A stretch of DNA of 64,000 nucleotides from Acidobacteriota bacterium (GTDB taxonomy: Bacteria > Acidobacteriota > Terriglobia > Acidiferrales > UBA7541): NCBI GenBank assembly GCA_003223295.1, contig QHYM01000104.1, positions 1 to 64,000 on the forward strand, in the 5' to 3' direction. This document shows, one piece after another, positions 1 through 64,000 of this stretch. How positions within the stretch are numbered: the first letter of the stretch is position 1; each line of letters starts with the position of its first letter. Position numbers and translations under genes: made by a program. The notes beneath the pieces were generated by a model. The model was given only the letters and a program-made list of their open reading frames with translations. It searched no databases and was not told the origin of the DNA.

Positions 1-52
1 TTACGAGTTGAGCCGTAACAATTCCTTCGCCTAACCGCGGACGATCAACGAG

Positions 53-1324
53 TCAGGCGCCCAAAAGTGCCTGAGACACATCATTTGATCTAGAAGTGCT
101 TCTCGCCATCTTTCGAAACCCTTGTGGCGTGACGGCCTCCCGCCGGTGAAAAGTGCGGTTAAAAGTTTTCAAACTGTTAAATCCAACTCCAGACGCTACT
201 CTGTAACAGGAGACATCCGTCTCCAGAAGGAGTTGCTTAGCACGCTCAATCCGGCAGCGGGCGATTTCTGAGAGAATGGACCTCCCTATCGCCATGGAGA
301 AGTGCCTTTCCAACGTCCGGCGGGAGGCCCCTACTTCTTCTGCCACATCGCTGACCGAAATACCCTGTGCGAAGTGATCACGGATGAAACGTAGCGCGCT
401 CACCATCAGCCGGTCGTCTTGCGCGATCACATCGCTGGATCTCCTAGTAACCACGTGCGTCGGTTTCACGTGCACCACATAGCCCTCTTTGATTCGTCCG
501 GACATCATTCCGTCAAGGAGTTGCGCCGATTCATAACCTGCGCGCTCCACATCGAGTGCCACGCTGGACAATGGTGGATCAGAGAGTTCGCAGATCAGGT
601 CGTCATTATCTACTCCTACGACCGCGACGTCGTCCGGCACACGCAGTCCCGCCACCACGCAGGCCTGCAAGACCTGCCGCCCGCAAACGTCATTGCAGGC
701 CATCAACCCCACAGGTTTCCGTAGCGATCGGAGCCAACTCACGATTCCAGGCTGCTCGTGCCTCCAAGTGTCCAGCCAATGTGGTTGCTGAATCCAACTT
801 GCCATGTGGATGTGCCGCGTGACGCACGGAAAACTCTTCTCGCGCAGCAGGCTGACATATTCCATCTCCCGCACGCTGGACCAGTGACAATTCATAAAGC
901 CGCAAAACGCAAAACTCCGCAACCCACGTTCCAGTAAATGCTTTGCTCCTATTTGAGCGATGGCTTTTGAATGCGTATCGATTTCGCCAAATCGTTTCCC
1001 TGCTTTCGGCGGGCTCGATTCCCCGATCTGCGAGGCGACAAATGGAAGTCCTGTCAACCGAATCTGTTTCTCCATTTGAGGCGACCGGATGCGCGCGATG
1101 ATCCCGGTGCCATTCCAGGAATCCCCTTCTGGAAGGACTTGATCTAGATGTCGAGGGGCGACGTACATCGACCACGGCCCGTGCAGACGAGAATATCGCA
1201 GAATTCCACGAAGGAGTCCTCGACCATACTCCGTCGAAGTTTCCAACAATAAAGCAACTTGAGGCGTCTGGATGCCGGAAGGACCCTTCCTCATGGCCGT
1301 GAAGGAATCATATTGTTTCTGCAA
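53..1324 (-). CDS. XylR-type transcriptional regulator (sugar-binding domain plus AraC HTH)
   Basis: This is a 423-residue regulator. Residues about 22-290 form a LacI/periplasmic-binding-protein-like sensor domain, with the start QVALLLETSTEYGRGLLRGI and the later AVVGVDNDDLICELSDPPLSSV typical of XylR. Residues about 310-405 are an AraC-type double helix-turn-helix (VSDVAEEVGASRRTLERHF, then ASGVGFNSLKTFNRTF). Family members bind a sugar and activate sugar-use genes in the cytoplasm. The coordinates use a TTG start with a weak AAGGG upstream; an ATG at 1294 is the alternative. The gene is divergent from the Oar receptor at 1753, so it may control that module, which is inference from position only. 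Confidence 0.88.
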   Translation of the reverse strand: MQKQYDSFTAMRKGPSGIQTPQVALLLETSTEYGRGLLRGILRYSRLHGPWSMYVAPRHLDQVLPEGDSWNGTGIIARIRSPQMEKQIRLTGLPFVASQIGESSPPKAGKRFGEIDTHSKAIAQIGAKHLLERGLRSFAFCGFMNCHWSSVREMEYVSLLREKSFPCVTRHIHMASWIQQPHWLDTWRHEQPGIVSWLRSLRKPVGLMACNDVCGRQVLQACVVAGLRVPDDVAVVGVDNDDLICELSDPPLSSVALDVERAGYESAQLLDGMMSGRIKEGYVVHVKPTHVVTRRSSDVIAQDDRLMVSALRFIRDHFAQGISVSDVAEEVGASRRTLERHFSMAIGRSILSEIARCRIERAKQLLLETDVSCYRVASGVGFNSLKTFNRTFHRREAVTPQGFRKMARSTSRSNDVSQALLGA

Positions 1325-1752
1325 GCCCTTGCAAAAATGGCACTTATCCGGCCTCCGTCCGAGGATTGCGTCCTCCGGAGGTCACCCGTGGGACTCGGCC
1401 AGATCCTCGCCAAGTTAGTGGCGCAAAGTGTCGAATCCCCAGCTATTCTAGATTTGCTGCTTCTACATTTTCAATAGAAATAACGATGCAGCCCAAGCTG
1501 CATGTCGCAAAATGTCCATTCCGTGTCGCACTTTGGGGCTGGACTTCTTCCAAAGCAAGGGATATGGTCCGCCCCCATTGGCCGGGTGTATGCGCTTTCT
1601 GAATGGAGCGGATTTGAATTTGTCGAGAATCGAGTGCGCCAGGTGCATGACGCACTCAGGCGAAAAACTCCGTCACGCAAATTGGACTCAGGGATCCCGG
1701 CGCCAATTCTGCTCTCCGGAGGCGACTCGAAGACGGCTTGGGGAGGATGGAA
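1325..1752. other. Intergenic region between divergent regulator and Oar receptor
   Basis: No open frame here has a credible start or family resemblance. The stretch should hold the divergent promoters of the XylR-type regulator and the Oar-like receptor. I could not identify a convincing -35/-10 pair. The receptor has a good GGGAGG ribosome binding site at 1741-1746. Confidence 0.5.
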
Positions 1753-4425
1753 ATGAAATTGTTTCAATCGCGATTTGAAATCTCACCTGTGGTGCGTGTT
1801 GGAATGACGCTATCCATTGCCCTGCTCCTTGTGCTCTCGCTACAGCCGGCGTTCAGCCAGACTGTGACCAGTTCGTTGAGCGGCACGGCCGCTGATACCA
1901 GTGGCGCGGCTGTTCCTGATGCCAAAGTGGTCCTGACGAACGAAGGCACCAAGACGTCCCAAACCGTCACGGCCAGTGGGACTGGCTACTTTTCTTTCAC
2001 GGCCATTCTGCCCGGAACGTACACCTTGACGATCACGGCAAAGGGTTTTTCGACTTGGCAGGAAAAAAGCATCGTCATCTACCAGCAGGAGAGCCGGACG
2101 GTAACGAACATCGCGTTGAAAGTGGGTGCAGTGAGTGAAACGGTAGAGGTGACGGCGGCCGAGCAGCCAGTTCCAACGGACAGCGGCGTTACCAGCACGA
2201 CCCTGAACAACACGCTGGTAAGCCAGATTGCGATCCAGGGCCGGGATGCGGCGGAGCTGATCCGCTTGATGCCCGGGATGGCCATGAACAGCGGGCTCGG
2301 GAACACGCAGTGGAACAGCGCGGTGACGCAGATCAACAACGGCCCGATCGGGAATTTTACGGCAGGCGGCGCGCAGCCGAACGGCGGCATGCAGTTGGTC
2401 ATGGACGGCTCGGTGATTACAGACGCCGGAAACCAGGGAACCCAAATCGCCAACATCAACCAAGACATGACCCAGGAAGTTACGATTCAGACCTCTGCTT
2501 TCGACGCGGAGCATGCCCACGGCCCTGTTACCTTTAGTTCTACGGGCAAGAGCGGCACTTCGCAGTACCACGGCGAGGGATACGTCTACACGCGGAATGG
2601 AAGTTTCAACGCGAACGACTCATTTTTCAATGCCAAGGGGCTTAGGAAGCCCATTGACCACTACTGGTATGAAGGTTTCAATGTCGGCGGGCCAGTCATC
2701 CCTCATCATAATAAAGCATTTTTCTTTTTCGGTTTCGAGCATCTCAACCAGAAGCCCGTCGGTGCTCTTCATCAGTACATCGTGCCAACTGCTGCAATGA
2801 TGTCCGGCGACTTTACCAATAGCTCCTTGGCGCCCTACCCGGGTTGGTCGAACTCGGCTACTGTCCCCTGTGCGGACAACAGCAGCTTTTGGAACTATGG
2901 GACCTTTTGCCAAAACGCGGTGCAGAATGGCCAGATCACGCTCTACGATCAGAACGGAAGCCCGATCAGCGGTTCCGCGTATAACGCTAACCCCAGCGCC
3001 TTTACAGTTTCCGGGAGCAAGATTACTGACCCAGCGCTCATCGATCCCAACGGTCTGATTCTGATGAAGCTACTCGCCAACGCGCGAGGACTGCAGGCCA
3101 TCGATCCTGCCACTAACAATGGTTATAACGCGCAGTTTCTCGATCAAACTCCCGTCAGCAGCAACGAGATGAACATCCGGGGCGACTTCAACATCACGTC
3201 TAAGATGCGTGCTTTCGCCACCTTTACCCGCCAGCCGGAGACGGATATTAACAACATTGGCTTGTGGTGGTGGGCGCCGAACGCGGTCCCTTACCCGTCC
3301 CAGACTCCCGCATCCCAACTCGCCCGCGACTACAGCTTTGGAGTGACCTACACATTCAGCCCAACCCTGATTAACGAAGCCACTTTTGGCTACGCCTATT
3401 TCATCAACCCGGTTACACTGGCAACACCGTCAGCGGCGAACCCAACGACCTACGGCTACAACGTGCAGGGACCCTATTCGCAGCCAGTCCCACAGGTTCC
3501 GGATATCGTGAGTTGGTGCTGCAGTCCAGGGGGAGGCGGTGGCAGCAACAGTGCCACGACCTCGGCAGGATTTAACGCTTCTTCCTTCGGTACGACCCCC
3601 AATTGGTACGGGAAGGCTGCCGGGAAAGACAGCTACACGCCGGATTTCAGCGACAATTTCACCTGGACAAAGCACACTCATACACTGAAATTCGGGTATT
3701 TCTGGGCCCGCTACGCCAATGTGCAGACGGAAGGCGCTTGCTGCGGCGGCGGAACCGTCGGACAGTGGGACTTCGATAACTACGCCTTTGAATCGACAAA
3801 CAATATCTATGCGGATATGTTGCTCGGCCATGCGGCCGGCTTCACCCAGGCTAGCACGAACTTTTTCGATAATGTGGTTTACAACGAACACGACTTTTAC
3901 GCTCAGGACGCCTGGAAAGTTAAGCCCAGGTTAACCCTTCACTACGGCGTGCGCTTTGAGCACGAAGGCCAATGGTACCCAACGAACGAAAACCAGGGCA
4001 TCATGGTCTGGAATCCAACCAATTCCGTACAGCCCTATGCGGGTAGTAGCGCGGCCTTGGCGGGCTTTGATTGGCATGGCATCGACAACAAGGTTCCCAT
4101 TTCCGGATGGCGCTCTCACAGCTTCTTCGTCGATCCGCGCATCGGCGTGGCCTATGACCTCACTGGAAATGGCCGCACCGTTCTGCGTGGCGGGTTCGGA
4201 ATCTACCGTCACAATGTTTCTTATAACCAGGTTACGGCAAACGGCCTGCTGGACGCGCCGTTGGGGCTCAAGAGCTTCAGCAGCAACTGCACGTTCACAT
4301 CGCTTGCCAGCCTGAGCACCTGCTCTTCAGCAACTGCAGGCTCAAGAACATCACAGAACGTGGAGGGCATGCTGTTCGGCGATGACAAGGCCCCGCACAC
4401 CCAGAACTGGAACGTGACCACATGA
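1753..4425 (+). CDS. Oar-like TonB-dependent receptor, N-terminal part of a disrupted gene
   Basis: This is the N-terminal part of a TonB-dependent outer-membrane receptor of the Oar-like class. It has a signal peptide ending near AFSQ, a carboxypeptidase-regulatory-like beta-sandwich at about residues 25-110 (SSLSGTAADTSGAAVPDAKV), a plug domain at about 130-260 and much of the barrel. The start is ATG 1753, six bases after GGGAGG; the upstream TTG lacks such a site. The frame runs normally to DDKAPHTQNWNVT and then hits a stop. The homologous barrel continues in another frame from 4422. Segments usually found after QNWNVT are absent, so a short deletion not divisible by three, rather than one indel, is likely. 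The product would lack the end of the barrel and is probably not functional. Confidence 0.85.
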   Translation: MKLFQSRFEISPVVRVGMTLSIALLLVLSLQPAFSQTVTSSLSGTAADTSGAAVPDAKVVLTNEGTKTSQTVTASGTGYFSFTAILPGTYTLTITAKGFSTWQEKSIVIYQQESRTVTNIALKVGAVSETVEVTAAEQPVPTDSGVTSTTLNNTLVSQIAIQGRDAAELIRLMPGMAMNSGLGNTQWNSAVTQINNGPIGNFTAGGAQPNGGMQLVMDGSVITDAGNQGTQIANINQDMTQEVTIQTSAFDAEHAHGPVTFSSTGKSGTSQYHGEGYVYTRNGSFNANDSFFNAKGLRKPIDHYWYEGFNVGGPVIPHHNKAFFFFGFEHLNQKPVGALHQYIVPTAAMMSGDFTNSSLAPYPGWSNSATVPCADNSSFWNYGTFCQNAVQNGQITLYDQNGSPISGSAYNANPSAFTVSGSKITDPALIDPNGLILMKLLANARGLQAIDPATNNGYNAQFLDQTPVSSNEMNIRGDFNITSKMRAFATFTRQPETDINNIGLWWWAPNAVPYPSQTPASQLARDYSFGVTYTFSPTLINEATFGYAYFINPVTLATPSAANPTTYGYNVQGPYSQPVPQVPDIVSWCCSPGGGGGSNSATTSAGFNASSFGTTPNWYGKAAGKDSYTPDFSDNFTWTKHTHTLKFGYFWARYANVQTEGACCGGGTVGQWDFDNYAFESTNNIYADMLLGHAAGFTQASTNFFDNVVYNEHDFYAQDAWKVKPRLTLHYGVRFEHEGQWYPTNENQGIMVWNPTNSVQPYAGSSAALAGFDWHGIDNKVPISGWRSHSFFVDPRIGVAYDLTGNGRTVLRGGFGIYRHNVSYNQVTANGLLDAPLGLKSFSSNCTFTSLASLSTCSSATAGSRTSQNVEGMLFGDDKAPHTQNWNVTT

Positions 4426-5453
4426 GCAACATCAACTACATTCCCGTGGGCGCCTTGTTTAAGCCTGATCCGGTGACGGGCATCACCTACTATTGCCAGG
4501 GCACGGCGAGTGCGACGTGTGTGGCAGGTGCTCCACCATCAGGTGCCATCCCGGATTTCAGGCCCTGGGGCTACAACCAGCTCTTCGTGGCCCGTCATGG
4601 CAGCTACTCGAATTACAACGGATTAATCGTGCAGTGGATGAAGCAGACCGGCAGAGCCGTATTCAACGTGAATTACGCTTGGAGTCACACGCTGGGAATC
4701 CGCGGCGGAGACAACGACAATGGACAAGGGTCCGGCGCTGCGCTCGACGCCTTCAATCTGGCGAATAACTACGGCACCTTGGCCTTTGACCGGCGGCATA
4801 TCTTTAACGCCGCCTATGTGATCAACCTGCCGAGCCCCGTACATAACAACCTCTTCGGCGAAGAGGTTGTCAATGGGTGGCAGCTTACCGGCACCGTGCA
4901 ATACCAAAGCGGCCCGCCACTTCAACCTTTGACCGGCATGGGCCTCAATCCAAACTTTGGGGGACTCAGCAACCAGCGCATCCTCGGCACCGACGGCATT
5001 GCTCTGGAGCCCTACCTAACGTGTAATCCGGCAAGTGGTCTGAAGGCCGGGCAGTACTTCAACCCTGCGTGTTTCGCGATGCCTGCAACCCGCGGCCAAA
5101 ATGGACCGCTCATCTGGCCAAACATCACTGGCCCGGCGTACTTTGGCAGCGATCTAGGCATGTACAAAGACTTCAAGGTCAAAGAGAGCCAGAAGATCGA
5201 ATTCCGGTTCACGGCGTTCAACTTTATGAATCACCCCAACTCCCAGTTCGGCCTGGGGAACGACATCAATTTGAGCTTTACGGCTCCGGGTGGCGGCAAC
5301 ACGAACCCGAACACCACTCTTCTAACCCGACCCAAACATGCAGTAACGGAAAAGGGGATGGCTCCACTCCATCCCCTTTTTCTTTGTCCGTATGACAGAA
5401 TAAGCTCCGCAAGAAAATCTCGGAGGCCGGTTGAAATCGCACGGACGCTTTGA
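4422..5453 (+). CDS. C-terminal barrel part of the disrupted Oar-like receptor
   Basis: This frame continues the receptor that stops at 4425 and overlaps it by ATGA. It carries late barrel strands such as INYIPVGALFKPDPVTG, FNVNYAWSHTLG, YGTLAFDRRHIFNAAYVINL and KIEFRFTAFNFMNHPNS. It has no signal peptide and cannot act alone as a receptor. The end is also abnormal. After FTAPGGGNTNPNTT the frame runs through a terminator hairpin into 5453 instead of ending in the usual short aromatic-terminated strand, so a second lesion probably removed the last strand. Two lesions in one gene make a sequencing error less likely than true decay. Confidence 0.75.
   Translation: MSNINYIPVGALFKPDPVTGITYYCQGTASATCVAGAPPSGAIPDFRPWGYNQLFVARHGSYSNYNGLIVQWMKQTGRAVFNVNYAWSHTLGIRGGDNDNGQGSGAALDAFNLANNYGTLAFDRRHIFNAAYVINLPSPVHNNLFGEEVVNGWQLTGTVQYQSGPPLQPLTGMGLNPNFGGLSNQRILGTDGIALEPYLTCNPASGLKAGQYFNPACFAMPATRGQNGPLIWPNITGPAYFGSDLGMYKDFKVKESQKIEFRFTAFNFMNHPNSQFGLGNDINLSFTAPGGGNTNPNTTLLTRPKHAVTEKGMAPLHPLFLCPYDRISSARKSRRPVEIARTL
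5351..5381 (+). terminator. Rho-independent terminator after the broken Oar gene
   Basis: An 11-bp perfect stem (AAAGGGGATGG, 5351-5361, with its complement at 5369-5379) has a 7-base loop and leads into a T-run. It lies within the abnormal tail of the receptor frame, which supports the idea that the original stop codon was lost just upstream. It sits about 50 bases before the start of the next gene. Confidence 0.75.
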
Positions 5454-7158
5454 TCATAAGCCTTTTTGGCAGCGAGCTCTAACTCGGCGTGAAGCGCTCG
5501 CCATCCTTGGCGGGTCCGTTCTGCCTTTCACTTTCCCATCCTTTCCAGCCATAAAGTCTGGGGGCGCCACGCCTCGGATCAAATTCGAGCTCCAACCCTT
5601 GCCTTTTCGCCTCGAGACCGACGAAACGCTCTCAAGCCCGCACGCCCCTTCGACCATGGCTGGAGGAGCGGCCGTTTTCGACTACAACAAGGACGGTAGG
5701 CCGGATATTTTTTTCGCCAATGGCGCGAACATGACCACACTGAAGAAAGATGCCCCCAAGTTTTCCAATCGCCTGTTCCGCAATGAAGGCAAAGGAGTGT
5801 TCAAGGACGTCACCAAAGAAGCGGGCCTGGCCGGCACGGGATACGACATGGGCGCGGCCGTCGGCGACTATGACAACGATGGCTACCCGGACCTCTTCGT
5901 TGCCGGCGTGCATGGCCGAACGCTCTATCATAACAACGGAGACGGGACGTTTACGGACGTCACCAAGAAGGCCGGGCTCGACAATTGGCGCGACCCCGAG
6001 TACGGCCCTCTGTGGTCCATCGCCGCGGCCTGGGTGGACGTAAACAACGACGGGTTGCTCGATCTCTTCGTTTCCAACTATGTGCAGTGGGATTACGAAA
6101 CGGAACACGTTTGCGGCTTGCCGGGGCGATGGGACTACTGCAGCCCCAATTTTTATAAGGGTTCGCCCAACCAGCTCTATTTGAACAAAGGAGACGGTAC
6201 GTTTGAGGATGTGTCCGAAGCGTGGGGCCTCCGCAAGCACATTGGCAAGGGGATGGGCGTTGGCGTAGCCGACTACGACCTGGACGGCCGTCCGGACCTA
6301 TTTGTCAGCAATGATCTTTACTACAACTACCTGTTCCACAATGCTGGCGGCAAGTTCGAGGAAGTCGCACTCGACAAAGGCGTGGCGCTCGTTGAGGACG
6401 GCCAGTTCATTTCGGGGATGGGCGTGGACTTTCGTGACATCGACAATGACGGCTACCCGGATATCACCACAGTTGCCTTGAACAACCAAACGTTCCCAAT
6501 ATGGCGAAATATCCAAGGAAAAAGTTTCGAGGAGATCACGGGCTCGAGCGGGATGCGTCAGGCAAGTTTGCATGTGGGCGGCTTTGGTCCTGGCTTCTTC
6601 GACTTTGACAACGACGGGTGGAAGGATCTGTTCGTCAGTTGCGGCCATGTTGAGGCGCTGACAAAGCCCGGGACGGAGATTAAGCAGCACAACGCAGTGT
6701 TCCGTAACCCGGGGCGGAACGGCCATTGGCAAGCGCTGATCTCCGAGGCTGGATTTGCGGCGGCCTCGCCTGCGCGGCACCGGGGGTGTGCCTTCGGCGA
6801 CTTCGACGGCGACGGGAGAATGGACGTGGTGGTGACCGCACTTCTGGAATCCACTGAGATTTGGATGAACCGCACAGAGGGCGCGGGACACTGGCTGGAC
6901 GTTGCATTGCAAGGGACCAAGAGCAACCGGGACGGAATCGGCGCGGTGCTGAAAGTTGTTACGAAAGCGGGCACCCAATACAATCACATGACTACCGCTG
7001 TGGGCTATGCATCTTCGAGCCACGGGCCGGTGCATTTCGGTCTGGGCGAGGAGAAGCGAGTCGAACTGGTTGAGACTCGCTGGCCTTCGGGAATTGTCCA
7101 AACGTTGCGCAATCTAGACGCAGATCGCGTGCTTACGGTAAAGGAATCCGCGGGCTAA
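5431..7158 (+). CDS. CRTAC1-family FG-GAP/VCBS repeat protein with ASPIC/UnbV domain
   Basis: This 575-residue exported protein has a twin-arginine-like N-terminus (TRREALAILGGSVLPF). It then shows seven calcium-binding-type loops of the form DxDxDGxxD, including DYNKDGRPD, DYDNDGYPD, DVNNDGLLD, DYDLDGRPD, DIDNDGYPD, DFDNDGWKD and DFDGDGRMD. Such loops are typical of integrin-like beta-propeller blades. Residues about 490-565 match the ASPIC/UnbV domain (NRDGIGAVLKVV, then VHFGLG and TRWPSG). The start is TTG 5431, preceded by GGAGG at 5422-5426. The family is common beside Oar-like receptors in Acidobacteriota, but its biochemical role is not established. The stop overlaps the convergent TPR gene by 26 bases. 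Confidence 0.9.
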   Translation: MKSHGRFDHKPFWQRALTRREALAILGGSVLPFTFPSFPAIKSGGATPRIKFELQPLPFRLETDETLSSPHAPSTMAGGAAVFDYNKDGRPDIFFANGANMTTLKKDAPKFSNRLFRNEGKGVFKDVTKEAGLAGTGYDMGAAVGDYDNDGYPDLFVAGVHGRTLYHNNGDGTFTDVTKKAGLDNWRDPEYGPLWSIAAAWVDVNNDGLLDLFVSNYVQWDYETEHVCGLPGRWDYCSPNFYKGSPNQLYLNKGDGTFEDVSEAWGLRKHIGKGMGVGVADYDLDGRPDLFVSNDLYYNYLFHNAGGKFEEVALDKGVALVEDGQFISGMGVDFRDIDNDGYPDITTVALNNQTFPIWRNIQGKSFEEITGSSGMRQASLHVGGFGPGFFDFDNDGWKDLFVSCGHVEALTKPGTEIKQHNAVFRNPGRNGHWQALISEAGFAAASPARHRGCAFGDFDGDGRMDVVVTALLESTEIWMNRTEGAGHWLDVALQGTKSNRDGIGAVLKVVTKAGTQYNHMTTAVGYASSSHGPVHFGLGEEKRVELVETRWPSGIVQTLRNLDADRVLTVKESAG

Positions 7159-8269
7159 TGACGCGGTTCTGCCCGCGACGGTCTTGCTCCTCCGTTCGAA
7201 GCCGGTTCACGATCTCCTTTTCACGATCGCCATCGCTGGGACGTTGCAGGCGATAATAGAGCGCAGATAACTCGACGTGAGGCGGCAGCCATTGCGGGTC
7301 CTGACGTTCGATGGCTTCAAGATCCTTCAGTGCCGCCGCTAAGTTTCCCTCAGTGCGCTCCAGGCGCGCCAGTTCGTAGCGCGCTGCGAGCGAATTGGGT
7401 TCGATGGCTAGCGCCCGGTCGATTTCCTGGCGCGCTTCGTTCAGTTTACGATCAATGAGAAAGGCGTTGGCAAGCTGGAGACGTGCTTGGATGTCTTTCG
7501 GGTCGATTTGCAAAGCCTTCCTGTAATTGTTCTGGGCATCTTTCTCATTTCCGGCGAAGTCGTCAATCATGGCGAGGACAACGTACGCCTTGGCGAGATT
7601 GGGATTCAGGCGAATAACGGCCAGGGCGTCTTCTTTGGCTTGATCGAATAGCGTGAGGCCGAGGCAAAGATCCGCGGCAAGTTGGTAGGCCTCTGCGCTG
7701 TGACCCTGGTCGGCGACTTTCTGGATACGTTTTAATCCTTCCAGGGATTGTCCTGTCCGGATAAGCGCATTTCCCAGAGCCCACTCGAGATCGAGATTGT
7801 CGGGACTATCTTTTTCCAATGGCTCGAGAAGCGCGGCCGCCTGACCAGCAAGACCAAGTTGCACCTGGCAGTTGCCAAGCAGCGTTGCAACGCGAAGATC
7901 GCCGGGGTTCTCCTTATGTAGAGATGCGAACTGCGCGGCAGCACCGGCAAAGTCCCCTTTCTTGAAACGGGCAAGGCCAAGATTCAGCACGAGTTCAGAG
8001 TTCCCGGGCGCCTCCGCGAGAGCAATGTGATACTCCGTGATCGCCTCGTCGTAACGGCCAAGCGAAACAAGAACGACTCCAAGATTAGCGTGCGCAGCAA
8101 CAACGTTGGGGTCCAGCCGTATCACCTCTTGATACTTGCTCACGGCAAGCGCAAAGTCTCCGCCCTGCTGCGCCCGCGCTGCCTCCTGAAAGATTTGTTT
8201 GGGATCAGGCTCCTGCGCTCCCGCGCCGCTGATATATAGCAAAAAAACCAAAAACACTGTCGCACGCAT
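7133..8269 (-). CDS. Secreted TPR-repeat protein
   Basis: This 378-residue protein has a signal peptide (MRATVFLVFLLYISGAGAQ) followed by about nine tetratricopeptide repeats, for example DFALAVSKYQEVIRLDPN, GRYDEAITEYHIALAEAP and EKDAQNNYRKALQIDPKD. TPR proteins act as protein-binding scaffolds; the partner is not evident. I start at ATG 8269 because an upstream in-frame start at 8326 would put 19 residues in front of a clean signal peptide. It converges on the CRTAC1 gene and overlaps its 3' end. Module B has the same pairing of CRTAC1, Oar and TPR genes. Confidence 0.85.
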   Translation of the reverse strand: MRATVFLVFLLYISGAGAQEPDPKQIFQEAARAQQGGDFALAVSKYQEVIRLDPNVVAAHANLGVVLVSLGRYDEAITEYHIALAEAPGNSELVLNLGLARFKKGDFAGAAAQFASLHKENPGDLRVATLLGNCQVQLGLAGQAAALLEPLEKDSPDNLDLEWALGNALIRTGQSLEGLKRIQKVADQGHSAEAYQLAADLCLGLTLFDQAKEDALAVIRLNPNLAKAYVVLAMIDDFAGNEKDAQNNYRKALQIDPKDIQARLQLANAFLIDRKLNEARQEIDRALAIEPNSLAARYELARLERTEGNLAAALKDLEAIERQDPQWLPPHVELSALYYRLQRPSDGDREKEIVNRLRTEEQDRRGQNRVISPRIPLP

Positions 8270-9054
8270 GATTTTTAGTATAACTCGAATTTCGAACACC
8301 AAGTCGACTGGCAGACCAAATCGCAAGGATGGTCAATCTCTTGAGGAAATCGTATCTGTTCATCATCCCGGCATAGTATGTTTGACCCTCGCTAGAAGCG
8401 GCAAGACTCCCGTGCTTGCCGGAATGATTGTCTGTGGCCCCCGAATCATTTCCGATGCCGGTGCAATGCCTCTTTCTTCTGGGGCTGGGAGGCATCGTAG
8501 CTGCGGGCTTGCTTTCAGCGTTGACGGGCTCGTTGGTTTGCGTATTCAACGCGTACTTCTCCGCAGATCCTCGTTCCCCTGGGGCGTGAAGAAAACCCAA
8601 AGAACGGCAAGTGCGCCTATCGAAACTGTCTCATCCGAGAGGTGCAGTCGGACAACCGGGGAACTGCAAGCCCCAAATACCGTGCAAAACGGTGATGCAA
8701 GACGCAAGAAAGAGCCAGTAGAATCAACTGCATGCATTTTTTGGAGTCATCGGCAGGTCGCGGGTTCAAGTCCCGCCCTCGGCTCCAGTTTTTTCTGGGT
8801 CCCCATTTTTCAATCAGTTTACGCTCCCATTTTCTGTACTCGCTGAAAACTCGGGAACACTAGGGAACAATAAGGCGGCAACTTTGTCTACGGGCGTCTT
8901 TGGGACTCTGGGATTGCGTGCGTGTAGACGTTAGCGTTGTTTTCAAGTTCTAATGCACGAGGATGATAAAGAATCTCGAAAGAATCTCACCTCCAGTCGC
9001 CCCAAAATGCAGCACAGGTGTAGAATCAACCGCTTTCTTGGGGGGCGCAATTCA
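8270..9054. other. 785-bp gene-poor region holding a tRNA scar
   Basis: The region lies between divergent genes. Open frames here (the longest about 215 codons, plus strand) show no signal peptide, domain or low-complexity structure that I recognise and are probably chance frames. The only recognisable feature is a 33-nt tRNA 3' fragment at 8755-8787. Composition is mixed, with several A/T-rich patches. Confidence 0.5.
8755..8787 (+). other. 3' fragment of a tRNA gene (possible attachment-site scar)
   Basis: The fragment reads as a variable loop AGGTC, a 5-bp T-stem GCGGG/CCCGC around the loop TTCAAGT, a 7-nt acceptor strand CCTCGGC, discriminator T and an encoded CCA. No matching 5' acceptor (GCCGAGG), D-arm or anticodon arm is found in the preceding 150 bases. 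It is therefore a 33-nt tRNA tail and not a gene. Such tails are what tyrosine integrases leave at the distal end of an integrated element. The acceptor and U73 would fit a tRNA-Thr-like donor, but I am not sure of the isotype. A run of T follows. Confidence 0.7.
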
Positions 9055-10443
9055 ATGCGTGCTTGGCGAACTTTGTTAACTCTTTTCTGCTTTGGATCGT
9101 TCACTATCGTGGTGGCAGCCCAGGAAAAGGCCGCCGTCGCAACACCAGAAGTCACCTACAACAAAGACGTTGCGCCTATTCTGCAAAAGCACTGCGTCGC
9201 TTGTCATCGCCCGAACGACATTGCGCCCATGTCGCTGATGACCTACGAGGAAGTGCTGCCTTTTGCTCGCATGATCCGGGAAAGTGTGGTTCAGCGAAAA
9301 ATGCCCCCGTGGCATGCGGACCCTGCTTTCGGTGAGTTCACCAATGACTCGCGCTTGACCGACCAGGAAATCTCGGCGATTGACGCCTGGGTGAAAAACG
9401 GAACAAAAAGGGGCAAGGTTGAGGCGTCCTCACCAGACCCAGTGCTCACGCCGGGCTGGCATATCAAGCCGGACGTTGTTCTGACGGTTCCGGAGTTTTT
9501 GGTCCCCAAGACTATGCAAGACGACTATGAATACATCTACGTCCCCACAAATTTCACCGAAGACAAATGGATACAGGCTGCCGAGGTGCTCCCCGGCGAT
9601 CGTCGTGTGGTTCATCACGCGACAGTTTCGGTGATCAATGCCTCGGAAGTAGCGAAGCATTTGGAACAGCACGCCAAGACCAACGAAGGCGAGGACCAAT
9701 ATCACTACCGAACCGGAAAAGTGTTGCACCTCCGCGCAGACGCACCGGTCATTGACGATGGGTGCGCCGCGCCAGATGGAGGCGGCATTCCCGGCTCACC
9801 CTCCGGCTATCTAAATATCGTGCCGGCGATCTACCTTCCGGGCCATTTGGCGGAGACGCGGCCACCAGGTTATGCGCTGCGCATACCTGCCGGCGGCTAT
9901 CTGCAATTTCAGATTCACTACAGCAATCATCATGGACTGGAAATAAAGGATCGCACCAGCATCGGTTTGGTATTCGCGCGGGAACCTGTCCAGCATGAGA
10001 TTGGTCAATATGAAATTTGGAACAACATGTTTCTCATCGCTCCCAACGAAGATAATCACCGCGTGACTTCCTGTTTTACTCTGCCGAAAGATGTGATCGC
10101 GGTGGCATACACGGCCCACATGCATTTCCGCGGCAAAAACATGTTGACCAAGGCCATTTATCCGGATGGTCGCGAAGAGGTGCTCCTCTACGTCCCGCAC
10201 TATGATTTTCGATGGCAAGAGACGTACTTCTTGAAAAGGCAATTCTTGCTGCCCAAAGGCACGAAACTCATGACCGTCGCCTATTTCGATAATTCCAAGA
10301 ACAATTTTCAGAACCCCGATCCCTCCAAAACAGTTCGTTGGGGCGAACCCAGCGATGAGGAGATGATGGGCTTCTGGTTACAATTTGCCGATCCACATGT
10401 TGTCACTGCGCAGGCGTCCTCGGCCGCAGCCTCTCAGAAATGA
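9055..10443 (+). CDS. Cytochrome c domain / copper type II monooxygenase-like protein
   Basis: This 462-residue exported protein has a signal peptide (MRAWRTLLTLFCFGSFTIVV), then a class I cytochrome c segment with one haem motif CVACH at residues 47-51 and a likely distal Met in QRKMPPWH. The C-terminal half resembles the two-lobed copper type II ascorbate-dependent monooxygenase fold, with RRVVHHATVSV and TAHMHFRGKNM offering the HH and HxH copper ligands. The start is ATG 9055, after GGGGGGCG; an ATG at 8953 would add 34 residues with no signal peptide. The family is known mostly from genomes, and its substrate is unknown. It leads a probable operon with the CRTAC1 gene 97 bases downstream. 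Confidence 0.85.
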   Translation: MRAWRTLLTLFCFGSFTIVVAAQEKAAVATPEVTYNKDVAPILQKHCVACHRPNDIAPMSLMTYEEVLPFARMIRESVVQRKMPPWHADPAFGEFTNDSRLTDQEISAIDAWVKNGTKRGKVEASSPDPVLTPGWHIKPDVVLTVPEFLVPKTMQDDYEYIYVPTNFTEDKWIQAAEVLPGDRRVVHHATVSVINASEVAKHLEQHAKTNEGEDQYHYRTGKVLHLRADAPVIDDGCAAPDGGGIPGSPSGYLNIVPAIYLPGHLAETRPPGYALRIPAGGYLQFQIHYSNHHGLEIKDRTSIGLVFAREPVQHEIGQYEIWNNMFLIAPNEDNHRVTSCFTLPKDVIAVAYTAHMHFRGKNMLTKAIYPDGREEVLLYVPHYDFRWQETYFLKRQFLLPKGTKLMTVAYFDNSKNNFQNPDPSKTVRWGEPSDEEMMGFWLQFADPHVVTAQASSAAASQK

Positions 10444-10540
10444 CCGCCACGTCGCTTTTCCATCGTCAGACTGCATCACACATGGCGACGCCAGACCAGT
10501 TGACAATTGGCTCACTTGAACTCAAGGGATCCTTAGCGCC

Positions 10541-12307
10541 ATGAATTTCGGCCGCCGTAGGTTTGTCCAACTTGGCGTGGGAGCCGCACTGTCCTTTGAC
10601 GTTAACCGCTTGCTGGCACAGGGTGTTTCAACTCACACCGCAAAGCCGGTGCCAAGACCTGCTGCTTCCGGGCGCCCCTTCAACGCCCATTTCGTGGACG
10701 TCGCGGCTGCCGCGGGCCTGTATGCGCCGGTGGTCTACGGCGACACAGAAATCAAGAAATACATCGTGGAGTCTACCGGATGTGGTTGCGCCTTCATCGA
10801 TTACGACAATGACGGCTGGATGGATGTATTTGTACTCTCCGGCACTCGACTTGGAGGTCCTCCGGACGGCACGACGAATCGGCTTTACAAAAACAATCGC
10901 GACGGAACGTTTACGGATGTTACAGAAAAAGCGGGGTTGCGCTTTCTCGGATGGGCCTGTGGAGTTTGCATCGGCGACTACAACAACGATGGCTTTGACG
11001 ACATCTTTTGCACGAATTTCGGGCAGAACACTCTTTACCGCAACAACGGCGACGGAACTTTCACCGATGTGACCAAGGCCGCCGGCCTTTGGAGCGATCA
11101 ACAGAGGTTTGGAGCAGGCTGCACCTTCGTGGATTACAACCGCGATGGACACCTGGACCTGTTTGTTTCCAACTATGTTCGCTTTTCTTTTGAAAATGCG
11201 GCTGTTCCGGGCGAGAACGCCAACTGTCGTTGGAAAGGCATTCCCGTTGAATGCGGACCGCGGGGACTGCTCACAGGAAAGCATTCACTTTATCGCAACA
11301 ACGGGGACGGAACCTTCGCTGATGTAACTCAGCAAGCCGGCATCGCACGCGCCGCAGCCACCTACGGCATGACCGCCGTGGCTGCGGATTTTGATGAAGA
11401 TGGGTGGCAAGACATCTACGTCGCCTGCGACTCCACGCCAAGCTTGTTATTCATGAACAATCGAGATGGAACTTTTCGCGAAGAAGGCGTGCTGCGGGGT
11501 GCCGCCCTGAGTGATGACGGCATGGAGCAGGCCGGTATGGGCGTGGGCGTCGGCGATTATGACCTCGATGGGCATCTTGACCTGTTCAAAACGCACTTCG
11601 CGGACGATGCTAACATCCTTTATCACAACGACGGCAAAGCGAACTTTGAGGATGCCACTGGGTCCTCACATCTGGGAGTTGAAACTCGCTACGTCTGCTG
11701 GGGGGCTGGCATCATCGATCTTGACAACGATGGTCTCCCGGACCTCTTCATGGTTACAGGCCACGTTTACCCGCAAGTAGAACGAACCCTGGCGCAATAC
11801 CCCAATAAGACACCACGCGCCGTTTTTAGGAATCTCGGCAAGGGTGTCTTTGAAGAACTCATCCAGGAGGCTGGTCCCGGTGTCGCGGCGGCACATTGCA
11901 GCCGCGGATGTGCCTTTGGAGATTTTGACAACGATGGGGACGTCGACATACTGATTATCAATCTCAACGAGCCTCCTTCCCTGTTGCGCAATGACCTAAG
12001 CGGGAAGTCCAACTGGCTCAAAGTAAAGTTGGAGGGTGTAAAGTCCAATCGAAGCGCCATTGGAGCCAGAGTGCTTGTCCACTATGGCGGCAAGACCCAG
12101 GCGCAAGCGGTCCTGAGTCAGTCCAGCTTTTATTCCTGTAATGATCCGCGTTTGCATTTCGGTCTAGGGAGTTCCACCTCAGCTTACATCGACGTATATT
12201 GGCCTAGTGGGCTACACGAAGCTTTTAGGCAGACCGCTGCCAATCGACTCATCACCATAAAGGAAGGGGTGGGCCTAGTACCGAACCGCGGTTGGGCCAA
12301 ATCGTAA
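10541..12307 (+). CDS. CRTAC1-family FG-GAP/VCBS repeat protein with ASPIC/UnbV domain
   Basis: This 588-residue protein is a paralogue of the gene at 5431. Its N-terminus (MNFGRRRFVQLGVGAALSF) is a good twin-arginine signal. Seven DxDxDGxxD loops are visible: DYDNDGWMD, DYNNDGFDD, DYNRDGHLD, DFDEDGWQD, DYDLDGHLD, DLDNDGLPD and DFDNDGDVD. An ASPIC/UnbV domain follows at about residues 500-580 (NRSAIGARVLVHYGG, LHFGLG, YWPSG). It probably acts outside the cytoplasm as a calcium-stabilised propeller. It sits between the cytochrome/copper protein and an Oar receptor, which suggests a shared extracellular process whose nature is not shown by the sequence. Confidence 0.9.
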   Translation: MNFGRRRFVQLGVGAALSFDVNRLLAQGVSTHTAKPVPRPAASGRPFNAHFVDVAAAAGLYAPVVYGDTEIKKYIVESTGCGCAFIDYDNDGWMDVFVLSGTRLGGPPDGTTNRLYKNNRDGTFTDVTEKAGLRFLGWACGVCIGDYNNDGFDDIFCTNFGQNTLYRNNGDGTFTDVTKAAGLWSDQQRFGAGCTFVDYNRDGHLDLFVSNYVRFSFENAAVPGENANCRWKGIPVECGPRGLLTGKHSLYRNNGDGTFADVTQQAGIARAAATYGMTAVAADFDEDGWQDIYVACDSTPSLLFMNNRDGTFREEGVLRGAALSDDGMEQAGMGVGVGDYDLDGHLDLFKTHFADDANILYHNDGKANFEDATGSSHLGVETRYVCWGAGIIDLDNDGLPDLFMVTGHVYPQVERTLAQYPNKTPRAVFRNLGKGVFEELIQEAGPGVAAAHCSRGCAFGDFDNDGDVDILIINLNEPPSLLRNDLSGKSNWLKVKLEGVKSNRSAIGARVLVHYGGKTQAQAVLSQSSFYSCNDPRLHFGLGSSTSAYIDVYWPSGLHEAFRQTAANRLITIKEGVGLVPNRGWAKS

Positions 12308-12330
12308 GCAGGAACTCCCAAGATCTTCAA

Positions 12331-12374
12331 CTTCAAGCAAGTCCTGCGGAGGCTTCAAGCAAGTCCTGCGGAGG
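12331..12374 (+). repeat. Perfect 22-bp tandem duplication
   Basis: A 22-base unit beginning CTTCAAGCAAGTCC at 12331 is repeated exactly at 12353-12374, just after the CRTAC1 stop. It contains CCTGCGGAGG, and the sequence continues GCAGGCC, so it can form small alternative hairpins. It looks like a recent slippage or recombination product. Confidence 0.9.
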
Positions 12375-12442
12375 CAGGCCCTAGCAATTCTCCCCAAAAA
12401 TTCGTTTCTCTGATTTATTCCATAAGAATAACGAAATTGTGC

Positions 12443-12471
12443 TTGACTATTGCGCCCCGTAGGTCTAAAAG
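12443..12471 (+). promoter_or_regulatory. Candidate sigma-70 promoter for the Oar receptor
   Basis: TTGACT at 12443-12448 and TAAAAG at 12466-12471 are separated by 17 bases. They match the consensus at five and four of six positions. They lie about 145 bases before the receptor start in an otherwise empty 307-bp gap. This is pattern only. Confidence 0.4.
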
Positions 12472-12614
12472 AGGGCGCAAATGGGGTTTCCAATGTCTGA
12501 TCTTGTTTGGCTCGTGACGTTATAGACGTGACCTTATAGAGATGTTTCGTGGCCGATTGGTGCACCGGCCGGCGATTGTTAATGAATTTGCGATAGGCAT
12601 TGCTGGAGGGAAAG

Positions 12615-15600
12615 ATGATGCATCTGAGAAAGCTTGGTTTCGCATTTCTAGCAACGATGGTCGTTTTGGCGTTCACTCCTACGCCTGGATGGGGCCAGAA
12701 CGTCTACGGCACCATCGCTGGAACCGTCACGGATTCTAGCGGCGCTGCGGTTACTGGCGCCAGCGTTACATTGACAAACATGGATACCTCAGAGAAGCAC
12801 ACTATGGAAACAGACGCGTCCGGCAACTATACGTTCGTGAATATTTTGCCTGGCCGCTACAAAATAGAAGGAGAAAAGACGGGCTTCAAGAAGTTCGTGC
12901 GCCAGCCAATCATTGTGCAGATCGAAAGCGGCCTGCGAGTCGACATCTCGCTGCAAGTCGGGGCGCAAAACGAAACGGTCGAGGTGAGCGCGGAAGCGCC
13001 GCTGCTCCAGCCGGAAACGAACTCGCTGGGGCAAGTAGTCGAACAACGAGCGGTCACGGAGCTGCCCCTGAACGGCCGCAATCCGCTGGCGTTGATCGGG
13101 ATGGTGCCGGGCGTTGTGATGCAGGGCACCCCGTCAGCTGGCAATTCCTCGGCGGGCAATCCCGTTGGTGCCAATCCCTTCGCTCTCGGAGATTTTCAGG
13201 TTGGCGGAGGCATGGCCGGGCAGAGCCAGATCCTGATTGATGGCGTGCCTACCAACGGAGCGTACTTGAACGTTGTCACCGTGATACCAACTCAAGACGC
13301 CATCGAGGAATTCAAAGTCCAGACCAACAATCTGGGTCCCGAGTACGGGCGATTAGGGGGCGGTGTCATCAACCTCTCGACGAAATCAGGCACGAACACT
13401 TACCACGGTTCGGCATATGAGTTCCTGCGCAACAAAGTGCTGGATGCGAACGACTTCTTCCTCAACAAAGCCGGCCTCGCTCGTCCTCCGTGGGTCCAAA
13501 ATCAGTTTGGCGCAAACGTGGGAGGGCCCGTTCTGAAGGATAAGCTATTCTTCTTCTCCGGTTACGAAGGCTTTCGGCAGCGTATAGGCGGCACGCTGAC
13601 GACGTGGGTTCCTACTGCCGCGGAGCGCACCGGGGACTTTTCACAGATAGGGTCAACCAACACGACCTCAGTGCTTCCCATTTACGACCCGACCACCAGT
13701 TCAAACTGCTCTGCAACCAACACAATTTGCAGAACGGCCTTCACCGGCAACAAGATTCCGGCCAACCGAATCGACCAAACTGCCCAGGCGCTTTTGTCCT
13801 TCTTCCCCATGCCGAATCAGACGAACAACACCGCCGGTAACTTTGTAGAATCCTATGGCATAGGTGGCGACATCGACCAGTACAACGAGCGGATTGACTA
13901 TAACCTGAGTGAGAAGCAGAGGATTTTCGGACGCTACACGCATTCCCGTATCTTATCGCTCCCTAACAACCCTTTTAATGGTATATGCGCGGACCGCTGT
14001 ACCGAAATCACCACGGCTCACCAGATTTCGCTGGGGGACACCATCTCGTTTTCGCCGAGGACCATCTTGGACTTGCACATTGGTTACACGCGGTATGTTT
14101 ACCTGCGCACGCCCCTCAGCCAGGGCATCGATTTGTCGAAGTTTGGTCCAAACTGGGCGCAGTTAACCTCCCAGATGACCTATACCCACATTCCGGACGT
14201 GTGCATCTCGCAGACGAACGGGGATAATCATTGGGGCAACGGCAGTTGGTGCACTCAAGGAGTTGGAAGCGGCATCGGGGCTTGGGACGACACGTACAGC
14301 TTCAACCCCATGCTCTCTAGGATTATGGGGAAACACGCCCTCAAAGTCGGCGCAGAATTCCGCGTGCTCCGTAACAATTACTATCAGAGTAACAATCCTG
14401 CAGGCTTGTTCTATCTTGATGCCCGCATGACGTCGGCAAACCCCACGATCGGCACCCCCGGGTCGAACGGTACATCGGGCAATGGCTTTGCTTCCTTCCT
14501 CCTCGGGTATGGGGATAACGGCAACGCCACCGAGCCCGCGAAAACGGCCGACCAGAATCTTTACAAGGCGATATATGCGGGCGACACGTTCCAGCTCACC
14601 CGGAAGATCACCCTGAATCTTGGAGTTCGCGTCGACATCCAGGGGGATTGGACCGAGCGGTTTAATCGCATCGTTGCTTTCAACCCCTCCGAAACCAGCC
14701 CCATTGGGGCCGCGGCCGGAATGCCGAATCTGAAGGGTGCGTACGATCTAGTGAGCAGCACGCAACACCCGAGCCGCAGCGCATTCAGCTCCTGGAACCA
14801 TGCCAGCCCGCGCCTTGGGCTTTCCTACCAATTCGATAAGAATACGGTTATCCGAACCGGCTACGGAATTTTTTACCTGCCGGTTGATATCCGCTGGAAC
14901 GATGCTCCCCACAACCTCTTCATCAACAGTTTCAGCACACCATGGCTCGCAGTGGCGTCGGACGGAGTTACCCCCAAGAATGTGCTGTCAAATCCTTTCC
15001 CGAGCGCGGGCGGCGGAATCACTCCGCCCTTCGGGAGGAGCCAGGCCTTGATCAACGCGCAGGGGAATGGCAACGAGGCGCCATTGCCCAATAATCCCGC
15101 CCCTAATCTGCAACAGTGGAATCTCGACATCCAACGCCAGTTTGCCGGCAATCTGCTGGTTGACGTAGCTTATGCGGGGTCCAAGGGCACGCATTTGCCC
15201 ATGCATGATCAGACCCTCAACCAATTGGCGCCCCAGTTTTTGCCCACGTCTGCTGCGGAAGTGGCCAACCTGAAGCAACAGGTTCCCAACCCGTTCGCCG
15301 GGAATTGCCCACCAGGCACCATACCAGCGTGTACCGGGCCCGTGCTATCAGGTGGCGTAGGCACTAACCCGACGGTGATGCGAGCTCAGTTACTGCTGCC
15401 CTATCCGCAGTTTGACAACGTGGCCATGGCCGAGCCCGATAACCGCAATTCCATTTATCATTCCATGCAGATGAAGGTCGAAAAGCGCTTCTCTGCCGGC
15501 GCGCAGGTGCTTGCCACCTACACGGTCTCCAAACTCATTGACAACACCAACTCGGAAATCAACTGGTTGGAAGCCTCTCCAGTGGGCTGGAACGACGCCA

Positions 15601-16220
15601 ATGTGAACAACCTGCGCGGCGAGAGAAGCCTGGATGCCTTCGACGTTTCCCAGCGTCTTGTACTTGGTTCCATTCTTGACCTGCCTTTTGGCAAGGGCAA
15701 GAAGTTTGCGAATAATCTGAACGGAGTCGCCAATAAGCTCATTGGCGGGTGGGGAATCAATACCATCATCACCTTCCAGCGCGGCTTCCCGATTATCATC
15801 GGCGGCTGCCCGGGCCTGCTCAGCGACTCCGGTGTCCCGAACGTGGGCTGTTCCCGCGCGACGAGAACTGCTCCGTCGCACCTGACCTCCGGTTCTCTGG
15901 ACCAGCGGCTCGCTCACTGGTTTGACACCTCCGTGTTCACGCATACCGACGATTACAGCTACGGCTACGATTCGCGTACCGAGCCCAACATACGCGCTGA
16001 CGGGATGAAGAACTTTGACTTTGCCGTCTTCAAGAACACGAAATTTGGTCGAGACGAGAGACTTGGCGCCGAGTTCCGTGCAGAGTTCTTCAACGGGTTC
16101 AACCACCCGCAGTTCAGTCCGCCGAATAGCGGCTGTTGCGGTACTACCTCGTTTGGGCAAGTAACCTCACAATACAATCTTCCACGCTTAATCCAGTTCG
16201 CGTTGAGGTTCACCTTCTAA
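12615..16220 (+). CDS. Oar-like TonB-dependent receptor with carboxypeptidase-regulatory-like domain
   Basis: This intact outer-membrane receptor has about 1201 residues. It has a signal peptide ending near PGWGQ, a carboxypeptidase-regulatory-like domain at about residues 20-105 (GTIAGTVTDSSGAAVTGASV), a plug at about 120-250 (VTELPLNGRNPLALIGMVPG) and a 22-strand-type barrel ending in RLIQFALRFTF with a C-terminal Phe, as outer-membrane proteins need. GGAGGG at 12605-12610 supports ATG 12615 or 12618. The family takes up or binds large ligands in a TonB-dependent way. The specific ligand cannot be read from the sequence. It lies between a CRTAC1 gene and a TPR gene. Confidence 0.9.
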   Translation: MMHLRKLGFAFLATMVVLAFTPTPGWGQNVYGTIAGTVTDSSGAAVTGASVTLTNMDTSEKHTMETDASGNYTFVNILPGRYKIEGEKTGFKKFVRQPIIVQIESGLRVDISLQVGAQNETVEVSAEAPLLQPETNSLGQVVEQRAVTELPLNGRNPLALIGMVPGVVMQGTPSAGNSSAGNPVGANPFALGDFQVGGGMAGQSQILIDGVPTNGAYLNVVTVIPTQDAIEEFKVQTNNLGPEYGRLGGGVINLSTKSGTNTYHGSAYEFLRNKVLDANDFFLNKAGLARPPWVQNQFGANVGGPVLKDKLFFFSGYEGFRQRIGGTLTTWVPTAAERTGDFSQIGSTNTTSVLPIYDPTTSSNCSATNTICRTAFTGNKIPANRIDQTAQALLSFFPMPNQTNNTAGNFVESYGIGGDIDQYNERIDYNLSEKQRIFGRYTHSRILSLPNNPFNGICADRCTEITTAHQISLGDTISFSPRTILDLHIGYTRYVYLRTPLSQGIDLSKFGPNWAQLTSQMTYTHIPDVCISQTNGDNHWGNGSWCTQGVGSGIGAWDDTYSFNPMLSRIMGKHALKVGAEFRVLRNNYYQSNNPAGLFYLDARMTSANPTIGTPGSNGTSGNGFASFLLGYGDNGNATEPAKTADQNLYKAIYAGDTFQLTRKITLNLGVRVDIQGDWTERFNRIVAFNPSETSPIGAAAGMPNLKGAYDLVSSTQHPSRSAFSSWNHASPRLGLSYQFDKNTVIRTGYGIFYLPVDIRWNDAPHNLFINSFSTPWLAVASDGVTPKNVLSNPFPSAGGGITPPFGRSQALINAQGNGNEAPLPNNPAPNLQQWNLDIQRQFAGNLLVDVAYAGSKGTHLPMHDQTLNQLAPQFLPTSAAEVANLKQQVPNPFAGNCPPGTIPACTGPVLSGGVGTNPTVMRAQLLLPYPQFDNVAMAEPDNRNSIYHSMQMKVEKRFSAGAQVLATYTVSKLIDNTNSEINWLEASPVGWNDANVNNLRGERSLDAFDVSQRLVLGSILDLPFGKGKKFANNLNGVANKLIGGWGINTIITFQRGFPIIIGGCPGLLSDSGVPNVGCSRATRTAPSHLTSGSLDQRLAHWFDTSVFTHTDDYSYGYDSRTEPNIRADGMKNFDFAVFKNTKFGRDERLGAEFRAEFFNGFNHPQFSPPNSGCCGTTSFGQVTSQYNLPRLIQFALRFTF

Positions 16221-16234
16221 TCCACTAACGTCGG

Positions 16235-16272
16235 CGCCTGGGCGGGTCTTCCCGCCCGGCGCGCGACTTTTT
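16235..16272 (+). terminator. Rho-independent terminator after Oar receptor
   Basis: A GC-rich hairpin (CGCC-T-GGGCGGG, loop TCTT, CCCGCCC-GGCG) spans 16235-16261 and is followed by a T-run at 16268-16272. It lies 15 bases after the receptor stop. Confidence 0.75.
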
Positions 16273-16319
16273 CCTCTGGCGCCTTCTCTCTGCTATTGTT
16301 GGCTTTGAGACCTGTTTGC

Positions 16320-18032
16320 ATGCGCCCCAGAGAGAACACCAGAAAGATTTCGCCTCCCCGAATTTCCCTCACCGTGCGCTTCCATTCAAATCCGGCTGAT
16401 CGGAAGCGCGCCGCACGAAAGAACTCTTCGGCGAAAACGACCGCCGTCTTTCTTCTAGCCCTCTGCTCGCTGGCTCCCCGCTTCGCAACCTGCCAGACGC
16501 CCGAAGCACAAGTCGAAGCGTTGTTCACCGCCGGCCAGCAAGCCCTAAAGCAAGGTGACTTCGCTCGTGCCGCGGAACAATTCAAGAAGGTTCTGGCACT
16601 GGACCCAAACTTAATCGAAGCTGAGGTCAACCTGGGTCTTGCTTACCAAAGCCTCTTCAAGTACGACTTGGCGGTCCAGCACCTGACGAAGGGTCTGCGC
16701 GCAAGACCGAATCTGCTCGGCCCCACCGTCATTGTCGGGATGGATTACCTCAAGCTAGGTTCCCCGGAAAAGGCTGTTCCGTTCCTTCAGCGCGCACTCA
16801 AGCTCGATCCTTCCAACCGCGAGGCGCACCAGGCGCTAGCTTCGTGCTATCTCGGCCAGGGAAATTTCCGCAGCGCGGCGGCGGAGTTCCGGCAGATCGC
16901 CGAACTCGATTCCGACAAGGCCGAGGCATGGTTCAAACTCGGGCACGAATACCTGGATTTAGCTGCCCGTTTGGCCTACAGGGGAGCGCATCTGTATCGC
17001 GAATCGGCCTGGGGACATCGCTTTCTTGGTGATCTGTTATTTCAGCGCGACCGTTGGGAAGATGCAGTGAAGGAGTACCAAAAGGCGCTCACCGCCGACC
17101 CACGCCAGTCCGGCTTGCATACATCCCTGGGCCAAACGTACCTGCATGCGGGCAAATTGCAAGAAGCCGGAACCGAGTTTCACCTGGAACTTCAGCTCGA
17201 TTCGCAAAATGAGCTGGCATGGCTAGCCTTGGCGGGTATGCAGCTGGCCAAAAGCCAAGCTTCCGCAGCCCTGGAATCAATCGCAAAAGTTTGGGAAATC
17301 TCTCCTGAATTCTTGGCCGTGCAACGGCTCTTTCCGTCCACCGAACTTCCTCAGGGCTCGGCAATAGCTTCGATATCGCTCCTACAAGATGAACCTGAAA
17401 CAGCGGCCAAACATTTTCTGCTGGCGGCTCTTTATGCCAGCGCGAACGAAAATGCTCTCTCAGACGGTCAATGGAAAGCCTTCCAAGCTGACTTCTTAGC
17501 GTGGCAACAAGCCGCGAACGCTGCTGAACCAGCACACGCGCATCAGGACCCCTGCAAAGCCCGTCATTACTTCCGCTGCGCAGAGTTGCTGCAAGTCCGT
17601 AAGCAGCTGACCGATTCCGAGCGGCTGCTTCTAGGAGAAATGCATTTTACTTTGCAACAATACGAGACTGCGGCTAACGTGTTAGCCCAAGTTCAGGGCG
17701 TCACCAACGAAAATGCCGAAGCCAGCTATTGGTTGGAGCGCACTTACCAGGCCCTGGGGGCTGAGGCATATGCGCGGCTACAGGAATCTTCCCCCGATTC
17801 CTGGCGCAGCCACCAGCTGCGTGCCGAAGGTTACGCGCTTCGCCAGGATTTCGACAACGCGCTCAAAGAGTTTCAAGGCGCCCTGCAGTTGCATCCTGAT
17901 GAATCAGAGCTTCACGAAGCGGTCGGGGAGCTTTACCTCGTTAATCATTCTGACGCCGAGGCGCAGAGCGAGCTGGAGAAAGCTTTGGCGCTTGATCCTT
18001 CGGGTTGTTGGGGACCGCGTACGTGCGCCTAG
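16320..18032 (+). CDS. TPR-repeat protein, frameshifted near its 3' end
   Basis: This exported TPR protein has a long basic N-region and a hydrophobic signal segment (TTAVFLLALCSLAPRFATC), then many tetratricopeptide repeats such as GDFARAAEQFKKVLALDPN, FKYDLAVQHLTKGLRARP and GSPEKAVPFLQRALKLDPS. I use ATG 16320; a TTG at 16296 is in frame but has no better ribosome site. The frame stops after ALALDPSGCWGPRTCA, whereas the next TPR helix (LLGTAYVRLGRFANAV) continues in another frame from 18005. A one-base loss or small deletion next to the GGG at about 18000 explains this. It follows the Oar receptor, as in module A. Confidence 0.82.
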   Translation: MRPRENTRKISPPRISLTVRFHSNPADRKRAARKNSSAKTTAVFLLALCSLAPRFATCQTPEAQVEALFTAGQQALKQGDFARAAEQFKKVLALDPNLIEAEVNLGLAYQSLFKYDLAVQHLTKGLRARPNLLGPTVIVGMDYLKLGSPEKAVPFLQRALKLDPSNREAHQALASCYLGQGNFRSAAAEFRQIAELDSDKAEAWFKLGHEYLDLAARLAYRGAHLYRESAWGHRFLGDLLFQRDRWEDAVKEYQKALTADPRQSGLHTSLGQTYLHAGKLQEAGTEFHLELQLDSQNELAWLALAGMQLAKSQASAALESIAKVWEISPEFLAVQRLFPSTELPQGSAIASISLLQDEPETAAKHFLLAALYASANENALSDGQWKAFQADFLAWQQAANAAEPAHAHQDPCKARHYFRCAELLQVRKQLTDSERLLLGEMHFTLQQYETAANVLAQVQGVTNENAEASYWLERTYQALGAEAYARLQESSPDSWRSHQLRAEGYALRQDFDNALKEFQGALQLHPDESELHEAVGELYLVNHSDAEAQSELEKALALDPSGCWGPRTCA

Positions 18033-18250
18033 GGCGCTTTGCCAATGCGGTGCCGAAACTCGAGAAGGCTGCCCGTTTCGACCATTACGGCAATGTCCAT
18101 TATCAGTTGTACTTAGCTTACAGCAAGCTCGGCAAAACCGAACTCGCACGAAAGGCGTTGGCGCGCTCGCAAGATCTGCGTAAAAGCTCTCTTGAGCACG
18201 ACCAAGCGCTGGTCATTGGATCTCCGCAGCCGGAACCTGAACCGCAATGA
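18005..18250 (+). pseudogene. Out-of-frame C-terminal fragment of the TPR protein
   Basis: This 81-residue frame reads LLGTAYVRLGRFANAVPKLE, then YLAYSKLGKTELARKALARS, a TPR helix pair that naturally extends the protein ending at 18032. It has no ribosome binding site of its own. It ends with a Pro/Glu tail (SPQPEPEPQ). The overlap of 28 bases and the shift of frame point to a frameshift in one original gene of about 640 codons. Confidence 0.75.
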
Positions 18251-18343
18251 AGGCAAAAAAGTCCTTCTTCAATTGGTACATGAGCCTACGCTTTTGTGCG
18301 CCTCGTGGGCTAGAAGCGCTCATAGTCGAAGCGAAAAAAAAGG

Positions 18344-18662
18344 CTATGCAGGATTGCTCCTTTCGCACCTGGGGCGACCTGGTTCTGTGAGAATTGACTC
18401 CATCTCCAGAGCCTCAAGGCCCATTCCTGTTTTCGGCTTCGCCACACCTCGCACTACAGCAAGCATCTTAACGGTTTGGTCTTTGCGTTTCAGAGTAAGG
18501 CGAACCTTCGTGCCAATCTCTAGGAAGCCGCGAGTACAGGTCTAGAATCCCTGCGTGGGCCGCAAAAGGATACCGAATCGCATAACGCCGCTCACGCAAG
18601 CCAGAGTTCCTGAAGGGTTGGCGCTGTCCGATTCCATTAGAATTACACTTAGCATTTATCAA
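18344..18662 (-). pseudogene. Decayed PilZ-domain gene
   Basis: The first frame contains RERRYAIRYPFAAHAG, which matches the RxxxR start of PilZ domains that bind cyclic di-GMP. It then stops. A second frame from about 18530 to the stop at 18344 reads FLEIGTKVRLTLKRK, then KMLAVVRGVAKPKTGMGLEA, the second half of a PilZ barrel. The piece between, which should hold the DxSxxG motif, is shortened and frameshifted. The remnant lies about 50 bases downstream of the membrane-fusion gene on the same strand, so it was probably the last gene of the cyclic di-GMP operon. I am fairly sure of the domain and less sure of the exact start. Confidence 0.65.
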
Positions 18663-18712
18663 TTACAGCCAGAAATCGCTGAGTATCTTTGCCCCGGGCT
18701 GGACTTGTCAGC

Positions 18713-19813
18713 CTACTTAGCTCGATGGAAAATACTGGGGGTGTTCGATAGGAACTGGACCGTGACTCGAAGTCCAATGGGCAACGGTCGGGAATTATCG
18801 TCTAGATCGATCACTGCCTCCAGGATATCGCGGTCGCTTTTGTCGGAGGGGTCGCCTGTCGAGATACTCTTTCTCCCCATCATGTCGGACACCCTCGCGA
18901 CGGAGCCGGTGAGTTTTTTGCCATCAAGAGCATCGGCTTGGATTACCACTTTCTGCCCAACAGAGACTTTATCTACGTCTCTCTCGTCGATTTCCGCCTT
19001 AATGTGCCGCGTAGAAGTGTCCGCAAGACTAAAAAGTGGGCGGGGAATGACCGTACTGAAGGACTCGCCGCGTCTTGCGTACACTCTCAAAACGGTCCCG
19101 TCGATGGGGGCCGCGATGGAGCACTTGCCGATCCGTTCCTGTACAGTTTTGACACGACCCTCGGCCGCTGCTACATCAGCATCGGCACGCGCCGCGTCTT
19201 CTTGTAAAGGAGGTGCGGCAAGCAACTCCTCGGTTCGAGTGGCGGCCTTGAGGTTGGCATCGGCGACGTCGCGATCACGGACAGCCTGGTCATAAGCGGA
19301 CCTGGAGATCTGCTGCTTCTCGTAAAGAGCTCGCTGCATCTCCAAATGCGACTTGGCTTCTTCGTATGTCGCCCGGGCCGCCGCCGTTTTGTCGCTGGCA
19401 ATTTTCCTCTCTTCTTCACGCGCGCCACGCATAAGCCGGGCCTTTGCCTGGCGCGCAGCATCGGCTTCCGCAAGGGCGGTCTGTAAGCTCGCTTGTAGTT
19501 CATCACAAGCGATCTCACCCAGTAGCGTTCCTCTTTTTACGAATTGACCCTCTTTTACGTAAACAGCCTTCAAGACGCCGTCCGCGGCAGCTCCTACTTG
19601 TGTGGTCTCGGAGGCGCCCTCCACTCGTCCCGGGGAGGCAAAAATCACAGCCCCGGTGGAGTTGCCCAACAGTGCCCCGTGAGCCTCCACCGAATTCCTA
19701 TTTCGCGAAGTTCCCAGAAAAGCGACACCTGCAATAACCAGCAGGATCGCAAGGCCGCCGATGCCCCATCTACTGGATGCTCTGAATTCCTTCAATGACT
19801 CCAATGCTTTCAT
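18713..19813 (-). CDS. Membrane-fusion (HlyD/DevB-type) adaptor of an ABC exporter
   Basis: This 366-residue protein has one N-terminal membrane anchor (WGIGGLAILLVIAGVAFLG), a lipoyl-like half motif (DGVLKAVYVKEGQFVKRG), an Ala/Glu/Arg-rich coiled-coil hairpin at about residues 100-200 and a second lipoyl half with a beta-barrel domain (CSIAAPIDGTVLRVYARRGE). Such periplasmic adaptors link an inner-membrane ABC exporter to an outer-membrane channel. Its start overlaps the ATPase stop by ATGA (19810-19813), showing translational coupling. With the two genes upstream it forms a DevBCA/MacAB-like set. No TolC partner is present in the window. Confidence 0.88.
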   Translation of the reverse strand: MKALESLKEFRASSRWGIGGLAILLVIAGVAFLGTSRNRNSVEAHGALLGNSTGAVIFASPGRVEGASETTQVGAAADGVLKAVYVKEGQFVKRGTLLGEIACDELQASLQTALAEADAARQAKARLMRGAREEERKIASDKTAAARATYEEAKSHLEMQRALYEKQQISRSAYDQAVRDRDVADANLKAATRTEELLAAPPLQEDAARADADVAAAEGRVKTVQERIGKCSIAAPIDGTVLRVYARRGESFSTVIPRPLFSLADTSTRHIKAEIDERDVDKVSVGQKVVIQADALDGKKLTGSVARVSDMMGRKSISTGDPSDKSDRDILEAVIDLDDNSRPLPIGLRVTVQFLSNTPSIFHRAK

Positions 19814-20502
19814 AGAACGCTCACCTCTTCTTCGACCTTGCCATCGCAGAGAGTGACGGTGCGATCAGCGAATTTCTCCCATCGCCAATCGTGGCTGACC
19901 ACAACAACGGTTCTTCCGTGCTCGTCAACTTGCCTTCGAAGGATGTTACAGATATTTCTTCCGGCCTCGGCGTCCAGGGAAGCCGTCGGCTCATCTGCAA
20001 GAAGAATGGGAGGATTCCCGGCGAGGGCCCGTGCGATGGCAACTCGCTGTTTTTCGCCGGGGCTGAGATCGTCCGGCTCTTGATGAAGCTTGTCACCCAG
20101 GCCGAACTGAAGCAGCAAGTCTCGCGCCATTTCCTTTCTTCCAGAGGCGGCCGCATCGCGAATTTCGAAACCGAGCGCCACATTGTCCAACGCACTAAGC
20201 GAGTGAAAGAGGCGGAAAGCCTGGAACACAAAGCTGATCTTCTTTTGGCGAATGACGGTTCTTTCTGCCTCGCTGAGTCCGTTCACAGCGACACCATCTA
20301 CGAATACTGTTCCTTCATCGGGCGACAATAGACATCCAAGCATGGACAACAATGTAGTCTTGCCGCTGCCTGAGGGACCCATCAACAAGGAAAGCGTGCC
20401 TCTCTCGAACGTGAGAGAAACGTCGCGGAGAGCGCACACGCGAGCTTCCCCTTGTCCAAAGGACACGCTTGCGCCTTCGACTCCCAAAAAGGGATTAGGC
20501 AC
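19810..20502 (-). CDS. ABC transporter ATPase (DevA/MacB-NBD/LolD-like)
   Basis: This 230-residue ATPase has Walker A GPSGSGKTT, Q-loop FVFQAFRLF, signature LSPGEKQR (a Pro where most relatives have Gly), Walker B ILLADEP and H-loop VSHD. I choose GTG 20502, which has GGGAG about nine bases upstream and overlaps the permease stop by eight bases. An upstream in-frame start at 20550 would add 16 residues lacking family resemblance. It powers the FtsX-type permease encoded just before it. The overlaps on both sides show a coupled three-gene exporter. Confidence 0.9.
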   Translation of the reverse strand: MPNPFLGVEGASVSFGQGEARVCALRDVSLTFERGTLSLLMGPSGSGKTTLLSMLGCLLSPDEGTVFVDGVAVNGLSEAERTVIRQKKISFVFQAFRLFHSLSALDNVALGFEIRDAAASGRKEMARDLLLQFGLGDKLHQEPDDLSPGEKQRVAIARALAGNPPILLADEPTASLDAEAGRNICNILRRQVDEHGRTVVVVSHDWRWEKFADRTVTLCDGKVEEEVSVL

Positions 20503-21613
20503 GGAACACTCTCCCAGGCTCGACCGTGAGGGCGCTACGAACCGAAACAATCGATGCTAGTGAACACATGGCCAGGCTGGGAACGACCATAGCGCCGGGC
20601 AGCCACCAAGGTGCATGGATCCAAGGAATCAGAGATTTCGCGTAACTGATGCTTGGAATGACAGCCAGAAGGCCCAGCACGCTGCCGATTGCACCGCAAA
20701 TCAAAGCCTGGCTAAGAACGATGCGCGCCACGAAAGATTGCGAGGCTCCCAGGGCCTTTAATGTCGCGTATTCCTCGATGTTTTCCATCGTGTTCGCATA
20801 AATCGTTTGAGACACAACGACGAGACCTATCAGGAATCCCAATACGGCTGCCGTCAGAATCGCTCCTCCCGCTCCCGTTTTTATGGTCCAGTACATGCGG
20901 GACTTATGCGCAAACTCATCTTGAGTGAGCACATCCACTTCGGGGAGCCGCTGCTTTAGGCTTTGCTGGACCTGTGAGACGGGATATGCCTTGTCGATCC
21001 GCAAGAGAATGTACATTGCCTGGTCAGGGCCAGAGTCCATGTACCGGATGGCATTCCTGTACGAAGTGAATAGGAAAGGAACCCCCAGGAATGCTCCGTA
21101 GCCTTGTATCTCGCGTTCGATGCTGGCCCGGTGACGATTGATCTCTACTTCTGACGGGAGCGTGTTCACCTCAATCTGCTTGCGGTCGCTGACGTCATAG
21201 AGCACTGCATCAGGTGACATCTCCGCGGCGGACTCAAGCCGATTGGGAACCGGGAACCGCCTTCCGACACCAGGATCAGCCCCGACTAAAGCCACAACCT
21301 GCTGTTTTCCAATAGGCGTGCGGTAAACAGCAAAAGCCATGCAGACCCTGCTCGTATCCATCACGCCTGGCACACCGGCCGCCATCTCCCTCACACGGCT
21401 TTCCAATGCCGTTCCAAACTCAAAGGCCTGGACTCCCCTGGCGGTGATCCAAATGTCAGAGTCACTGGCATCGATCAACCTGGAGGCAGCCTGCAAGAAA
21501 CCAGACAGAAGGCTGCCTTGAAATACCATCAGAAATACTGCAAATGACACACCGAGAACGGTCACAGAAAAGCGGCCGCGATCGTGGAGGATGTTTTGTA
21601 ATGCGAGTTTCAT
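20495..21613 (-). CDS. ABC exporter permease (FtsX/DevC-type)
   Basis: This 372-residue inner-membrane permease has a first transmembrane segment (FSVTVLGVSFAVFLMVFQGS), a large periplasmic domain at about residues 40-250, and three C-terminal segments including ILTAAVLGFLIGLVVVSQTI and QALICGAIGSVLGLLAVI. This is the FtsX/MacB layout without a fused ATPase, as in DevC. It begins five bases after the stop of the GGDEF-EAL gene, so exporter and signalling genes look co-transcribed. The substrate is unknown; related DevBCA systems export glycolipids or peptides. Confidence 0.87.
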   Translation of the reverse strand: MKLALQNILHDRGRFSVTVLGVSFAVFLMVFQGSLLSGFLQAASRLIDASDSDIWITARGVQAFEFGTALESRVREMAAGVPGVMDTSRVCMAFAVYRTPIGKQQVVALVGADPGVGRRFPVPNRLESAAEMSPDAVLYDVSDRKQIEVNTLPSEVEINRHRASIEREIQGYGAFLGVPFLFTSYRNAIRYMDSGPDQAMYILLRIDKAYPVSQVQQSLKQRLPEVDVLTQDEFAHKSRMYWTIKTGAGGAILTAAVLGFLIGLVVVSQTIYANTMENIEEYATLKALGASQSFVARIVLSQALICGAIGSVLGLLAVIPSISYAKSLIPWIHAPWWLPGAMVVPSLAMCSLASIVSVRSALTVEPGRVFRA

Positions 21614-21618
21614 GGAAG

Positions 21619-23727
21619 CTATCTAGATTGCTCGCACATTTGCCAGGTCGGCTCTCCCTCCAACAACGCCGTGGAGTTTTCGGCCGACAGCGGTTTGGAG
21701 AAGTAGTATCCCTGCGCGTACTTGCAGTGCAGCTGTTTGAGCAAGGCTACCTGCTCAAGTGTTTCCACTCCCTCAGCCACTACATCCAGGCGAAGATTAT
21801 TCGCCATCGGCAAAATCGTCCGCGCGATCTCCATGCCTTCTCCCTCGTTCTGCATATCGCGGATGAAGGAGCGATCGATCTTTAACGTGTCGAGCGGAAA
21901 GCGGTGCAGGTAACTCAGCGAAGAGTAGCCGGTGCCAAAGTCGTCTATGGCCAGGCGAATGCCGATGGCCTTTATCTGTTGCAGCATTTCCACGGCCGCC
22001 GAGGGATCCGCCATAACGGCGCTTTCTGTGATCTCTAACTTCAGCGCACCCGGAGACAGCGACAGTTCATGCAGCAGCTTTCGAATGTCTACAACGAGGT
22101 TAGGCTGTAAGAATTGCTTGGCCGAGAGGTTTACGCTGATAATCAGGTCCTGACACCCATTTGAGCCAGTTCTCCAATCGCTCATCTGCCGGCAGGCTTC
22201 CCGCAGATTCCACCAGCCTAACTCGCGGATCAGGCCGGTTTCTTCCGCCACGAGAATGAATTCTTCCGGCCCAAGCAGTCCTCGAGTAGGATGCTGCCAC
22301 CGCAGCAGCGCCTCAAACCCGACAATCCGTCCGGAATCCAAAGACACGATCGGCTGATAGAAATTGCGAAATTCCTCGCGTTCCAGAGCGCCACGCAGGT
22401 CCGTCTCCAACTGCAAGCGCGCCATTACGCTGGCCCGCATGTCCGCGTCGAAAACTTCAAAGCGGGCCTTACCCAAAGATTTGGCCCGATACATAGCCGT
22501 GTCCGCGTCGCGAAGCATGTCCTCCGGCTCGTCGTAGGCCGAATTGCTCAAGGCGATTCCGATGCTTACCGACGTGAATACCTCTTTCCCACCCAAGATG
22601 AACGGAGGGGCTAATGCCTTCATCAATCGATCCGCAGCGCTCTTGGCATCATTGGGATCCTTAAGATCGTCGAGGAGCACAGTGAACTCATCCCCGCCGA
22701 GGCGCGCCACAGTGAACGATTCTCCCAGACGGGCCACGGTGTCCGTGGAACGCAAGCATTTTTCCAGGCGATTAGCCACTCCGAGCAAGAGCTGGTCGCC
22801 GATCAGATGGCCCATGCTGTCGTTGATCATTTTGAAGCCGTCAAGATCCAGAAACAGAATCGCGAACAAGGCGTCCTTACGCCTCTTTGCGTGTTTGATG
22901 AGCCGCCCAAGCCGGTCTATGAAAAGCAGCCGGTTGGGCAGCCCAGTCAGAGGATCGGATACCTTTCGCTCGGTGATGTCGGTCTGCGAGCCTGCCATTC
23001 GCAGGGTTTTTCCCGAATCGCCGAATACCGCGAGCCCCCTATTCAACATCCACCGAAATGTTCCGTCTTTGTGGAGCATCCGATGCTCGCTCTCGAAGTG
23101 AGGCGTCGAGCCATTGCGATGGGCGGTTATCTCTTCTTTCACCCTTTTTCGATCGGCGTCATGAATCCGGTTGAACCATTCTTCCGGACCGTTGCCGATT
23201 TCATTTTCGTGCCAGCCCAGCATGGCTTTCCATCGCGGCGAGTAATACACGTGTCCCGTCTGAATATTCCAATCCCAAAGACCATCATTGGCCCCGCGCG
23301 CCGCCAAAGCGTACCGTTCTTCACTCTCTCTCAGTGCTTCCTGCGCTCGCTTGTGCGACAACTGAGTTCCGATGCGGGCAAGCGCCACCGGAAGGTCCAC
23401 TGGTTTCGTCAGATAATCGTTTGCTCCCAGATTCAGGGCCTTGACGACGTCTTCGCTTTGACTCTTCGCCGTCACCATAATGATCGGGAGATCAACGGGC
23501 GAATGGCTTTCGCGCAGAGTTTTCAGCGCATCAAGGCCGCTGATCTCCGGCATCTCGATATCGAGAAGTACCAGGTCCACGGTGTTTTGTTTGACGCGTT
23601 GCATGAGCTGCTCTGCACTTTCCACGACGTCAACCAGATAGCCACTGCGCGCCAGCCGGCGGGCAAGCATATCCCGGTTCATTTCGTTGTCATCCACAAT
23701 TAGCAAACGGCTTTGCAGTGAGCTCAT
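21619..23727 (-). CDS. REC-PAS-GGDEF-EAL cyclic di-GMP signalling protein
   Basis: This 702-residue cytoplasmic protein has a receiver domain at residues 1-125 with phospho-acceptor Asp56 in LLDIEMP and the lysine in MVTAKS. It then has a PAS domain at about 145-255, GGDEF at about 260-430 with intact ARLGGDEFTVLL, and EAL at about 440-690 with GFEALLRWQHP, DDFGTGYSSLSYL and KIDRSFI. Both synthesis and breakdown sites for cyclic di-GMP look complete, so the net activity cannot be told. Just before GGDEF a nine-residue near-duplication (TVARLGESF, then TVARLGGDEF) is inserted. The start overlaps the upstream receiver gene by ATGA. Confidence 0.93.
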   Translation of the reverse strand: MSSLQSRLLIVDDNEMNRDMLARRLARSGYLVDVVESAEQLMQRVKQNTVDLVLLDIEMPEISGLDALKTLRESHSPVDLPIIMVTAKSQSEDVVKALNLGANDYLTKPVDLPVALARIGTQLSHKRAQEALRESEERYALAARGANDGLWDWNIQTGHVYYSPRWKAMLGWHENEIGNGPEEWFNRIHDADRKRVKEEITAHRNGSTPHFESEHRMLHKDGTFRWMLNRGLAVFGDSGKTLRMAGSQTDITERKVSDPLTGLPNRLLFIDRLGRLIKHAKRRKDALFAILFLDLDGFKMINDSMGHLIGDQLLLGVANRLEKCLRSTDTVARLGESFTVARLGGDEFTVLLDDLKDPNDAKSAADRLMKALAPPFILGGKEVFTSVSIGIALSNSAYDEPEDMLRDADTAMYRAKSLGKARFEVFDADMRASVMARLQLETDLRGALEREEFRNFYQPIVSLDSGRIVGFEALLRWQHPTRGLLGPEEFILVAEETGLIRELGWWNLREACRQMSDWRTGSNGCQDLIISVNLSAKQFLQPNLVVDIRKLLHELSLSPGALKLEITESAVMADPSAAVEMLQQIKAIGIRLAIDDFGTGYSSLSYLHRFPLDTLKIDRSFIRDMQNEGEGMEIARTILPMANNLRLDVVAEGVETLEQVALLKQLHCKYAQGYYFSKPLSAENSTALLEGEPTWQMCEQSR

Positions 23728-24101
23728 GACGATTGCCTCACAACGAGCAAGTTCTCGATTTTGTCGCTCAGGCGCACAAATTCGACTGGCTTGGTATCGT
23801 AATCATCGCATCCGGCTTCGAATGCCTTTTCGCGGTCACTGACCAAGGCGTGCGCCGTCAGAACGATGATTGGAATATGGCAGGTGGATCCAGTGGCCTT
23901 CAGGAGGCGGGTTACTTCCCAACCATCCATAACCGGGAGGCTTAGATCCATTAGAATGAGATCTGGTCTTTCGGAGCGGGCCATCAAATATCCTTGCCTG
24001 CCGTCTTGCGCCAACACTACTCGATAACCTTTTTTCTCCAAGCGTCTGGATAGCATGTCCCGGTTCATTTCGTTGTCTTCCACGAGCAAGATTTTTGGCA
24101 T
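23724..24101 (-). CDS. Stand-alone response-regulator receiver protein
   Basis: This 125-residue single receiver domain has the acidic pair ED at 8-9, phospho-acceptor Asp52 in LILMDLSLPVMDGWE, Thr in VLTAHA and the lysine in DTKPVE. It has no output domain. I start at ATG 24101, preceded by GAGG; an upstream in-frame start at 24257 would run into the histidine kinase gene. Placed between the hybrid kinase and the GGDEF-EAL protein, it probably relays phosphate between them, which is inference from order and coupling. Confidence 0.9.
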   Translation of the reverse strand: MPKILLVEDNEMNRDMLSRRLEKKGYRVVLAQDGRQGYLMARSERPDLILMDLSLPVMDGWEVTRLLKATGSTCHIPIIVLTAHALVSDREKAFEAGCDDYDTKPVEFVRLSDKIENLLVVRQSS

Positions 24102-24105
24102 GAAG

Positions 24106-26160
24106 TTAGTGCCTCCTCGGTCCAACGGCCTCGGGTTTTCGTGAGTTTTTCTGGCCTTTAGAGGGCCAGTTGGCTGGGAGCGCACTGGCTTTTTCGAGTG
24201 TAGAAAGGCGGACAGCACGGTGTTTTTCAATGAGAGTGACAAGCCGTTCGCGGTCAACCGGCTTAATTAGATAACTAGAGGCGCCCAAATCCCGCCCCAT
24301 AGCCTCGTTGTCGACGATGGTTACCATGATGACCGGAATTTCCGCCAAGTCAGAATCGGCTTTGAGTTTGTTGAGAACCGTCCAGCCATCCCAATCCGGC
24401 ATGATGACGTCCAGCGTAATCACCAACGGGTGAATTTGTTTTGCAAGCCGCAGACCTTCTTCTCCGCTCGAAGCAGCGACTACCCGGAACCCAAGCTTTG
24501 TCAGGGATCGCGACATAAGGTCGCGAACCGCCAAATCGTCATCAATCACCAGGATCGTGTCCGAATCCGGCTTGACCTCCGACGACGCGCCGGCATTGAC
24601 TGTTTCAGGTGATTGCGTGTTTTCGGGATGCTCGCCCGCTGCCTGAACCGGCAGGTGCACCGTAAACACGGACCCCTGACCGGGCGCGCTCTCCACCATG
24701 ATGCGTCCCTTCATCAACTGAACAAATCGGTGGCTGATCGCGAGCCCTAGCCCAGTCCCACCATATTTTCGTGCAATCGAAATATCGGCTTGAGTGAACT
24801 CGTGAAACAGGTTTTCCTGTTGCTCGGCAGTTATTCCGATGCCTGTGTCGCCGACTCGGAACTGAATCCAGTCTTGACCCGCGTTTGGGACGCGGTTCAC
24901 ATCCAGCAAGATCGTGCCGTGATCGGTGAATTTGCAGGCGTTACTCAGCAGGTTCAGCAGGATTTGGCGAACTTTTGTGACGTCAGCCCGCATCACGCCG
25001 ATGTTCTGCGGCATACGAAGCTGGAATTCATTTGCGTTCTTCGCTATCGCTGGTTTGAGGGTCATAACGATTTCCTCAATCATGTCTGCGATGCCGAAGG
25101 CTTCGATGTTGAGCTGCATCTTGCCGGCTTCAATTTTGGACAGGTCGAGGACGTCATTGATTAGAGCTAAGAGGTGTTTGCCGGCCGCCTGAATTTTTTG
25201 GAGATCCCGGACATTCGAAATCTTGCCCAAATCTTGCACTTCTTCTTCCAACATTTCGCTGTATCCGATAATTGCGTTGAGCGGCGTGCGCAGTTCGTGG
25301 CTCATATTCGCGAGGAACGCGCTCTTGGCGCGGCTAGCCTGCTCCGCAGCTTGCTTTGCAGTGAGCAGTTCTTCTTGAGTGCGCTTGCGATGGACAATCT
25401 CCACTTCCAACTCATGCGTGCTTGTCTGAAGTTCATTGTTGGCGCGCTGCAACGCCGAGTCACGCAGTTGGATTTCGGATAGCATGGTGTTGAAACCGTC
25501 GATGAGCCTTCCAATTTCGTCGCCGTAAAAGCGCGTAGCTCGAATTTCGTAGTTCTTGTTGGAGGACACCATTCTCATGGTGTCCTCCAAATGCAGAATG
25601 GGCTTGGAGATCAGTTTCTGCAGCTTGGAGGAGAGCAGCAACGCCAGAGAACCGCAAATCAACACAACCACAATAATGATGCCCGTGTATCGTTTGGCGC
25701 GGGTATTCCACTGGCGCATGTCCGAAAGCAGGAACAAAGTTCCCACACGCTCGCCGTTCATCGTCACTTGCTCGAAGACCTGAAGATAGCCGTCCTCAAA
25801 GCGGTAGCCGTTTTGTTGCGAGCGGGAAGGAAGTGAGGGTGGCAGGCTCTTATTCGCGCGGAAATAGTGCGCAAATACTTTTCCTTCCGGACTGTATAGC
25901 GAGGCTGCCACGATGTCTTCCTTGGCCTTAAGGGCTGACAGGGTTGCGGTTGCGGCAGACTCATCTTTGAACGCCATCGCGGCGCCACTGTTGAATCCGA
26001 TAATCTCCGCCTGGGTCATGAGGTCCTGGCTGAGCTGGCGGCGAAAGGACATCAGGTCGTAGATGAGGAAGCTGACCGAGGAGAGGACCAAGGCCAAGCT
26101 GCTGGTCAGCATGGTGATCAGCATCAGTTTCCGCTTGATGGATAGGTTCTGAAGGTTCAT
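24106..26160 (-). CDS. Hybrid histidine kinase with CHASE8-like periplasmic sensor
   Basis: This 684-residue membrane kinase has transmembrane segments at about 12-32 and 155-175 that flank a periplasmic region resembling CHASE8 (SFRRQLSQDLMTQAEIIGFN). HAMP follows at about 178-230, a coiled linker, HisKA with NMSHELRTPLNAIIGY (phospho-His in SHELR), an ATPase domain with N-box NLLSNACKF and G-boxes DTGIGI and GGTGLGL, and a C-terminal receiver with VITLDVIMPDWDG. CHASE8-HAMP is also the input part of YfiN, the known partner of YfiR. Here YfiR is encoded directly upstream and overlaps by four bases, so YfiR probably regulates this kinase in the periplasm. Confidence 0.92.
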   Translation of the reverse strand: MNLQNLSIKRKLMLITMLTSSLALVLSSVSFLIYDLMSFRRQLSQDLMTQAEIIGFNSGAAMAFKDESAATATLSALKAKEDIVAASLYSPEGKVFAHYFRANKSLPPSLPSRSQQNGYRFEDGYLQVFEQVTMNGERVGTLFLLSDMRQWNTRAKRYTGIIIVVVLICGSLALLLSSKLQKLISKPILHLEDTMRMVSSNKNYEIRATRFYGDEIGRLIDGFNTMLSEIQLRDSALQRANNELQTSTHELEVEIVHRKRTQEELLTAKQAAEQASRAKSAFLANMSHELRTPLNAIIGYSEMLEEEVQDLGKISNVRDLQKIQAAGKHLLALINDVLDLSKIEAGKMQLNIEAFGIADMIEEIVMTLKPAIAKNANEFQLRMPQNIGVMRADVTKVRQILLNLLSNACKFTDHGTILLDVNRVPNAGQDWIQFRVGDTGIGITAEQQENLFHEFTQADISIARKYGGTGLGLAISHRFVQLMKGRIMVESAPGQGSVFTVHLPVQAAGEHPENTQSPETVNAGASSEVKPDSDTILVIDDDLAVRDLMSRSLTKLGFRVVAASSGEEGLRLAKQIHPLVITLDVIMPDWDGWTVLNKLKADSDLAEIPVIMVTIVDNEAMGRDLGASSYLIKPVDRERLVTLIEKHRAVRLSTLEKASALPANWPSKGQKNSRKPEAVGPRRH

Positions 26161-26747
26161 TCAGACTTCCTTCCATCGGCGGATTGCGGGACGATCCTCG
26201 CAAGCGCTAGCAACCGGGAACTGATATTCAAATTCGCTTGTTTCGCGGCTTCGATGTTGACCTCGAAGCGAACCTTGTTGTCCTGCAATGTGAGATTGAT
26301 GATGCCGCCACGTGTAGCGAACCCAGGTGTTTCTCCAATAGTCAGAATGGGCAACCACTTCACCATGTTGAACAGGTCGGGGATATGTTCTTTTTCGGAC
26401 GAGCTAACGAACAGGATGTTGCAGTCTTTGAGATCCTTAAGATCCTTGCCCCATTTCAGGCGTTTAACCACCAGATTGCGTCCGTCAAGTTTCTTATTTT
26501 CGACAACCCGATCGATGGTCGTTCCGAAGGGATCGGTTCCCAAGATGCCGATTACGATTGGAGAGTCCGCCTGGGAAAAAACCACCGAGGGCCATTGCAC
26601 CAACTGGGCAAAGTTGTAGATAAAGCCTGCCTTGATCAAGTACTCGGAGGACGCCGCCGAATCCGAAGATTGTGCGTTGGCCCCCAAGGCCAGGCTCAAA
26701 CAGAGCAGAACCGCGACTGTTAGCCGCGATCGTCTCATGAGCGCCAT
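26157..26747 (-). CDS. YfiR-family periplasmic protein (DUF4154)
   Basis: This protein has about 196 residues, with a signal peptide (MRRSRLTVAVLLCLSLALGA) and the YfiR core, including YLIKAGFIYNFAQLVQWP, ILGTDPFG, CNILFVSSSE and LTIGETPGFATRGGIINLTL. In Pseudomonas, YfiR restrains the diguanylate cyclase YfiN through its CHASE8 domain. Here the adjacent coupled gene is a CHASE8-like kinase. The start is uncertain: ATG 26747 or 26738 best fits the signal peptide, while 26783 is also open. Conserved cysteines of some YfiR proteins are not obvious, apart from one in DCNILFV. Confidence 0.85.
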   Translation of the reverse strand: MALMRRSRLTVAVLLCLSLALGANAQSSDSAASSEYLIKAGFIYNFAQLVQWPSVVFSQADSPIVIGILGTDPFGTTIDRVVENKKLDGRNLVVKRLKWGKDLKDLKDCNILFVSSSEKEHIPDLFNMVKWLPILTIGETPGFATRGGIINLTLQDNKVRFEVNIEAAKQANLNISSRLLALARIVPQSADGRKSE

Positions 26748-26795
26748 TCCCGAATGGAAGTAATCGTCATTCCCCATGACCACCAGACGAGCAAC

Positions 26796-28859
26796 TTAGA
26801 ATTTCCAAGCAATGCGTCCGCTAACGGTCCGCCGAACTTCTGTAGGTGTTGTGTTGATGAATTCCGGAATAAATTCCAGATGCCGGCTGTTCAGCAAATC
26901 CTGGCCAGCCAATGAGAGTTCTAGGTGCGTGCCCGGCCGCCATCCAAGATGGAAATCCAAAGAGTAGTAGCTGGGAATGTTGAGACTCGGCAGTTTGTCC
27001 ACGTATCGAAGGCTGAGGTCCTGCTCGAAATGCTTGGGCAGATCGATGGAAGACTGCACGAAGAATTGATGCCTGGGACTCTGGCCATCGGGATTATCGC
27101 CTGTCGGGTCCTGGCTATCCTTGTTTTTACGAATGTTCATTTGCAGGTAGCTGTAAGAACCTAGAAGCTTCCATTTCGGAAGAACCTTCCATTCCACGAA
27201 CGGTTCTATGCCGTAGGTTCCGCCACCCATTTTGTTGCTGGCGACAAAGGGCTGCACGATATCCGTTGGAGCCGGGCTCCCTTCGACAAAGGGCGCGCCA
27301 GGTTCCGCGGAACGCAGGTGGGTGTAGAAGTTGTAAAACGCAGCAATGTCCAACGAAAGAGACTTGGTTGCTTGGACGCGATACCCGGCTTCATACGCAA
27401 GAAGGTCTTCTGATTTGAACTGTGGGCTCCCGAAGATCGCTGCTACCACGGGGAAAGGAGTGGGATTGGGAGGATTGAGGTTCCCCGGTGGAATGACAGC
27501 TTCGTTCAGACGGAGGCCCTCCTCGGTCAAAGCCGGCGTTCGGACGGCGCGAGAGACTGCCGCCCATACTGACTGATCCTTGCTGATGTTCCCAAGGAAC
27601 CTGATATTCGGTTGCACTTCGAAGCCGGTGAAGTCGTTGTGCTCAAATTTGGCTCCGATAGTTACGTTTAACCGGCGGTTAAAAAGGCTAATTTCATCCT
27701 GCAGGAACGAGCTAAATTGATTTAGGTTGCTGTGGTTTGGCTGAAGAGAGACGGTGAAGCTGGATCCATTCGAATCCTGGATGGATCGGTACCCCAACCC
27801 CCAAACCAGTTCCTGTGATTCTCCAACGTGGATGTCGTGTTGAAAATCTATGTCGTATACATTTTCATGGTCTGTGAACAACGAATTGTCGACAACGTTC
27901 GTATTGTCGAAATACACCTGCAACGATGTGGAAGAGCGCGAAAAGGAATGATTCCAGCGGCCAAGCAGGTTTCCACCCTTATAATCTCCGTCATTCGGAA
28001 ACGTGCTTGAATACGGCGGATTTAAGGAAGGTATAGTCAGGGTCTCGTTATAATTACTTTGATAGAGATCTCCTTGCACCGTGAGTGAATTCGGCCCCGT
28101 GGGGTGAATATCCATTCGGAACCCGCCGCGAACCGCGTCCCATCCATCGTTAGCGCGCTTCGCGGTTGCATCGTAGGAGGGCTGCCAATCGAAATATTTT
28201 GTGTAGATCCGGTAGTAAGAGGAATTGCCGATTTTTCCGCCATAGCGAGCGCCTTCAGCCGTTCTCTCCTCTGTTCCAACCTCTGCAGTCAAGATCCCGG
28301 ACTGCGTTGCCTTCGCCGGCTTGGTAATAATATTGATGACTCCGTCCACGGCGTTTGCGCCCCACAGCGTGGCGCCTGGACCGCGGATCACTTCAATTCG
28401 ATCCACGTCTTCCAGCATGACGTCCTGGACGTTCCAATACACTCCCGAAAACAGCGGCGTGTAAACGCTTCTGCCGTCGATGAGCACCAGCAGCTTGTTG
28501 TCGAAGCGGCCGTTAAATCCCCGTGAACCAATGGCCCATTTGTTCTGATCGATCCGTGCCACTTCCAGTCCGGGGACCATTCGCAAAGCCTCGGGAATGC
28601 TTGCCGCACCCGAGCGGCGAATGTCCTCTTGGGTGAGGACGAAGACGGCCGCTGCTGCGTCCGCAACTCTTTGCGTTCTCTTCGAGACCGACGTTACCTC
28701 CAGACTCATCAAGTCCTCGATGCTCATTCTGGAGATGTCTGGTACGCCTTGATTTTGGGCGGACGCACTGGCGCCAAGGAAAAGCGCGAGGACAATCAGC
28801 GATAAGATCCGTCCCCCGGCGGTTGGGGAGCCGTTGTTTTGGTTGCGAATCGGCAACAT
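26796..28859 (-). CDS. TonB-dependent receptor (cobalamin/siderophore class)
   Basis: This 687-residue outer-membrane receptor has a signal peptide ending near ASASAQ. The plug domain at about residues 45-165 contains GAASIPEALRMVPGLEVARI, SRGFNGRFDNKLLVLIDGRS and VIRGPGATLWGANAVDGVIN. A barrel follows, ending in the Phe-terminated strand TVSGRIAWKF. It is unlike the Oar class: shorter and with no carboxypeptidase-like domain. TonB receptor, YfiR and CHASE8 kinase often occur together, and this gene heads the minus-strand run here with a 48-base gap to YfiR. The ligand is unknown. Confidence 0.92.
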   Translation of the reverse strand: MLPIRNQNNGSPTAGGRILSLIVLALFLGASASAQNQGVPDISRMSIEDLMSLEVTSVSKRTQRVADAAAAVFVLTQEDIRRSGAASIPEALRMVPGLEVARIDQNKWAIGSRGFNGRFDNKLLVLIDGRSVYTPLFSGVYWNVQDVMLEDVDRIEVIRGPGATLWGANAVDGVINIITKPAKATQSGILTAEVGTEERTAEGARYGGKIGNSSYYRIYTKYFDWQPSYDATAKRANDGWDAVRGGFRMDIHPTGPNSLTVQGDLYQSNYNETLTIPSLNPPYSSTFPNDGDYKGGNLLGRWNHSFSRSSTSLQVYFDNTNVVDNSLFTDHENVYDIDFQHDIHVGESQELVWGLGYRSIQDSNGSSFTVSLQPNHSNLNQFSSFLQDEISLFNRRLNVTIGAKFEHNDFTGFEVQPNIRFLGNISKDQSVWAAVSRAVRTPALTEEGLRLNEAVIPPGNLNPPNPTPFPVVAAIFGSPQFKSEDLLAYEAGYRVQATKSLSLDIAAFYNFYTHLRSAEPGAPFVEGSPAPTDIVQPFVASNKMGGGTYGIEPFVEWKVLPKWKLLGSYSYLQMNIRKNKDSQDPTGDNPDGQSPRHQFFVQSSIDLPKHFEQDLSLRYVDKLPSLNIPSYYSLDFHLGWRPGTHLELSLAGQDLLNSRHLEFIPEFINTTPTEVRRTVSGRIAWKF

Positions 28860-28970
28860 ATTTAGCTACCTTTCTTCATGAAATTGCCGCGAAGTTTATC
28901 GTTGGATTCCCACTCACTGCCCTTCCCACTAGAGAGAGGGCAAGAGCCGTGCCCTTGAAACTTGTGTTCT

Positions 28971-29789
28971 CTATTTGCCTGTCTCATATCCCTTTTCCCC
29001 CGTTACGGTGAACTGCATGGAGTACGTGAGCGTGTCCGGTCTGCAGAGGTACTCAAGGAACCTTTGTATCTGCCGCTCGGCCTCCGCTTTGCTGCCAAGG
29101 GCCTTGGCCATCTGCGACTTTGCAATGTCCAGCTTTAGTTCCCATTGCCTGAGAATGTGCGGCTCAATCTCTCCGGCGATGAGGTGGTAGCATTCGACCT
29201 GGACGTCCACTTTCTTCAAGCCCGCCCCCCGGGCTAGCGAGAAGAGCTTTCGGCCAACGAAGGGGTCAAAGCCGGTCGCCGCTAGCGCGCCGACCACCCT
29301 TTCAACAGCGCGTTGCATTACCGGGTCCTCCGGGTAGTGCCACAAAAGCTGGCCGTCCAAATCCTGAAGTAAAACAATCCCTCCGGGCTTGCACACGCGC
29401 ACCATTTCTGCCACAGCCTTTTCTTTTTCCCGAAGGTACTGAAGCAACATGCGCGAATACACCACGTCAAAGTGATCCGAAGGAAGCTGCATTGCTTGTG
29501 CGTCACCGCGAAAGAATTGCAAGCGAGGATTCTTAGGGTTTCTCTCGGTAGCTTCCTGCACGCGGTCTGCGCTAATGTCGATGCCGGTTGCCTTGATTGA
29601 CGAATCCAGTGCGGAAACAGCGTTCAAAATCACGCCAGGGCCGCAGCCCACGGAAAGGACTTCCGCACCTGGAGGGACTCGATGGGCGAGGTACTTCTGA
29701 ACCCACGCCTCTGGATCGACTTTCGCTTCCAGACGCGCGGCTTCCCGCGGGTCCTCCATGATGTAATCGATTGTGGCGGCTTTGTTCAT
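28971..29789 (-). CDS. SAM-dependent class I methyltransferase
   Basis: This 272-residue cytoplasmic enzyme has motif I VLSVGCGPG, the acidic ribose-binding residue in ATGIDIS, GDAQAMQLPSDHFDVVYSRM and motif LREKEKAVAEMVRVCKPGGI, as in UbiE/Methyltransf_11 proteins. The substrate is unknown. It starts eight bases after the stop of the GNAT-like gene and probably shares its transcript. It is 111 bases upstream of the TonB receptor on the same strand, so it may also feed that operon. Confidence 0.88.
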   Translation of the reverse strand: MNKAATIDYIMEDPREAARLEAKVDPEAWVQKYLAHRVPPGAEVLSVGCGPGVILNAVSALDSSIKATGIDISADRVQEATERNPKNPRLQFFRGDAQAMQLPSDHFDVVYSRMLLQYLREKEKAVAEMVRVCKPGGIVLLQDLDGQLLWHYPEDPVMQRAVERVVGALAATGFDPFVGRKLFSLARGAGLKKVDVQVECYHLIAGEIEPHILRQWELKLDIAKSQMAKALGSKAEAERQIQRFLEYLCRPDTLTYSMQFTVTGEKGYETGK

Positions 29790-29797
29790 TGGTATCC

Positions 29798-30910
29798 CTA
29801 AGAGACGAGCGAAGCCTCCATGTCATGCCTCTCGAACCTTGTCAGCAGCTTGGAATAGAAACCGTCAATGTGGCGATAGAAGCGAAGATTTCCATCACGC
29901 AGCCAGATGCCCTGGCAGTAGTCGCGCAGGTACTCGGCGCCAAAGCGAACGAGAGCCGGCGAAGCGATTGCGTCGGCAATGACCGGGATCGCATCAAGTT
30001 CAAAGTCCTGGTATGCCGCGGAGGACGCTTTGAGCAGAGCGGCAACCACATCAGGCACATCAGAATCAGCAGCCTCGGGACGAAGGAGCAAATCGCAGCG
30101 ATTTTCCAGATAGCTGAAATTCGCCCCCAACGGGCCGCGATAGGCAATGGCTGCGCCGATTGGTTCGTTTTTGTGTGCGCGGTATGCTAGCCAGACTTGC
30201 CGTGTCCGCCGGAGGCCCACGCTACGATAGAGCTCATCGACAGCCTTTAGCTCTACGTCGACTGCCAGTTCCTCTGCAGTCAGGTAAATAGATCCTCGGC
30301 TCGCCCGAGCGACCTCGCAAAGAGCTTGCTTGTGGGTGGAATCGTAAGGCACGACGTGAATTCCGCGAGCCGCAGGCAGCGATAGTCTGCGCGACAGCGC
30401 AAAGTACATGTGTTGCTGAACCGAAGAAAGCGATGTACCAATAGTGTGAACCATGGATCCGAAGACGCGCGAGGGGAACCGGTTCTCGGGGCGAAACCAG
30501 TTCTGATAAGACTCATCCACTCCCCTCAGAATGCTCGCGGCCGTTCCCGCCAGCATCACCGCGCGCGAGCCGAGTGGATTGTTCTCAGAAACCAGGTGTT
30601 GCGACATCCAACCGTGATGGGTCGTTCGCCAGACTGCAATCGATGCACGTCCGCTTTGTTCATCGCCGGCACTGACCACATAAAGCAGAGACTCTCCGCC
30701 TCGGAGCATCCTGCGCCAGTTTTCTCTCACTTGTCCGAGATGCGGAGTAAGGCGCGCAGCCTTCCCCGGATAGAGGAAGCCGGTCCTCTCATACAGAGCA
30801 AAGAGCTGATTGATCGAAAGGGCGTTCACCTCGACTCCGTATGAGGTATGAACCTCAGAGAGCCGCGGCAAGCTCTTCAGTGTTTTTTGATCGAGCGCAT
30901 CTAAAGGCAT
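29798..30910 (-). CDS. Uncharacterised protein, possibly GNAT-like acyltransferase
   Basis: I do not recognise this 370-residue protein with confidence. It has no signal peptide or membrane segment. The pattern of beta strands ending in LYVVSAGDEQSGRASIAVWR and VWLAYRAHKNEPIGAAIAYR resembles the acetyl-CoA-binding strands of two tandem GNAT domains. The C-terminus ends in LRDGNLRFYRHIDGFYSKLL. It is coupled to a methyltransferase. A double-GNAT acyltransferase is a guess from strand patterns. Confidence 0.6.
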   Translation of the reverse strand: MPLDALDQKTLKSLPRLSEVHTSYGVEVNALSINQLFALYERTGFLYPGKAARLTPHLGQVRENWRRMLRGGESLLYVVSAGDEQSGRASIAVWRTTHHGWMSQHLVSENNPLGSRAVMLAGTAASILRGVDESYQNWFRPENRFPSRVFGSMVHTIGTSLSSVQQHMYFALSRRLSLPAARGIHVVPYDSTHKQALCEVARASRGSIYLTAEELAVDVELKAVDELYRSVGLRRTRQVWLAYRAHKNEPIGAAIAYRGPLGANFSYLENRCDLLLRPEAADSDVPDVVAALLKASSAAYQDFELDAIPVIADAIASPALVRFGAEYLRDYCQGIWLRDGNLRFYRHIDGFYSKLLTRFERHDMEASLVS

Positions 30911-31513
30911 CTGGCCTCCGTGAAAGTCACACCACTTCCATCCGCGCCCCTCTAACGCCCACTGATTTCCCTATCGCAAGACCACCTAGTTATACGGGTA
31001 CAGTCTGTAGGCAAAAATGGGGCGTTCGTACTGTTCCAAAGCGGGGCCGCAGGCAGCCTGCTAACTTGCTGAGTTATTACCAATGAGTTAAACATGAGCA
31101 AGGGGGGGGGTTAACGAAAGCAATCCTCCGGCTGCTGACCTAACTGCAAGAGTGGTAAGCACTTATTTGCAGGGGCAGCCTGCGTATGACTCTTCAAACC
31201 GCTGTAGTCTGAAGTAAACGAACGTCCTATTTTTGTAGTACTTTTGGAGTGTCTTAAAGTTAAACATGGGAATCGATAGCATTTTGGATTTTTCTTCCTA
31301 CGCGGGTGTAGGCGCTTTTCGGACTTGCGTGGCCACCTGCGGAAGAGTATTGTCCTCTTCGAAAAAGCGACCACGATCGTTACAGGGGCGCCGTCACCCG
31401 GCTAGGTACACGATGTGGTCCGCGCTCGACACCTTTTTCTTATAGGACAGTCCTACTCGTTCCGGCGTCGCTGGCGTACAGCTCCTCTCAGGGACGGCCT
31501 GAGGCTGTGAGGC
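30911..31513. other. 603-bp intergenic region upstream of the sigma factor
   Basis: No credible gene is present. It contains a run of nine G at 31102-31110 and several T-rich stretches, and must hold the promoters of the divergent GNAT-like gene and the sigma factor operon. I could not pick an ECF-type promoter by eye. Confidence 0.5.
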
Positions 31514-32200
31514 TTGAAAGACGTGACCAGTCAAAGTTTGCCGTTAACCACGCCGGCGAATCTCCGCATCTTGGCTAGCGATGCTGATCTTTCGCGGCTA
31601 ACCGACGAAGAACTCATCCTTTGCTTAAGGGCCGGGAGAAGCGAGGCGATGACCCATCTCTTCGATCGCTATTACATCACCGTTCGAAGCGTCGCCCGAA
31701 GAGTGCTTCGAAACTCCGAAGACATCGCGGATGTCGTCCAGGAATCCTTTCTTGACCTTCACCAAAACGCAAGAACTTTTGACCCTGCAAAGGGATCACT
31801 GAAAGCGTGGATTTCTTGTTTAACCTATCATCGCTGCATGAAAAGACTGCGGGCTCTGAAAAAACGGGATTGGCAATCCGGAGACGACGAAGAAAGCCTG
31901 GCGATTTTGGAAGCGAATGTGAAGCCAGAGCAGTGGATCCGTTCGCTGGACTTTCGAAAGTGCCTGGACAAAGCGCTGACTTCTTTGAATGAAAAGCAGC
32001 GCAAGACCATGGTGATGTACTTTTTTGACGGCAAGGAGCTCGGTGTCATTGCCAAGGAGACCGGCGAAAGCTTCGGGAACGCTCGTCATCACTTGTACCG
32101 AGGCTTGGAGAAAGTTCGAAAGGAACTGGTGCAAAACCACCTGCTCGCGGGCTATATAGAGTTTGGGAGCGTGGAAGGACACAAGAAGGTGGCGCGCTGA
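31514..32200 (+). CDS. ECF-type RNA polymerase sigma factor
   Basis: This 228-residue sigma-70-family factor has region 2 at about residues 40-110 (MTHLFDRYYITVRSVARRVL, then IADVVQESFLDLHQ) and region 4 at about 150-210 (LNEKQRKTMVMYFFDGKELG, then FGNARHHLYRGLEKVRKEL). The start is TTG 31514 or GTG 31523; neither has a strong ribosome site. The anti-sigma gene begins three bases after its stop, the usual pairing. With the receptor and isopeptidase downstream it resembles the FecIR-like regulators next to receptors in proteobacterial lasso peptide loci, so it may switch on uptake genes. That link is inference. Confidence 0.92.
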   Translation: MKDVTSQSLPLTTPANLRILASDADLSRLTDEELILCLRAGRSEAMTHLFDRYYITVRSVARRVLRNSEDIADVVQESFLDLHQNARTFDPAKGSLKAWISCLTYHRCMKRLRALKKRDWQSGDDEESLAILEANVKPEQWIRSLDFRKCLDKALTSLNEKQRKTMVMYFFDGKELGVIAKETGESFGNARHHLYRGLEKVRKELVQNHLLAGYIEFGSVEGHKKVAR

Positions 32201-32202
32201 CC

Positions 32203-33513
32203 GTGGAATCCTCTCACGAATATTTCGATCTGCTTTGCGCGATGGCGTCCGCTCATCAAGCCTCTCCGGAAGAGGAGCGTCAACTGGCAGAGCACGTCGA
32301 GTCGTGCGCGGCTTGCCGCCAGTCCGTTGAACAATTCAGACAAATCGTTTGGCAAGTCTATCAAGAGCAATTTGCAGGCGAAGACGAACGAGATGCAGTG
32401 GGCTTGTCCCAGGACGAGGCCGGCGAAAAATTGCTGGCAGAAGATCGCTTATTGAGAGAGCTTCGCAGAACGCAAGCGCTGCCGCTGACCGGCGAGCGGT
32501 TCGGTTTGGCGGCGGAGCGAAAGGGCACAGCGCGGAGAGTATTCTCTCTCTCCGGTGCTCCTGCGTGGGCGAGTTGGGCGGTGGCGGCATCCTTATTGAT
32601 AGCGGTAGCCGTGAATTCGACGCAATACTGGTTTTCGAGGCGACTTTCGGGGAACGAGGAAGCGCGGGCAATCGCGCTTCAGAAGGAAGTGGATCAGCTT
32701 CGGGAGGATCTGGCGAGAGAGCGGGCGGAACGCTCGCAAAGCGCACAGAAGCAGCAACCTGCGGCGGAGAACGGCGAGGCGCGGAAACTGCTGGCTGAAA
32801 ACGAAGCCTTGCGGCGGAGTTTGGCGGACAGCGAGGCGGCGCGGGAACAGCAGGCCCGCGATTTTGTAGCTTTGCGGGACAGAGAAAGATTGCTGCAGAG
32901 TTCGCTGGATGTGCTGCAGGCGTCCCAGGCCAGCGTGGAAGCAGAGAACGCCGGACTTTCAGAGCGGATTTCGAAATTAACGGACGACTTGAAGAAGGCG
33001 CGCGAAGATTCGACAGCGCTGACCGCACGGAATGAAGCGTTATCGCAGGAGACGCTTACCAAGGTGAAGTACGCGGAACGCCAGCAGAAGCTGCTGGCCA
33101 CGGACCATGACATTCGCGACATTTTGGGTTCGCGCAGCCTGCATATTATCGATGTGTATGACGTGAGCGGCGAAGGCGAGCTGCAGCGGCCGTTTGGGAG
33201 AGTTTTTTATAACGAGGGGAAGTCGCTTATTTTCTATGCCTTCGACCTGGACCAGCAGAAGGGCCTGAAACGCGGGGCCGTTTTCCAAGCGTGGGGGCAA
33301 AAGGGGGAAGGGAAGGAAATCGCGCGCAGCCTGGGGACCTTTTATATGGACGATTCGTCGCAGAATCGCTGGGTCCTTAAAGTGGATGACACCCGGGCAT
33401 TGTCGCGGATCGATTATGTGTACGTGACGGATAGTTCGCGCAAGGAGAGCGTGAAGCCCAAAGGGAAGCCGCTGCTGTCGGCGTTTCTCAACGGGCCAGC
33501 GAATCACCCGTAG
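32203..33513 (+). CDS. Zinc-finger transmembrane anti-sigma factor with long coiled coil
   Basis: This 436-residue protein starts at GTG 32203, right after the sigma stop. The N-terminal zinc-binding anti-sigma motif HVESCAAC (HxxxCxxC) lies at about residues 31-38. One transmembrane segment (SWAVAASLLIAVAV) is at about 125-145. A long charged coiled coil follows at about 165-300 (DLARERAERSQSAQ, RRSLADSEAAREQQ). The C-terminal domain at about 310-430 resembles the RskA-type extracytoplasmic part (VFQAWGQKGEGKEIARSLGT). It should hold the sigma factor at the membrane and release it on a periplasmic signal. Confidence 0.88.
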   Translation: MESSHEYFDLLCAMASAHQASPEEERQLAEHVESCAACRQSVEQFRQIVWQVYQEQFAGEDERDAVGLSQDEAGEKLLAEDRLLRELRRTQALPLTGERFGLAAERKGTARRVFSLSGAPAWASWAVAASLLIAVAVNSTQYWFSRRLSGNEEARAIALQKEVDQLREDLARERAERSQSAQKQQPAAENGEARKLLAENEALRRSLADSEAAREQQARDFVALRDRERLLQSSLDVLQASQASVEAENAGLSERISKLTDDLKKAREDSTALTARNEALSQETLTKVKYAERQQKLLATDHDIRDILGSRSLHIIDVYDVSGEGELQRPFGRVFYNEGKSLIFYAFDLDQQKGLKRGAVFQAWGQKGEGKEIARSLGTFYMDDSSQNRWVLKVDDTRALSRIDYVYVTDSSRKESVKPKGKPLLSAFLNGPANHP

Positions 33514-34048
33514 ATTTCAGAGATCAAGTTCCAGCGCGTCCTCTTGTTCAAATACCTCAAGTAGCCGATCGCGTCCTCTCGCTGTTTGGAGCGAATAAGC
33601 CTTTTCGTATGAATAAGGTAGCGGACGACTTCAAGTAAAGGTTTAAGATTTCATTCGGGGGGACTACCCACCCCCCAAGCACTGTTGCATGAATATCAAA
33701 ATACAGGACTTACAAAGCGGACAGTTCGTAAGTGATTGATTCTAAAAAGAAGCGAGATAGGTGGCGAGACGTCTGACGTATGACGCTTGGAAAAGGAAAA
33801 GCGGCACTCTAGGCTGCCACGCTCCAAAACTCGCAATACTTCCTAACTTCAAATTCTAGCAGAGGGAACGGTCCCGTCAAGGGCGATTTGAAACCGGGAA
33901 ATCCAGAAAGTTTTCGGATAGTTGAAGCGAGTATCTGGCGATGAAAGGGACATGCAGCGCGGAGTTGGTACAGAGGGCGGGCCGCGGGGCTATAGGAAAA
34001 GTAGCAGGGGTGATAGCGCCATTCAAAAAAGTGAGGTACGGGAAACTC
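33514..34048. other. 535-bp intergenic region with hairpins of a possible dispersed repeat
   Basis: No gene is visible. A G6/C6 inverted repeat at 33657-33676 is followed by a second inverted repeat (ACTTAC at 33708-33713, GTAAGT at 33728-33733). The arrangement looks like a small intergenic repeat element; only one copy is seen here. The remainder should hold the promoter of the receptor. Confidence 0.4.
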
Positions 34049-37000
34049 ATGAGAAACGCCAGAGTAGTGTGCGTGGTTGTGTGCGTATTGCTGTGTTTGC
34101 TGGGGGTGAGCAGTTCGGTCCTCGGGCAGGGAGACGTGGCCAGTGTGTCCGGCCGCGTGCTGGACCCCAACGGGGCCATCATCATCGAGGCGACAGTAGC
34201 CGCGAAGAATGTGGATAAGGGCGTCGAAACGGTGGTGCAGACGAACGAAGACGGAATCTACCGTTTTTCAAACCTCAGCCCGGGGAGCTATGAATTCACG
34301 GTGTCCAAGCGAGGCTTTAAGGTGATCGTAAAGCCAGGAGTTACCCTACATCTCGCGGACACGATTTCCCTGAATTTCAACATGGTGGTGGGGGCCATCA
34401 ATGAAACGGTGACGGTGCAGGCGGGCGCATCGATGATCAACACGACAGATGCGTCGATCAGCACGGTGGTGGATCAAAGCTACATCAAGAACATGCCGCT
34501 GAATGGACGCAGCTTCCAGGATTTGATCCTGCTCACGCCGGGGATCGTGACAAACACGCCGCAAAGGTCCTCGACGCTTGGCCAGAGCGGTGAATTCAGC
34601 GTGAACGGCCAGCGCACGGAATCGAATAACTACACAGTGGACGGCGTGAGCGCCAACGTGGGCGCCTCGGCGGACATCTTTGGCTATGCGATGACAGAGG
34701 GAGCGGGCGCCAGCGGCTCGGTGCCCGGCGCGACCGCCCTGGGAACGACGCAGGCGTTAGTGTCTGTGGATGATCTCCAGGAGTTCCGGGTGGAAAGTTC
34801 CACGTATTCGGCGCAATATGGACGCAATCCCGGAGCGCAGCTGGTTTTTGAAACGAAATCCGGCACCAATCAGTGGCATGGCACGGCATCGGATTACTTG
34901 CGGAATGACTATTTTGACGCGACCGAATATTTCACCAATTGGTTTCGTTCCGTTGATCCTACTCTCAGGAAATCCCCGGTTCGGCAGAATGATTTTGGCG
35001 GGACGCTGGGCGGACCGTTGAAAATTCCCGGCCTTTATAATGGGAAAGACAAGACATTCTTCCATGTATCGTATGAGGGGCTACGGTTGATGCTGCCACA
35101 GGCGGCAGCATCCTACCCTGTGCCGGACCTTTGCATGCGCGGCGACACCGCCAGCTGCCCGGTTGTCAACGGCACACAAAGAACCCCGGCTGACAGCGCA
35201 GTCCTGCCAGTGGTGAACGCGTTCCCCTTACCCAGCCCCAACAGCATACAGGATCCAACCGACGGCGTTTCCCAGTTCGTGGGTGCATGGTCTAATCCGG
35301 CGTCTGTCAATTCGACGGGTGTCCGTTTCGACCACACGGTTACTCAGAAATTGAGGCTGTTCTTCCGATTTAGCAACTCAACTTCCGATTCTAAAACCCG
35401 AGGATCGGCATTCGCCTTTCTTCCTCCTTCAGGGGTTGCGAGCACTCCCTATACTGATCGGACGTACACGGCCGGGGCCAACAGCGTCTTCAGCAGCCGC
35501 CTGAGCAACGATCTTCGTTTGAATTACAGCTCGAATGTGACTACGAGTACCCTCTCGCTGGACACCTTTGGAGGCGCCAAGGCCGCAGACTTCGTGCAAC
35601 TTGCCCAGATCAGCGGTCCATTTGCATCCGTGGGCGTAAACTTTGCCCTTGGCCCGTATTTCCTAAATATCGGACAGCAGGTAACTGCCGGGGCTCAGCA
35701 GCAGTGGCACTTAGTCGACACACTGCACATGGTGCGCGGGCTCCACCAACTGAGTTTTGGCGTGGATTACCGACGTTTGACTCCGTATGCCAAGCCGTTC
35801 AATCCGTTGTTGGGGTATTCCTTTGGTTTTGTCGCAGGAGAGGCCGACGTCGAACAAAATAACGCCCTCACTGTATACCTAACAGATGGTCCCGCATATC
35901 CGCTCTATTCCAACTACTCCCTGTTTGCTCAGGACGAATGGAAGGCGACACAACGTTTGAGCCTTTCTTTTGGATTGCGTTGGGAAGTAAATCCGCCACC
36001 CGGCGTTACCCAAGGCACGATGCCCAGCAATGTTTTGTTTCAGAATCCGGACGTAAATAGCTGGCAGCTTGCACCGCAGGGCACGCCACTATGGAGAACG
36101 AGTTGGTTCGACTTGGCCCCTCGGCTGGGTGCTGCCTACATTGTTCGCAACACGCCAGGTTGGGAGACCGTCGTGCGCGGCGGCGGCGGCCTGTTCTTTG
36201 ATAGCGGCCAGCAGGTTGGCTCGCTCGGCTTTGATGGGCCAGGATTCAGCTTGGCAAGTTTTGGCTTCGGCCCGTTTCCCAGCGGCGCGGTTGGGGTTGG
36301 GCTCACGGACCAGGCCCTAGCGGCTTATGGCTATTATCCTCATTTGCAATTACCTTACACGCTCCAATGGAACGCAGGCATTGAACAGGCCTTGGGTAAT
36401 TCACAAGCACTGACGCTCTCTTACGTTGGTTCGCATGCGGGGAGATTGCTTCAGACGAACCACATTCCGAGTTCCGTTGCGACAAGCGGAATTGCGAGTC
36501 AGACGGTCAATGGTGTTTTCCTCGTCCAGAACGGCCTCACCTCGGATTATGACTCGGCACAGCTGCAGTTTCGCAGAAGGCTGTCGCGGGGGTTGACATC
36601 TCTGGGTTCGTACACCTGGTCGCACTGTTTGGATTATGGCTCGACGAACGCCAACTTTGGCTACCAGAGGGGGAATTGCGACTTCGACGTGCGGCACAAT
36701 CTGCAGGCAGCTTTTTCGTATGACGTGCCCAATGTGGGACATGGTGGGATCGCCGGGGCCCTATTGCACCACTGGGGAATCGATGATCGCTTCATGGCGC
36801 GGACCGCGTTCCCTGTCACCTTGGTGGGAAACATCATTCCGCAGGTCGATGGAAGGCAATATGATGCCGGTCTCAGTTTTGTTCCTGGCCAGCCGATTTA
36901 CATTTACGGCGCCAATTGCACGTCTGTGCTTCAAGCAATGGGGAACCTTCTGCCAAACCAGGGATGCCCAGGCGGGCGGGCCATTAATCCAAATGCTTTT

Positions 37001-37303
37001 ACGTCCGTAAGCAGCGGTTTCGGCGATACCCCACGCAACTTTGCCAGAGGTTTTGGAGCTTGGCAGATGAATCTGGCGGTTCGCCGCGAGTTCCCGATTT
37101 ATGAGCATCTCGGCCTGCAATTTCGCGCGGAGGCTTTCAATATCTTCAATCATACGAATTTTGGCTTTGTAAACGGCCACTTTGGACAACCTACCTTTGG
37201 GCAAACCACGGCAACCCTTGCGAATTCGCTGGGTGTCCTAAGCTCGCTGTACCAAATGGGCGGGCCGCGCTCGATGCAGTTCGCGCTCAAGGTCGTGTTC
37301 TAG
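34049..37303 (+). CDS. Oar-like TonB-dependent receptor linked to the RiPP locus
   Basis: This intact outer-membrane receptor has 1084 residues. It has a signal peptide (VVCVVVCVLLCLLGVSSSVL), a carboxypeptidase-regulatory-like domain (VASVSGRVLDPNGAIIIEAT) at about residues 27-110, a plug (YIKNMPLNGRSFQDLILLTP) and a barrel ending in MQFALKVVF. ATG 34049 gives a clean signal peptide; a start at 33941 would put 36 residues before it. It follows sigma and anti-sigma genes and precedes the isopeptidase on the same strand. In proteobacterial lasso clusters this position is held by a receptor thought to re-import the peptide. Whether an Oar-type receptor does this is inference. Confidence 0.9.
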   Translation: MRNARVVCVVVCVLLCLLGVSSSVLGQGDVASVSGRVLDPNGAIIIEATVAAKNVDKGVETVVQTNEDGIYRFSNLSPGSYEFTVSKRGFKVIVKPGVTLHLADTISLNFNMVVGAINETVTVQAGASMINTTDASISTVVDQSYIKNMPLNGRSFQDLILLTPGIVTNTPQRSSTLGQSGEFSVNGQRTESNNYTVDGVSANVGASADIFGYAMTEGAGASGSVPGATALGTTQALVSVDDLQEFRVESSTYSAQYGRNPGAQLVFETKSGTNQWHGTASDYLRNDYFDATEYFTNWFRSVDPTLRKSPVRQNDFGGTLGGPLKIPGLYNGKDKTFFHVSYEGLRLMLPQAAASYPVPDLCMRGDTASCPVVNGTQRTPADSAVLPVVNAFPLPSPNSIQDPTDGVSQFVGAWSNPASVNSTGVRFDHTVTQKLRLFFRFSNSTSDSKTRGSAFAFLPPSGVASTPYTDRTYTAGANSVFSSRLSNDLRLNYSSNVTTSTLSLDTFGGAKAADFVQLAQISGPFASVGVNFALGPYFLNIGQQVTAGAQQQWHLVDTLHMVRGLHQLSFGVDYRRLTPYAKPFNPLLGYSFGFVAGEADVEQNNALTVYLTDGPAYPLYSNYSLFAQDEWKATQRLSLSFGLRWEVNPPPGVTQGTMPSNVLFQNPDVNSWQLAPQGTPLWRTSWFDLAPRLGAAYIVRNTPGWETVVRGGGGLFFDSGQQVGSLGFDGPGFSLASFGFGPFPSGAVGVGLTDQALAAYGYYPHLQLPYTLQWNAGIEQALGNSQALTLSYVGSHAGRLLQTNHIPSSVATSGIASQTVNGVFLVQNGLTSDYDSAQLQFRRRLSRGLTSLGSYTWSHCLDYGSTNANFGYQRGNCDFDVRHNLQAAFSYDVPNVGHGGIAGALLHHWGIDDRFMARTAFPVTLVGNIIPQVDGRQYDAGLSFVPGQPIYIYGANCTSVLQAMGNLLPNQGCPGGRAINPNAFTSVSSGFGDTPRNFARGFGAWQMNLAVRREFPIYEHLGLQFRAEAFNIFNHTNFGFVNGHFGQPTFGQTTATLANSLGVLSSLYQMGGPRSMQFALKVVF

Positions 37304-37671
37304 CCGGTTCACGGTTAGAAGTTGATCGTGGCACGTCGAAGCTCCGGCGGACACTCTCCTCACGCCGGAGCTTCGTGAATGAGCTGTAAATGAAAGCGTC
37401 TCAATCAGAAGCCCAGATTGCTAACCTGGATTTCTGACGAGACAGACAAATGATCTACCGAGAGGCGACATGAACCTGTACTCCTGAGCCTGCCTGCGGA
37501 AAGCAGGCGAATCGAAGGATCTCGACGAACATACAGTTTGCACTTTCAGATCGGTTGAGATTCTTCGGGCATTCGCGACGGATGCCCTCAGGATGACAGC
37601 ATTCGCAGCTTTGCAGCTTCAAAGCGCATGGCTTACGAGAAATTCAGGATGAGAGAAAGAGGTTTGTAGCG
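37304..37671. other. Intergenic region with three hairpins between receptor and isopeptidase
   Basis: No gene is visible. A perfect 13-bp stem (CGAAGCTCCGGCG, 37337-37349, with 37363-37375) follows the receptor stop. Two smaller hairpins lie at 37492-37508 (GCCTGC/GCAGGC) and 37567-37587 (GGGCAT/ATGCCC). The part from about 37480 to 37600 has the look of a short intergenic repeat, but no second copy is seen in this window. Confidence 0.5.
37337..37375 (+). terminator. Strong hairpin after the Oar receptor, no T-run
   Basis: The stem is 13 bp and perfect with a 13-base loop, 34 bases after the receptor stop. It lacks a T-tract, so it may protect the 3' end or reduce read-through into the isopeptidase gene instead of ending transcription fully. 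Confidence 0.5.
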
Positions 37672-40011
37672 ATGGTTCCCGGGAAAATGATACTTGGCAG
37701 TTTGTTCTTAGGAACCCTCGTGTACTTGTTTGGCGCAGGTTCGCTAACGTTGATGGCCGAGCAGACGAAAAGGCCCTTCACCGTGGCCGACGACATTGAA
37801 ACATCGCTCTTGCTTCCGCTGGAAGATGGGCCAAACGTGCGGTTTTCGCCCGACGGAAGCTATTTCGCGGTTTATAGCGAGCGCGGGAATTTGGCCAGGA
37901 ACCAAGTTGAAGATTCGCTCCGGTTCTACCGGAGCCAAGAAGTCGAGAATTTCCTGGCGCACGCGAAGGAATCGCGGCTGCCTTCCCCAGCGTGGGTGGT
38001 GAATCGCTCGGAAAAAGAGGGACCGATCATCCACAATTGGCGCTGGCTGGCAGACTCCAGTGGAGTGGCCTTTTTGCAGCCAGCGGCCAATGGAAACTAT
38101 CAACTCGTCCTTGCCGATCTGCGAAAAAAGACAATCGAACCGCTGACCTCCCCCTCCGAGCAACTCGGGGAATACGCCCTGTTCGATATTCGTGATCGGA
38201 GCCATTACGTTTACACGGCGGCTGACCCGCAAGATGCAAAGAGTGTGCCAGAGAAGCAGGAGAGAGAGAGTCGTGCGCCAGCGATTGTGGGGACGGGGCG
38301 CCGTCTGGAAGAGCTGCTTTTTGCAGACGATCCTCTGGTAAAGAAGATAGTGACTGCCCCTAAGAGCTACCTGTGGGCGGTCGTGGGGAACAAGCGTTTC
38401 GAGGTGAAGCACGATGGCAAGGCCCTGGTTCCTCAAGCACAGCCATTGGGGCGGGGGCTGGCACTGGCACCCGATGCCCGGACCGTGGCTTTGACACTTC
38501 CCGTTCCGGAAGTGCCATCCTCTTGGGAAACGCTCTATCCGCCACCTTCGGCATCCTCCTTCTACAGGATCCATGCCGGGCAAGGATCGGCGAGGCAGTT
38601 CGTCCGCGTTGATTTGCAAACTGGCGCGGTTCACGCGTTGACGGACGCGCCAGTTAGTATGGATGGCGGTTGGATTGCGTACGGGGGTCCTGATTGGTCA
38701 AGCAATGGCAATCAAATCGTGCTGCCAGGAACTTTTGTGAAGGCACAGGATAACGCGCCATCGCGGCCGTGTGTCGCAATTGTGAATATACGGTCGGACG
38801 CCTCTAGTTGTGTGGAGATGATAAAGAGCAGCCATGCTGATAATCCGACCGATGCGGGTTCCCACACGGTGATCGCTGCCCGCTTTGTCGATGGAGATGA
38901 GCAGCGGGTTCTCGTGAGCTTCTGGAAGGAAAACTGGTCCACCTGGACGACGAAGTACGAGTGGAAGGGCAACCGTTGGGAAATGATCGGGCAGAGCGAG
39001 GGAGAGGAGCAAAGCGGCCTAAGCGGCCTGCAAGTTAGGGTAAAGCAGGATCTCAACGAGGCGCCACTGCTGGTTGCTTCCATGAAAGGGAATTCACGGG
39101 TCATCTGGGATCCGAATTCGCAGCTCAAAGATATCCAGTTGGGCCAGGCCAGCGTATACACGTGGAAAGATAAGGAAGGGCGGGAGCAGAAGGGCGGACT
39201 GTACAAGCCCGCCAACGACCAGGCAGGTCGGCGCTACCCGCTGGTGCTTCAGACGCATGGATTTCTGGAAGAAGGATTCCGGCCCTCGGGGACCGGCTTT
39301 GGACCGGCGTACGCCGCAAGAGCGCTGGCCGGCGCAGGCATCGCAGTGCTGCAGCTTGGAGAACAATGTGCCGCTCCAGCGCCTAACGAAGGGGCCTGCG
39401 CGGTCTCCGGCTATGAGGCCGCTGCAAACCAATTGGTGGCCGATGGACTCGTCGATCCCGATAAGATCGGCATCATCGGGTTCAGCCGGACTTGCTACTA
39501 CGTGATGGAAGCGCTGACCACTGGTTCATCCCTCCACCTTAAAGCTGCATCGGTCACGAGCGGAGTAATGGAAACCTACTTTCAATACATGCAGAGCCCG
39601 GAAGGATCAGAGGCGAATACCGTGATCGGCGCCGCGCCCTTCGGCGAAGGATTGCAGCAATGGTTAAAACGATCTCCGGGGTTCAATCTCGATAAGATTA
39701 CAACGCCGCTGCTGGTCAATGCAGAGGGCCGAGGTATCAACGTTCTGGAGATGTGGGAGCCTTACGCCGGACTGCATTATTTACACAAGCCGGTGGACCT
39801 GATCGTCCTGAATACGGATGAGCACGTGCTGACGAATCCAGCGGTGCGCCTGGCATCGCAAGGTAGCCGCCGGGAATTGAAATTATTCCCAGTCGGCATA
39901 CGCGGGGATGAGGTCGTTCTGGCCGGTGCTGTTTTCATTGAGGGGGTTGACCGGGGATTTGAAAGTCGGGTGGGTTGCCTGCAAGACATGGATGGCGATG
40001 AACGGCGTTAG
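37672..40011 (+). CDS. Atxe2-type lasso peptide isopeptidase (S9 family) with an aberrant C-terminus
   Basis: This 779-residue exported serine hydrolase has an N-terminal signal or anchor (MILGSLFLGTLVYLFGAG), a beta-propeller at about residues 50-470 (FSPDGSYFAVYSERG) and an alpha/beta-hydrolase domain. The nucleophile is Ser605 in IGFSRTCYYV and the likely catalytic His is His718 in NTDEHVLTNP. Atxe2 enzymes cut the isopeptide ring of lasso peptides. After LASQG at residue 731 the usual tail (a conserved aromatic helix of about 40 residues in relatives) is missing. The last 48 residues are translated antisense to precursor gene 3. The catalytic residues remain, so activity is possible but uncertain. 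Confidence 0.87.
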   Translation: MVPGKMILGSLFLGTLVYLFGAGSLTLMAEQTKRPFTVADDIETSLLLPLEDGPNVRFSPDGSYFAVYSERGNLARNQVEDSLRFYRSQEVENFLAHAKESRLPSPAWVVNRSEKEGPIIHNWRWLADSSGVAFLQPAANGNYQLVLADLRKKTIEPLTSPSEQLGEYALFDIRDRSHYVYTAADPQDAKSVPEKQERESRAPAIVGTGRRLEELLFADDPLVKKIVTAPKSYLWAVVGNKRFEVKHDGKALVPQAQPLGRGLALAPDARTVALTLPVPEVPSSWETLYPPPSASSFYRIHAGQGSARQFVRVDLQTGAVHALTDAPVSMDGGWIAYGGPDWSSNGNQIVLPGTFVKAQDNAPSRPCVAIVNIRSDASSCVEMIKSSHADNPTDAGSHTVIAARFVDGDEQRVLVSFWKENWSTWTTKYEWKGNRWEMIGQSEGEEQSGLSGLQVRVKQDLNEAPLLVASMKGNSRVIWDPNSQLKDIQLGQASVYTWKDKEGREQKGGLYKPANDQAGRRYPLVLQTHGFLEEGFRPSGTGFGPAYAARALAGAGIAVLQLGEQCAAPAPNEGACAVSGYEAAANQLVADGLVDPDKIGIIGFSRTCYYVMEALTTGSSLHLKAASVTSGVMETYFQYMQSPEGSEANTVIGAAPFGEGLQQWLKRSPGFNLDKITTPLLVNAEGRGINVLEMWEPYAGLHYLHKPVDLIVLNTDEHVLTNPAVRLASQGSRRELKLFPVGIRGDEVVLAGAVFIEGVDRGFESRVGCLQDMDGDERR

Positions 40012-40032
40012 TTCTGGAGCTTCGTATTTCAT
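39883..40032 (-). CDS. Putative lasso-like RiPP precursor 3
   Basis: This 49-residue peptide starts MKYEAPELTPFIAIHVLQA. It keeps the YxxPxL leader motif (Tyr3, Pro6, Leu8), then THPTFKSP and LNEN, and ends NDLIPAYADWE. It is the most divergent of three copies but shares start, length and C-terminus with precursors 1 and 2. Its ribosome site (GGGGACGG) is weaker, and it lacks the 3' hairpin of the other two. The whole 3' two thirds lies antisense to the end of the isopeptidase frame. If the ring follows the pattern of the others, Ser26 would pair with Glu33. Confidence 0.75.
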   Translation of the reverse strand: MKYEAPELTPFIAIHVLQATHPTFKSPVNPLNENSTGQNDLIPAYADWE

Positions 40033-40100
40033 GGTTTCCGTCCCCTTTGACAATGGTCAAACGCACTTGTAGAGTAGAGTTCCGGCTGGCGATGAAATCG

Positions 40101-40132
40101 CTGGAGCGCCCGGTGCTTCGGGCGCCCCAGCA
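40101..40132 (-). terminator. Hairpin downstream of precursor 1
   Basis: A 13-bp stem with one mismatch has a 6-base loop. It begins about ten bases after the precursor 1 stop in the minus-strand transcript and is paralogous to the hairpin after precursor 2. There is no clear U-tract, so partial termination or transcript protection is more likely than full termination. Confidence 0.6.
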
Positions 40133-40141
40133 GGGAGTTAC

Positions 40142-40294
40142 TTAATCCTCCCAGTCGGCGTACGCGTGGATCACGTCGTTCCGGAGACTGGCGTCCTGCA
40201 AGAAGCTGGACGGAGCCTTGAACACCGGATGCGTGGACTGTTGAATCGCATTGACGGCGGTCAATGCGGTCAGTTCAGGCGTTTCGTATTTCAT
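40142..40294 (-). CDS. Putative lasso-like RiPP precursor 1
   Basis: This 50-residue peptide starts MKYETPELTALTAVNAIQQ. The Y-x-x-P-x-L motif at residues 3-8 is the element that lasso B1/RRE proteins recognise. The middle THPVFKAPSSFLQD and the end NDVIHAYADWED follow. ATG 40294 has a perfect GGAGG seven bases upstream. It differs from precursor 2 at only seven of 50 positions, mostly in the C-terminal half. The lasso synthase genes lie directly upstream on the same strand. No Thr lies at the usual -2 position before a Gly, so the cleavage site is open; Ala27 to Asp34 is the only eight-residue ring available. Confidence 0.85.
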   Translation of the reverse strand: MKYETPELTALTAVNAIQQSTHPVFKAPSSFLQDASLRNDVIHAYADWED

Positions 40295-40330
40295 GGAGTT
40301 CACCTCCTTTTCTACAGAATTCACCTACAT

Positions 40331-40362
40331 TAGTTAGCTGGAACGAGAGCTCGAGCTAACTA
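40331..40362 (-). promoter_or_regulatory. Perfect 5' hairpin before precursor 1
   Basis: A 9-bp inverted repeat (TAGTTAGCT, 40331-40339, with AGCTAACTA, 40354-40362) lies 37 bases upstream of the precursor 1 start codon. A similar but diverged hairpin with one mismatch precedes precursor 2 at 40612-40646. Conservation of the structure with changed bases on both arms suggests a role in expression. Confidence 0.55.
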
Positions 40363-40381
40363 AACTCTTGAAGAACCAATT

Positions 40382-40413
40382 GCAGGAGCGCCCGGTGCTT
40401 CGGACGCTCCTGC
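40382..40413 (-). terminator. Strong hairpin downstream of precursor 2
   Basis: A 13-bp stem with one G-T pair (arms GCAGGAGCG and CGCTCCTGC at the base) has a 6-base loop and lies ten bases after the precursor 2 stop. It has no U-tract. It probably sets the ratio between precursor transcripts or shields the 3' end. Confidence 0.6.
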
Positions 40414-40423
40414 AGGGAGTTAA

Positions 40424-40576
40424 TTAATCCTCCCAGTCGGCATAGGCGCGCTGCACGTCGTTCATCAGGTGCGCGTCCTGCAGGATGCTGGCAGGAGCCT
40501 TGAACACCGGATGCGTGCCTTGCTGAATGGCATTGACGGCGGTCAATGCGGTCAGTTCAGGCGTTTCGTATTTCAT
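40424..40576 (-). CDS. Putative lasso-like RiPP precursor 2
   Basis: This 50-residue peptide is a paralogue of precursor 1, with identical residues 1-19 (MKYETPELTALTAVNAIQQ). It has Gly20 where precursor 1 has Ser20. It then has THPVFKAPASILQDAHLMND and ends AYADWED. ATG 40576 follows a perfect GGAGG. It is the first precursor after the two cyclase genes, with a 66-base gap. The seven differences from precursor 1 are at residues 20, 29, 31, 36, 38, 42 and 43, which marks residues 29-43 as the likely variable core. Ala27 to Asp34 again gives an eight-residue ring. Confidence 0.85.
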   Translation of the reverse strand: MKYETPELTALTAVNAIQQGTHPVFKAPASILQDAHLMNDVQRAYADWED

Positions 40577-40642
40577 GGATGTCACCTCCTTTTCTACTGG
40601 ATTCAGCTACATTAGCCGGCTAGAACGAAAGCTCGTGGCCAG

Positions 40643-42634
40643 CTAAACCTTTGGGCCGACTGTTGTACGCGCTCTCTCTACCTCAAGCGGCGAAAACCTT
40701 TTTCTCTCTGCGGGAATCGAGCTTGCAAGGACTCCTTGAGTGGTAAGGTGCCGGAGCCAGGCTTCCAATGTGAGTGTCGGTGCCAGGCTGCCCATAGAAA
40801 TTCCTTCTTCGTTGCGACGGGCCTTCTGTAAAGCATCGAAAAAACGCGTTGCGTTGATAATCCCGATGGACTCGCTAATCAGGGCCTGGCCGCCGATCTC
40901 AAACATGCGCGGCCGTTCCGTGTGAGCCTCTTTTTTCATATCCGGTGGGATAAAGCCCTTGTTCCTTCTTTTGAGGATTTCCTCAGGGACGATGCCCCTG
41001 AGTGCGCGCCTTAGCAGTGAACGGCGCTGGCCGATGCGGACTAATTGTTGCCAAGGGATGGCGCAGGCGAATTCCCGGAGATCGCGATCCATGAAGGGAT
41101 AACGCACCGCGCGGAGCAATAGCGGAACTTCAGCCGTGCCAAAGGTTGCGAGCAACCTACGTTCGTATTCCAGGCCGTTAAGCTGATTCTGAATGCTGGG
41201 CAAGGGCCCGAAGAGGTTCGTCCGCGTTGGGTAGCGCAACAGGGCGGCGCGATTCCTGCTTACAAACCCAGGATGAAACCAAGGGCTGGCCGAGTCTATG
41301 GGATCAGCCATGCCGGAAAGCGAGGGGACAAGAAAGCCACGAACAGCCTGCCAGAGCAATGGAAGCAGAGGGCTTTTCATTTTTGAAGCCCAGGCTCGCA
41401 ATTGGCGTGACAGGGCAAGGAGTTGCGCTCTCGAAAGCAGGTTTTGAAGTTCAGGAACGGGTGAAGGGGAGCCGCCACCTGTGGGGATTTCTCCCCCGAC
41501 TCCGGAGAGAGCCACGCGATGCCCGTTTGATTTCATGAGAACGGCGTATTGCTTGAAGAATGCGTCTCTTTCGCGGCTCGGAAAAGGGGTGGCCGCAAAG
41601 GGGTCGTTCTCGAATTCCGGTTCAGGAGACGGTTGTGAGGAGTTGTTTCTGAGGTGGGCCAGATTGATGTGATAGCCTGGGCGGCCGCGTTTTTCTTCGA
41701 CTTTGGCGACCCAATGGAGTTCGTTGAAATCAGGCTCGAGGTGATCGTAGGAGTCGTCGTACCAGGAGATGGTGTCCACGCGCGGGCAGTCGGCCTGGCC
41801 ACGAGCCATGACGAGGTCGGCCATGCAAACAATCGAGCCGGAGTCCATGCCCCCGCTTAGGTCGGCGAGGACAGGACGGTCGGAGCGGAGCTTGCGCTGA
41901 ACGGCAGTGGCGAAGACGGAACGGAAGTGCTCTTCGTATTCTGCGTCTGTGCGGTACGAGATTCTTTTGCCGGGATCGAAGTCCCAGTATTCCCGGACGG
42001 ATTGCTTTCCGGGCCGAAGCAGCACATAAGACGCAGGCGGGACAGAAGAAATGCCGACATACGGGCTCAGATGCGCGGCAGGAACCTGGGAAAACCAGCC
42101 GGCAATGTACTCCTCGCAGATGGCAAAGGTCTTGCCGGCAAACAGAACGAGCGGATCGAGAATGGTGCACCAAGTAACGTCGTCTTTCGCGCAGGAATAG
42201 TAAAGGTGTCTGCCGCCGAAAATGTCCTTGGCGAGCAGCAGAGTCCGGCTGCCCGGGTTCCAGACGGAGAGGGCCCAATCGCCGAGGAGCTTGGCAAAAC
42301 ACTTTTCGCCCCACTTTTCGTAAGCTGCGGCGGCGATGGCAATGTCAGTGGATTCCGCGGTCGTTGAATTAGGAAGCTCGCGAAGGAGGTCGGTGCGATT
42401 GTCCAAACGCCCGTCCCAGGTCATAACCGCGCCGGAAAGCGATACGTGGGGCTGTTTCTCGCGCCTGGATTCCTTCGTCGTGCAGAAGGCGCGATAAAGG
42501 ATCTTAACGCCCTCTTTGGAGTAGGATTCATTGCTGTCAGGCCCATAAGGAGCCAGAGTCTCGCCCACCTTCTCAACGTACTCCGGTGAGGGCGGCTGCC
42601 CGTCGAAATTCCATCTTCCAAACTGCACGCTCAT
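40643..42634 (-). CDS. Asparagine-synthetase-like lasso cyclase (C protein), copy 2
   Basis: This 663-residue protein has an N-terminal class II glutamine-amidotransferase-like fold and a C-terminal ATP-pyrophosphatase domain. The catalytic Cys that must follow Met1 is absent (MSVQFGRWNF), so it cannot hydrolyse glutamine. The adenylating P-loop DLSGGMDSGSIVC is intact. This combination is typical of lasso cyclases, which activate a side-chain carboxylate by AMP and join it to the core N-terminus. AGAGGA precedes ATG 42634. It lies directly upstream of the precursors and is clearly paralogous to the next gene. Confidence 0.9.
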   Translation of the reverse strand: MSVQFGRWNFDGQPPSPEYVEKVGETLAPYGPDSNESYSKEGVKILYRAFCTTKESRREKQPHVSLSGAVMTWDGRLDNRTDLLRELPNSTTAESTDIAIAAAAYEKWGEKCFAKLLGDWALSVWNPGSRTLLLAKDIFGGRHLYYSCAKDDVTWCTILDPLVLFAGKTFAICEEYIAGWFSQVPAAHLSPYVGISSVPPASYVLLRPGKQSVREYWDFDPGKRISYRTDAEYEEHFRSVFATAVQRKLRSDRPVLADLSGGMDSGSIVCMADLVMARGQADCPRVDTISWYDDSYDHLEPDFNELHWVAKVEEKRGRPGYHINLAHLRNNSSQPSPEPEFENDPFAATPFPSRERDAFFKQYAVLMKSNGHRVALSGVGGEIPTGGGSPSPVPELQNLLSRAQLLALSRQLRAWASKMKSPLLPLLWQAVRGFLVPSLSGMADPIDSASPWFHPGFVSRNRAALLRYPTRTNLFGPLPSIQNQLNGLEYERRLLATFGTAEVPLLLRAVRYPFMDRDLREFACAIPWQQLVRIGQRRSLLRRALRGIVPEEILKRRNKGFIPPDMKKEAHTERPRMFEIGGQALISESIGIINATRFFDALQKARRNEEGISMGSLAPTLTLEAWLRHLTTQGVLASSIPAERKRFSPLEVERARTTVGPKV

Positions 42635-42733
42635 GATTGTTCCTCTAGATTTCTTGTGCCGATTCTCGAAAAAAGCCGTTGCGGTCTATGGTTCAACGCT
42701 CGAGAAGCTGACTTTCTCCTTGCTCTTTGTTGA

Positions 42734-44659
42734 CTAGCCCTCAATCGAGGGCTGCCATGCCAACTCCCGTTTTTCCGGAGTGTCCAGCTTTACAACACCG
42801 AACTTGCGAATATCCTTCAGCCAGCCTTCAATGAGAATCGTGCGGGTCAAAGAGATCATTGGAATCTCGTCTTCCCCCCGCCGGGCTTTTTGTAACGTTT
42901 CTATAAGACGTGCTGAGTCGACAATTCCAAGTGAGCCGATCACCATGTTCTGGGTCATTTCCATCAGTTTGGCCCAATCTCGGGAGACTGTTTTCATCGG
43001 CGCGCGCGCAACAAAGGCCTTCGTCTTGCGGTTCAAGATTTCGTCCGGAACGATCCCAGCAAGCGCCCGGCGCATCAAGGAACGCCGCTGCGCTGGCCGG
43101 ACCAACTGCTCTCGTGGGATGGCGTACATGAACTCGAGCAAGTCGCGGTCGAGATAGGGGTAGCGCTTTTCGTAGGCCGGTTCGAAAGACAGCGCGGTGT
43201 TGGCCAGTTGTCTGCGCAAGAAGTCGAAGGCTTCCACGTTGGCCTGAAGACTGGGGAGGGCACCGAACAGCCTGGTCCTTTTGCCATAACCAGTGAGGGC
43301 CGTCCAATTGCGCTTAACAAACCTTGGTTGTAACCAGGGAACCGGTCGAACGTACTCGGGGACTCCCAAAAGGGCCGATGGAAAGAAGTCCCTGACTGCG
43401 CCCCAGAACAATTGCAACCACGGTTTTCTTTTGGCCAGGGCCCAGGCTTTCAATTGGTGAGCTAGAGCCCCGAATCTAGCTCGGGCGAGAAGGTCCTGGA
43501 ATTCCGGTGAAGCGGTCGGCACGCCGCCCATTACCTCGTCACCGCCAGTACCGGAAAGCACCACGCGATTGCCTTGTGAAGTGAGGCAAGCCCTGAGCTG
43601 CGGAGAGCAGCGGCCATCCGAACCCGGGGTAGTGATAAAGCGGTCGTTCAGGGGAACGGCAGGTTCTTCGAGCCTTTCTGAGTCTTCCCGCACGCCGACG
43701 TCAACGTGCCAGCCAGTCCTGCCGCGCTTCTCTTCAATCTTTGTGAAGTAGGGCCGCTCGTTCCAGTTGGGTTCGGAGTCGTCGTAATTGGAGATGGTAT
43801 CGAGTCGAGGCGTTTCTGCCTGGCCACGAGCGATGATGCTATCCGCTACGCAGACAATCGAGGACGAATCTCGGCCACCGCTCAGCTCAGCGAGGATGGG
43901 GCTGTCGGAACGGAGATGACGCTGAACCGCCTTGAAAAAAACGGTGCGGAAATGCTCTTCGTACTCGGCGTCTGAGCGATAGCGAATTCTCTTTTGGGGA
44001 TCAAAATCCCAGTACTTACTGATCGTGCGCTTTCCAGGTGTCAGAAGCACTGACGAAGAAGGTGGCACGGAATGAATCCCCTGGCATGGCGTCACCTGCG
44101 GCGCTGGAAACACAGCCAGCCACCCGGCGATGAACTCTTCGTTGAGGGAGAAAGTCTTTCCGGCAAGCCTGACCAGTGGATCAAAGACGGTGCTCCAGGT
44201 CACCTGATGGGCGTCATAGAAGTAATAAAGGTTCCGCGTGCCAACGGGATCCTTAGCCAGGATGAGCGAGCGGTTATGAGGGTTCCAAATGGATAGCGCC
44301 CAATCTCCGATCAGTTTTCCAAAACAATTCGTGCCCCATCGTTCGTAGGCCGCGGCAGCGATGGCCACATCGGGAGAGGCCAGCCTCACAGAGTTATGCA
44401 ACCCGCGAATGAGTTCCGTTCGATTGTCCAGCCGCCCATCCCACGTGAGCACCGCGCTGGATGGAGATACATGAGGCTGAGTTTCCCGGCGTGATTCCTT
44501 TGTGGTTTGCAGTGCGCGATATAGGATTCTCACGCCGCCGTTGGAATACGTGTGGTTGCTGTCGGGCCCATAAGCGGCAAGAATTGAGGCGGCCTTTTCA
44601 AACTGCTCCTTGGTGGGAGGCTGGCCATCGAAATTCCACTTTCCAAACTGGACGCTCAT
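42734..44659 (-). CDS. Asparagine-synthetase-like lasso cyclase (C protein), copy 1
   Basis: This 641-residue paralogue of the neighbouring cyclase has N-terminus MSVQFGKWNFDGQPPTKEQF, again without the glutaminase Cys, and an ATP-binding loop ELSGGRDSSSIVC. The two proteins share their ends and most motifs (LLRAVRYPFMDRDLREFA in one, AYEKRYPYLDRDLLEFMYAI in the other). CGGAG precedes ATG 44659. Two cyclases for three precursors could mean two different rings, two steps, or a heteromeric synthetase. The sequence alone does not decide. Confidence 0.9.
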   Translation of the reverse strand: MSVQFGKWNFDGQPPTKEQFEKAASILAAYGPDSNHTYSNGGVRILYRALQTTKESRRETQPHVSPSSAVLTWDGRLDNRTELIRGLHNSVRLASPDVAIAAAAYERWGTNCFGKLIGDWALSIWNPHNRSLILAKDPVGTRNLYYFYDAHQVTWSTVFDPLVRLAGKTFSLNEEFIAGWLAVFPAPQVTPCQGIHSVPPSSSVLLTPGKRTISKYWDFDPQKRIRYRSDAEYEEHFRTVFFKAVQRHLRSDSPILAELSGGRDSSSIVCVADSIIARGQAETPRLDTISNYDDSEPNWNERPYFTKIEEKRGRTGWHVDVGVREDSERLEEPAVPLNDRFITTPGSDGRCSPQLRACLTSQGNRVVLSGTGGDEVMGGVPTASPEFQDLLARARFGALAHQLKAWALAKRKPWLQLFWGAVRDFFPSALLGVPEYVRPVPWLQPRFVKRNWTALTGYGKRTRLFGALPSLQANVEAFDFLRRQLANTALSFEPAYEKRYPYLDRDLLEFMYAIPREQLVRPAQRRSLMRRALAGIVPDEILNRKTKAFVARAPMKTVSRDWAKLMEMTQNMVIGSLGIVDSARLIETLQKARRGEDEIPMISLTRTILIEGWLKDIRKFGVVKLDTPEKRELAWQPSIEG

Positions 44660-44695
44660 TAGTTGGCTCCGCGATCCGCTCTGTTTAAGGATTTA

Positions 44696-45163
44696 CTAGC
44701 ACCTGTCGAGGACTGCATACATTCCTGGGGTGTACGACTTGTCGTTCACGACGCGGCCATCAACCTCGACCCAGGCATGCGCCTTGAACGGCATTTGTTG
44801 AGCGCCAATCACCATTTGCGCCGGCACACCGTACTTCTTGAGCAGACACGTTGCGACGGCGGAACGCTGCAAACACAGGGCTTCCTTCCAATACCAAATG
44901 CATGCCATATCCACCGCGTGACAGACTCGTTCGACGATATTGGGCGAAGCTTGGTTCTTGCCGACGGGGTACCTGCGTACCTTGCTGTAGAGGGCTGAAA
45001 AATTCTTGCGTGCCAAGTAGAAGTCAAAGTGTATGAGCTTCACGTAGGCCTGCAGTCCAAGGGGCAAGATCACAAGGGTTTCTTCCCGACGAGGACAGGC
45101 TGGCTCTGATGCTTGGCGGCTGTCGTCATGGGAAGCAAGCATGTTGTTGTGCATGCGGGTCAT
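44696..45163 (-). CDS. Lasso peptide biosynthesis B2 protein (transglutaminase-like leader peptidase)
   Basis: This cysteine protease has about 155 residues and the B2 signature. Cys97 is in EALCLQRSAVATCLLKKYG, His129 in KAHAWVEVDGRVVND, and Asp141 completes the triad. B2 enzymes cut the leader from lasso precursors after B1 presents them. I start at ATG 45163 because CGGAG lies six bases upstream; a GTG at 45181 lacks a site. The B1 partner is not fused or adjacent but may be the PqqD-like protein at 53377. The gene precedes the two cyclases in the same direction. Confidence 0.9.
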   Translation of the reverse strand: MTRMHNNMLASHDDSRQASEPACPRREETLVILPLGLQAYVKLIHFDFYLARKNFSALYSKVRRYPVGKNQASPNIVERVCHAVDMACIWYWKEALCLQRSAVATCLLKKYGVPAQMVIGAQQMPFKAHAWVEVDGRVVNDKSYTPGMYAVLDRC

Positions 45164-45462
45164 TTTTTCTCCGACCTTCACTCTTGTTGTGTTTTTGGGG
45201 CGGGCTGGAAAAACTGGGCAAAGCTAACTGAGAACGACTCTGAAGACACCGTGATGATTAGCGATGTGACCCTCCGGGGTCAATACAAGACAGTTCTCAT
45301 GCGCGGCCAAAATCTGAATGATTCGGCCATTTGTTAAGAAATGAATGAGAAATGGGAAGTTTATTCGCTTACTAGTACCACGAGGAATGCGCCGAAGAAA
45401 GGGATTTGCTGGAGCGAAACATCCAGTCCGAATTGATTTTCCGGGCACTGCTCCTGTGTGAA
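45164..45462. other. Gap between B2 and GH92 genes
   Basis: The gap of nearly 300 bases is A/T-rich in the middle. A 74-codon minus-strand frame lies within it, but I see no domain in it. It is long enough to hold a separate promoter for the B2-cyclase-precursor genes. Confidence 0.4.
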
Positions 45463-47790
45463 CTAAAAGCTTAACGATGGAGGAGCGGCGCTTTCTTGCG
45501 TGCAGAAATTCAAGTTTGGCTGGCTTCCCATGGTGAAGACTATCGTTGCTCCATTCGCGAGATCAGCGTGGCGGAACCATACTTTGGAATACGGCTGACC
45601 GTTGAAATGGATTGTTTGAATGTACTTGTCGCCTGGAGATGTTCGTTTTGCTTCGACGATGAGCTTTTTCCCGTTGTTCAATTCTATCTCTGCCCGGTCG
45701 AATAGCGGGGTGCCGAAAACATAGTTTCCGCTTACCGGATCAACAGGGTAGAAACCCAGCGCGCTGATGACGTACCAGGCGGACATTTGACCACAGTCTT
45801 CATTTCCCGCGAGTCCGTCGGGTTGGTTGTCGTACATTTTTTCGAGAAGGTACCACACGCGCTCTTGCGTTTTGTAAGGAGCGCCCGCGTAAGCATAGAG
45901 ATAGGCGATGTGGTGGCAAGGCTCGTTGCCATGCGCGTACTGGCCAACCATTCCCGCAATATCCGGAGGCGCATCTGGGGGAAGCTCCGAGCTTTGATTG
46001 AACAGGTCATCAAGCCGCTTCACAAAGTTTTCGTGGCCGCCAAACAATTCAATGCATCCCTTGACGTCGTGCTGGACGCCAAAAGTGGTTTCCCAGGAGT
46101 TGGCTTCCGTGTAGTCGTTCCATTTCTTGGAATGTCCCATGGCTCTCGGATCGAAAGGCTCCGCCCACTCTCCATTTTCGAGGCGCGCGCGGAGGAAGCG
46201 CTGCTTGGCGTCGAAGAGGTTGCGATAGTTCCGGGAGCGCTCGCGCAGCAGCTTGGCATCCTCCGTTGCGCCTACGGCCTGGGCAACATGCGCGACAGCC
46301 CAGTCGTCATAGGCATACTCGACGGTCTTGCTGGCGGATTCCTCTTCTTTGTCGGCGGGGATGTAACTCAGCTTTCGATAGAATCCTAGTCCGCGATAGT
46401 CGTCCTCCATGGCCCGCTTCCTCATGAGCCGGTAGGCTTTCGCCAAATCGATTCGCGGGAATTTCTTTGTGCAAGCCTCGGCGATAACAGGCGCGGAATG
46501 ATAGCCAGTCATGCAACCTGTTTCTTTTCCTTGCAGCGGCCAGACGGGCATCCCGGCCGGACTTTCTTCCGCCATGCGGATCAGGCAATTCACGAAATCG
46601 GGAACGCGATGGCCTTGGATGAGCGTGTATAGCGGATGCGTGGCGCGATAAGTGTCCCACAGAGAGAACGTACTGTAGTTGTGGAGGCCGGAGGGCAGTG
46701 AATGAACCTTGCCGTCCATGCCACGATACTGGCCGTCGACGTCGTCGAACAGAGTTGGGGCCAGCATCATGTGGTAGAGAGCTGTATAGAAGATTTCCTT
46801 TTGTTTGCGATTGGAGGTTGCGATTCGAATACGCGAAAGCTCCCGCTGCCAGGAGTGACGCGCCGCGAACCGGACATGATCAAAATCCCAACCGGGGATC
46901 TCGGCCTCCAAACTCTTCAATGCCGCTTCCGCGCTTACGCCGGAGAGACCGGTTTTGACAAAGATGACCTCTCCGGGTGATGTTTGATAACGAATCACGC
47001 ATTTAAGACGCCTTCCCTTGGCTTCTTTGGTCCCAGGGAACAGTTTAGCGTCGTCCGAGAAGACTACGAATTCCCTGAAAGGCTTGGAGAACTTCATCGC
47101 AAAGTAGATTTTGCGCCCACGAGCCCATCCCGCCGTGCTTCGTTCTCCAAGAATCGTATCGTTCTCTCTGGTTTTCAACTCAGCCGATAAGACGGTATCC
47201 GGAGAATTGCCGTAACAGTGAGCAAGGTCGAGGACGATGTGGCTGTCTTCATTTAGGGGAAAAGTGTACTTGTGAATGCCCGCCCGCTCCGTGGCGCTCA
47301 GTTCGGCGCGGATGTCGTAGTCCTTCAGAAGAACGGAATAATATCCGGGCTCAGCAACCTCATCGGCGTGATCGAAGCGGGAGCGGTAGCCTTCCTCGGG
47401 CTTTTCTCGCGTTCCCGGCACGATCTTTGTGCGTCCCGTGCGGGGCATGAGCAGCACATCGAGCATGTCCCCGACGCCAGTTCCGCTCAGGTGCGTGTGA
47501 CTAAAGCCCATGATGGAGCCGTCGGAGCGGTGGTATCCCGAACACCAGTCCCATCCATCGTTGAACGTGTCCGGCGAGAGCTGCACCATACCGAAGGGCA
47601 CGGTAGCGCCCGGATAAGTGTGTCCATGGCCTCCTGTGCCGATGGCAATCTTGACAAACTGCGTTAGGTCGTCTCCGGAAGCGGCTTCTGGCGTCGTGTC
47701 GGCTGGCGAGAGCGCATCGAGTCTTCCGCGCAAGCTCATCTCCCCAGTGAGAGCAAGCATCGAACCAAGCAAATCCCTTCTGGTAATCAT
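45463..47790 (-). CDS. GH92-family alpha-mannosidase
   Basis: This 775-residue exported glycosidase has a twin-arginine-like start (MITRRDLLGSMLALTG). Family hallmarks are TGGHGHTYPGATVPFGMVQL, GYHRSDGSIMGFSHTHLSG, HGNEPCHHIAYLYAYAG and GLAGNEDCGQMSAWYVISAL. GH92 enzymes are calcium-dependent inverting exo-alpha-mannosidases. The last motif usually reads GNDDCGQ; here the first Asp is Glu, a change at or next to the catalytic base, so activity should not be taken for granted. It follows the GH127 gene by five bases and is thus co-transcribed. Its place inside a RiPP locus is unusual. Confidence 0.92.
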   Translation of the reverse strand: MITRRDLLGSMLALTGEMSLRGRLDALSPADTTPEAASGDDLTQFVKIAIGTGGHGHTYPGATVPFGMVQLSPDTFNDGWDWCSGYHRSDGSIMGFSHTHLSGTGVGDMLDVLLMPRTGRTKIVPGTREKPEEGYRSRFDHADEVAEPGYYSVLLKDYDIRAELSATERAGIHKYTFPLNEDSHIVLDLAHCYGNSPDTVLSAELKTRENDTILGERSTAGWARGRKIYFAMKFSKPFREFVVFSDDAKLFPGTKEAKGRRLKCVIRYQTSPGEVIFVKTGLSGVSAEAALKSLEAEIPGWDFDHVRFAARHSWQRELSRIRIATSNRKQKEIFYTALYHMMLAPTLFDDVDGQYRGMDGKVHSLPSGLHNYSTFSLWDTYRATHPLYTLIQGHRVPDFVNCLIRMAEESPAGMPVWPLQGKETGCMTGYHSAPVIAEACTKKFPRIDLAKAYRLMRKRAMEDDYRGLGFYRKLSYIPADKEEESASKTVEYAYDDWAVAHVAQAVGATEDAKLLRERSRNYRNLFDAKQRFLRARLENGEWAEPFDPRAMGHSKKWNDYTEANSWETTFGVQHDVKGCIELFGGHENFVKRLDDLFNQSSELPPDAPPDIAGMVGQYAHGNEPCHHIAYLYAYAGAPYKTQERVWYLLEKMYDNQPDGLAGNEDCGQMSAWYVISALGFYPVDPVSGNYVFGTPLFDRAEIELNNGKKLIVEAKRTSPGDKYIQTIHFNGQPYSKVWFRHADLANGATIVFTMGSQPNLNFCTQESAAPPSLSF

Positions 47791-47795
47791 CTCGG

Positions 47796-49850
47796 TTATC
47801 CGCGCGACAAAGGTTTAGCAACAATACGGGGAAACACGGTAACCCTCAAGTGCGTCGCCCCGTAAGGAACAAGAGGGAGGAACTCCGTTTCTGCCGCTGC
47901 CGAACCCTCCGTTATTTTGGGAAGTGGCGGCGAGAATCTTTGATTGGCATCGTTCGGCGAAGCGGCTAGCCCCCATCCTTTGACTTTCTTCAAAGGGGCA
48001 ACAACGCTGATGGGCGGATCAATCCACGGATCATCGGTCACCCGTTTACGACTTACTTTTGCTTCGGCCGCCGCCAATCCGTAATTCCAGGGACTGTTAG
48101 CCCTGGCATTCCACTCAGGAAATTCTTGGGTCGACCACTTGGGCTCGACGACAGAAGACCATTCTTCCTTAATCGGCAGGGAATAGACGAGCGGCCCGTG
48201 TTCCACGCCCACGCCGTTGTCGGGCCAGGGGCTCAGAGTCGTTTTCATGGGCAAGACCAGGGAAATCTTGTCGCCCGGACGGAACTCGCGGTTGAGGCGG
48301 GCAAAACCATTCTTCACCGGAGGAAGGAGAAGCAGCTTTTCGTTCAAATAGAAGCGTGGAGCCGAGCACCATCCTGGGATTCGGAAAGACCAGGGAAAAG
48401 AAACCGGCTTATCCGATTTGAAAACAAAATGAATCTCCTCTTCAAAAGGATAGTTGGTCTGCTCGTGAATCTCGATGGCATGTTTTGTCAAGCCTACTTC
48501 CGCTTTCACTTGCGATGGACCATACAGCGTGGCGGCCAATCCTGCTATGTCAGCCTTCATCCACATGCGAATGGCGTAATTGGGGAAAATACGATGGACG
48601 TTTCCGCCGCAGCAGGCGACCTCTTGGCCCGAGTTCGGACGGTAGGACATCCAACCATTCCCGTACCTTAATACCGCATGACTGGAATTTTGCGTGGCCA
48701 ACATCTGATTCGCGCAGGAAAAGTATTGATGCGCCTTCCAGTCCTTCTTGATGGCTCCGAAAGCGGCGTTGAAGATTGCCCGTTCGATGCGATCACCCCA
48801 TATGCCATCGCCCGTGGCCATCAACAGATATCCCCAGGTCCAAGTGTGGTCAGCGATGCAGCACGTTTCATGGGAGTCGAGCGCGGTGATTCCGCGATAG
48901 TCTTCACTGGTGGAAGGAATGCCATCAATGAGCATGTGGTGATCGAAGACCCGTTGCTGCGCCGCCAGCGCAAAGCGCAAATGCTCCTTGTCTCCCGTAT
49001 ACATGTAGAGGATGGCGGGCAACTTGGCTTTTTCGATGTAGGTCACGCCATGGCCGTTAATCGGAGTGTTCGCGAAAACACGCTGGGGATGAAGATCTCC
49101 GGACTCGTAGTCTCCAGGTTCGGCGCTTAGCAGGAAATCCGCCCAGGCTTTCTTGGCCATGGCGAGCAGGCGTTCGTCACCAGTGTGCTCGTAGCACCAG
49201 AGCATCGCTTCGACATTGGTTACGTCGCGGGACGGACCGCCGTATGGAGCATGATCGGAGTGATAGTGCTTCTGGATGGCGGCAGCGATTGCCGGATCGC
49301 CCGTCGCTTCACCTTTGGCGGCCAGGGCTCGGAAGAATACGGTGTGCGGCCAGCGAAAGTTGTCCACTCGGGGATCGTCTTCTTTTCCATTTTTGGAGAG
49401 CGCCGGACCGAGATACCCGTCGGGGAAAACATGATCCCGGGTATAGTCCACCGGAGCCTGCGCCACCTGGAGCAACTGTTGGTTCCCGGTAACATAGGCA
49501 CAGCGCAGCGCGCCATCGATCCAATATCCTCTTTGCTCCCACGGCCACCAGGATTCCGCTTCCTCTTCGCCGGCCCAGTATGCTCCGGTGAAAGGCCACG
49601 ATACCTCCGGCAAATGCAGGCTTAATTGCTTGGCTTGTTTCTCCAGATAGAGACCGAGCCAGCCATCGGGCTTGACGGCTCCGGGCGCCAAGGATTGCAA
49701 CACGCGGTGACCCGCGCGCGCCTCTTTGGAGTTTTCATCGGAGGTTACAATCGAAGTTGTCAAAGCAGAAACCTTGGAGCTGAAATGTTGCAAGCCATGA
49801 AGCGCGGGAAAAGCAATCAGGGAACCCAAGAATTTCTTTCGTGTAATCAT
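47796..49850 (-). CDS. GH127-family beta-L-arabinofuranosidase-like enzyme
   Basis: This 684-residue exported protein starts MITRKKFLGSLIAFPALHG. It carries the GH127/DUF1680 alpha-barrel with GYWIDGALRCAYVTGN, DVTNVEAMLWCYEHTGDERL, the Glu-x-Cys pair in SHETCCIADHTWTWG and the adjacent cysteines in EVACCGGNVHRI. In HypBA1 these Glu and Cys residues bind zinc and form the Cys nucleophile, so the site looks complete. It is coupled to the GH92 gene. Together they could trim or remodel mannose and arabinose units made or removed in the same operon. Confidence 0.9.
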   Translation of the reverse strand: MITRKKFLGSLIAFPALHGLQHFSSKVSALTTSIVTSDENSKEARAGHRVLQSLAPGAVKPDGWLGLYLEKQAKQLSLHLPEVSWPFTGAYWAGEEEAESWWPWEQRGYWIDGALRCAYVTGNQQLLQVAQAPVDYTRDHVFPDGYLGPALSKNGKEDDPRVDNFRWPHTVFFRALAAKGEATGDPAIAAAIQKHYHSDHAPYGGPSRDVTNVEAMLWCYEHTGDERLLAMAKKAWADFLLSAEPGDYESGDLHPQRVFANTPINGHGVTYIEKAKLPAILYMYTGDKEHLRFALAAQQRVFDHHMLIDGIPSTSEDYRGITALDSHETCCIADHTWTWGYLLMATGDGIWGDRIERAIFNAAFGAIKKDWKAHQYFSCANQMLATQNSSHAVLRYGNGWMSYRPNSGQEVACCGGNVHRIFPNYAIRMWMKADIAGLAATLYGPSQVKAEVGLTKHAIEIHEQTNYPFEEEIHFVFKSDKPVSFPWSFRIPGWCSAPRFYLNEKLLLLPPVKNGFARLNREFRPGDKISLVLPMKTTLSPWPDNGVGVEHGPLVYSLPIKEEWSSVVEPKWSTQEFPEWNARANSPWNYGLAAAEAKVSRKRVTDDPWIDPPISVVAPLKKVKGWGLAASPNDANQRFSPPLPKITEGSAAAETEFLPLVPYGATHLRVTVFPRIVAKPLSRG

Positions 49851-50061
49851 CGCCGTTGGAAAACAAGGAGAGTGTTCCGGCCCGCCTCACAGGCGCAAGA
49901 CCGTGTGCTCTTTCTTGTCTTGTAGAGTTTCTCCCCATATGCACATAGACCCTTGAGGCAGGCTTTGTACCAAAGGCGAGAAGGAGATTTCTCCTGCCAA
50001 CGGGCGACCTGATCAGGGAGTCTTCTCCGCGTCCAAGGGTTTGCGCGCGGTCCTCAGTCAA

Positions 50062-50982
50062 TCATCCACTTTCCTCGAGGCAGAGTTCTTGAACGGACTC
50101 CCAAGTGCCATCGGGGGCTCGGGTGAATTCTCGCAAGAGCTCTGTGTCGGAGGTGATCGCCAGTCGTGACCCATCGGGCTTATCGTGAACAAACCAGTGG
50201 CGGCCAGTGCCCGGATAATACGGTGGCCCGATAGTTCCGTCGCAATTCAGTCGCAATGATTTCTCCTGGTGCGCACCCTTCAGGCACAATGTCTGACCCT
50301 TGAGGCGGTTGGTTTCCTCTTCGTTGATTTGTATGTGCCATCGGAAGGGAGGCTTGTAGCGGCCTTCGAAGAAATCAATGTTCGCGAATTTATGGTAAGG
50401 CTTCAGCCCGTGGGCCATGTAGAGGGGCACTTCGTAATCGAAAGTTCCGGTACCAAAGCCGACCCAGTTATAGCGGCGATCGAGCAATTCGAGTTTTAAG
50501 CCCATCCGGTGACGCGTGATATTCAGAGGAGTCTGATCGTACGGGTCGTAAGAGGGAACGCCGGGATTGGCGGTGACAAAACGTTCGGTTTCGCGGAGCC
50601 ATTCTTGGTGAGACTTGCGATTGAAGATCATGAGTCCTGCATTGAAGTACTCCTGGATGGGAATGTCCCAGTCTTTGCACGCGCGGATGACCATGGGATG
50701 AAGGCGCTCCGCAACGGCGACAACTGCATCTGTTTTTGCAAAACGCGGGGGATTCCAGGGTTTGAGGCACACCATATCGGAATCGAAGAACATTACCTGG
50801 TCATGGTCAACAAGATCGAATATTCTCAGCTTCAAATGATGCGAATAAGGAAGGCCTGAACTCGCAAGGTGCTCATCTCCCAGAATAATGGTCTTCACAC
50901 CGGTCATTTTTTCGATGGCCTGCGCGGCATGCTGCGCGAGCTTTGTGTAATATTCGCCGGTCCCGATGGTTACGCCGATCAT
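50062..50982 (-). CDS. GT8-like glycosyltransferase, copy 2
   Basis: This 306-residue GT-A-fold protein begins MIGVTIGTGEYYTKLAQHAA. It has the metal-binding DxD motif VMFFDSDMVCLKPW, then YFNAGLMIFNRKSHQEWLRE and DQTPLNITRHRMGLKLELLD, as in GT8-type nucleotide-sugar transferases. It is highly similar over its whole length to the gene just upstream. ATG 50982 is chosen because the frame before it (to 51201) lies antisense-like within the neighbour and has no homology. The acceptor is unknown. A 211-bp gap separates it from the GH127 gene. Confidence 0.88.
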   Translation of the reverse strand: MIGVTIGTGEYYTKLAQHAAQAIEKMTGVKTIILGDEHLASSGLPYSHHLKLRIFDLVDHDQVMFFDSDMVCLKPWNPPRFAKTDAVVAVAERLHPMVIRACKDWDIPIQEYFNAGLMIFNRKSHQEWLRETERFVTANPGVPSYDPYDQTPLNITRHRMGLKLELLDRRYNWVGFGTGTFDYEVPLYMAHGLKPYHKFANIDFFEGRYKPPFRWHIQINEEETNRLKGQTLCLKGAHQEKSLRLNCDGTIGPPYYPGTGRHWFVHDKPDGSRLAITSDTELLREFTRAPDGTWESVQELCLEESG

Positions 50983-51019
50983 TTGTGCCCCCTGCTTGGT
51001 CCTTGATGGCCGCGAGCGG

Positions 51020-51937
51020 CTAGGCGGCCGCCGGTTCCAGCCGCTGCACGGACTGCCAATGCTCGCCCTTGGCCAACTTGAATTCCTGCACGATTTGAGC
51101 TTCTGAGCAAAATGCCAGTGCCGGGTCGCCGGCGCGCTCGTGGACAAACCAGTACTGCGCGAAGCCGGGAAAATAGGGAGGGCCGATGGTCCCATCAGCA
51201 TTGAGATGGATTCTCATCTCTTCATCCCCCGTCTTCAGTCGCAGAGTGCGATTCTTGAGCTTGTTCATACTGTCTTCGTCAATTTTGATGTGCCAATTGA
51301 AAGGGGGCTTGTAGCGGCCTTCGAAGAAATCGATGTTCACGAACTTATTTTCGGGATGCAGGCCATGAGCCATGAAGACGGGCACTTCACAACTGAGCCG
51401 GCTGCCTCCGAAACCAATCCAGTTGTATCTTCGATCCAGCAACTCCAGTTTGAGACCGCGGCGATGACGAGTGATGTTCAAAGCCGCCTGGTCATAGGGA
51501 TCGTATTCGGCGAACTTCTGATCGGTTTGTACGAAACGTTCCGTCTCTCGAAGCCAGTCTTGATGGCACTTGCGATTTAGAATCAGAAGCCCCGCGTTGA
51601 AGTACTCATTCAAAGGGATCCGCCAATCTCGGGCGGTGCGGACATGCAGGGGACGAGCGCTCTCGGCCACGGCGACCAGCGCATCTTTCCTCGCGAGGCG
51701 TTCGGGCTTCCAGGGATTGAGGCAGACCATATCCGCGTCGAAATACAGCACGAATTCATCATCCACGAAATCGAACAGCCGCAACTTGAGATGGTGGGGA
51801 GCAGGAAGGCCTGAGGCAGTGAAGTGTTCATCGCCGAGGATGATGGTCTTCACGCCGATTTTTTCCTCGAGGGCGCGCGCGGCGAGTTTTGCGAGGCGGC
51901 TGTAATACTCACCGGTACCAATGGTGATTCCTATCAT
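51020..51937 (-). CDS. GT8-like glycosyltransferase, copy 1
   Basis: This 305-residue paralogue of the next gene starts MIGITIGTGEYYSRLAKLAA. It has DxD in VLYFDADMVCLNPW and the shared blocks YFNAGLLILNRKCHQDWLRE, LKLELLDRRYNWIGFG and NIDFFEGRYKPPFNWHIKID. Its ATG overlaps the stop of the upstream GT4 gene (ATGA, 51934-51937), so the three glycosyltransferases are coupled. GGAG lies a few bases before this ATG. The tandem pair probably arose by duplication and may add two related sugars. Confidence 0.88.
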   Translation of the reverse strand: MIGITIGTGEYYSRLAKLAARALEEKIGVKTIILGDEHFTASGLPAPHHLKLRLFDFVDDEFVLYFDADMVCLNPWKPERLARKDALVAVAESARPLHVRTARDWRIPLNEYFNAGLLILNRKCHQDWLRETERFVQTDQKFAEYDPYDQAALNITRHRRGLKLELLDRRYNWIGFGGSRLSCEVPVFMAHGLHPENKFVNIDFFEGRYKPPFNWHIKIDEDSMNKLKNRTLRLKTGDEEMRIHLNADGTIGPPYFPGFAQYWFVHERAGDPALAFCSEAQIVQEFKLAKGEHWQSVQRLEPAAA

Positions 51938-53043
51938 GTTCTCCAATCCCTCGCGACCGCCTGTGAAAAGCGGTCAGAATTGACAATTTCCATGATTCGT
52001 TTTTCCAGGATGGCGTTTACAGAATTACGGTTGAACTTCTGAATGTCGTTCGAGGCATTGCGGATTCTTCGAAGAATCTCAGGGGCGCCTCGCTCCTGAT
52101 AGAGCAAGAGCATTTTTTGTTGCAAGTCGTCCAGGGAAGGGTAGGCCCACTTCATACTCGAATCGAAAAGATAGAAACAATCTTCCGGCTTGATGTGATC
52201 TTCGGCGAAGTCGAGCAGCAAGGAATTGTCCGCATTCATGAACTCGCGGTTCCCCGAGTAGCCAGTTGCGATCGTGGGTTTTTGAAAAAGCATTGCATCG
52301 GACAGGGTCAGCCCCCAACCCTCCGAATGGTGCGGGCTGACGTACGCGTCGGCGGTCGCATAAAGGGCGTTCACCTGGGTTTCATTCAGGTTTTCTCGCA
52401 GGACGATGATGCCATCGGTCACCAGAGCTCCAGCATCGTCTTGAGGACCAGCCTTGATGATGAGTCTCGCTTTCGGCATGGTTGACCGCTGGTTCCGAAA
52501 AGCAGTCATGAGAGCGGTTGTGTTCTTTCGCAAGTCCCATAGTTTTGTCACCATGAAGAAATAGAAATTGCCTGGATCGTAGGAAATGGCGCGCCCAATG
52601 TATTCGCCGTCGGCTTCCGAATAACTCGTATCGCGCTCGACGACGTGCGGCACATAGATGACTCGAGGGTGGTGCCTTGCGAAGATTTCCAAGCAGTATT
52701 GCGAACATGTCCAAATTTCCTGAACCTGGCGGATCGCTTCCCGATACGAGATGGGCAATTCACTGGCTTCCCAGACGCAATACCCGACGACATACTTCTT
52801 TCTCAAGACAGGATAAGTTTCAAAAAGAGAGGCGAAGGTGTGTGGTTCGAAATGAAGAACCACGATGTCTGCGAGATCAATTTCCTTCACTACGTTGCAC
52901 TGGCTTCGGATAATGTTGCGGTAAACTCGCGCTACTCTTGCATGGCTTGGATATCGGCCACAGCCATAGGAAACCTTCACATTCCTCAGGGTCGACTTCG
53001 AGCCGGCAATTTCTTTTGTAATTTCTTGGCCAACGGCTTCCAT
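51934..53043 (-). CDS. GT4-family glycosyltransferase
   Basis: This 369-residue GT-B-fold enzyme has the C-terminal GT4 blocks GNFYFFMVTKLWDLRKNTTA, LNETQVNALYATADAYVSPH and SEGWGLTLSDAMLFQKPTIA, with the E-x7-E-like pattern around SEGWG. The N-terminal half has VVLHFEPHTF and VGYCVWEASELP. I start at ATG 53043, preceded by GGGA. It is the first gene of a long minus-strand run down to the precursors. The promoter should lie in the gap to the divergent PqqD-like gene. Confidence 0.88.
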   Translation of the reverse strand: MEAVGQEITKEIAGSKSTLRNVKVSYGCGRYPSHARVARVYRNIIRSQCNVVKEIDLADIVVLHFEPHTFASLFETYPVLRKKYVVGYCVWEASELPISYREAIRQVQEIWTCSQYCLEIFARHHPRVIYVPHVVERDTSYSEADGEYIGRAISYDPGNFYFFMVTKLWDLRKNTTALMTAFRNQRSTMPKARLIIKAGPQDDAGALVTDGIIVLRENLNETQVNALYATADAYVSPHHSEGWGLTLSDAMLFQKPTIATGYSGNREFMNADNSLLLDFAEDHIKPEDCFYLFDSSMKWAYPSLDDLQQKMLLLYQERGAPEILRRIRNASNDIQKFNRNSVNAILEKRIMEIVNSDRFSQAVARDWRT

Positions 53044-53376
53044 AGTATTCCCATCCCGACGAGTCACGTTGCACTTTACGCTTTGGTTTTTGCTGGGCGG
53101 GCTATCAGCCGTTCAGGGCAACGGACTTCTCGTCCGGCTAATGTAGGGCGGGGATTGTAGCGAGTGCTGGAGCGTTCTTTTTTAGTCTCTGCCCTCAAAA
53201 GATAAAAAACCCCTAGGTCCCATGTCAATAGCGTCGGGCCCGAAGTGCAAGTACGGATTGTTTTTTGTGTTTGTGTAAGAGCGAATAACTGTGCGATGAA
53301 GTATGGGTTGGAGCTTTTTGAAGTTGAGACGTGGTTTACCTAAGGGCTCCGAACAAAACGGAAGAGGAGAGCAACA
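53044..53376. other. Divergent promoter region of the GT operon and the PqqD-like gene
   Basis: The 333-bp gap is A/T-rich around 53200-53290. It should contain promoters in both directions. A 15-codon frame starting MKYGLELF at 53296 recalls the MKYE starts of the precursors but has no ribosome site and no core, so I do not call it a gene. Confidence 0.45.
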
Positions 53377-53634
53377 TTGCAGGTGTCAAGCGTAGCTCGC
53401 GTGGCCAAAACTTCCGATGGAAAGGCGGTCATGGAGGTTGCTGGCCGGCCCGCTTTTGAATTGAATCCCGTAGCTTTGAGTATTTGGACGAAGCTCACAT
53501 CCGGCCATTCGCTCCCGGAGATCAGTTCGCAGATCGCTGCGGAATTTGGCGCTCCGGAAGGTGTGACGGCAAGGGATGTTCAGCGCTTCGTCAAACAATT
53601 GAAGGACCATCTTCTCGTTTACGACGACAACTGA
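53377..53634 (+). CDS. PqqD-like RRE protein (likely lasso B1)
   Basis: This 85-residue protein has the PqqD fold pattern: beta strands VMEVAGRPAFELNPVALSIW, then helices LPEISSQIAAEF and TARDVQRFVKQLKDHLLVYD. Such RiPP recognition elements bind the leader peptide and hand it to the B2 protease and cyclase; in lasso systems they read the YxxPxL motif, present in the three precursors here. TTG 53377 has GAGGAGAG upstream; GTG 53383 is the alternative. It stands alone on the plus strand 8 kb from B2, an unusual split. Confidence 0.85.
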   Translation: MQVSSVARVAKTSDGKAVMEVAGRPAFELNPVALSIWTKLTSGHSLPEISSQIAAEFGAPEGVTARDVQRFVKQLKDHLLVYDDN

Positions 53635-53688
53635 GGGAATGAGGCCGCAAGAGGTGACGGCTAGTTCTTATCTCGTTTCTTCAAGAGC

Positions 53689-54258
53689 TTAGACGGGCGA
53701 AGAGTCAGGCCGTTTTGAGGCGTGACCAAGCCTTGTGTAGGGATTCTCTTGTGCAGCTACCCATTCGGAGTTCCCTCCGCCCTGCATTTGAAAGCGCTTG
53801 GGCCGTTTGCCGAATGTGTTTTGAAAGCAACGCGAAAATGCGGACGTAAAACTGTAGCCGAGAACTCTGGCCGCTTCGTCGACATTAAGGTTCTTTGACT
53901 CTCTGAGGAGCTTTTCTGCCGTCTTCATTCTGACTCGCCGGGCATATGCGCGCATGGTGACGCGGTATAGCTTCTTGAATTGCCTGCTGACCAGCGAAAG
54001 ACTTATCTGGAATTTCTCACATTCTTTGGCCGGGCTGCACGACAGACTGCCGCCTGATTCGTCAATCAGTTGCCGAATTCTTGCCGCTACCTGCCTAGAC
54101 CTACACACTGCTTTTTCCAGGATGAGATCCGTTGCCCAGCCCAATAAGAACAATTCAGGACCATGGTAGGAAGGTTGCGACCGTGAAACGCTGTAAGTGT
54201 CCGCAGCAGAGGACTCGTACAATGAGGAAACGGGCTTAGGTTTCTCTGTAGCTTTCAT
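53689..54258 (-). CDS. AraC-family transcriptional regulator
   Basis: This 189-residue regulator has a C-terminal double helix-turn-helix at about residues 75-175 (FQISLSLVSRQFKKLYRVTM, then DEAARVLGYSFTSAFSRCFQ). The N-terminal 70 residues are short and show no ligand domain. It lies between the PqqD-like gene and the second GT4, reading against both, so it may control one or both divergent units. No operator was recognised. Confidence 0.87.
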   Translation of the reverse strand: MKATEKPKPVSSLYESSAADTYSVSRSQPSYHGPELFLLGWATDLILEKAVCRSRQVAARIRQLIDESGGSLSCSPAKECEKFQISLSLVSRQFKKLYRVTMRAYARRVRMKTAEKLLRESKNLNVDEAARVLGYSFTSAFSRCFQNTFGKRPKRFQMQGGGNSEWVAAQENPYTRLGHASKRPDSSPV

Positions 54259-54666
54259 GTTACGCAGCGACCGATCGGAAGTTCATTTTGAAGGGGCAAA
54301 GGCCATAACGTAATTGTGTATTGGGCGGAATATTGACTGCGACCAAGGCACAACATTCGGGCAGGGCAAAAGGCTGGGGCCAAAAACAGCATGCTGAATG
54401 GAGCCTCCTAGCCGAGTCAATCAGGGACAGTTCTCATATCCGGCCAAAGTAGGCTCATTGCGTGTTGGTTAAGCTTCTCTTCATAGTTGTCTCTATGTTG
54501 ATGAACCAATTCCTGCCGTGAGTTGTCACAAAAAGAAAAAGCCATTAGTTGCATTGTCTAACGAAATCAATTGACGCTCAGTTCGAGTCTTTTCTAACGT
54601 CGAGGAGAGAAAGGTGCAGATGTGTTTGATGTTTTGAAGGTACTTCGAATTCCAGGAATGCACCAG
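54259..54666. other. Intergenic region between AraC regulator and GT4
   Basis: The stretch holds no gene that I can support. It is divergent, so both promoters must lie here. A GAGGAGAG run at 54602-54609 could serve an alternative GTG start at 54622 for the GT4 gene. Confidence 0.4.
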
Positions 54667-56310
54667 ATGAAGGCGCTGTATATCGATCAAGTTGCCGGAA
54701 ACCCCGAGTCTCCTCATACCAAGAACGGTCAGACAATCAAGGGCGCTGGTGTTTTTGAATGGAACCTGCTTTCCGCACTGCTGGAACATGGAACCTACGA
54801 TGCCTACTTCGCACCCGGATTAACCGAAGAGAAGAGACAAGCACTGGCGCAAGAAGGTTTGAGCGCGGATAGCGTCAGGCGTCTGGTCCCTGTACCTCTT
54901 TGGGGACCGCCACCCATCAAGACCGAGGATAAAGTCGTCCTGTTGACGGCGGGACGGTTCCTGAATGCCCTGGCAGGCATTCGTCAAAAACTGAAGCAAT
55001 TCAACGCACCGGTGTGCGGATTCGTGCACTCGATAAACTCGCCGCGCATTGCATTTGCTTTGCTGCAGCAGTGTTTTGCCGGTCTTTCGGGGGCCGATCT
55101 CTTGCTTTGTTCCAGCCGGGCAGGAATGAAAACCATCGACACGTACATTAACGAGATCAACGGGTTCTTACCTTTAGAACTGCACTATCCAGCGCGCCGG
55201 GCTCTCGTTCCTTTAGGGGTCAAGCTTCCATCAACGAAGCAGACAACCGGTGGGACTCTTAGGCAGAAGTTCAGTCTAGAAACGGATGCTTGCATCGCCC
55301 TGTACTTCGGCCGTTTGTCCCAGACCAGTAAGTGTGATCTTGGGCCCCTTCTTGTTGCTTTTTCCCAGTTGCTGCGGAAAGGGAAGAGTCTCTACCTGAT
55401 TATTGCGGGGGACGACACGCAAGCCAAGGAAGCTCCACGCCTGCAGGCCCTTGCCAGAGAGCTAGACTGCAATGAAAGCCTTATGGTTTGGGCTAATCCG
55501 TCGGCTGAAGACAAACATCTCCTCTATTCCGAGGCAGACTTTTTTGTGTCCCCGAGCGACAACATCCAAGAAACGTTTGGGCTGACGGTTGCCGAGGCAA
55601 TGGCTTATGGGTTGCCAGCGGTTGTATCGGACTGGAATGGTTATCGAGACTTGGTGAAAGACGGGCAAAATGGATTCTTGATCCCAACCGCCTTCCCATC
55701 CACCGTGGAAAGCCTTCGTCTTTGTGATTGCACCATGTCCATGTTAGAGGAAGATTTGCTGGCCCAGTCCACGACGGTCGACGTCTTGGCATTGTCCGAA
55801 AGGATGGAGCAACTTGCGGAGAATCCAGAATTGCGCGCGCACATGGGAAAAACCGCCAGACAGTTTGTGGAAGACACTTGTAGCTGGCGGGCCGTGGTGA
55901 GACGCTACGAGGAAATCTGGGAAGAGTCTCTGCATTTTGCGAGCAGCCCCGCTTCGCGCCCGAGGAAATCCGGCCAGTTATTTGACATTTCGCTGGAGAA
56001 GTGTTTTGGGCACTACGCAACTGTAAAGCGCGGCGCGGAGCAGAGATGCTTCATAACACGCGAAGGTCGGGAATGGCTAAAGCAACCCGGGCGTTTGTAT
56101 TTTTTATGCCGCTTGTCAACTGCTTTGAATCCCCAAGAATTCACGCATATATTGCGGCACATTGCGGATTGTCCTGGTTTCTCGATCAAAGAAATTGTTG
56201 CGTCTCTGTCAAACGGTGCAGCCCTTACAGCGGCGAACGCACATTGGATCTTGGCTCGTCTTTTCAAATATGGGCTTGTGACAGACCAACAGGATAGTCC
56301 TAAGACATGA
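54667..56310 (+). CDS. GT4-family glycosyltransferase with C-terminal winged-helix-like domain
   Basis: The protein has about 547 residues. The first 420 form a GT4 enzyme: TKNGQTIKGAGVFEWNLLSA at the N-terminus, then IALYFGRLSQTSKCDLGPLL, LLYSEADFFVSPSDNIQETF and GLTVAEAMAYGLPAVVSDWN. About 110 extra residues follow, with REGREWLKQPGRLYFLCRLS and FSIKEIVASLSNGAALTAAN, then a final helix and strand. This looks like a winged helix and, by shape, a little like PqqD/RRE folds. ATG 54667 fits the family start (MKALYIDQ); GTG 54622 is possible. A glycosyltransferase with its own leader-binding domain is an attractive but untested reading. Confidence 0.82.
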   Translation: MKALYIDQVAGNPESPHTKNGQTIKGAGVFEWNLLSALLEHGTYDAYFAPGLTEEKRQALAQEGLSADSVRRLVPVPLWGPPPIKTEDKVVLLTAGRFLNALAGIRQKLKQFNAPVCGFVHSINSPRIAFALLQQCFAGLSGADLLLCSSRAGMKTIDTYINEINGFLPLELHYPARRALVPLGVKLPSTKQTTGGTLRQKFSLETDACIALYFGRLSQTSKCDLGPLLVAFSQLLRKGKSLYLIIAGDDTQAKEAPRLQALARELDCNESLMVWANPSAEDKHLLYSEADFFVSPSDNIQETFGLTVAEAMAYGLPAVVSDWNGYRDLVKDGQNGFLIPTAFPSTVESLRLCDCTMSMLEEDLLAQSTTVDVLALSERMEQLAENPELRAHMGKTARQFVEDTCSWRAVVRRYEEIWEESLHFASSPASRPRKSGQLFDISLEKCFGHYATVKRGAEQRCFITREGREWLKQPGRLYFLCRLSTALNPQEFTHILRHIADCPGFSIKEIVASLSNGAALTAANAHWILARLFKYGLVTDQQDSPKT

Positions 56311-56404
56311 CCTTGACTTCTCTTTGATCCTTCCAGGTCATCGCTTTTTTCCCGGTTTTGGCCCGAGCCCTCTTTTGCGGTTCGCCTGGCGCGGTTCGGC
56401 TCCC

Positions 56405-57715
56405 CTACGCCACTTCCTTAGCGGCCGCCTTGGCTGGCGCACGAAAAACTATAGCGCGATTCTCATTTCGCAAATATTTTTGCGCCACGGTCATCGTTTG
56501 TTCCCGCGTTACTGCCAGAAATTCATCCAAAATAGTGTTTACTAACTGCGGTTGGTCATCGAAAAGCGCGAAACAAGCCAGCAAATGCATCAGCCCATAC
56601 TTCGGCATGTAGGGGCCACCATCGTCCAGGCGCGCATAAAAATCTGCTTGCCATTTCACTAACAACTGGTTCAATTCGTCCGTGGTCAGGCCAACCTCTT
56701 GAACGCCGCGAATGACCGCGTCAAATGCTAGTAGTGCAGATTCACTGGGATACTCCGGCCGGAACCGAAGGCATGTAATCAACTGATTCGGACCATTATA
56801 GCCGAAGAAATCGTCGATTCCGCCCCAAGCTTCTAAGGCAATTTGCCTTTTTTCCACCAACTCGCGGTGAATTCTCCCGGCTCTTCCATAGTGGAGCTCC
56901 TGATCGAGTAGCGCCATTGCGCACCAATCGCTGGTCCGCCTCTCAGGCATCAAATATCCAACGGCCAAGGACGGCAACGCTCCAATTTTCTCTTCAATGT
57001 ATCCGCGCCGTTCTTGGGTTTGTTCGGGCTCGCTTGGATCGAAGGAGGGAAGAGCCGTTCCAGCGGGAATGCTGCCAAAGTATTGCTCCGCCAAAGCGAG
57101 GCCGTCTTGCGGCTTCACGTCGCCAAGCATCAGCAAAACAGCATTATTGGGCACATAATAGGTTTTGAAAAATGTTTCCAGATCTTTTAAGTCGATGGCG
57201 TCGAGATCCGCGAAATCGCCATAGCACGTGTGCGCATTCGCCCAATTGCGAAACGCCATGGCAGGCATGTCAAGTATGGGAAAGCCGCCATAGGGTTGGT
57301 TCAGCACATTGCGACGAACTTCTTCTTTGATAACATCGCGCTGAGTTTTCAGGTTCCCTTCGTTAAGCTTGAGAGCTCGCATGCGGTCTGCTTCCAGCCA
57401 GAGCACGCGGCAGAGCGCGTTTGAGGGCACGGATTCAAAATAATTGGTCCAGTCGCAGCCCGTTGAACCATTAGACCGCCCTCCGCTCGCGTGGATTAGC
57501 TTGAGGTGTTGCTCTCTTGGTGCGTTCGCAGAGCCTTGAAACATCATGTGTTCGAGCAAGTGCGCAAAGCCGCCGCGGCCTGGGGGGTCCATGCGGAAAC
57601 CAACCTTGTAGTACACGCCCACAGTCGTCACTGGTGCGCTGTGATCCGGTGCGATGACGACTTTTAAACCGTTCGGCAGCGTTATGTATTCAATCGTAAT
57701 TTGGAGTCGTTTCAA
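56405..57715 (-). CDS. M16-family zinc metallopeptidase
   Basis: This 436-residue peptidase has the inverted zinc motif HLLEH (His52, Glu55, His56) in FAHLLEHMMFQ, and the third ligand in the helix DVIKEEVRRNVLNQ. It has one catalytic and one inactive M16 domain, the normal length for PqqL/YmxG-like members, and no signal peptide. The start is TTG 57715 with a poor ribosome site. M16 enzymes work in RiPP pathways such as PQQ, where they cut precursors. Next to an ABC exporter here it could process or degrade the peptide; this is inferred from neighbours. Confidence 0.88.
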   Translation of the reverse strand: MKRLQITIEYITLPNGLKVVIAPDHSAPVTTVGVYYKVGFRMDPPGRGGFAHLLEHMMFQGSANAPREQHLKLIHASGGRSNGSTGCDWTNYFESVPSNALCRVLWLEADRMRALKLNEGNLKTQRDVIKEEVRRNVLNQPYGGFPILDMPAMAFRNWANAHTCYGDFADLDAIDLKDLETFFKTYYVPNNAVLLMLGDVKPQDGLALAEQYFGSIPAGTALPSFDPSEPEQTQERRGYIEEKIGALPSLAVGYLMPERRTSDWCAMALLDQELHYGRAGRIHRELVEKRQIALEAWGGIDDFFGYNGPNQLITCLRFRPEYPSESALLAFDAVIRGVQEVGLTTDELNQLLVKWQADFYARLDDGGPYMPKYGLMHLLACFALFDDQPQLVNTILDEFLAVTREQTMTVAQKYLRNENRAIVFRAPAKAAAKEVA

Positions 57716-57826
57716 TCGTTGCTCTGCCTTCCAGACGGCATTGTTCTTCTCGGAAAGGACTCAATTGAGTGGAACAGCACAGCAGGGCATGGGACGGCAC
57801 TAAGTTTCGCTGGGCACGGACTTTCA

Positions 57827-59605
57827 TTAATTACTCTTTGGGAGTTGGGCAACGGATTCCGTATTCAGAAGCGCCGTTGGCGCACTATGCAAATGCGTAT
57901 AGAGGCCGCCGGTGCGAATCAATTGGTCGTGCGTTCCCTGTTCCTGGATCACTCCTCGGTTGAGAACAACAATTCGGTCCACCCATTTAAGCGCCGCAAT
58001 CCGGTGCGATACGAACACGATGGTTTGGCTGGGAAAATGGCGCGCCAAATTCATAAACACCCGTCGTTCGGACGGTGCGTCGAGGGCGGAGGTAGATTCA
58101 TCAAGCAGCAAAATCGAGGGTTTGTGGAGCACGGCCCGGGCCAGCGCTACGCGTTGCTTTTCACCGCCAGACAGCGCGTTCCCTCTTGGGCCCACGGGTG
58201 TGTCCCAGCCTTGCGGCAACCGCCGAAACAGCTCTTCTAGATCGGCAATCTCGACTGCTGTATGAAGTTCTCCAGTCGTCGCGGAGGGGTTTCCCAATAG
58301 AATATTTTCCTTCAGTGTGCGGTCGAAAAGCACGGCATCCTGCAATAAATAGCAAACCCTTGTTCGCAGGCTTGCCAGCCGGATCTTACGAACGTCAATC
58401 CCGTCGATATAAACCGTGCCTCCACTCGCGTCATAAAGCCGGGCGATCAGCTTTGCGATGGTGCTTTTTCCGCTCCCGCTTATGCCTACCAACGCCACTT
58501 TCTCGCCGGGCCCGAGTTTGAGTTGAATCCCGTCCAGCACAGGAACGCCATCCCGATAACAGAAATCAACTCTCTCCATTTCCACATAGCCTCGGAGCGG
58601 GGAAGGGAAGGTGATGGCGTCGGGCCGTTCAGGCACGCTGGGAGTCCTTTCCATAACCTCCAGAATTCTGCGGATATTGGTCCCTAAGCGATTCAACTGG
58701 GAATAAATGTCCACGGCGGCACGCAAGGGATCAAATAAGCGCCCCATGTAACTATAAAAGGCGACCACGCCGCCGATCGTCAGAGCCCCAATAAACACCT
58801 GGTAGCCACCATAACCAAGGATCGCGATCGTGCCCGTGGCGATGATGGCCATGTAGCAGGAGCTGAACAGGACCTCGACTAGTTCCCGATGATTTACTGC
58901 TTTCATGCGCTCCATCGCCCACTTTTGGAATGTTTGCGATTGGTTTTTCTCTTGATGAAGGAGCTGAACCTGAATGACGGAAGTAAGATGCTCCTGAAGA
59001 AAACTGCTCTCTTTGGCAGCTTTCTCCTGGGCCAGATCCGAGGCGCGGCGCAGAGGCTTTTCAAACTTCTTTCGGAAAACAAAGAAAAGAGGCATCAAGG
59101 GCAGAACAAGGCTGGTGAGCTTAAAATCAAGGGTGAACATGGTGCCCATGACGAAGATGGAGTTGAATGCGGTTTGTAGTGCATAGGGCACCAGGTTCGA
59201 TCCTCCTTCGGCTACCTGGTCCACGTCCTGTTCCAGGCGATAGAGTCTTTCGCCAACCGGCGTTGAATCATGGTAGTCGGCGGAAAGACGGTTCATTTGC
59301 TCCAGGATATTAAGGCGCATCTGGAAGACAAGATTCTGAACGGTTCGAAAATTCACGAGCTGGGCCAGCGTGAAAAAGCCCAGCCGAAAAATGTAAAGCC
59401 CAAAGAATCCTAGGGCAGTGAGAAGAAGGAGACGGAAGTCCTTCTTGGGAAGGACATAGTCAATCAGCCATTTGAGAAGCAAGGGATCGAGAAGAAACAT
59501 GGCGCTGCTTAGAACCACGAGCAGCACGCCCAGTGAGTAGGACGGGAAAAGGGGCCGCATTTGGCGAAGGAACCAGCGCGCCTGCGCTTTGAGCGTCGAA
59601 CTCAC
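57827..59605 (-). CDS. ABC-type exporter, fused permease and ATPase (McjD-like candidate)
   Basis: This 592-residue half-transporter has six membrane segments at about residues 1-310 (SLGVLLVVLSSAMFLLDPLL, LLTALGFFGLYIFRLGFFTL) and an ATPase at about 340-575 with Walker A GISGSGKST, signature LSGGEKQR, Walker B ILLLDEST and VFVSHR. GTG 59605 follows AAGGAG with normal spacing. There is no N-terminal C39 peptidase domain, as expected when B2 removes the leader. It is the best candidate for the export and self-immunity pump of the locus. Confidence 0.9.
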   Translation of the reverse strand: MSSTLKAQARWFLRQMRPLFPSYSLGVLLVVLSSAMFLLDPLLLKWLIDYVLPKKDFRLLLLTALGFFGLYIFRLGFFTLAQLVNFRTVQNLVFQMRLNILEQMNRLSADYHDSTPVGERLYRLEQDVDQVAEGGSNLVPYALQTAFNSIFVMGTMFTLDFKLTSLVLPLMPLFFVFRKKFEKPLRRASDLAQEKAAKESSFLQEHLTSVIQVQLLHQEKNQSQTFQKWAMERMKAVNHRELVEVLFSSCYMAIIATGTIAILGYGGYQVFIGALTIGGVVAFYSYMGRLFDPLRAAVDIYSQLNRLGTNIRRILEVMERTPSVPERPDAITFPSPLRGYVEMERVDFCYRDGVPVLDGIQLKLGPGEKVALVGISGSGKSTIAKLIARLYDASGGTVYIDGIDVRKIRLASLRTRVCYLLQDAVLFDRTLKENILLGNPSATTGELHTAVEIADLEELFRRLPQGWDTPVGPRGNALSGGEKQRVALARAVLHKPSILLLDESTSALDAPSERRVFMNLARHFPSQTIVFVSHRIAALKWVDRIVVLNRGVIQEQGTHDQLIRTGGLYTHLHSAPTALLNTESVAQLPKSN

Positions 59606-60064
59606 TTCGTCTCCTTTTCCCGTGCATCTGCCCCCCGGGTTTCCTGCCGGTGACCGTTGTTAATAGAATGTTGGCCGCTTGGGTTCAAACCAGCCTTGCG
59701 CGATCTTTGCCGTTTGCAGAAAGTTTTGTGGCAGCCGCGGAATTGGACAGCGTGGCCGCCATGGCAAACTGAAAAACAAAAGCATTGGCTTGAGCCCATG
59801 TACCTTCCCCAAGTTTGTGATCGCTGGACTTTCTGGATTGAGGGCTCAAGAATGGCCAAATTGCGAACCCGGGCGTCTCGATTGGCGGGCGATTCCAGCG
59901 AGCCCTCAACGGACGTGTGGCCGGAAGGATCGGCTCAGGCTCGAAGCCACATTTCAATCCCTGAATTAGGGGCTAAGACCGGACTGCGCCCCTCAAGTTG
60001 GTTTTCTACCTAATACTGCCCTGCTCGGTGGCAGGCAGGGCATATTCCGAATATGATTTAGCGG
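59606..60064. other. 459-bp intergenic region
   Basis: Open frames of up to about 118 codons exist on both strands but lack domains, ribosome sites and precursor-like motifs. I see no further precursor gene here. Confidence 0.45.
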
Positions 60065-60505
60065 TTAGGCAGCAACGTCTTTAAACTGCCAGATCCTTCT
60101 GAAATTAATCGGGCTTAGGTGAAAATGCTTCAGAAAGCACCTCGTGAAATTGCGAACATGCCGATATCCCGCATCAATAGCGATGGCTTTGACAGGCGCA
60201 TCGGTCGTCCGTAATTGTTGCGCCGCGGCATCGAGGCGACTTTTCTTTGCGTATTCTTTGATTCCCAAGCCCGTGTAGGCCTTGAAGAGCCGTCGCGCCT
60301 GGCGGCCAGAAATGCCCAACCCAAGCGCTTGGCAGGCTTCATCAAGGCAAGACAGCCCCCTTGCGGGGTCACTATCGATAAGATTTTTTAGCTTTTGCAC
60401 CCGCCAGTCCTCACTAACACGTGCGTCAGTGGTTTTCAAAAAAAACAACTTGAGGAACTCACGTGGACTTCCCCACCTCAGAACAACAGGTTGCTCGTAG
60501 ATCAT
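60065..60505 (-). CDS. AraC-type helix-turn-helix protein
   Basis: This 146-residue protein consists mainly of an AraC/XylS DNA-binding domain at about residues 50-138 (LGISGRQARRLFKAYTGLGI, then IAIDAGYRHVRNFTRCFLKH). The N-terminus (MIYEQPVVLRWGSPREFLKL) is too short for a sensor domain. It probably needs a partner or acts constitutively. No target is evident; it is flanked by empty stretches. Confidence 0.83.
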   Translation of the reverse strand: MIYEQPVVLRWGSPREFLKLFFLKTTDARVSEDWRVQKLKNLIDSDPARGLSCLDEACQALGLGISGRQARRLFKAYTGLGIKEYAKKSRLDAAAQQLRTTDAPVKAIAIDAGYRHVRNFTRCFLKHFHLSPINFRRIWQFKDVAA

Positions 60506-60879
60506 CGACCTTGCCTCCTGGTATTCGCGGTTGGATAAACGAGTTCAGTGATAAAAATTAATGCGATATTCTGAGCCAGGCATCATGCCGGACATGTGTT
60601 ACTTAGGAATTACAAGGGGCTGGTAGTTCCGGAAACCTGAAGAACTTCGAATACAGCAGCGACTTCGCTACAGGGGAACCGCGGCCCTAACGTCGGAACG
60701 TCGGCTCCCTTCTTCCAAATACCGCCACTCAAGCTAAGAGGAAACAAGGAATCGGTCAATAGGGTCTTTCACTCAAATCGAGTAGGGGTAGAAACCTCAG
60801 TCGGTTCTTATGCTCAGGCGAATGCACCGGCAAGTGTAAACATAGAGAGGTCTTTCACAGACGATACTAACTTCTCGTG
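60506..60879. other. 374-bp intergenic region
   Basis: I see no gene, tRNA or strong hairpin. It contains the 3' flank of the permease gene and the promoter region of the AraC-type gene. Confidence 0.4.
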
Positions 60880-63549
60880 TTACTCCTGGCGTAACGCGCT
60901 CATAGGATCGACTCGGCTCGCGCGACGCGCCGGAACAAGACTCGCGAACATCGCAGCGAAAACCAGGAACGGAATAATGATGACAGATGTCGATAGCATC
61001 GTGGGCTGCATTCCTTCGACCAAGCGCTCCAAAACTCGTCCAGCTGCTCCAGCAGCAATCGTGCCAATACCTATTCCCAGAGAGATCATTTCCAGGCTTT
61101 GCCGAAGCACCAGCCACATGACCTCGCTTGGCCGCGCGCCCAGAGCCATCCGTATGCCAATTTCCGGAACACGCTGACCCGTCAGATACGCCAGCACGCC
61201 ATAGATGCCGATGCACGCGAGAATCAAAGCCAACGCAGCAAAGACGCCGAATAAAAGTAGCAGGAAGCGTTGCATCGCCAGCGAGTTGTGCGCAAGCTGC
61301 TCCATCGTACGGACTTGATAAAGCACTTGGTCGCTAGCCTGCCCTCGTAATTCCTGCCGAAGCGGTTCGACGACGGTCAATGGCGGAACACTGGTTCGGA
61401 CGGCAATGGACATGAGTTGCGACCAGCGCCGCAAAAATGGCAAGGCCACTTGGGCAAACGGATAATAGAATTGCGCTCGCACTTGAGCCTGATCGTCGCC
61501 AGCAAGGCCCCAGTAGCGCACATGACCAACGACGCCCACGATTTTGTAAGGCGCGGAGCACGCTACAAAAGTCTTGGTTGTTTGAGCGCAGGGCATGTCG
61601 GGAATCCACAGGCTCCTACCGAGAGCATCCTGGCCTCCGAACGCGCTTTTCGCTAGAACATCGTCCACAACAATTACGAGTTCGCTTCCAAGACGGTCGT
61701 GCTCGTCAAAGAATCGTCCTTCGAGCAGCGGGATGCCCATCACCTTGAGAAAATCCGGCGTCGCACTGCTTGCCAACGCCACAGGCTGCTTATCCTGGGG
61801 CGGGACACTGGGAGTCGGCCAGTAGCCTATTTGGTTGTTGCCTTCCCGCATGGGAACGATGTCCACGGCGGTAACGGACTGCACTCCGGGGACGCGACGC
61901 GCGCGATCGATGACTTCTTGCCAGGCCGCGGGAATCCGTGCGGGATCCGTAAGCGACGCGGGTGAAAGCGCCATGCGCATCACCAGCAGATTGTGAATGT
62001 CTAGGCCGGGACTGAGAGAAGATGCATGTAACAGCGTCCGCCCGAGCATGCCGGCGGCAACCAACAGAACAATCGCCAGCGCAATCTCAGAGATGACAAA
62101 CGCGGAATGCAGACGCCGGGAGCTTCCAGGCATCGTTCGCGCGCTTGCACGGAGTATCTGTTCCAGGTTGCGTGCAGGCGCACGCAATGCCGGGGCCAGT
62201 CCAAACAATAAGCCGCTCAAAACGGAGACGCCGAGGGCAAACATCAGGACGCGCCAATCGAGTTGGATTTCTTCGGCGCGCGGCAAATCTCCCGGCCAGA
62301 AGGTCAAAAACGGATGGAGCCCCGTGGCTGCCAGCCATATACCGAGCAATCCTCCCGCAACCCCCAGGAGCGCGCTTTCCGTCAGGCACTGTCGCACAAG
62401 CCGGCTACGGCTCGCGCCAAGAGCCACGCGCATCGCGAGTTCGCGTTCGCGGGAGACCGCACGCGCCAGCATCAAGCTGGCCACGTTGGCGCAGGCAATG
62501 AGTAAGACCAGGCCGACCGCGCCCAGCAGGAGCCAAAGCGTCGGCCGCGTGTCACCGACGTCGGGCTGCAGGCGCTTCACGAGGAGAGAACGACCTGCGT
62601 TCGTGTCCGCAAATGCCCGCGCCAAGTGGCTTCCCGTCAGGGCTATTTCAGCCTGCGCCTGCCCAAGTGTGGCATCGAGCCGCAGGCGCGCCACAACGTG
62701 GACCGGTTGCGCCGTGCGATTACGCAAGTATCCTGCCGCATCTTGGCCCAGCGGCGTGTAGACATCCGGTTCATCGCCGTAGAGCCGGAATCCGGCCGGT
62801 GCGACGCCGACAATTGTGTATTGCTTTTGTTCGAGAACGATCGAACTGCCCAGCGCGTCAGCCCTGCCGTCGAAGTGGCGCTGCCAGAAACTGTAGCCCA
62901 GTATCGCAACGGGTGTCGCTCCAATCCGGTCTTCCTCGGGCAAGAAAGCACGGCCTTGCGCTACCGGCACGCGCACGACAGAAAACAATTCCGGCGAAAT
63001 TTCGAAGTAGTTCACATACTGAGGTTCACCCGGCGCGCTGAGCGTGCCATTGTTATAGACCAGCGCAGCCAGGTCGAGAGAACGGCTTTCGCGCTGGCAA
63101 TCGAGGAAATCCAGGTATGCGACCTTTTGTTCCCCATAGATTTTTGTGTTCCACGCGTCGGTGTGACCATTCACCGCGACTAACCGGTTGGGTTCGGGAA
63201 AGGGCAGAGGCTTCAGTAGAACGCCGCTAACAAGGCTGAACATCAACGTGGTCGCTCCGGTGCCGAGCGCCAGCGTCAACAGGGCGACCGCAACAAACCC
63301 GGGCCGGTGGCGAAAGCTGCGAATCGCATAACGCAGGTCTTGAAGAAAATCCACGGCCCAGCGCCATCCCCACATGTCGCGCGTGACTTCTTCAGTAACG
63401 CCGACGTTTCCGAATTCACGGCGAGCAGCATGCCGGGCAGCTTTTTCTGTTTGACCGGATTCCATGCCGTCGCACTCCGCAAGAAGCAAATGAGTCTGAA
63501 TCTCTTCTTGCAGTTCCTTATTACGCCGCTCCCAAAACGTCCATCTCAT
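60880..63549 (-). CDS. ADOP-family ABC permease (MacB-like, two FtsX modules)
   Basis: This 889-residue inner-membrane protein has an N-terminal cytoplasmic segment (MRWTFWERRNKELQEEIQTH) typical of Acidobacterial duplicated orphan permeases. Two copies of the MacB periplasmic domain plus FtsX segments follow (VALLTLALGTGATTLMFSLV, GAVGLVLLIACANVASLMLA, VFAALALILACIGIYGVLAY), ending RASRVDPMSALRQE. No ATPase is encoded nearby. ATG 63549 overlaps the PadR stop (ATGA, 63546-63549), which sets the start and shows coupling; in-frame codons back to 63831 lie within PadR. The PadR-permease pair is a recurrent arrangement in this phylum; the substrate is unknown. Confidence 0.9.
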   Translation of the reverse strand: MRWTFWERRNKELQEEIQTHLLLAECDGMESGQTEKAARHAARREFGNVGVTEEVTRDMWGWRWAVDFLQDLRYAIRSFRHRPGFVAVALLTLALGTGATTLMFSLVSGVLLKPLPFPEPNRLVAVNGHTDAWNTKIYGEQKVAYLDFLDCQRESRSLDLAALVYNNGTLSAPGEPQYVNYFEISPELFSVVRVPVAQGRAFLPEEDRIGATPVAILGYSFWQRHFDGRADALGSSIVLEQKQYTIVGVAPAGFRLYGDEPDVYTPLGQDAAGYLRNRTAQPVHVVARLRLDATLGQAQAEIALTGSHLARAFADTNAGRSLLVKRLQPDVGDTRPTLWLLLGAVGLVLLIACANVASLMLARAVSRERELAMRVALGASRSRLVRQCLTESALLGVAGGLLGIWLAATGLHPFLTFWPGDLPRAEEIQLDWRVLMFALGVSVLSGLLFGLAPALRAPARNLEQILRASARTMPGSSRRLHSAFVISEIALAIVLLVAAGMLGRTLLHASSLSPGLDIHNLLVMRMALSPASLTDPARIPAAWQEVIDRARRVPGVQSVTAVDIVPMREGNNQIGYWPTPSVPPQDKQPVALASSATPDFLKVMGIPLLEGRFFDEHDRLGSELVIVVDDVLAKSAFGGQDALGRSLWIPDMPCAQTTKTFVACSAPYKIVGVVGHVRYWGLAGDDQAQVRAQFYYPFAQVALPFLRRWSQLMSIAVRTSVPPLTVVEPLRQELRGQASDQVLYQVRTMEQLAHNSLAMQRFLLLLFGVFAALALILACIGIYGVLAYLTGQRVPEIGIRMALGARPSEVMWLVLRQSLEMISLGIGIGTIAAGAAGRVLERLVEGMQPTMLSTSVIIIPFLVFAAMFASLVPARRASRVDPMSALRQE

Positions 63550-63914
63550 CGCACGTTTTCCTTTTCGGCAGGATTCAGGATGCCCGTGATGGCGGCAGTG
63601 AGGCGTTCCCAGCGCGAACGCTCGGCCACCAATTGCCGCTTTCCTGCTTTCGTCAGGCGATAGACACGCAGCCGGGGCCCAAGATCGGAAGCCTTCCATT
63701 CCGCCTCGATCCAGCCCTTGCGCTCGAGCCGGTGAAGCGCTGGATAAAGCGAACCGGTGTCCACCTTCAATATTTCCCCCGAGTTCGTGCGAATGGCTTT
63801 GCTCAGGGCATATCCATGCCGGGGCGCCCATTGCAGCGTCTGCAGGATCAGCATATCCAGGGTGCCCTGCAAGAGCTCAGTACGATTTTGGTAGCGATCT
63901 TTTTGTTTGGACAT
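63546..63914 (-). CDS. PadR-family transcriptional repressor
   Basis: This 122-residue regulator has a winged helix at about residues 8-85, with LLQGTLDMLILQTLQWAPRH, LKVDTGSLYPALHRLERKGW and RLRVYRLTKAGKRQL, followed by a short dimerisation helix. PadR proteins repress adjacent genes and respond to small molecules. It is coupled to the ADOP permease. A perfect inverted repeat directly upstream of its start is a likely operator, implying self-regulation of the pair. Confidence 0.93.
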   Translation of the reverse strand: MSKQKDRYQNRTELLQGTLDMLILQTLQWAPRHGYALSKAIRTNSGEILKVDTGSLYPALHRLERKGWIEAEWKASDLGPRLRVYRLTKAGKRQLVAERSRWERLTAAITGILNPAEKENVR

Positions 63915-63919
63915 TCTTG

Positions 63920-63965
63920 GGTATGTAGACTCCCTTCTTAGTCGTAGGTAAGCATTCTACATACC
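63920..63965 (-). promoter_or_regulatory. Probable PadR operator (perfect 10-bp inverted repeat)
   Basis: GGTATGTAGA at 63920-63929 and TCTACATACC at 63956-63965 are exact reverse complements separated by 26 bases, starting six bases upstream of the PadR start codon. ATGT...ACAT type dyads are known PadR targets. The spacing places the two arms where a repressor could cover the promoter. Confidence 0.6.
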
Positions 63966-64000
63966 ATAAAATCAAACAATGGACTGAGCTCATTTAGTGG

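Follow-up and report, generated by a model that had tools for sequence, protein, structure and literature searches.

For the operon that runs along the minus strand of the window (the whole stretch of DNA that was analyzed, 64,000 nucleotides of contig QHYM01000104.1 from a soil bacterium of the Acidobacteriota), the sequence just behind the last gene raises the question of whether a cyclic di-GMP receptor of the PilZ type once stood there and, if so, which of the neighboring proteins it served. An initial annotation of positions 18344-18662 proposed that two minus-strand frames in this interval hold pieces of a decayed PilZ domain, a lost cyclic di-GMP effector for the neighboring exporter. 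The interval encloses a pseudogene (Table 1) that, with a probability of roughly 85%, is the relic of a small single-domain PilZ protein, here termed PilZ-A, whose ancestor would have lain beside the operon next to a second PilZ gene, PilZ-B, and would have read the cyclic di-GMP of the operon. The decay of the gene and its linkage to the operon are well supported; its putative role as an effector for the exporter is conjectural.

Table 1. The PilZ-A remnant, its parts and the genes of the adjoining operon, in window positions
Feature	Position	Strand	Basis or remark
PilZ-A pseudogene	18395..18637	-	likely ATG to last codon with recognizable homology; family profile and DNA alignment
N-terminal part kept, RERRYAIRYPFAAHAGILDL, with RxxxR (RYAIR)	18537..18596	-	
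62-nt deletion junction	18537..18538	-	blastn offset to G025 and DNA alignment
C-terminal part kept, CTRGFLEIGTKV...GMGLEALEMES	18395..18538	-	family profile and DNA alignment
HlyD-type adaptor	18713..19813	-	PF16576, E 2.8e-17
ABC ATPase	19810..20550	-	DevA-like below cut-off
FtsX-type permease	20495..21613	-	DevC-like below cut-off
REC-PAS-GGDEF-EAL protein	21619..23727	-	frame open
Single-domain response regulator	23724..24257	-	
CHASE8-HAMP hybrid histidine kinase	24106..26160	-	
YfiR-like periplasmic protein	26157..26783	-	NCBIfam NF053591, 153.1 bits, above the cut-off of 125
TonB-dependent receptor (Plug domain)	26796..28859	-	
Methyltransferase-like protein, operon head	28971..29789	-	all matches below cut-off; adjoins the operon in relatives too
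370-aa protein, first gene of the conserved block	29798..30910	-	

The recognition of the remnant as PilZ depends on the profile that is used. Neither fragment was matched by the Pfam PilZ model (PF07238) at E<=10, nor were the joined fragments at E<=1; intact relatives pass this model, for instance those of the genomes designated G031 (E 1.6e-9) and G029 (E 4.3e-13). Because Pfam remained blank for the fragments and for the joined remnant, a family-specific profile based on 29 intact homologues of the genus was used, the targets being the 1764 segments between stops, 20 amino acids or longer, in the six frames of the window. The two fragments obtained E values of 1.2e-15 (54 bits) and 6.5e-8 (29 bits) and were the only significant segments, the next one having an E value of 0.3, and when the window was simulated 20 times with a first-order Markov model, the top score of each run was between 4.0 and 8.8 bits. 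The PilZ pieces seen in the initial annotation are thus borne out by this profile and by the DNA alignment described below, and a check with PilZ profiles came out positive with the family-specific model only. No Rfam family was matched across the window at gathering scores. The decay is not complete, since the family profile still recognizes the two fragments, and a short functional product could in principle still be made from the locus, either a truncated PilZ or one arising by frame-shifted translation. Such a product is hardly credible, since the remnant has two frame changes and has lost one ligand motif and the tail, and since the lesions found in its relatives differ and leave no common arrangement.

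The lesions were located by alignment of the remnant DNA with four relatives (G025, G012, G031 and G011). The likely ATG at 18637 opens a sequence, MESDSA, that is alignable with the start METDSA of the G031 PilZ-A; this ATG and the RxxxR part lie in different frames, with one nucleotide lost between them, a change that the initial annotation did not mention. RERRYAIRYPFAAHAGILDL sits in the frame 18468-18662 and CTRGFLEIGTKVRLTLKRKDQTVKMLAVVRGVAKPKTGMGLEALEMES in the frame 18344-18541, both on the minus strand, and the shortened, shifted middle noted between the two proved to be a deletion of 62 nt at 18537/18538, its two sides overlapping by 2 nt, that takes out the [D/N]xSxxG motif and shifts the frame. 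After the deletion, the homology picks up as CTRGFLEIGTKVRLTLKRKDQTVKMLAVVRGVAKPKTGMGLEALEMES (18538-18395) and ends near 18395, the family's final ~20 residues being neither recognizable nor alignable. According to an excerpt of PMC10333796, cyclic di-GMP binding by PilZ follows from the motifs RxxxR and [D/N]xSxxG. The first of these is present in the remnant (RYAIR, at about 18576-18590), the second is absent through deletion, and a continuous reading frame is missing on account of the two frame changes and the 62-nt deletion. Having lost its frame, its tail and half of the ligand site, the remnant in the window cannot bind cyclic di-GMP or relay its signal.

An assembly or sequencing error in a gene that is actually intact might also produce such a picture, given that the genome is a draft of 481 contigs and that the neighboring TPR gene likewise has a frame change. 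This explanation is very improbable, however, as it would have to cover three separate changes, one of them of 62 nt, together with a missing tail, and as base-calling errors do not typically remove 62 nt and leave an overlap of 2 nt where the two sides meet. The TPR gene itself (16296-18250, plus strand) is convergent with the remnant and shifts its frame near the 3' end, its repeats continuing from 16296-18032 into the frame of 17996-18250. An outer-membrane beta-barrel gene of the window (1738-5453, plus strand) is also in two frames, 1738-4425 and 4422-5453, which correspond to consecutive stretches of a single Pfam profile (3-539 and 576-812 of its 838 positions).

The operon is transcribed on the same strand as the remnant, from the 370-aa protein through the methyltransferase-like protein, the TonB-dependent receptor, the YfiR-like protein, the CHASE8 hybrid kinase, the response regulator and the REC-PAS-GGDEF-EAL protein to the FtsX-type permease, the ABC ATPase and the adaptor, and the ATG of the remnant lies 75 nt past the stop of the adaptor gene. 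The remaining operon genes in the window have open frames. The 370-aa protein, for which no Pfam or NCBIfam match was found at E<=0.01, is kept at the operon head in relatives (67-86% identical). Orthologues of the adaptor at E<=1e-80 were identified in 13 of the 36 genomes of the genus, the genome of the window counted, and G011 has an additional partial orthologue at a contig edge. The adaptor gene is split over two frames in G018 (L081:8873-9959), and in G030 a gap separates two pieces of it (L082:1649-2627), so that further operon genes may be decaying or the drafts may carry errors. Within the GGDEF domain of the REC-PAS-GGDEF-EAL protein, the stretch from the usual RxxD position to GGDEF contains a short repeat, TVARLGESF, ahead of TVARLGGDEF; the repeat or a variant of it was present in all eight orthologues and paralogues inspected.

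The flank behind the adaptor was read over 0.27-6 kb in 16 relatives, 13 of them in one reading (up to 1.7 kb downstream of the adaptor, with 0.27 kb for G017 and 1.2 kb for G031; tblastn, E<=0.05) and three more, at the loci L105, L110 and L111, in a second reading that covered 15 named loci over 0.27 to 6 kb at E<=0.01. Most records of the named relatives are gp2-labelled metagenome genomes of acidobacteria, with Candidatus Acidiferrum typicum also among them, and all genomes compared are draft metagenome assemblies or drafts. An intact gene at the syntenic place, which the initial annotation had suggested seeking in related genomes, was not found for PilZ-A behind the adaptor in any of the 16 relatives. 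A PilZ-A at this place is present in G025, with 75-76% DNA identity to the remnant in two blocks, and is itself broken, about 7 nt being missing at the start and 2 nt being extra further on. What does stand intact at this place is PilZ-B, which follows the broken PilZ-A in G025 and is the only PilZ gene behind the adaptor in G018. In addition, G030 carries an opposite-strand PilZ at a distance of about 0.9 kb, and G011 gives a weak opposite-strand match (E 0.041); no PilZ was found behind the adaptor in the other 12 relatives over the 0.27-6 kb read. As 15 of the 16 relatives are without PilZ-A behind the adaptor, its position is not conserved over the genus.

At the other end of the operon, a PilZ-A/PilZ-B pair divergent from the 370-aa gene was identified in G012 and G031, whose operons span two contigs each and are presumed to be joined. 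The PilZ-A frame of G012 is disrupted by a 13-bp tandem duplication, and that of G031 is open and without RxxxR at the usual place. The pair thus lies at opposite operon ends in different genomes (L089:8825-9704 and L090:4945-5862 versus L072:6532-7485); with regard to a whole-operon inversion as a possible source of this swap, a blastn comparison of the outer flanks gave only one match, between G018 and G025, beyond the 370-aa gene. G033 and G028 carry another PilZ gene ahead of the 370-aa gene on the same strand, that of G033 matching Pfam PilZ with an E value of 4.8e-10. Taken together, seven of the eight genomes with both operon ends at least partly read carry a PilZ gene or remnant no farther than about 1.6 kb from an end (the window's own genome, G000, and G012, G031, G025, G018, G033 and G028, with G017 as the negative case and relatives read at one end only excluded), and since these genomes are related, the seven cases are not independent.

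It could be argued that the remnant is unrelated to the operon and lies behind it by chance, as this genome is rich in PilZ genes (39 matches in 6.03 Mb), members of the PilZ-A family occur elsewhere in 35 of the 36 genomes of the genus, and most relatives are without PilZ-A behind the adaptor gene. Such a coincidence is unlikely when seven in eight operons with a PilZ at an end are set against an expected density of about one match per 155 kb; it would also leave aside the REC-PilZ proteins, in which two genes of the operon appear to be fused, and the side-by-side arrangement of a response regulator, a GGDEF-EAL gene and a PilZ-A homologue in G029, both of which are taken up below.

Common descent of the remnant and the operon-linked copies is indicated by the tree, by the DNA alignment and by the shared place in G025. 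In a tree of 32 rows, the remnant groups with G025, G012, G031 and the REC-PilZ proteins, with support values of 91/81 (all seven rows), 95/87 (G025, whose row is on a long branch, left out) and 99/93 (eleven rows, with four further stand-alone homologues). The stand-alone PilZ-A relatives are single-domain proteins of 118 to 129 aa, and the nearest intact relative of the remnant in its own genome (C472) is 48-49% identical. Among the 45 PilZ-A matches listed at E<=1.2e-22, a threshold that the window copy does not reach, 43 keep a single frame along an alignment of roughly 100 residues or more, and the two exceptions are the copies beside the operon in G012 and G025. With the window copy added to these 45, all three broken copies are among the four operon-linked ones of 46, corresponding to a hypergeometric value of 2.6e-4, which was not used as a significance test because the copies are related by descent.

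The ligand motifs are well preserved outside this group. [D/N]xSxxG was present in 29 of the 29 intact PilZ-A homologues and RxxxR at the usual place in 26, and, judged by sequence, intact members of the family probably bind cyclic di-GMP. The three intact homologues without RxxxR (G031, G011 and G024) are of the remnant's own clade. Of the seven members of this clade in the tree, three are thus disrupted, each by a lesion of its own (the window, G025 and G012), the three intact ones just named are open without the usual-place RxxxR, and only the REC-PilZ of G018 keeps the frame and both motifs. PilZ-B has a narrower distribution, its orthologues (79-82% identical to the G025 protein, with the next best match at 52%) being found only in G025, G012, G031 and G018 and each time beside the operon; the genome of the window had no PilZ-B match above 49%. 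The first motif of PilZ-B reads RRSPR or RRTPR by eye, and the second has E in place of D/N.

Proteins that combine a receiver with PilZ-A are encoded by G011, G024 and G018 (268, 268 and 325 aa from stop to stop), on contigs other than that of the operon where the operon is present. Both halves of these proteins (L086:226-1029, L087:2578-3381, L088:9092-10066 (minus strand)) are closest to the operon's clade, and their receivers are 78-82% identical to those of the GGDEF-EAL proteins of five clade operons, versus 70-76% for the other matches listed at E<=1e-35. From these similarities we infer a fusion of the receiver of the operon's GGDEF-EAL protein with PilZ-A, which a loss of the intervening genes would yield if PilZ-A lay downstream on the same strand. 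The remnant itself might derive not from a stand-alone PilZ but from a REC-PilZ fusion gene whose receiver half is gone; the best matches of its C-terminal fragment outside its own genome are indeed the REC-PilZ proteins of G011 and G024 (69-71%), and the tree nests the REC-PilZ rows beside it. Such an origin is nonetheless quite improbable, because the start of the remnant is alignable with that of the stand-alone G031 protein, a receiver would not fit into the 75 nt behind the adaptor gene, and the same place in G025 shows the stand-alone layout.

For a stand-alone PilZ-A, the likely partner can be sought in these fusions and in G029, where a stand-alone PilZ-A homologue comes about 220 bp after a paralogous pair of response regulator and GGDEF-EAL genes; other PilZ-A homologues are located away from the exporter operon. 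The fusions and the G029 layout favor the GGDEF-EAL protein over the exporter as the putative partner of PilZ-A. The earlier proposal of a lost cyclic di-GMP effector for the exporter hence survives in its first half, a decayed PilZ gene being tied to the operon by the G025 site, the copies at the other end in G012 and G031, the tree and the REC-PilZ fusions, and its second half stays conjectural, the GGDEF-EAL protein being the more likely partner.

Most likely, the ancestral PilZ-A stood beside the operon with PilZ-B adjoining; its product very probably bound cyclic di-GMP via RxxxR and [D/N]xSxxG and would have read the second messenger controlled by the REC-PAS-GGDEF-EAL protein of the operon. 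The lineage of the window would then have lost the frame near the start, 62 nt with one ligand motif, and the recognizable tail. As the other operon genes are open, the operon may now work without a PilZ-A receptor, with another PilZ protein of the genome, or otherwise. By itself, the remnant is an ordinary pseudogene; the noteworthy part is the repeated damage to the same receptor in relatives, a likely receptor gene being lost while the adjoining cyclic di-GMP turnover gene stays open. The relatives provide a comparison series: PilZ-A is open and altered in G031, is broken, each time differently, in the window, G012 and G025, has no copy at the operon of G018, and is joined to a receiver in G011, G024 and G018. 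With this range of states, one can test if a local PilZ readout can be dispensed with or is replaced by the receiver fusion. One may speculate, with considerable doubt, that the operon of this clade repeatedly sheds its canonical cyclic di-GMP receptor, with PilZ-A being partly rewired to receiver output and PilZ-B staying as an adaptor. Such rewiring, if true, would turn a second-messenger readout into a phosphorylation readout via a receiver from the operon's own GGDEF-EAL protein. A literature search judged on titles found none that reports this case.

Compared with stand-alone PilZ proteins (PF07238), the remnant shares RxxxR and the C-terminal half, and differs in having no continuous frame, no [D/N]xSxxG, no recognizable tail and no Pfam match. 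The exporter genes resemble the DevBCA-type ABC exporters, as adaptor, ATPase and FtsX-type permease are likewise grouped and the Dev models of NCBIfam rank first for the ATPase and the permease and second for the adaptor; however, all three genes miss the curated cut-offs (102/129, 209/295.8 and 99.4/290.35 bits). By analogy, and as a lead only, the operon may also be compared with the system of FimX, which the same excerpt of PMC10333796 presents as a REC-PAS-(d)GGDEF-EAL protein with a PilZ partner. Unlike that system, this operon is without visible type IV pilus genes, and its GGDEF and EAL motifs look canonical by eye. The operon likewise pairs a REC-PAS-GGDEF-EAL protein with adjoining PilZ genes, and PilZ-B, without D/N in its second motif, would be akin to non-canonical adaptor PilZ proteins.

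Follow-up and report, generated by a model that had tools for sequence, protein, structure and literature searches.

Acidobacterial lasso precursors with Ile or Val at leader position -2, linked to kinases, were described by Duan et al. (2023; PMC10368454), and leader cleavage at Ile/Val(-2) was proved in Bradymonas (PMC10368454). In the astexin/AtxE2 and sphingopyxin clusters, an isopeptidase, a TonB receptor and sigma/anti-sigma genes lie beside the precursor (PMC9266682); the locus described here is arranged likewise, with an isopeptidase homologue. One glycosylated lasso peptide is known, pseudomycoidin, which is also phosphorylated (PMC9266682).

The host of this locus is an uncultured soil acidobacterium. 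The window, meaning the whole stretch of DNA analyzed, comprises 64,000 nt of the MAG of an Acidobacteriota bacterium (Terriglobia; UBA7541; GCA_003223295.1, contig QHYM01000104.1). Between 31.5 and 59.6 kb it carries three precursors, B1 (RRE), B2, two cyclases, an isopeptidase homologue, a TonB receptor, a sigma/anti-sigma pair, an ABC exporter, an M16 peptidase, four glycosyltransferases (GTs) and two glycosidases. All genes listed for 31514–59605 by the first-pass annotation were found in place. Two boundaries had to be moved: GT8b starts near 50985 rather than at 51201, and the locus runs past its proposed end at 59605 to a second AraC-type regulator (60065–60505, reverse strand; HTH_18) that is conserved at the locus edge in relatives. 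To our knowledge, no lasso peptide is known whose glycosylation is the task of several dedicated GTs. Judged from its genes, the locus probably encodes an acidobacterial Ile/Val(-2) lasso-type pathway whose product would be a glycosylated macrolactam that is exported, retaken, deglycosylated and linearized.

Lineage and lasso machinery

The locus was compared with about 20 syntenic loci within its family and 76 named loci elsewhere, and GT counts were taken over 89 family genomes. Cyclase relatives (E ≤ 1e-80) occur in 10 of 396 scanned genomes of the phylum, the window's own included. The order sigma–anti-sigma–TonB receptor–isopeptidase–A–C–B2–RRE–ABC is conserved in the approximately 20 family loci and in many of the 76 named relatives. 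The lineage is a known one, that of lasso clusters in acidobacteria whose leaders have Ile/Val at -2; part of it was described in 2023. In the window's branch one cyclase is duplicated and GTs replace the kinase and the prolyl oligopeptidase that relatives have; we found no literature report of this branch. Its full architecture is present in three genomes, the window's, G007 and G008 (the last assembled from three contigs). Many single-cyclase relatives have an APH-like protein, which is found in none of the GT loci, and the window lacks the cluster kinase or phosphotransferase expected for Ile/Val(-2) phosphorylated lasso peptides. The earlier suggestion of a glycosylated or otherwise new RiPP class is borne out in part: the GTs are tied to the pathway, but the wider family is already known (PMC10368454), pseudomycoidin is glycosylated too (PMC9266682), and a new class is an unlikely reading.

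Lasso-type machinery had been proposed, and the profiles bear this out. B1 is a discrete, PqqD-like RRE (53377–53634, forward strand; PF05402, NF033530) whose profile matches TbiB1 (4e-16) and TfuB1 (1.6e-10). The B2 leader peptidase (44696–45181, reverse strand) scores 75 bits against NF033537, past the curated cut-off of 33, and keeps Cys-His-Asp; its Cys and His are conserved in 93–94 of 94 homologues. For C1 (42734–44659) and C2 (40643–42634), both on the reverse strand, the best NCBIfam family is lass_lactam_cya (NF033535) at 286 and 240 bits, under its cut-off of 525. The glutaminase Cys is missing (MSVQ... start) from C1, C2 and all relatives, as expected of lasso cyclases, and precursors adjoin the homologues; the two are glutaminase-dead, as annotated, and their relatives are not ordinary asparagine synthetases. 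C1 keeps GGDE, the C-terminal Lys and SGGxDS, the latter as SGGRDS, a form present in every C1 of the double-cyclase clade and in 1 of 70 sequences elsewhere. C2 keeps its PP-loop (SGGMDS), with GGDE degenerate to GGEI. The reciprocal SGGRDS change fixed in C1 suggests a division of labor between C1 and C2.

On the forward strand lie an ECF sigma factor (31514–32200; Sigma70_r2/r4_2), beside the receptor in most relatives, an anti-sigma-like membrane regulator (32203–33513; zf-HC2-like N-terminus weak and sub-threshold, assigned with synteny), a TonB-dependent outer-membrane receptor (33941–37303; CarboxypepD_reg and OMP_b-brl_4) and an S9 isopeptidase homologue with an N-terminal signal (37672–40011). 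Receptor and sigma/anti-sigma pair are as expected of an isopeptidase-type lasso cluster. The gene annotated as an Atxe2-type isopeptidase is indeed a homologue (AtxE2, 5txc, 7e-10) whose Ser (GFSRT) and His (DEH) align with those of AtxE2, but a divergent one: it scores 137 bits against the NF033523 cut-off of 400, the AtxE2 Asp is not at the aligned position, and its C-terminus overlaps A3 and is without the relatives' VDWF motif. The ABC exporter (57827–59605; PF00664/PF00005) is a fused permease/ATPase. It is accompanied on the reverse strand by an M16 peptidase (56405–57715; PF00675/PF05193), found also in one sister locus (G011C117), and an AraC-type regulator (53689–54258; HTH_18).

Glycosyltransferases and their link to the precursors

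GT8b (50062–50985; PF01501), GT8a (51020–51946; weak PF01501) and GT4b (51934–53067; PF13692/PF00534) are on the reverse strand, and GT4a (54622–56310; PF00534), with a C-terminal helical domain of about 120 aa, is on the forward strand. Sequence search gave no solved-structure relative for GT8a. That the GT4a C-terminal domain might be an RRE was considered and is not supported: profile comparison gave 0.7% probability, and no match of the fold search had an E value under 0.8.

The sugar enzymes were first proposed to be part of the system, with a lack of co-occurrence as the refuting outcome; for the GTs, co-occurrence was found. GT4a occurs in 7 of the 89 family genomes, exactly those with a second cyclase (7/7 vs 0/82; Fisher 1.5e-10), and GT8a in 6 of the 89, all of them second-cyclase genomes and always at the locus. 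In three sister loci a leader-binding RRE is fused to a GT domain, the RRE half matching TbiB1 and the GT half the UDP-xylose-binding AO75L (1.2e-9); the window itself has no such fusion. Because GT4a tracks the second cyclase exactly and these fusions exist, the GTs are not passengers; they are tied genetically to the precursor pathway.

The precursors point the same way. Asn followed by Asp/Glu precedes the C-terminal [GA]YxDWE in 16/16 precursors of GT4a loci, which are few and related; the N[D/E] pair occurs in 0/3 precursors of double-cyclase loci whose genomes have no GT4a, and in 1/87 single-cyclase precursors. The sequon N-x-S/T was rejected as a glycosylation signal, being missing in several motifs (NDV, NEP, NEH). 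A lasso-type pathway making a glycosylated macrolactam is, in our judgment, the likely reading of this linkage, from which we infer glycosylation, its site and its timing; direct GT–peptide contact in the window is putative.

Precursors, ring closure and competing readings

The three small genes A1 (40424–40576; MKYETPELTALTAVNAIQQGTHPVFKAPASILQDAHLMNDVQRAYADWED), A2 (40142–40294; MKYETPELTALTAVNAIQQSTHPVFKAPSSFLQDASLRNDVIHAYADWED) and A3 (39883–40032; MKYEAPELTPFIAIHVLQATHPTFKSPVNPLNENSTGQNDLIPAYADWE), all on the reverse strand, are real precursors, as had been claimed. A1 and A2 are paralogous, and nearly all relatives have, next to the cyclase, homologues that share the leader and the C-terminal motif. 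Neither Pfam nor NCBIfam recognizes the precursors. All three have the YxxP leader, with Thr(-2) absent; of 106 precursors among the relatives, 95 have I/V at this position. The leader of A1 and A2 is shorter by one residue, which moves their Ile to one residue before the position counted from Tyr(-17); the corresponding site of A3 reads VLQ or LQA. In lasso peptides the ring acid (Asp/Glu) lies at core position 7–9. Here, a cut after Ile-x puts the first acid of A1–A3 at core 14–16, and an acid at 7–9 is obtained only with a core starting at or beside Lys. A core starting after the Lys (residues A1 to D8 in the window) was rejected, since it gives relatives rings of only 5–7 and ignores the conserved I/V(-2).

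This pattern could reflect a non-lasso macrolactam, unthreaded and with a free, variable N-terminal stub, in which the Lys side-chain amine is joined to an Asp/Glu 5–8 residues downstream. If the leader is taken to be cut at Ile/Val(-2), core 7–9 is free of acids in 70 of 106 precursors. A Lys is conserved 5–8 residues upstream of the acid, at a distance that varies less (SD 0.9) than that from leader to acid (SD 1.9), and the two positions correlate (r 0.59, with the acid defined independently of Lys), other residue types doing so far more weakly. Counted from Lys, rings have 6–9 residues, mostly 7–9, and 9 in the window group. However, we know of no Lys–Asp/Glu closure by a lasso-type cyclase, the basal loci L123, L130, L131 and L133 fit Gly1–Asp8/Glu9, and Lys could become core residue 1 through another cut or trimming; we regard side-chain closure as possible but somewhat unlikely. 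With Lys as residue 1, 83 of 93 precursors would give a ring of 7–9, and the product could be an ordinary threaded lasso whose leader ends just before or beside Lys, the GTs decorating something else. Every class-defining enzyme is present for it, and isopeptidase and TonB genes are typical for threaded products. Still, the conserved I/V(-2) and following G/S/A indicate a cut further upstream, the GTs co-occur with the second cyclase and with the precursor motif, and the RRE–GT fusions tie them to leader binding, so we consider it unlikely. The Lys-to-acid rule, which most of the roughly 100 precursors from acidobacteria follow, puts into question the ring closure of a large, little-studied branch.

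The GTs and the glycosidases might also form a separate surface-polysaccharide or glycan-use island, placed in a lasso locus by chance. The GH92 (45463–47790; PF07971, 1e-178) and GH127-like (47796–49850; PF07944/PF20736) glycosidases, both on the reverse strand, belong to widespread families. They are missing from most GT loci; both are present in G012, a genome that gave no lasso cyclase, and G034 has a GH92 homologue away from the lasso genes. The glycosidases are more loosely linked to the locus than the GTs. Yet in G012 the two are flanked, at the end of a contig, by homologues of the locus regulator and of the ABC exporter, no family genome without a second cyclase has GT8 or GT4a, and the order GT4b–GT8a–GT8b–(GH127–GH92)–B2–C1–C2 is kept at 45–86% identity, which makes a chance island highly doubtful. 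It is also quite improbable that C2 is a decaying duplicate in a degenerating locus. GGDE is lost from C2 in several loci, the G007 C2 is split and the isopeptidase end is odd, but C2 sequences are full-length in most loci, form one clade from a single duplication with the PP-loop intact, and are matched by the change fixed in C1 of the same clade.

Proposed pathway and comparison with known systems

Gene families, conserved linkage, precursor motifs and the RRE–GT fusion are evident at the sequence level, and they suggest how a glycosylated macrolactam could be made. The RRE would bind the YxxP leader of A1–A3, and the GTs (one RRE-fused in sister loci) would glycosylate the precursor; a plausible site is the Asn in the N[D/E]...[GA]YxDWE block at its C-terminus. 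B2 would remove the leader by a cut following Ile-x. Asp/Glu would be activated by C1, which its paralogue C2 would assist or complement with a second specificity, and linked to an amine located on or close to the conserved Lys; ring donor and threading are the conjectural parts of this step. The product would be exported by the ABC protein and retaken by the TonB receptor, signaling via anti-sigma/sigma. GH92 and GH127, predicted to be periplasmic, might then remove the sugars and the isopeptidase homologue open the ring, a putative recycling role; all three have Tat-like or Sec-like N-termini, Tat-like in the glycosidases.

A bolder version is a new lasso-derived RiPP class, in which the C1–C2 pair would form a Lys-side-chain–Asp/Glu macrolactam and RRE-guided GTs would build an oligosaccharide on the conserved Asn, the secreted glycopeptide being retrieved via TonB, deglycosylated and linearized; we give it a low probability. 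More generally, the locus suggests that there are bacteria which produce lasso-like peptides bearing sugars and recycle them afterwards. It could exemplify dedicated multi-GT lasso glycosylation, for which one case of added hexose, through an unusual enzyme, is the nearest precedent. With named GTs, RRE–GT fusions in sister loci and a motif covarying with a GT, the sugar site is directly testable. Export, TonB uptake, glycosidases and isopeptidase together bear on the purpose of isopeptidase-type lasso peptides.

Among the closest counterparts are the bsf Ile/Val(-2) clusters of Bradymonadales and Acidobacteriaceae, which share with the window the YxxPxL leader, Ile/Val(-2) and a discrete RRE with B2, C and ABC (PMC10368454). 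Their reported phosphotransferase-like protein also occurs in the window's single-cyclase relatives, whereas the branch of the window differs in its second cyclase, in the GTs that replace a kinase and in the fixed YxDWE at the precursor C-terminus. For bsfA a Gly1–Asp8 closure is predicted (PMC10368454), while the window precursors are without an acid at 7–9. Unlike astexin and sphingopyxin clusters, the window has an ABC exporter (rare there, rubrinodin only; PMC9266682), split B1/B2 and AraC instead of GntR regulators, and its isopeptidase homologue is distant and has no aligned Asp.

The proposed use of Lys can be likened to lariocidin B, in which a Lys side chain enters a second isopeptide bond; its partner there is the C-terminal carboxylate, and a clostripain-type peptidase takes part rather than a second cyclase (PMC11451635). 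Pseudomycoidin resembles the predicted product as a lasso peptide with hexoses, glycosylation in the window being predicted from genes. Its sugar is added by the nucleotidyltransferase-like PsmN onto a C-terminal phospho-Ser (PMC9266682), whereas the window has GT4 and GT8 enzymes (and sister loci the RRE–GT), with no kinase and no C-terminal Ser. RRE joined with a glycosyltransferase domain, as in the sister loci, was also reported by RRE-Finder; those fusions are of PF00535 (GT2) (PMC12710340), while the sister-locus fusion is similar to enzymes of AO75L/RXYLT1 type and lies in a lasso locus.

Composition of the locus and its lasso enzymes

The inventory in the first-pass annotation, which had read this DNA as a lasso-peptide-like locus with added sugar enzymes, proved correct, every named gene being located within 31.5-60.5 kb. 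An ECF sigma factor, an anti-sigma-like protein, a TonB-dependent receptor and an S9 isopeptidase homologue are encoded on the + strand. The - strand carries three precursors (A1-A3), two asparagine-synthetase-like cyclases (C1 and C2), a B2 leader peptidase, GH92, GH127, two GT8 and one GT4. A PqqD-like RRE (+), an AraC regulator (-) and a second GT4 (+) complete this region, and the locus ends on the - strand with an M16 peptidase, an ABC exporter and a second AraC regulator. Just upstream, at 26796-30910, lie a second TonB-type receptor, a SAM methyltransferase and an acyltransferase-like protein, homologues of which did not appear in sister loci. The 6.0-Mb MAG, which includes the window as part of contig C175, has its relatives among Terriglobia (Acidobacteriota): "gp2" MAGs, Candidatus Acidiferrum, Candidatus Sulfotelmatobacter and Granulicella.

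B2 exceeds the curated lasso B2 cut-off, and 93-94 of 94 homologues share its Cys and His. When a profile built on 15 RREs of this locus type was run against the PDB, the first matches were the lasso B1 proteins TbiB1 (4e-16) and TfuB1. For both C1 and C2 the best NCBIfam family is the lasso cyclase model, below whose cut-off both score; like all relatives, they start with MSVQ and lack the glutaminase Cys. The isopeptidase homologue has the Ser and His of AtxE2, and the Asp is not at the aligned position. Its last residues in the window diverge after SQG, the frame running into A3 on the opposite strand, which may be an assembly error. At some loci, for example L088, L099, L101 and L117, an S9 enzyme of another subtype, with GHSxGGY and not GFSRT, occupies this slot and may replace the homologue functionally.

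Two branches of related loci

With C1 as query against the 89 genomes of the family, about 20 syntenic loci were found at 41-70% identity, and the 40-kb regions around them were fetched and mapped. Scanning GTDB species genomes yielded 76 named loci, almost all of them acidobacterial. Sigma factor, anti-sigma, receptor, S9 enzyme in the isopeptidase slot, precursors, cyclase, B2, RRE and ABC protein recur across these relatives. Next to B2, single-cyclase loci usually have a prolyl oligopeptidase, an APH-like phosphotransferase or both; the former could trim the precursor N-terminus ahead of the conserved Lys, the latter could phosphorylate the precursor. Both (the oligopeptidase as S9_N + S9) stand beside B2 at 12557-15993 of single-cyclase locus L053. 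GT-bearing double-cyclase loci have C1 and C2 and neither of these enzymes.

A further lasso-type locus in the window's own MAG (L075, G000:C355, 1-9671) belongs to the kinase/oligopeptidase type; it encodes an RRE, an APH-like phosphotransferase, a prolyl oligopeptidase, B2 and the start of a cyclase, and is truncated by the contig end. Individual genomes, of Candidatus Acidiferrum typicum UBA7541 (L096, L098, L100) and gp2 AA100 (L089, L091), contain two or three of these loci whose precursors differ, so in these soil-dwelling bacteria the family has expanded strongly.

C1 and C2 fall into sister clades, each with full support, and therefore arose by a single duplication. C1 keeps GGDE, and every member of its clade has an Arg in the PP-loop (SGGRDS), compared with 1/70 other cyclases. 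In the C2 clade the PP-loop is the normal one, and about two thirds of the members have lost GGDE. Judged from sequence, these reciprocal changes suggest a division of labour or a heterodimer.

The sugar enzymes belong to the lasso-type locus, the glycosidases more loosely than the glycosyltransferases. Close homologues of GT4a (54622-56310) occur in 7/89 family genomes, precisely the seven with C2 (Fisher 1.5e-10). GT8a is present in six of the 89, all with C2, and at the locus every time. Protein identities are 45-86% along the conserved order GT4b-GT8a-GT8b-B2-C1-C2-A, which GH127-GH92 interrupts in the window and two other genomes, G007 and G008 (in the latter spread over three contigs). 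A GH3 sits at the G019 locus. At the G011 locus a C-terminal GH92 remnant adjoins the exporter (L046, contig G011C117; 36931-37117 of the joined L045+L046 region), suggesting that this lineage lost the glycosidase. In G012, where a search found no lasso cyclase, a GH127-GH92 pair lies at a contig end beside genes homologous to the regulator and the exporter of the locus. Three sister loci (G019, G011, G002) encode proteins of ~415 aa whose N-terminal part is an RRE (PF05402). In an AlphaFold model of one of them (modest confidence, pLDDT 56), the RRE part matches TbiB1 and the remainder the UDP-xylose-binding glycosyltransferase AO75L.

Precursors and the Lys-acid spacing

About 105 distinct precursors were collected; the list has 106 entries, among them one precursor with two alternative starts and a few sequences that are nearly identical. 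With the Tyr of YxxP numbered -17, position -2 is Ile or Val in 95/106, and 75/106 have Gly, Ser or Ala as residue 1. Ile(-2) is a proved B2 cut context in Bradymonas and was noted in Acidobacteriaceae (PMC10368454).

The usual lasso acid at core positions 7-9 is found in only 36/106 precursors, and 97/106 have a Lys followed 5-8 residues downstream by Asp or Glu. Distance 6 occurs in 44 precursors (10.6 in shuffles) and distance 7 in 38 (9.5 in shuffles); in all three window precursors it is 8. Lys position predicts that of an acid defined independently of it (r 0.59, p 3e-10), compared with r between -0.40 and 0.38 for ten other residue types. In the precursors of L123, L130, L131, L133 and L135, Ile/Val(-2), Gly1 and Asp8/Glu9 give the ordinary lasso geometry, and position 3 is Lys (or Arg); they could link the classic lasso rings to the Lys-acid type.

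The C-terminus is fixed as AYEADE/AYDLDE in most single-cyclase loci and as [GA]YxDWE in double-cyclase loci. Ahead of it, N-[D/E] is present in 16/16 precursors of GT4a loci, 0/3 of GT4a-free double-cyclase loci and 1/87 of single-cyclase loci, counts from related loci that are not phylogenetically independent. GT4a is absent genome-wide from the genomes of the GT4a-free double-cyclase loci.

A proposed pathway and known lasso systems

The enzyme families, their linkage and the precursor motifs are observed, and the pathway that they most likely serve is as follows. The RRE would present the leader, the glycosyltransferases would modify the precursor and B2 would remove the leader. C1, with C2, would then close the macrolactam via the acid of the Lys-acid unit, and the ABC protein would export the product, which receptor, glycosidases and isopeptidase homologue would retrieve and dismantle. 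Sugar attachment, the ring donor, threading and the biological role we infer.

In the open-licence literature searched, no report of the double-cyclase glycosyltransferase branch or of the Lys-acid rule was found. The acidobacterial lasso lineage with Ile/Val(-2) is already known (PMC10368454). One glycosylated lasso peptide is known, pseudomycoidin (PMC9266682), and RRE-glycosyltransferase fusions have been noted before, elsewhere, for GT2 enzymes (PMC12710340).
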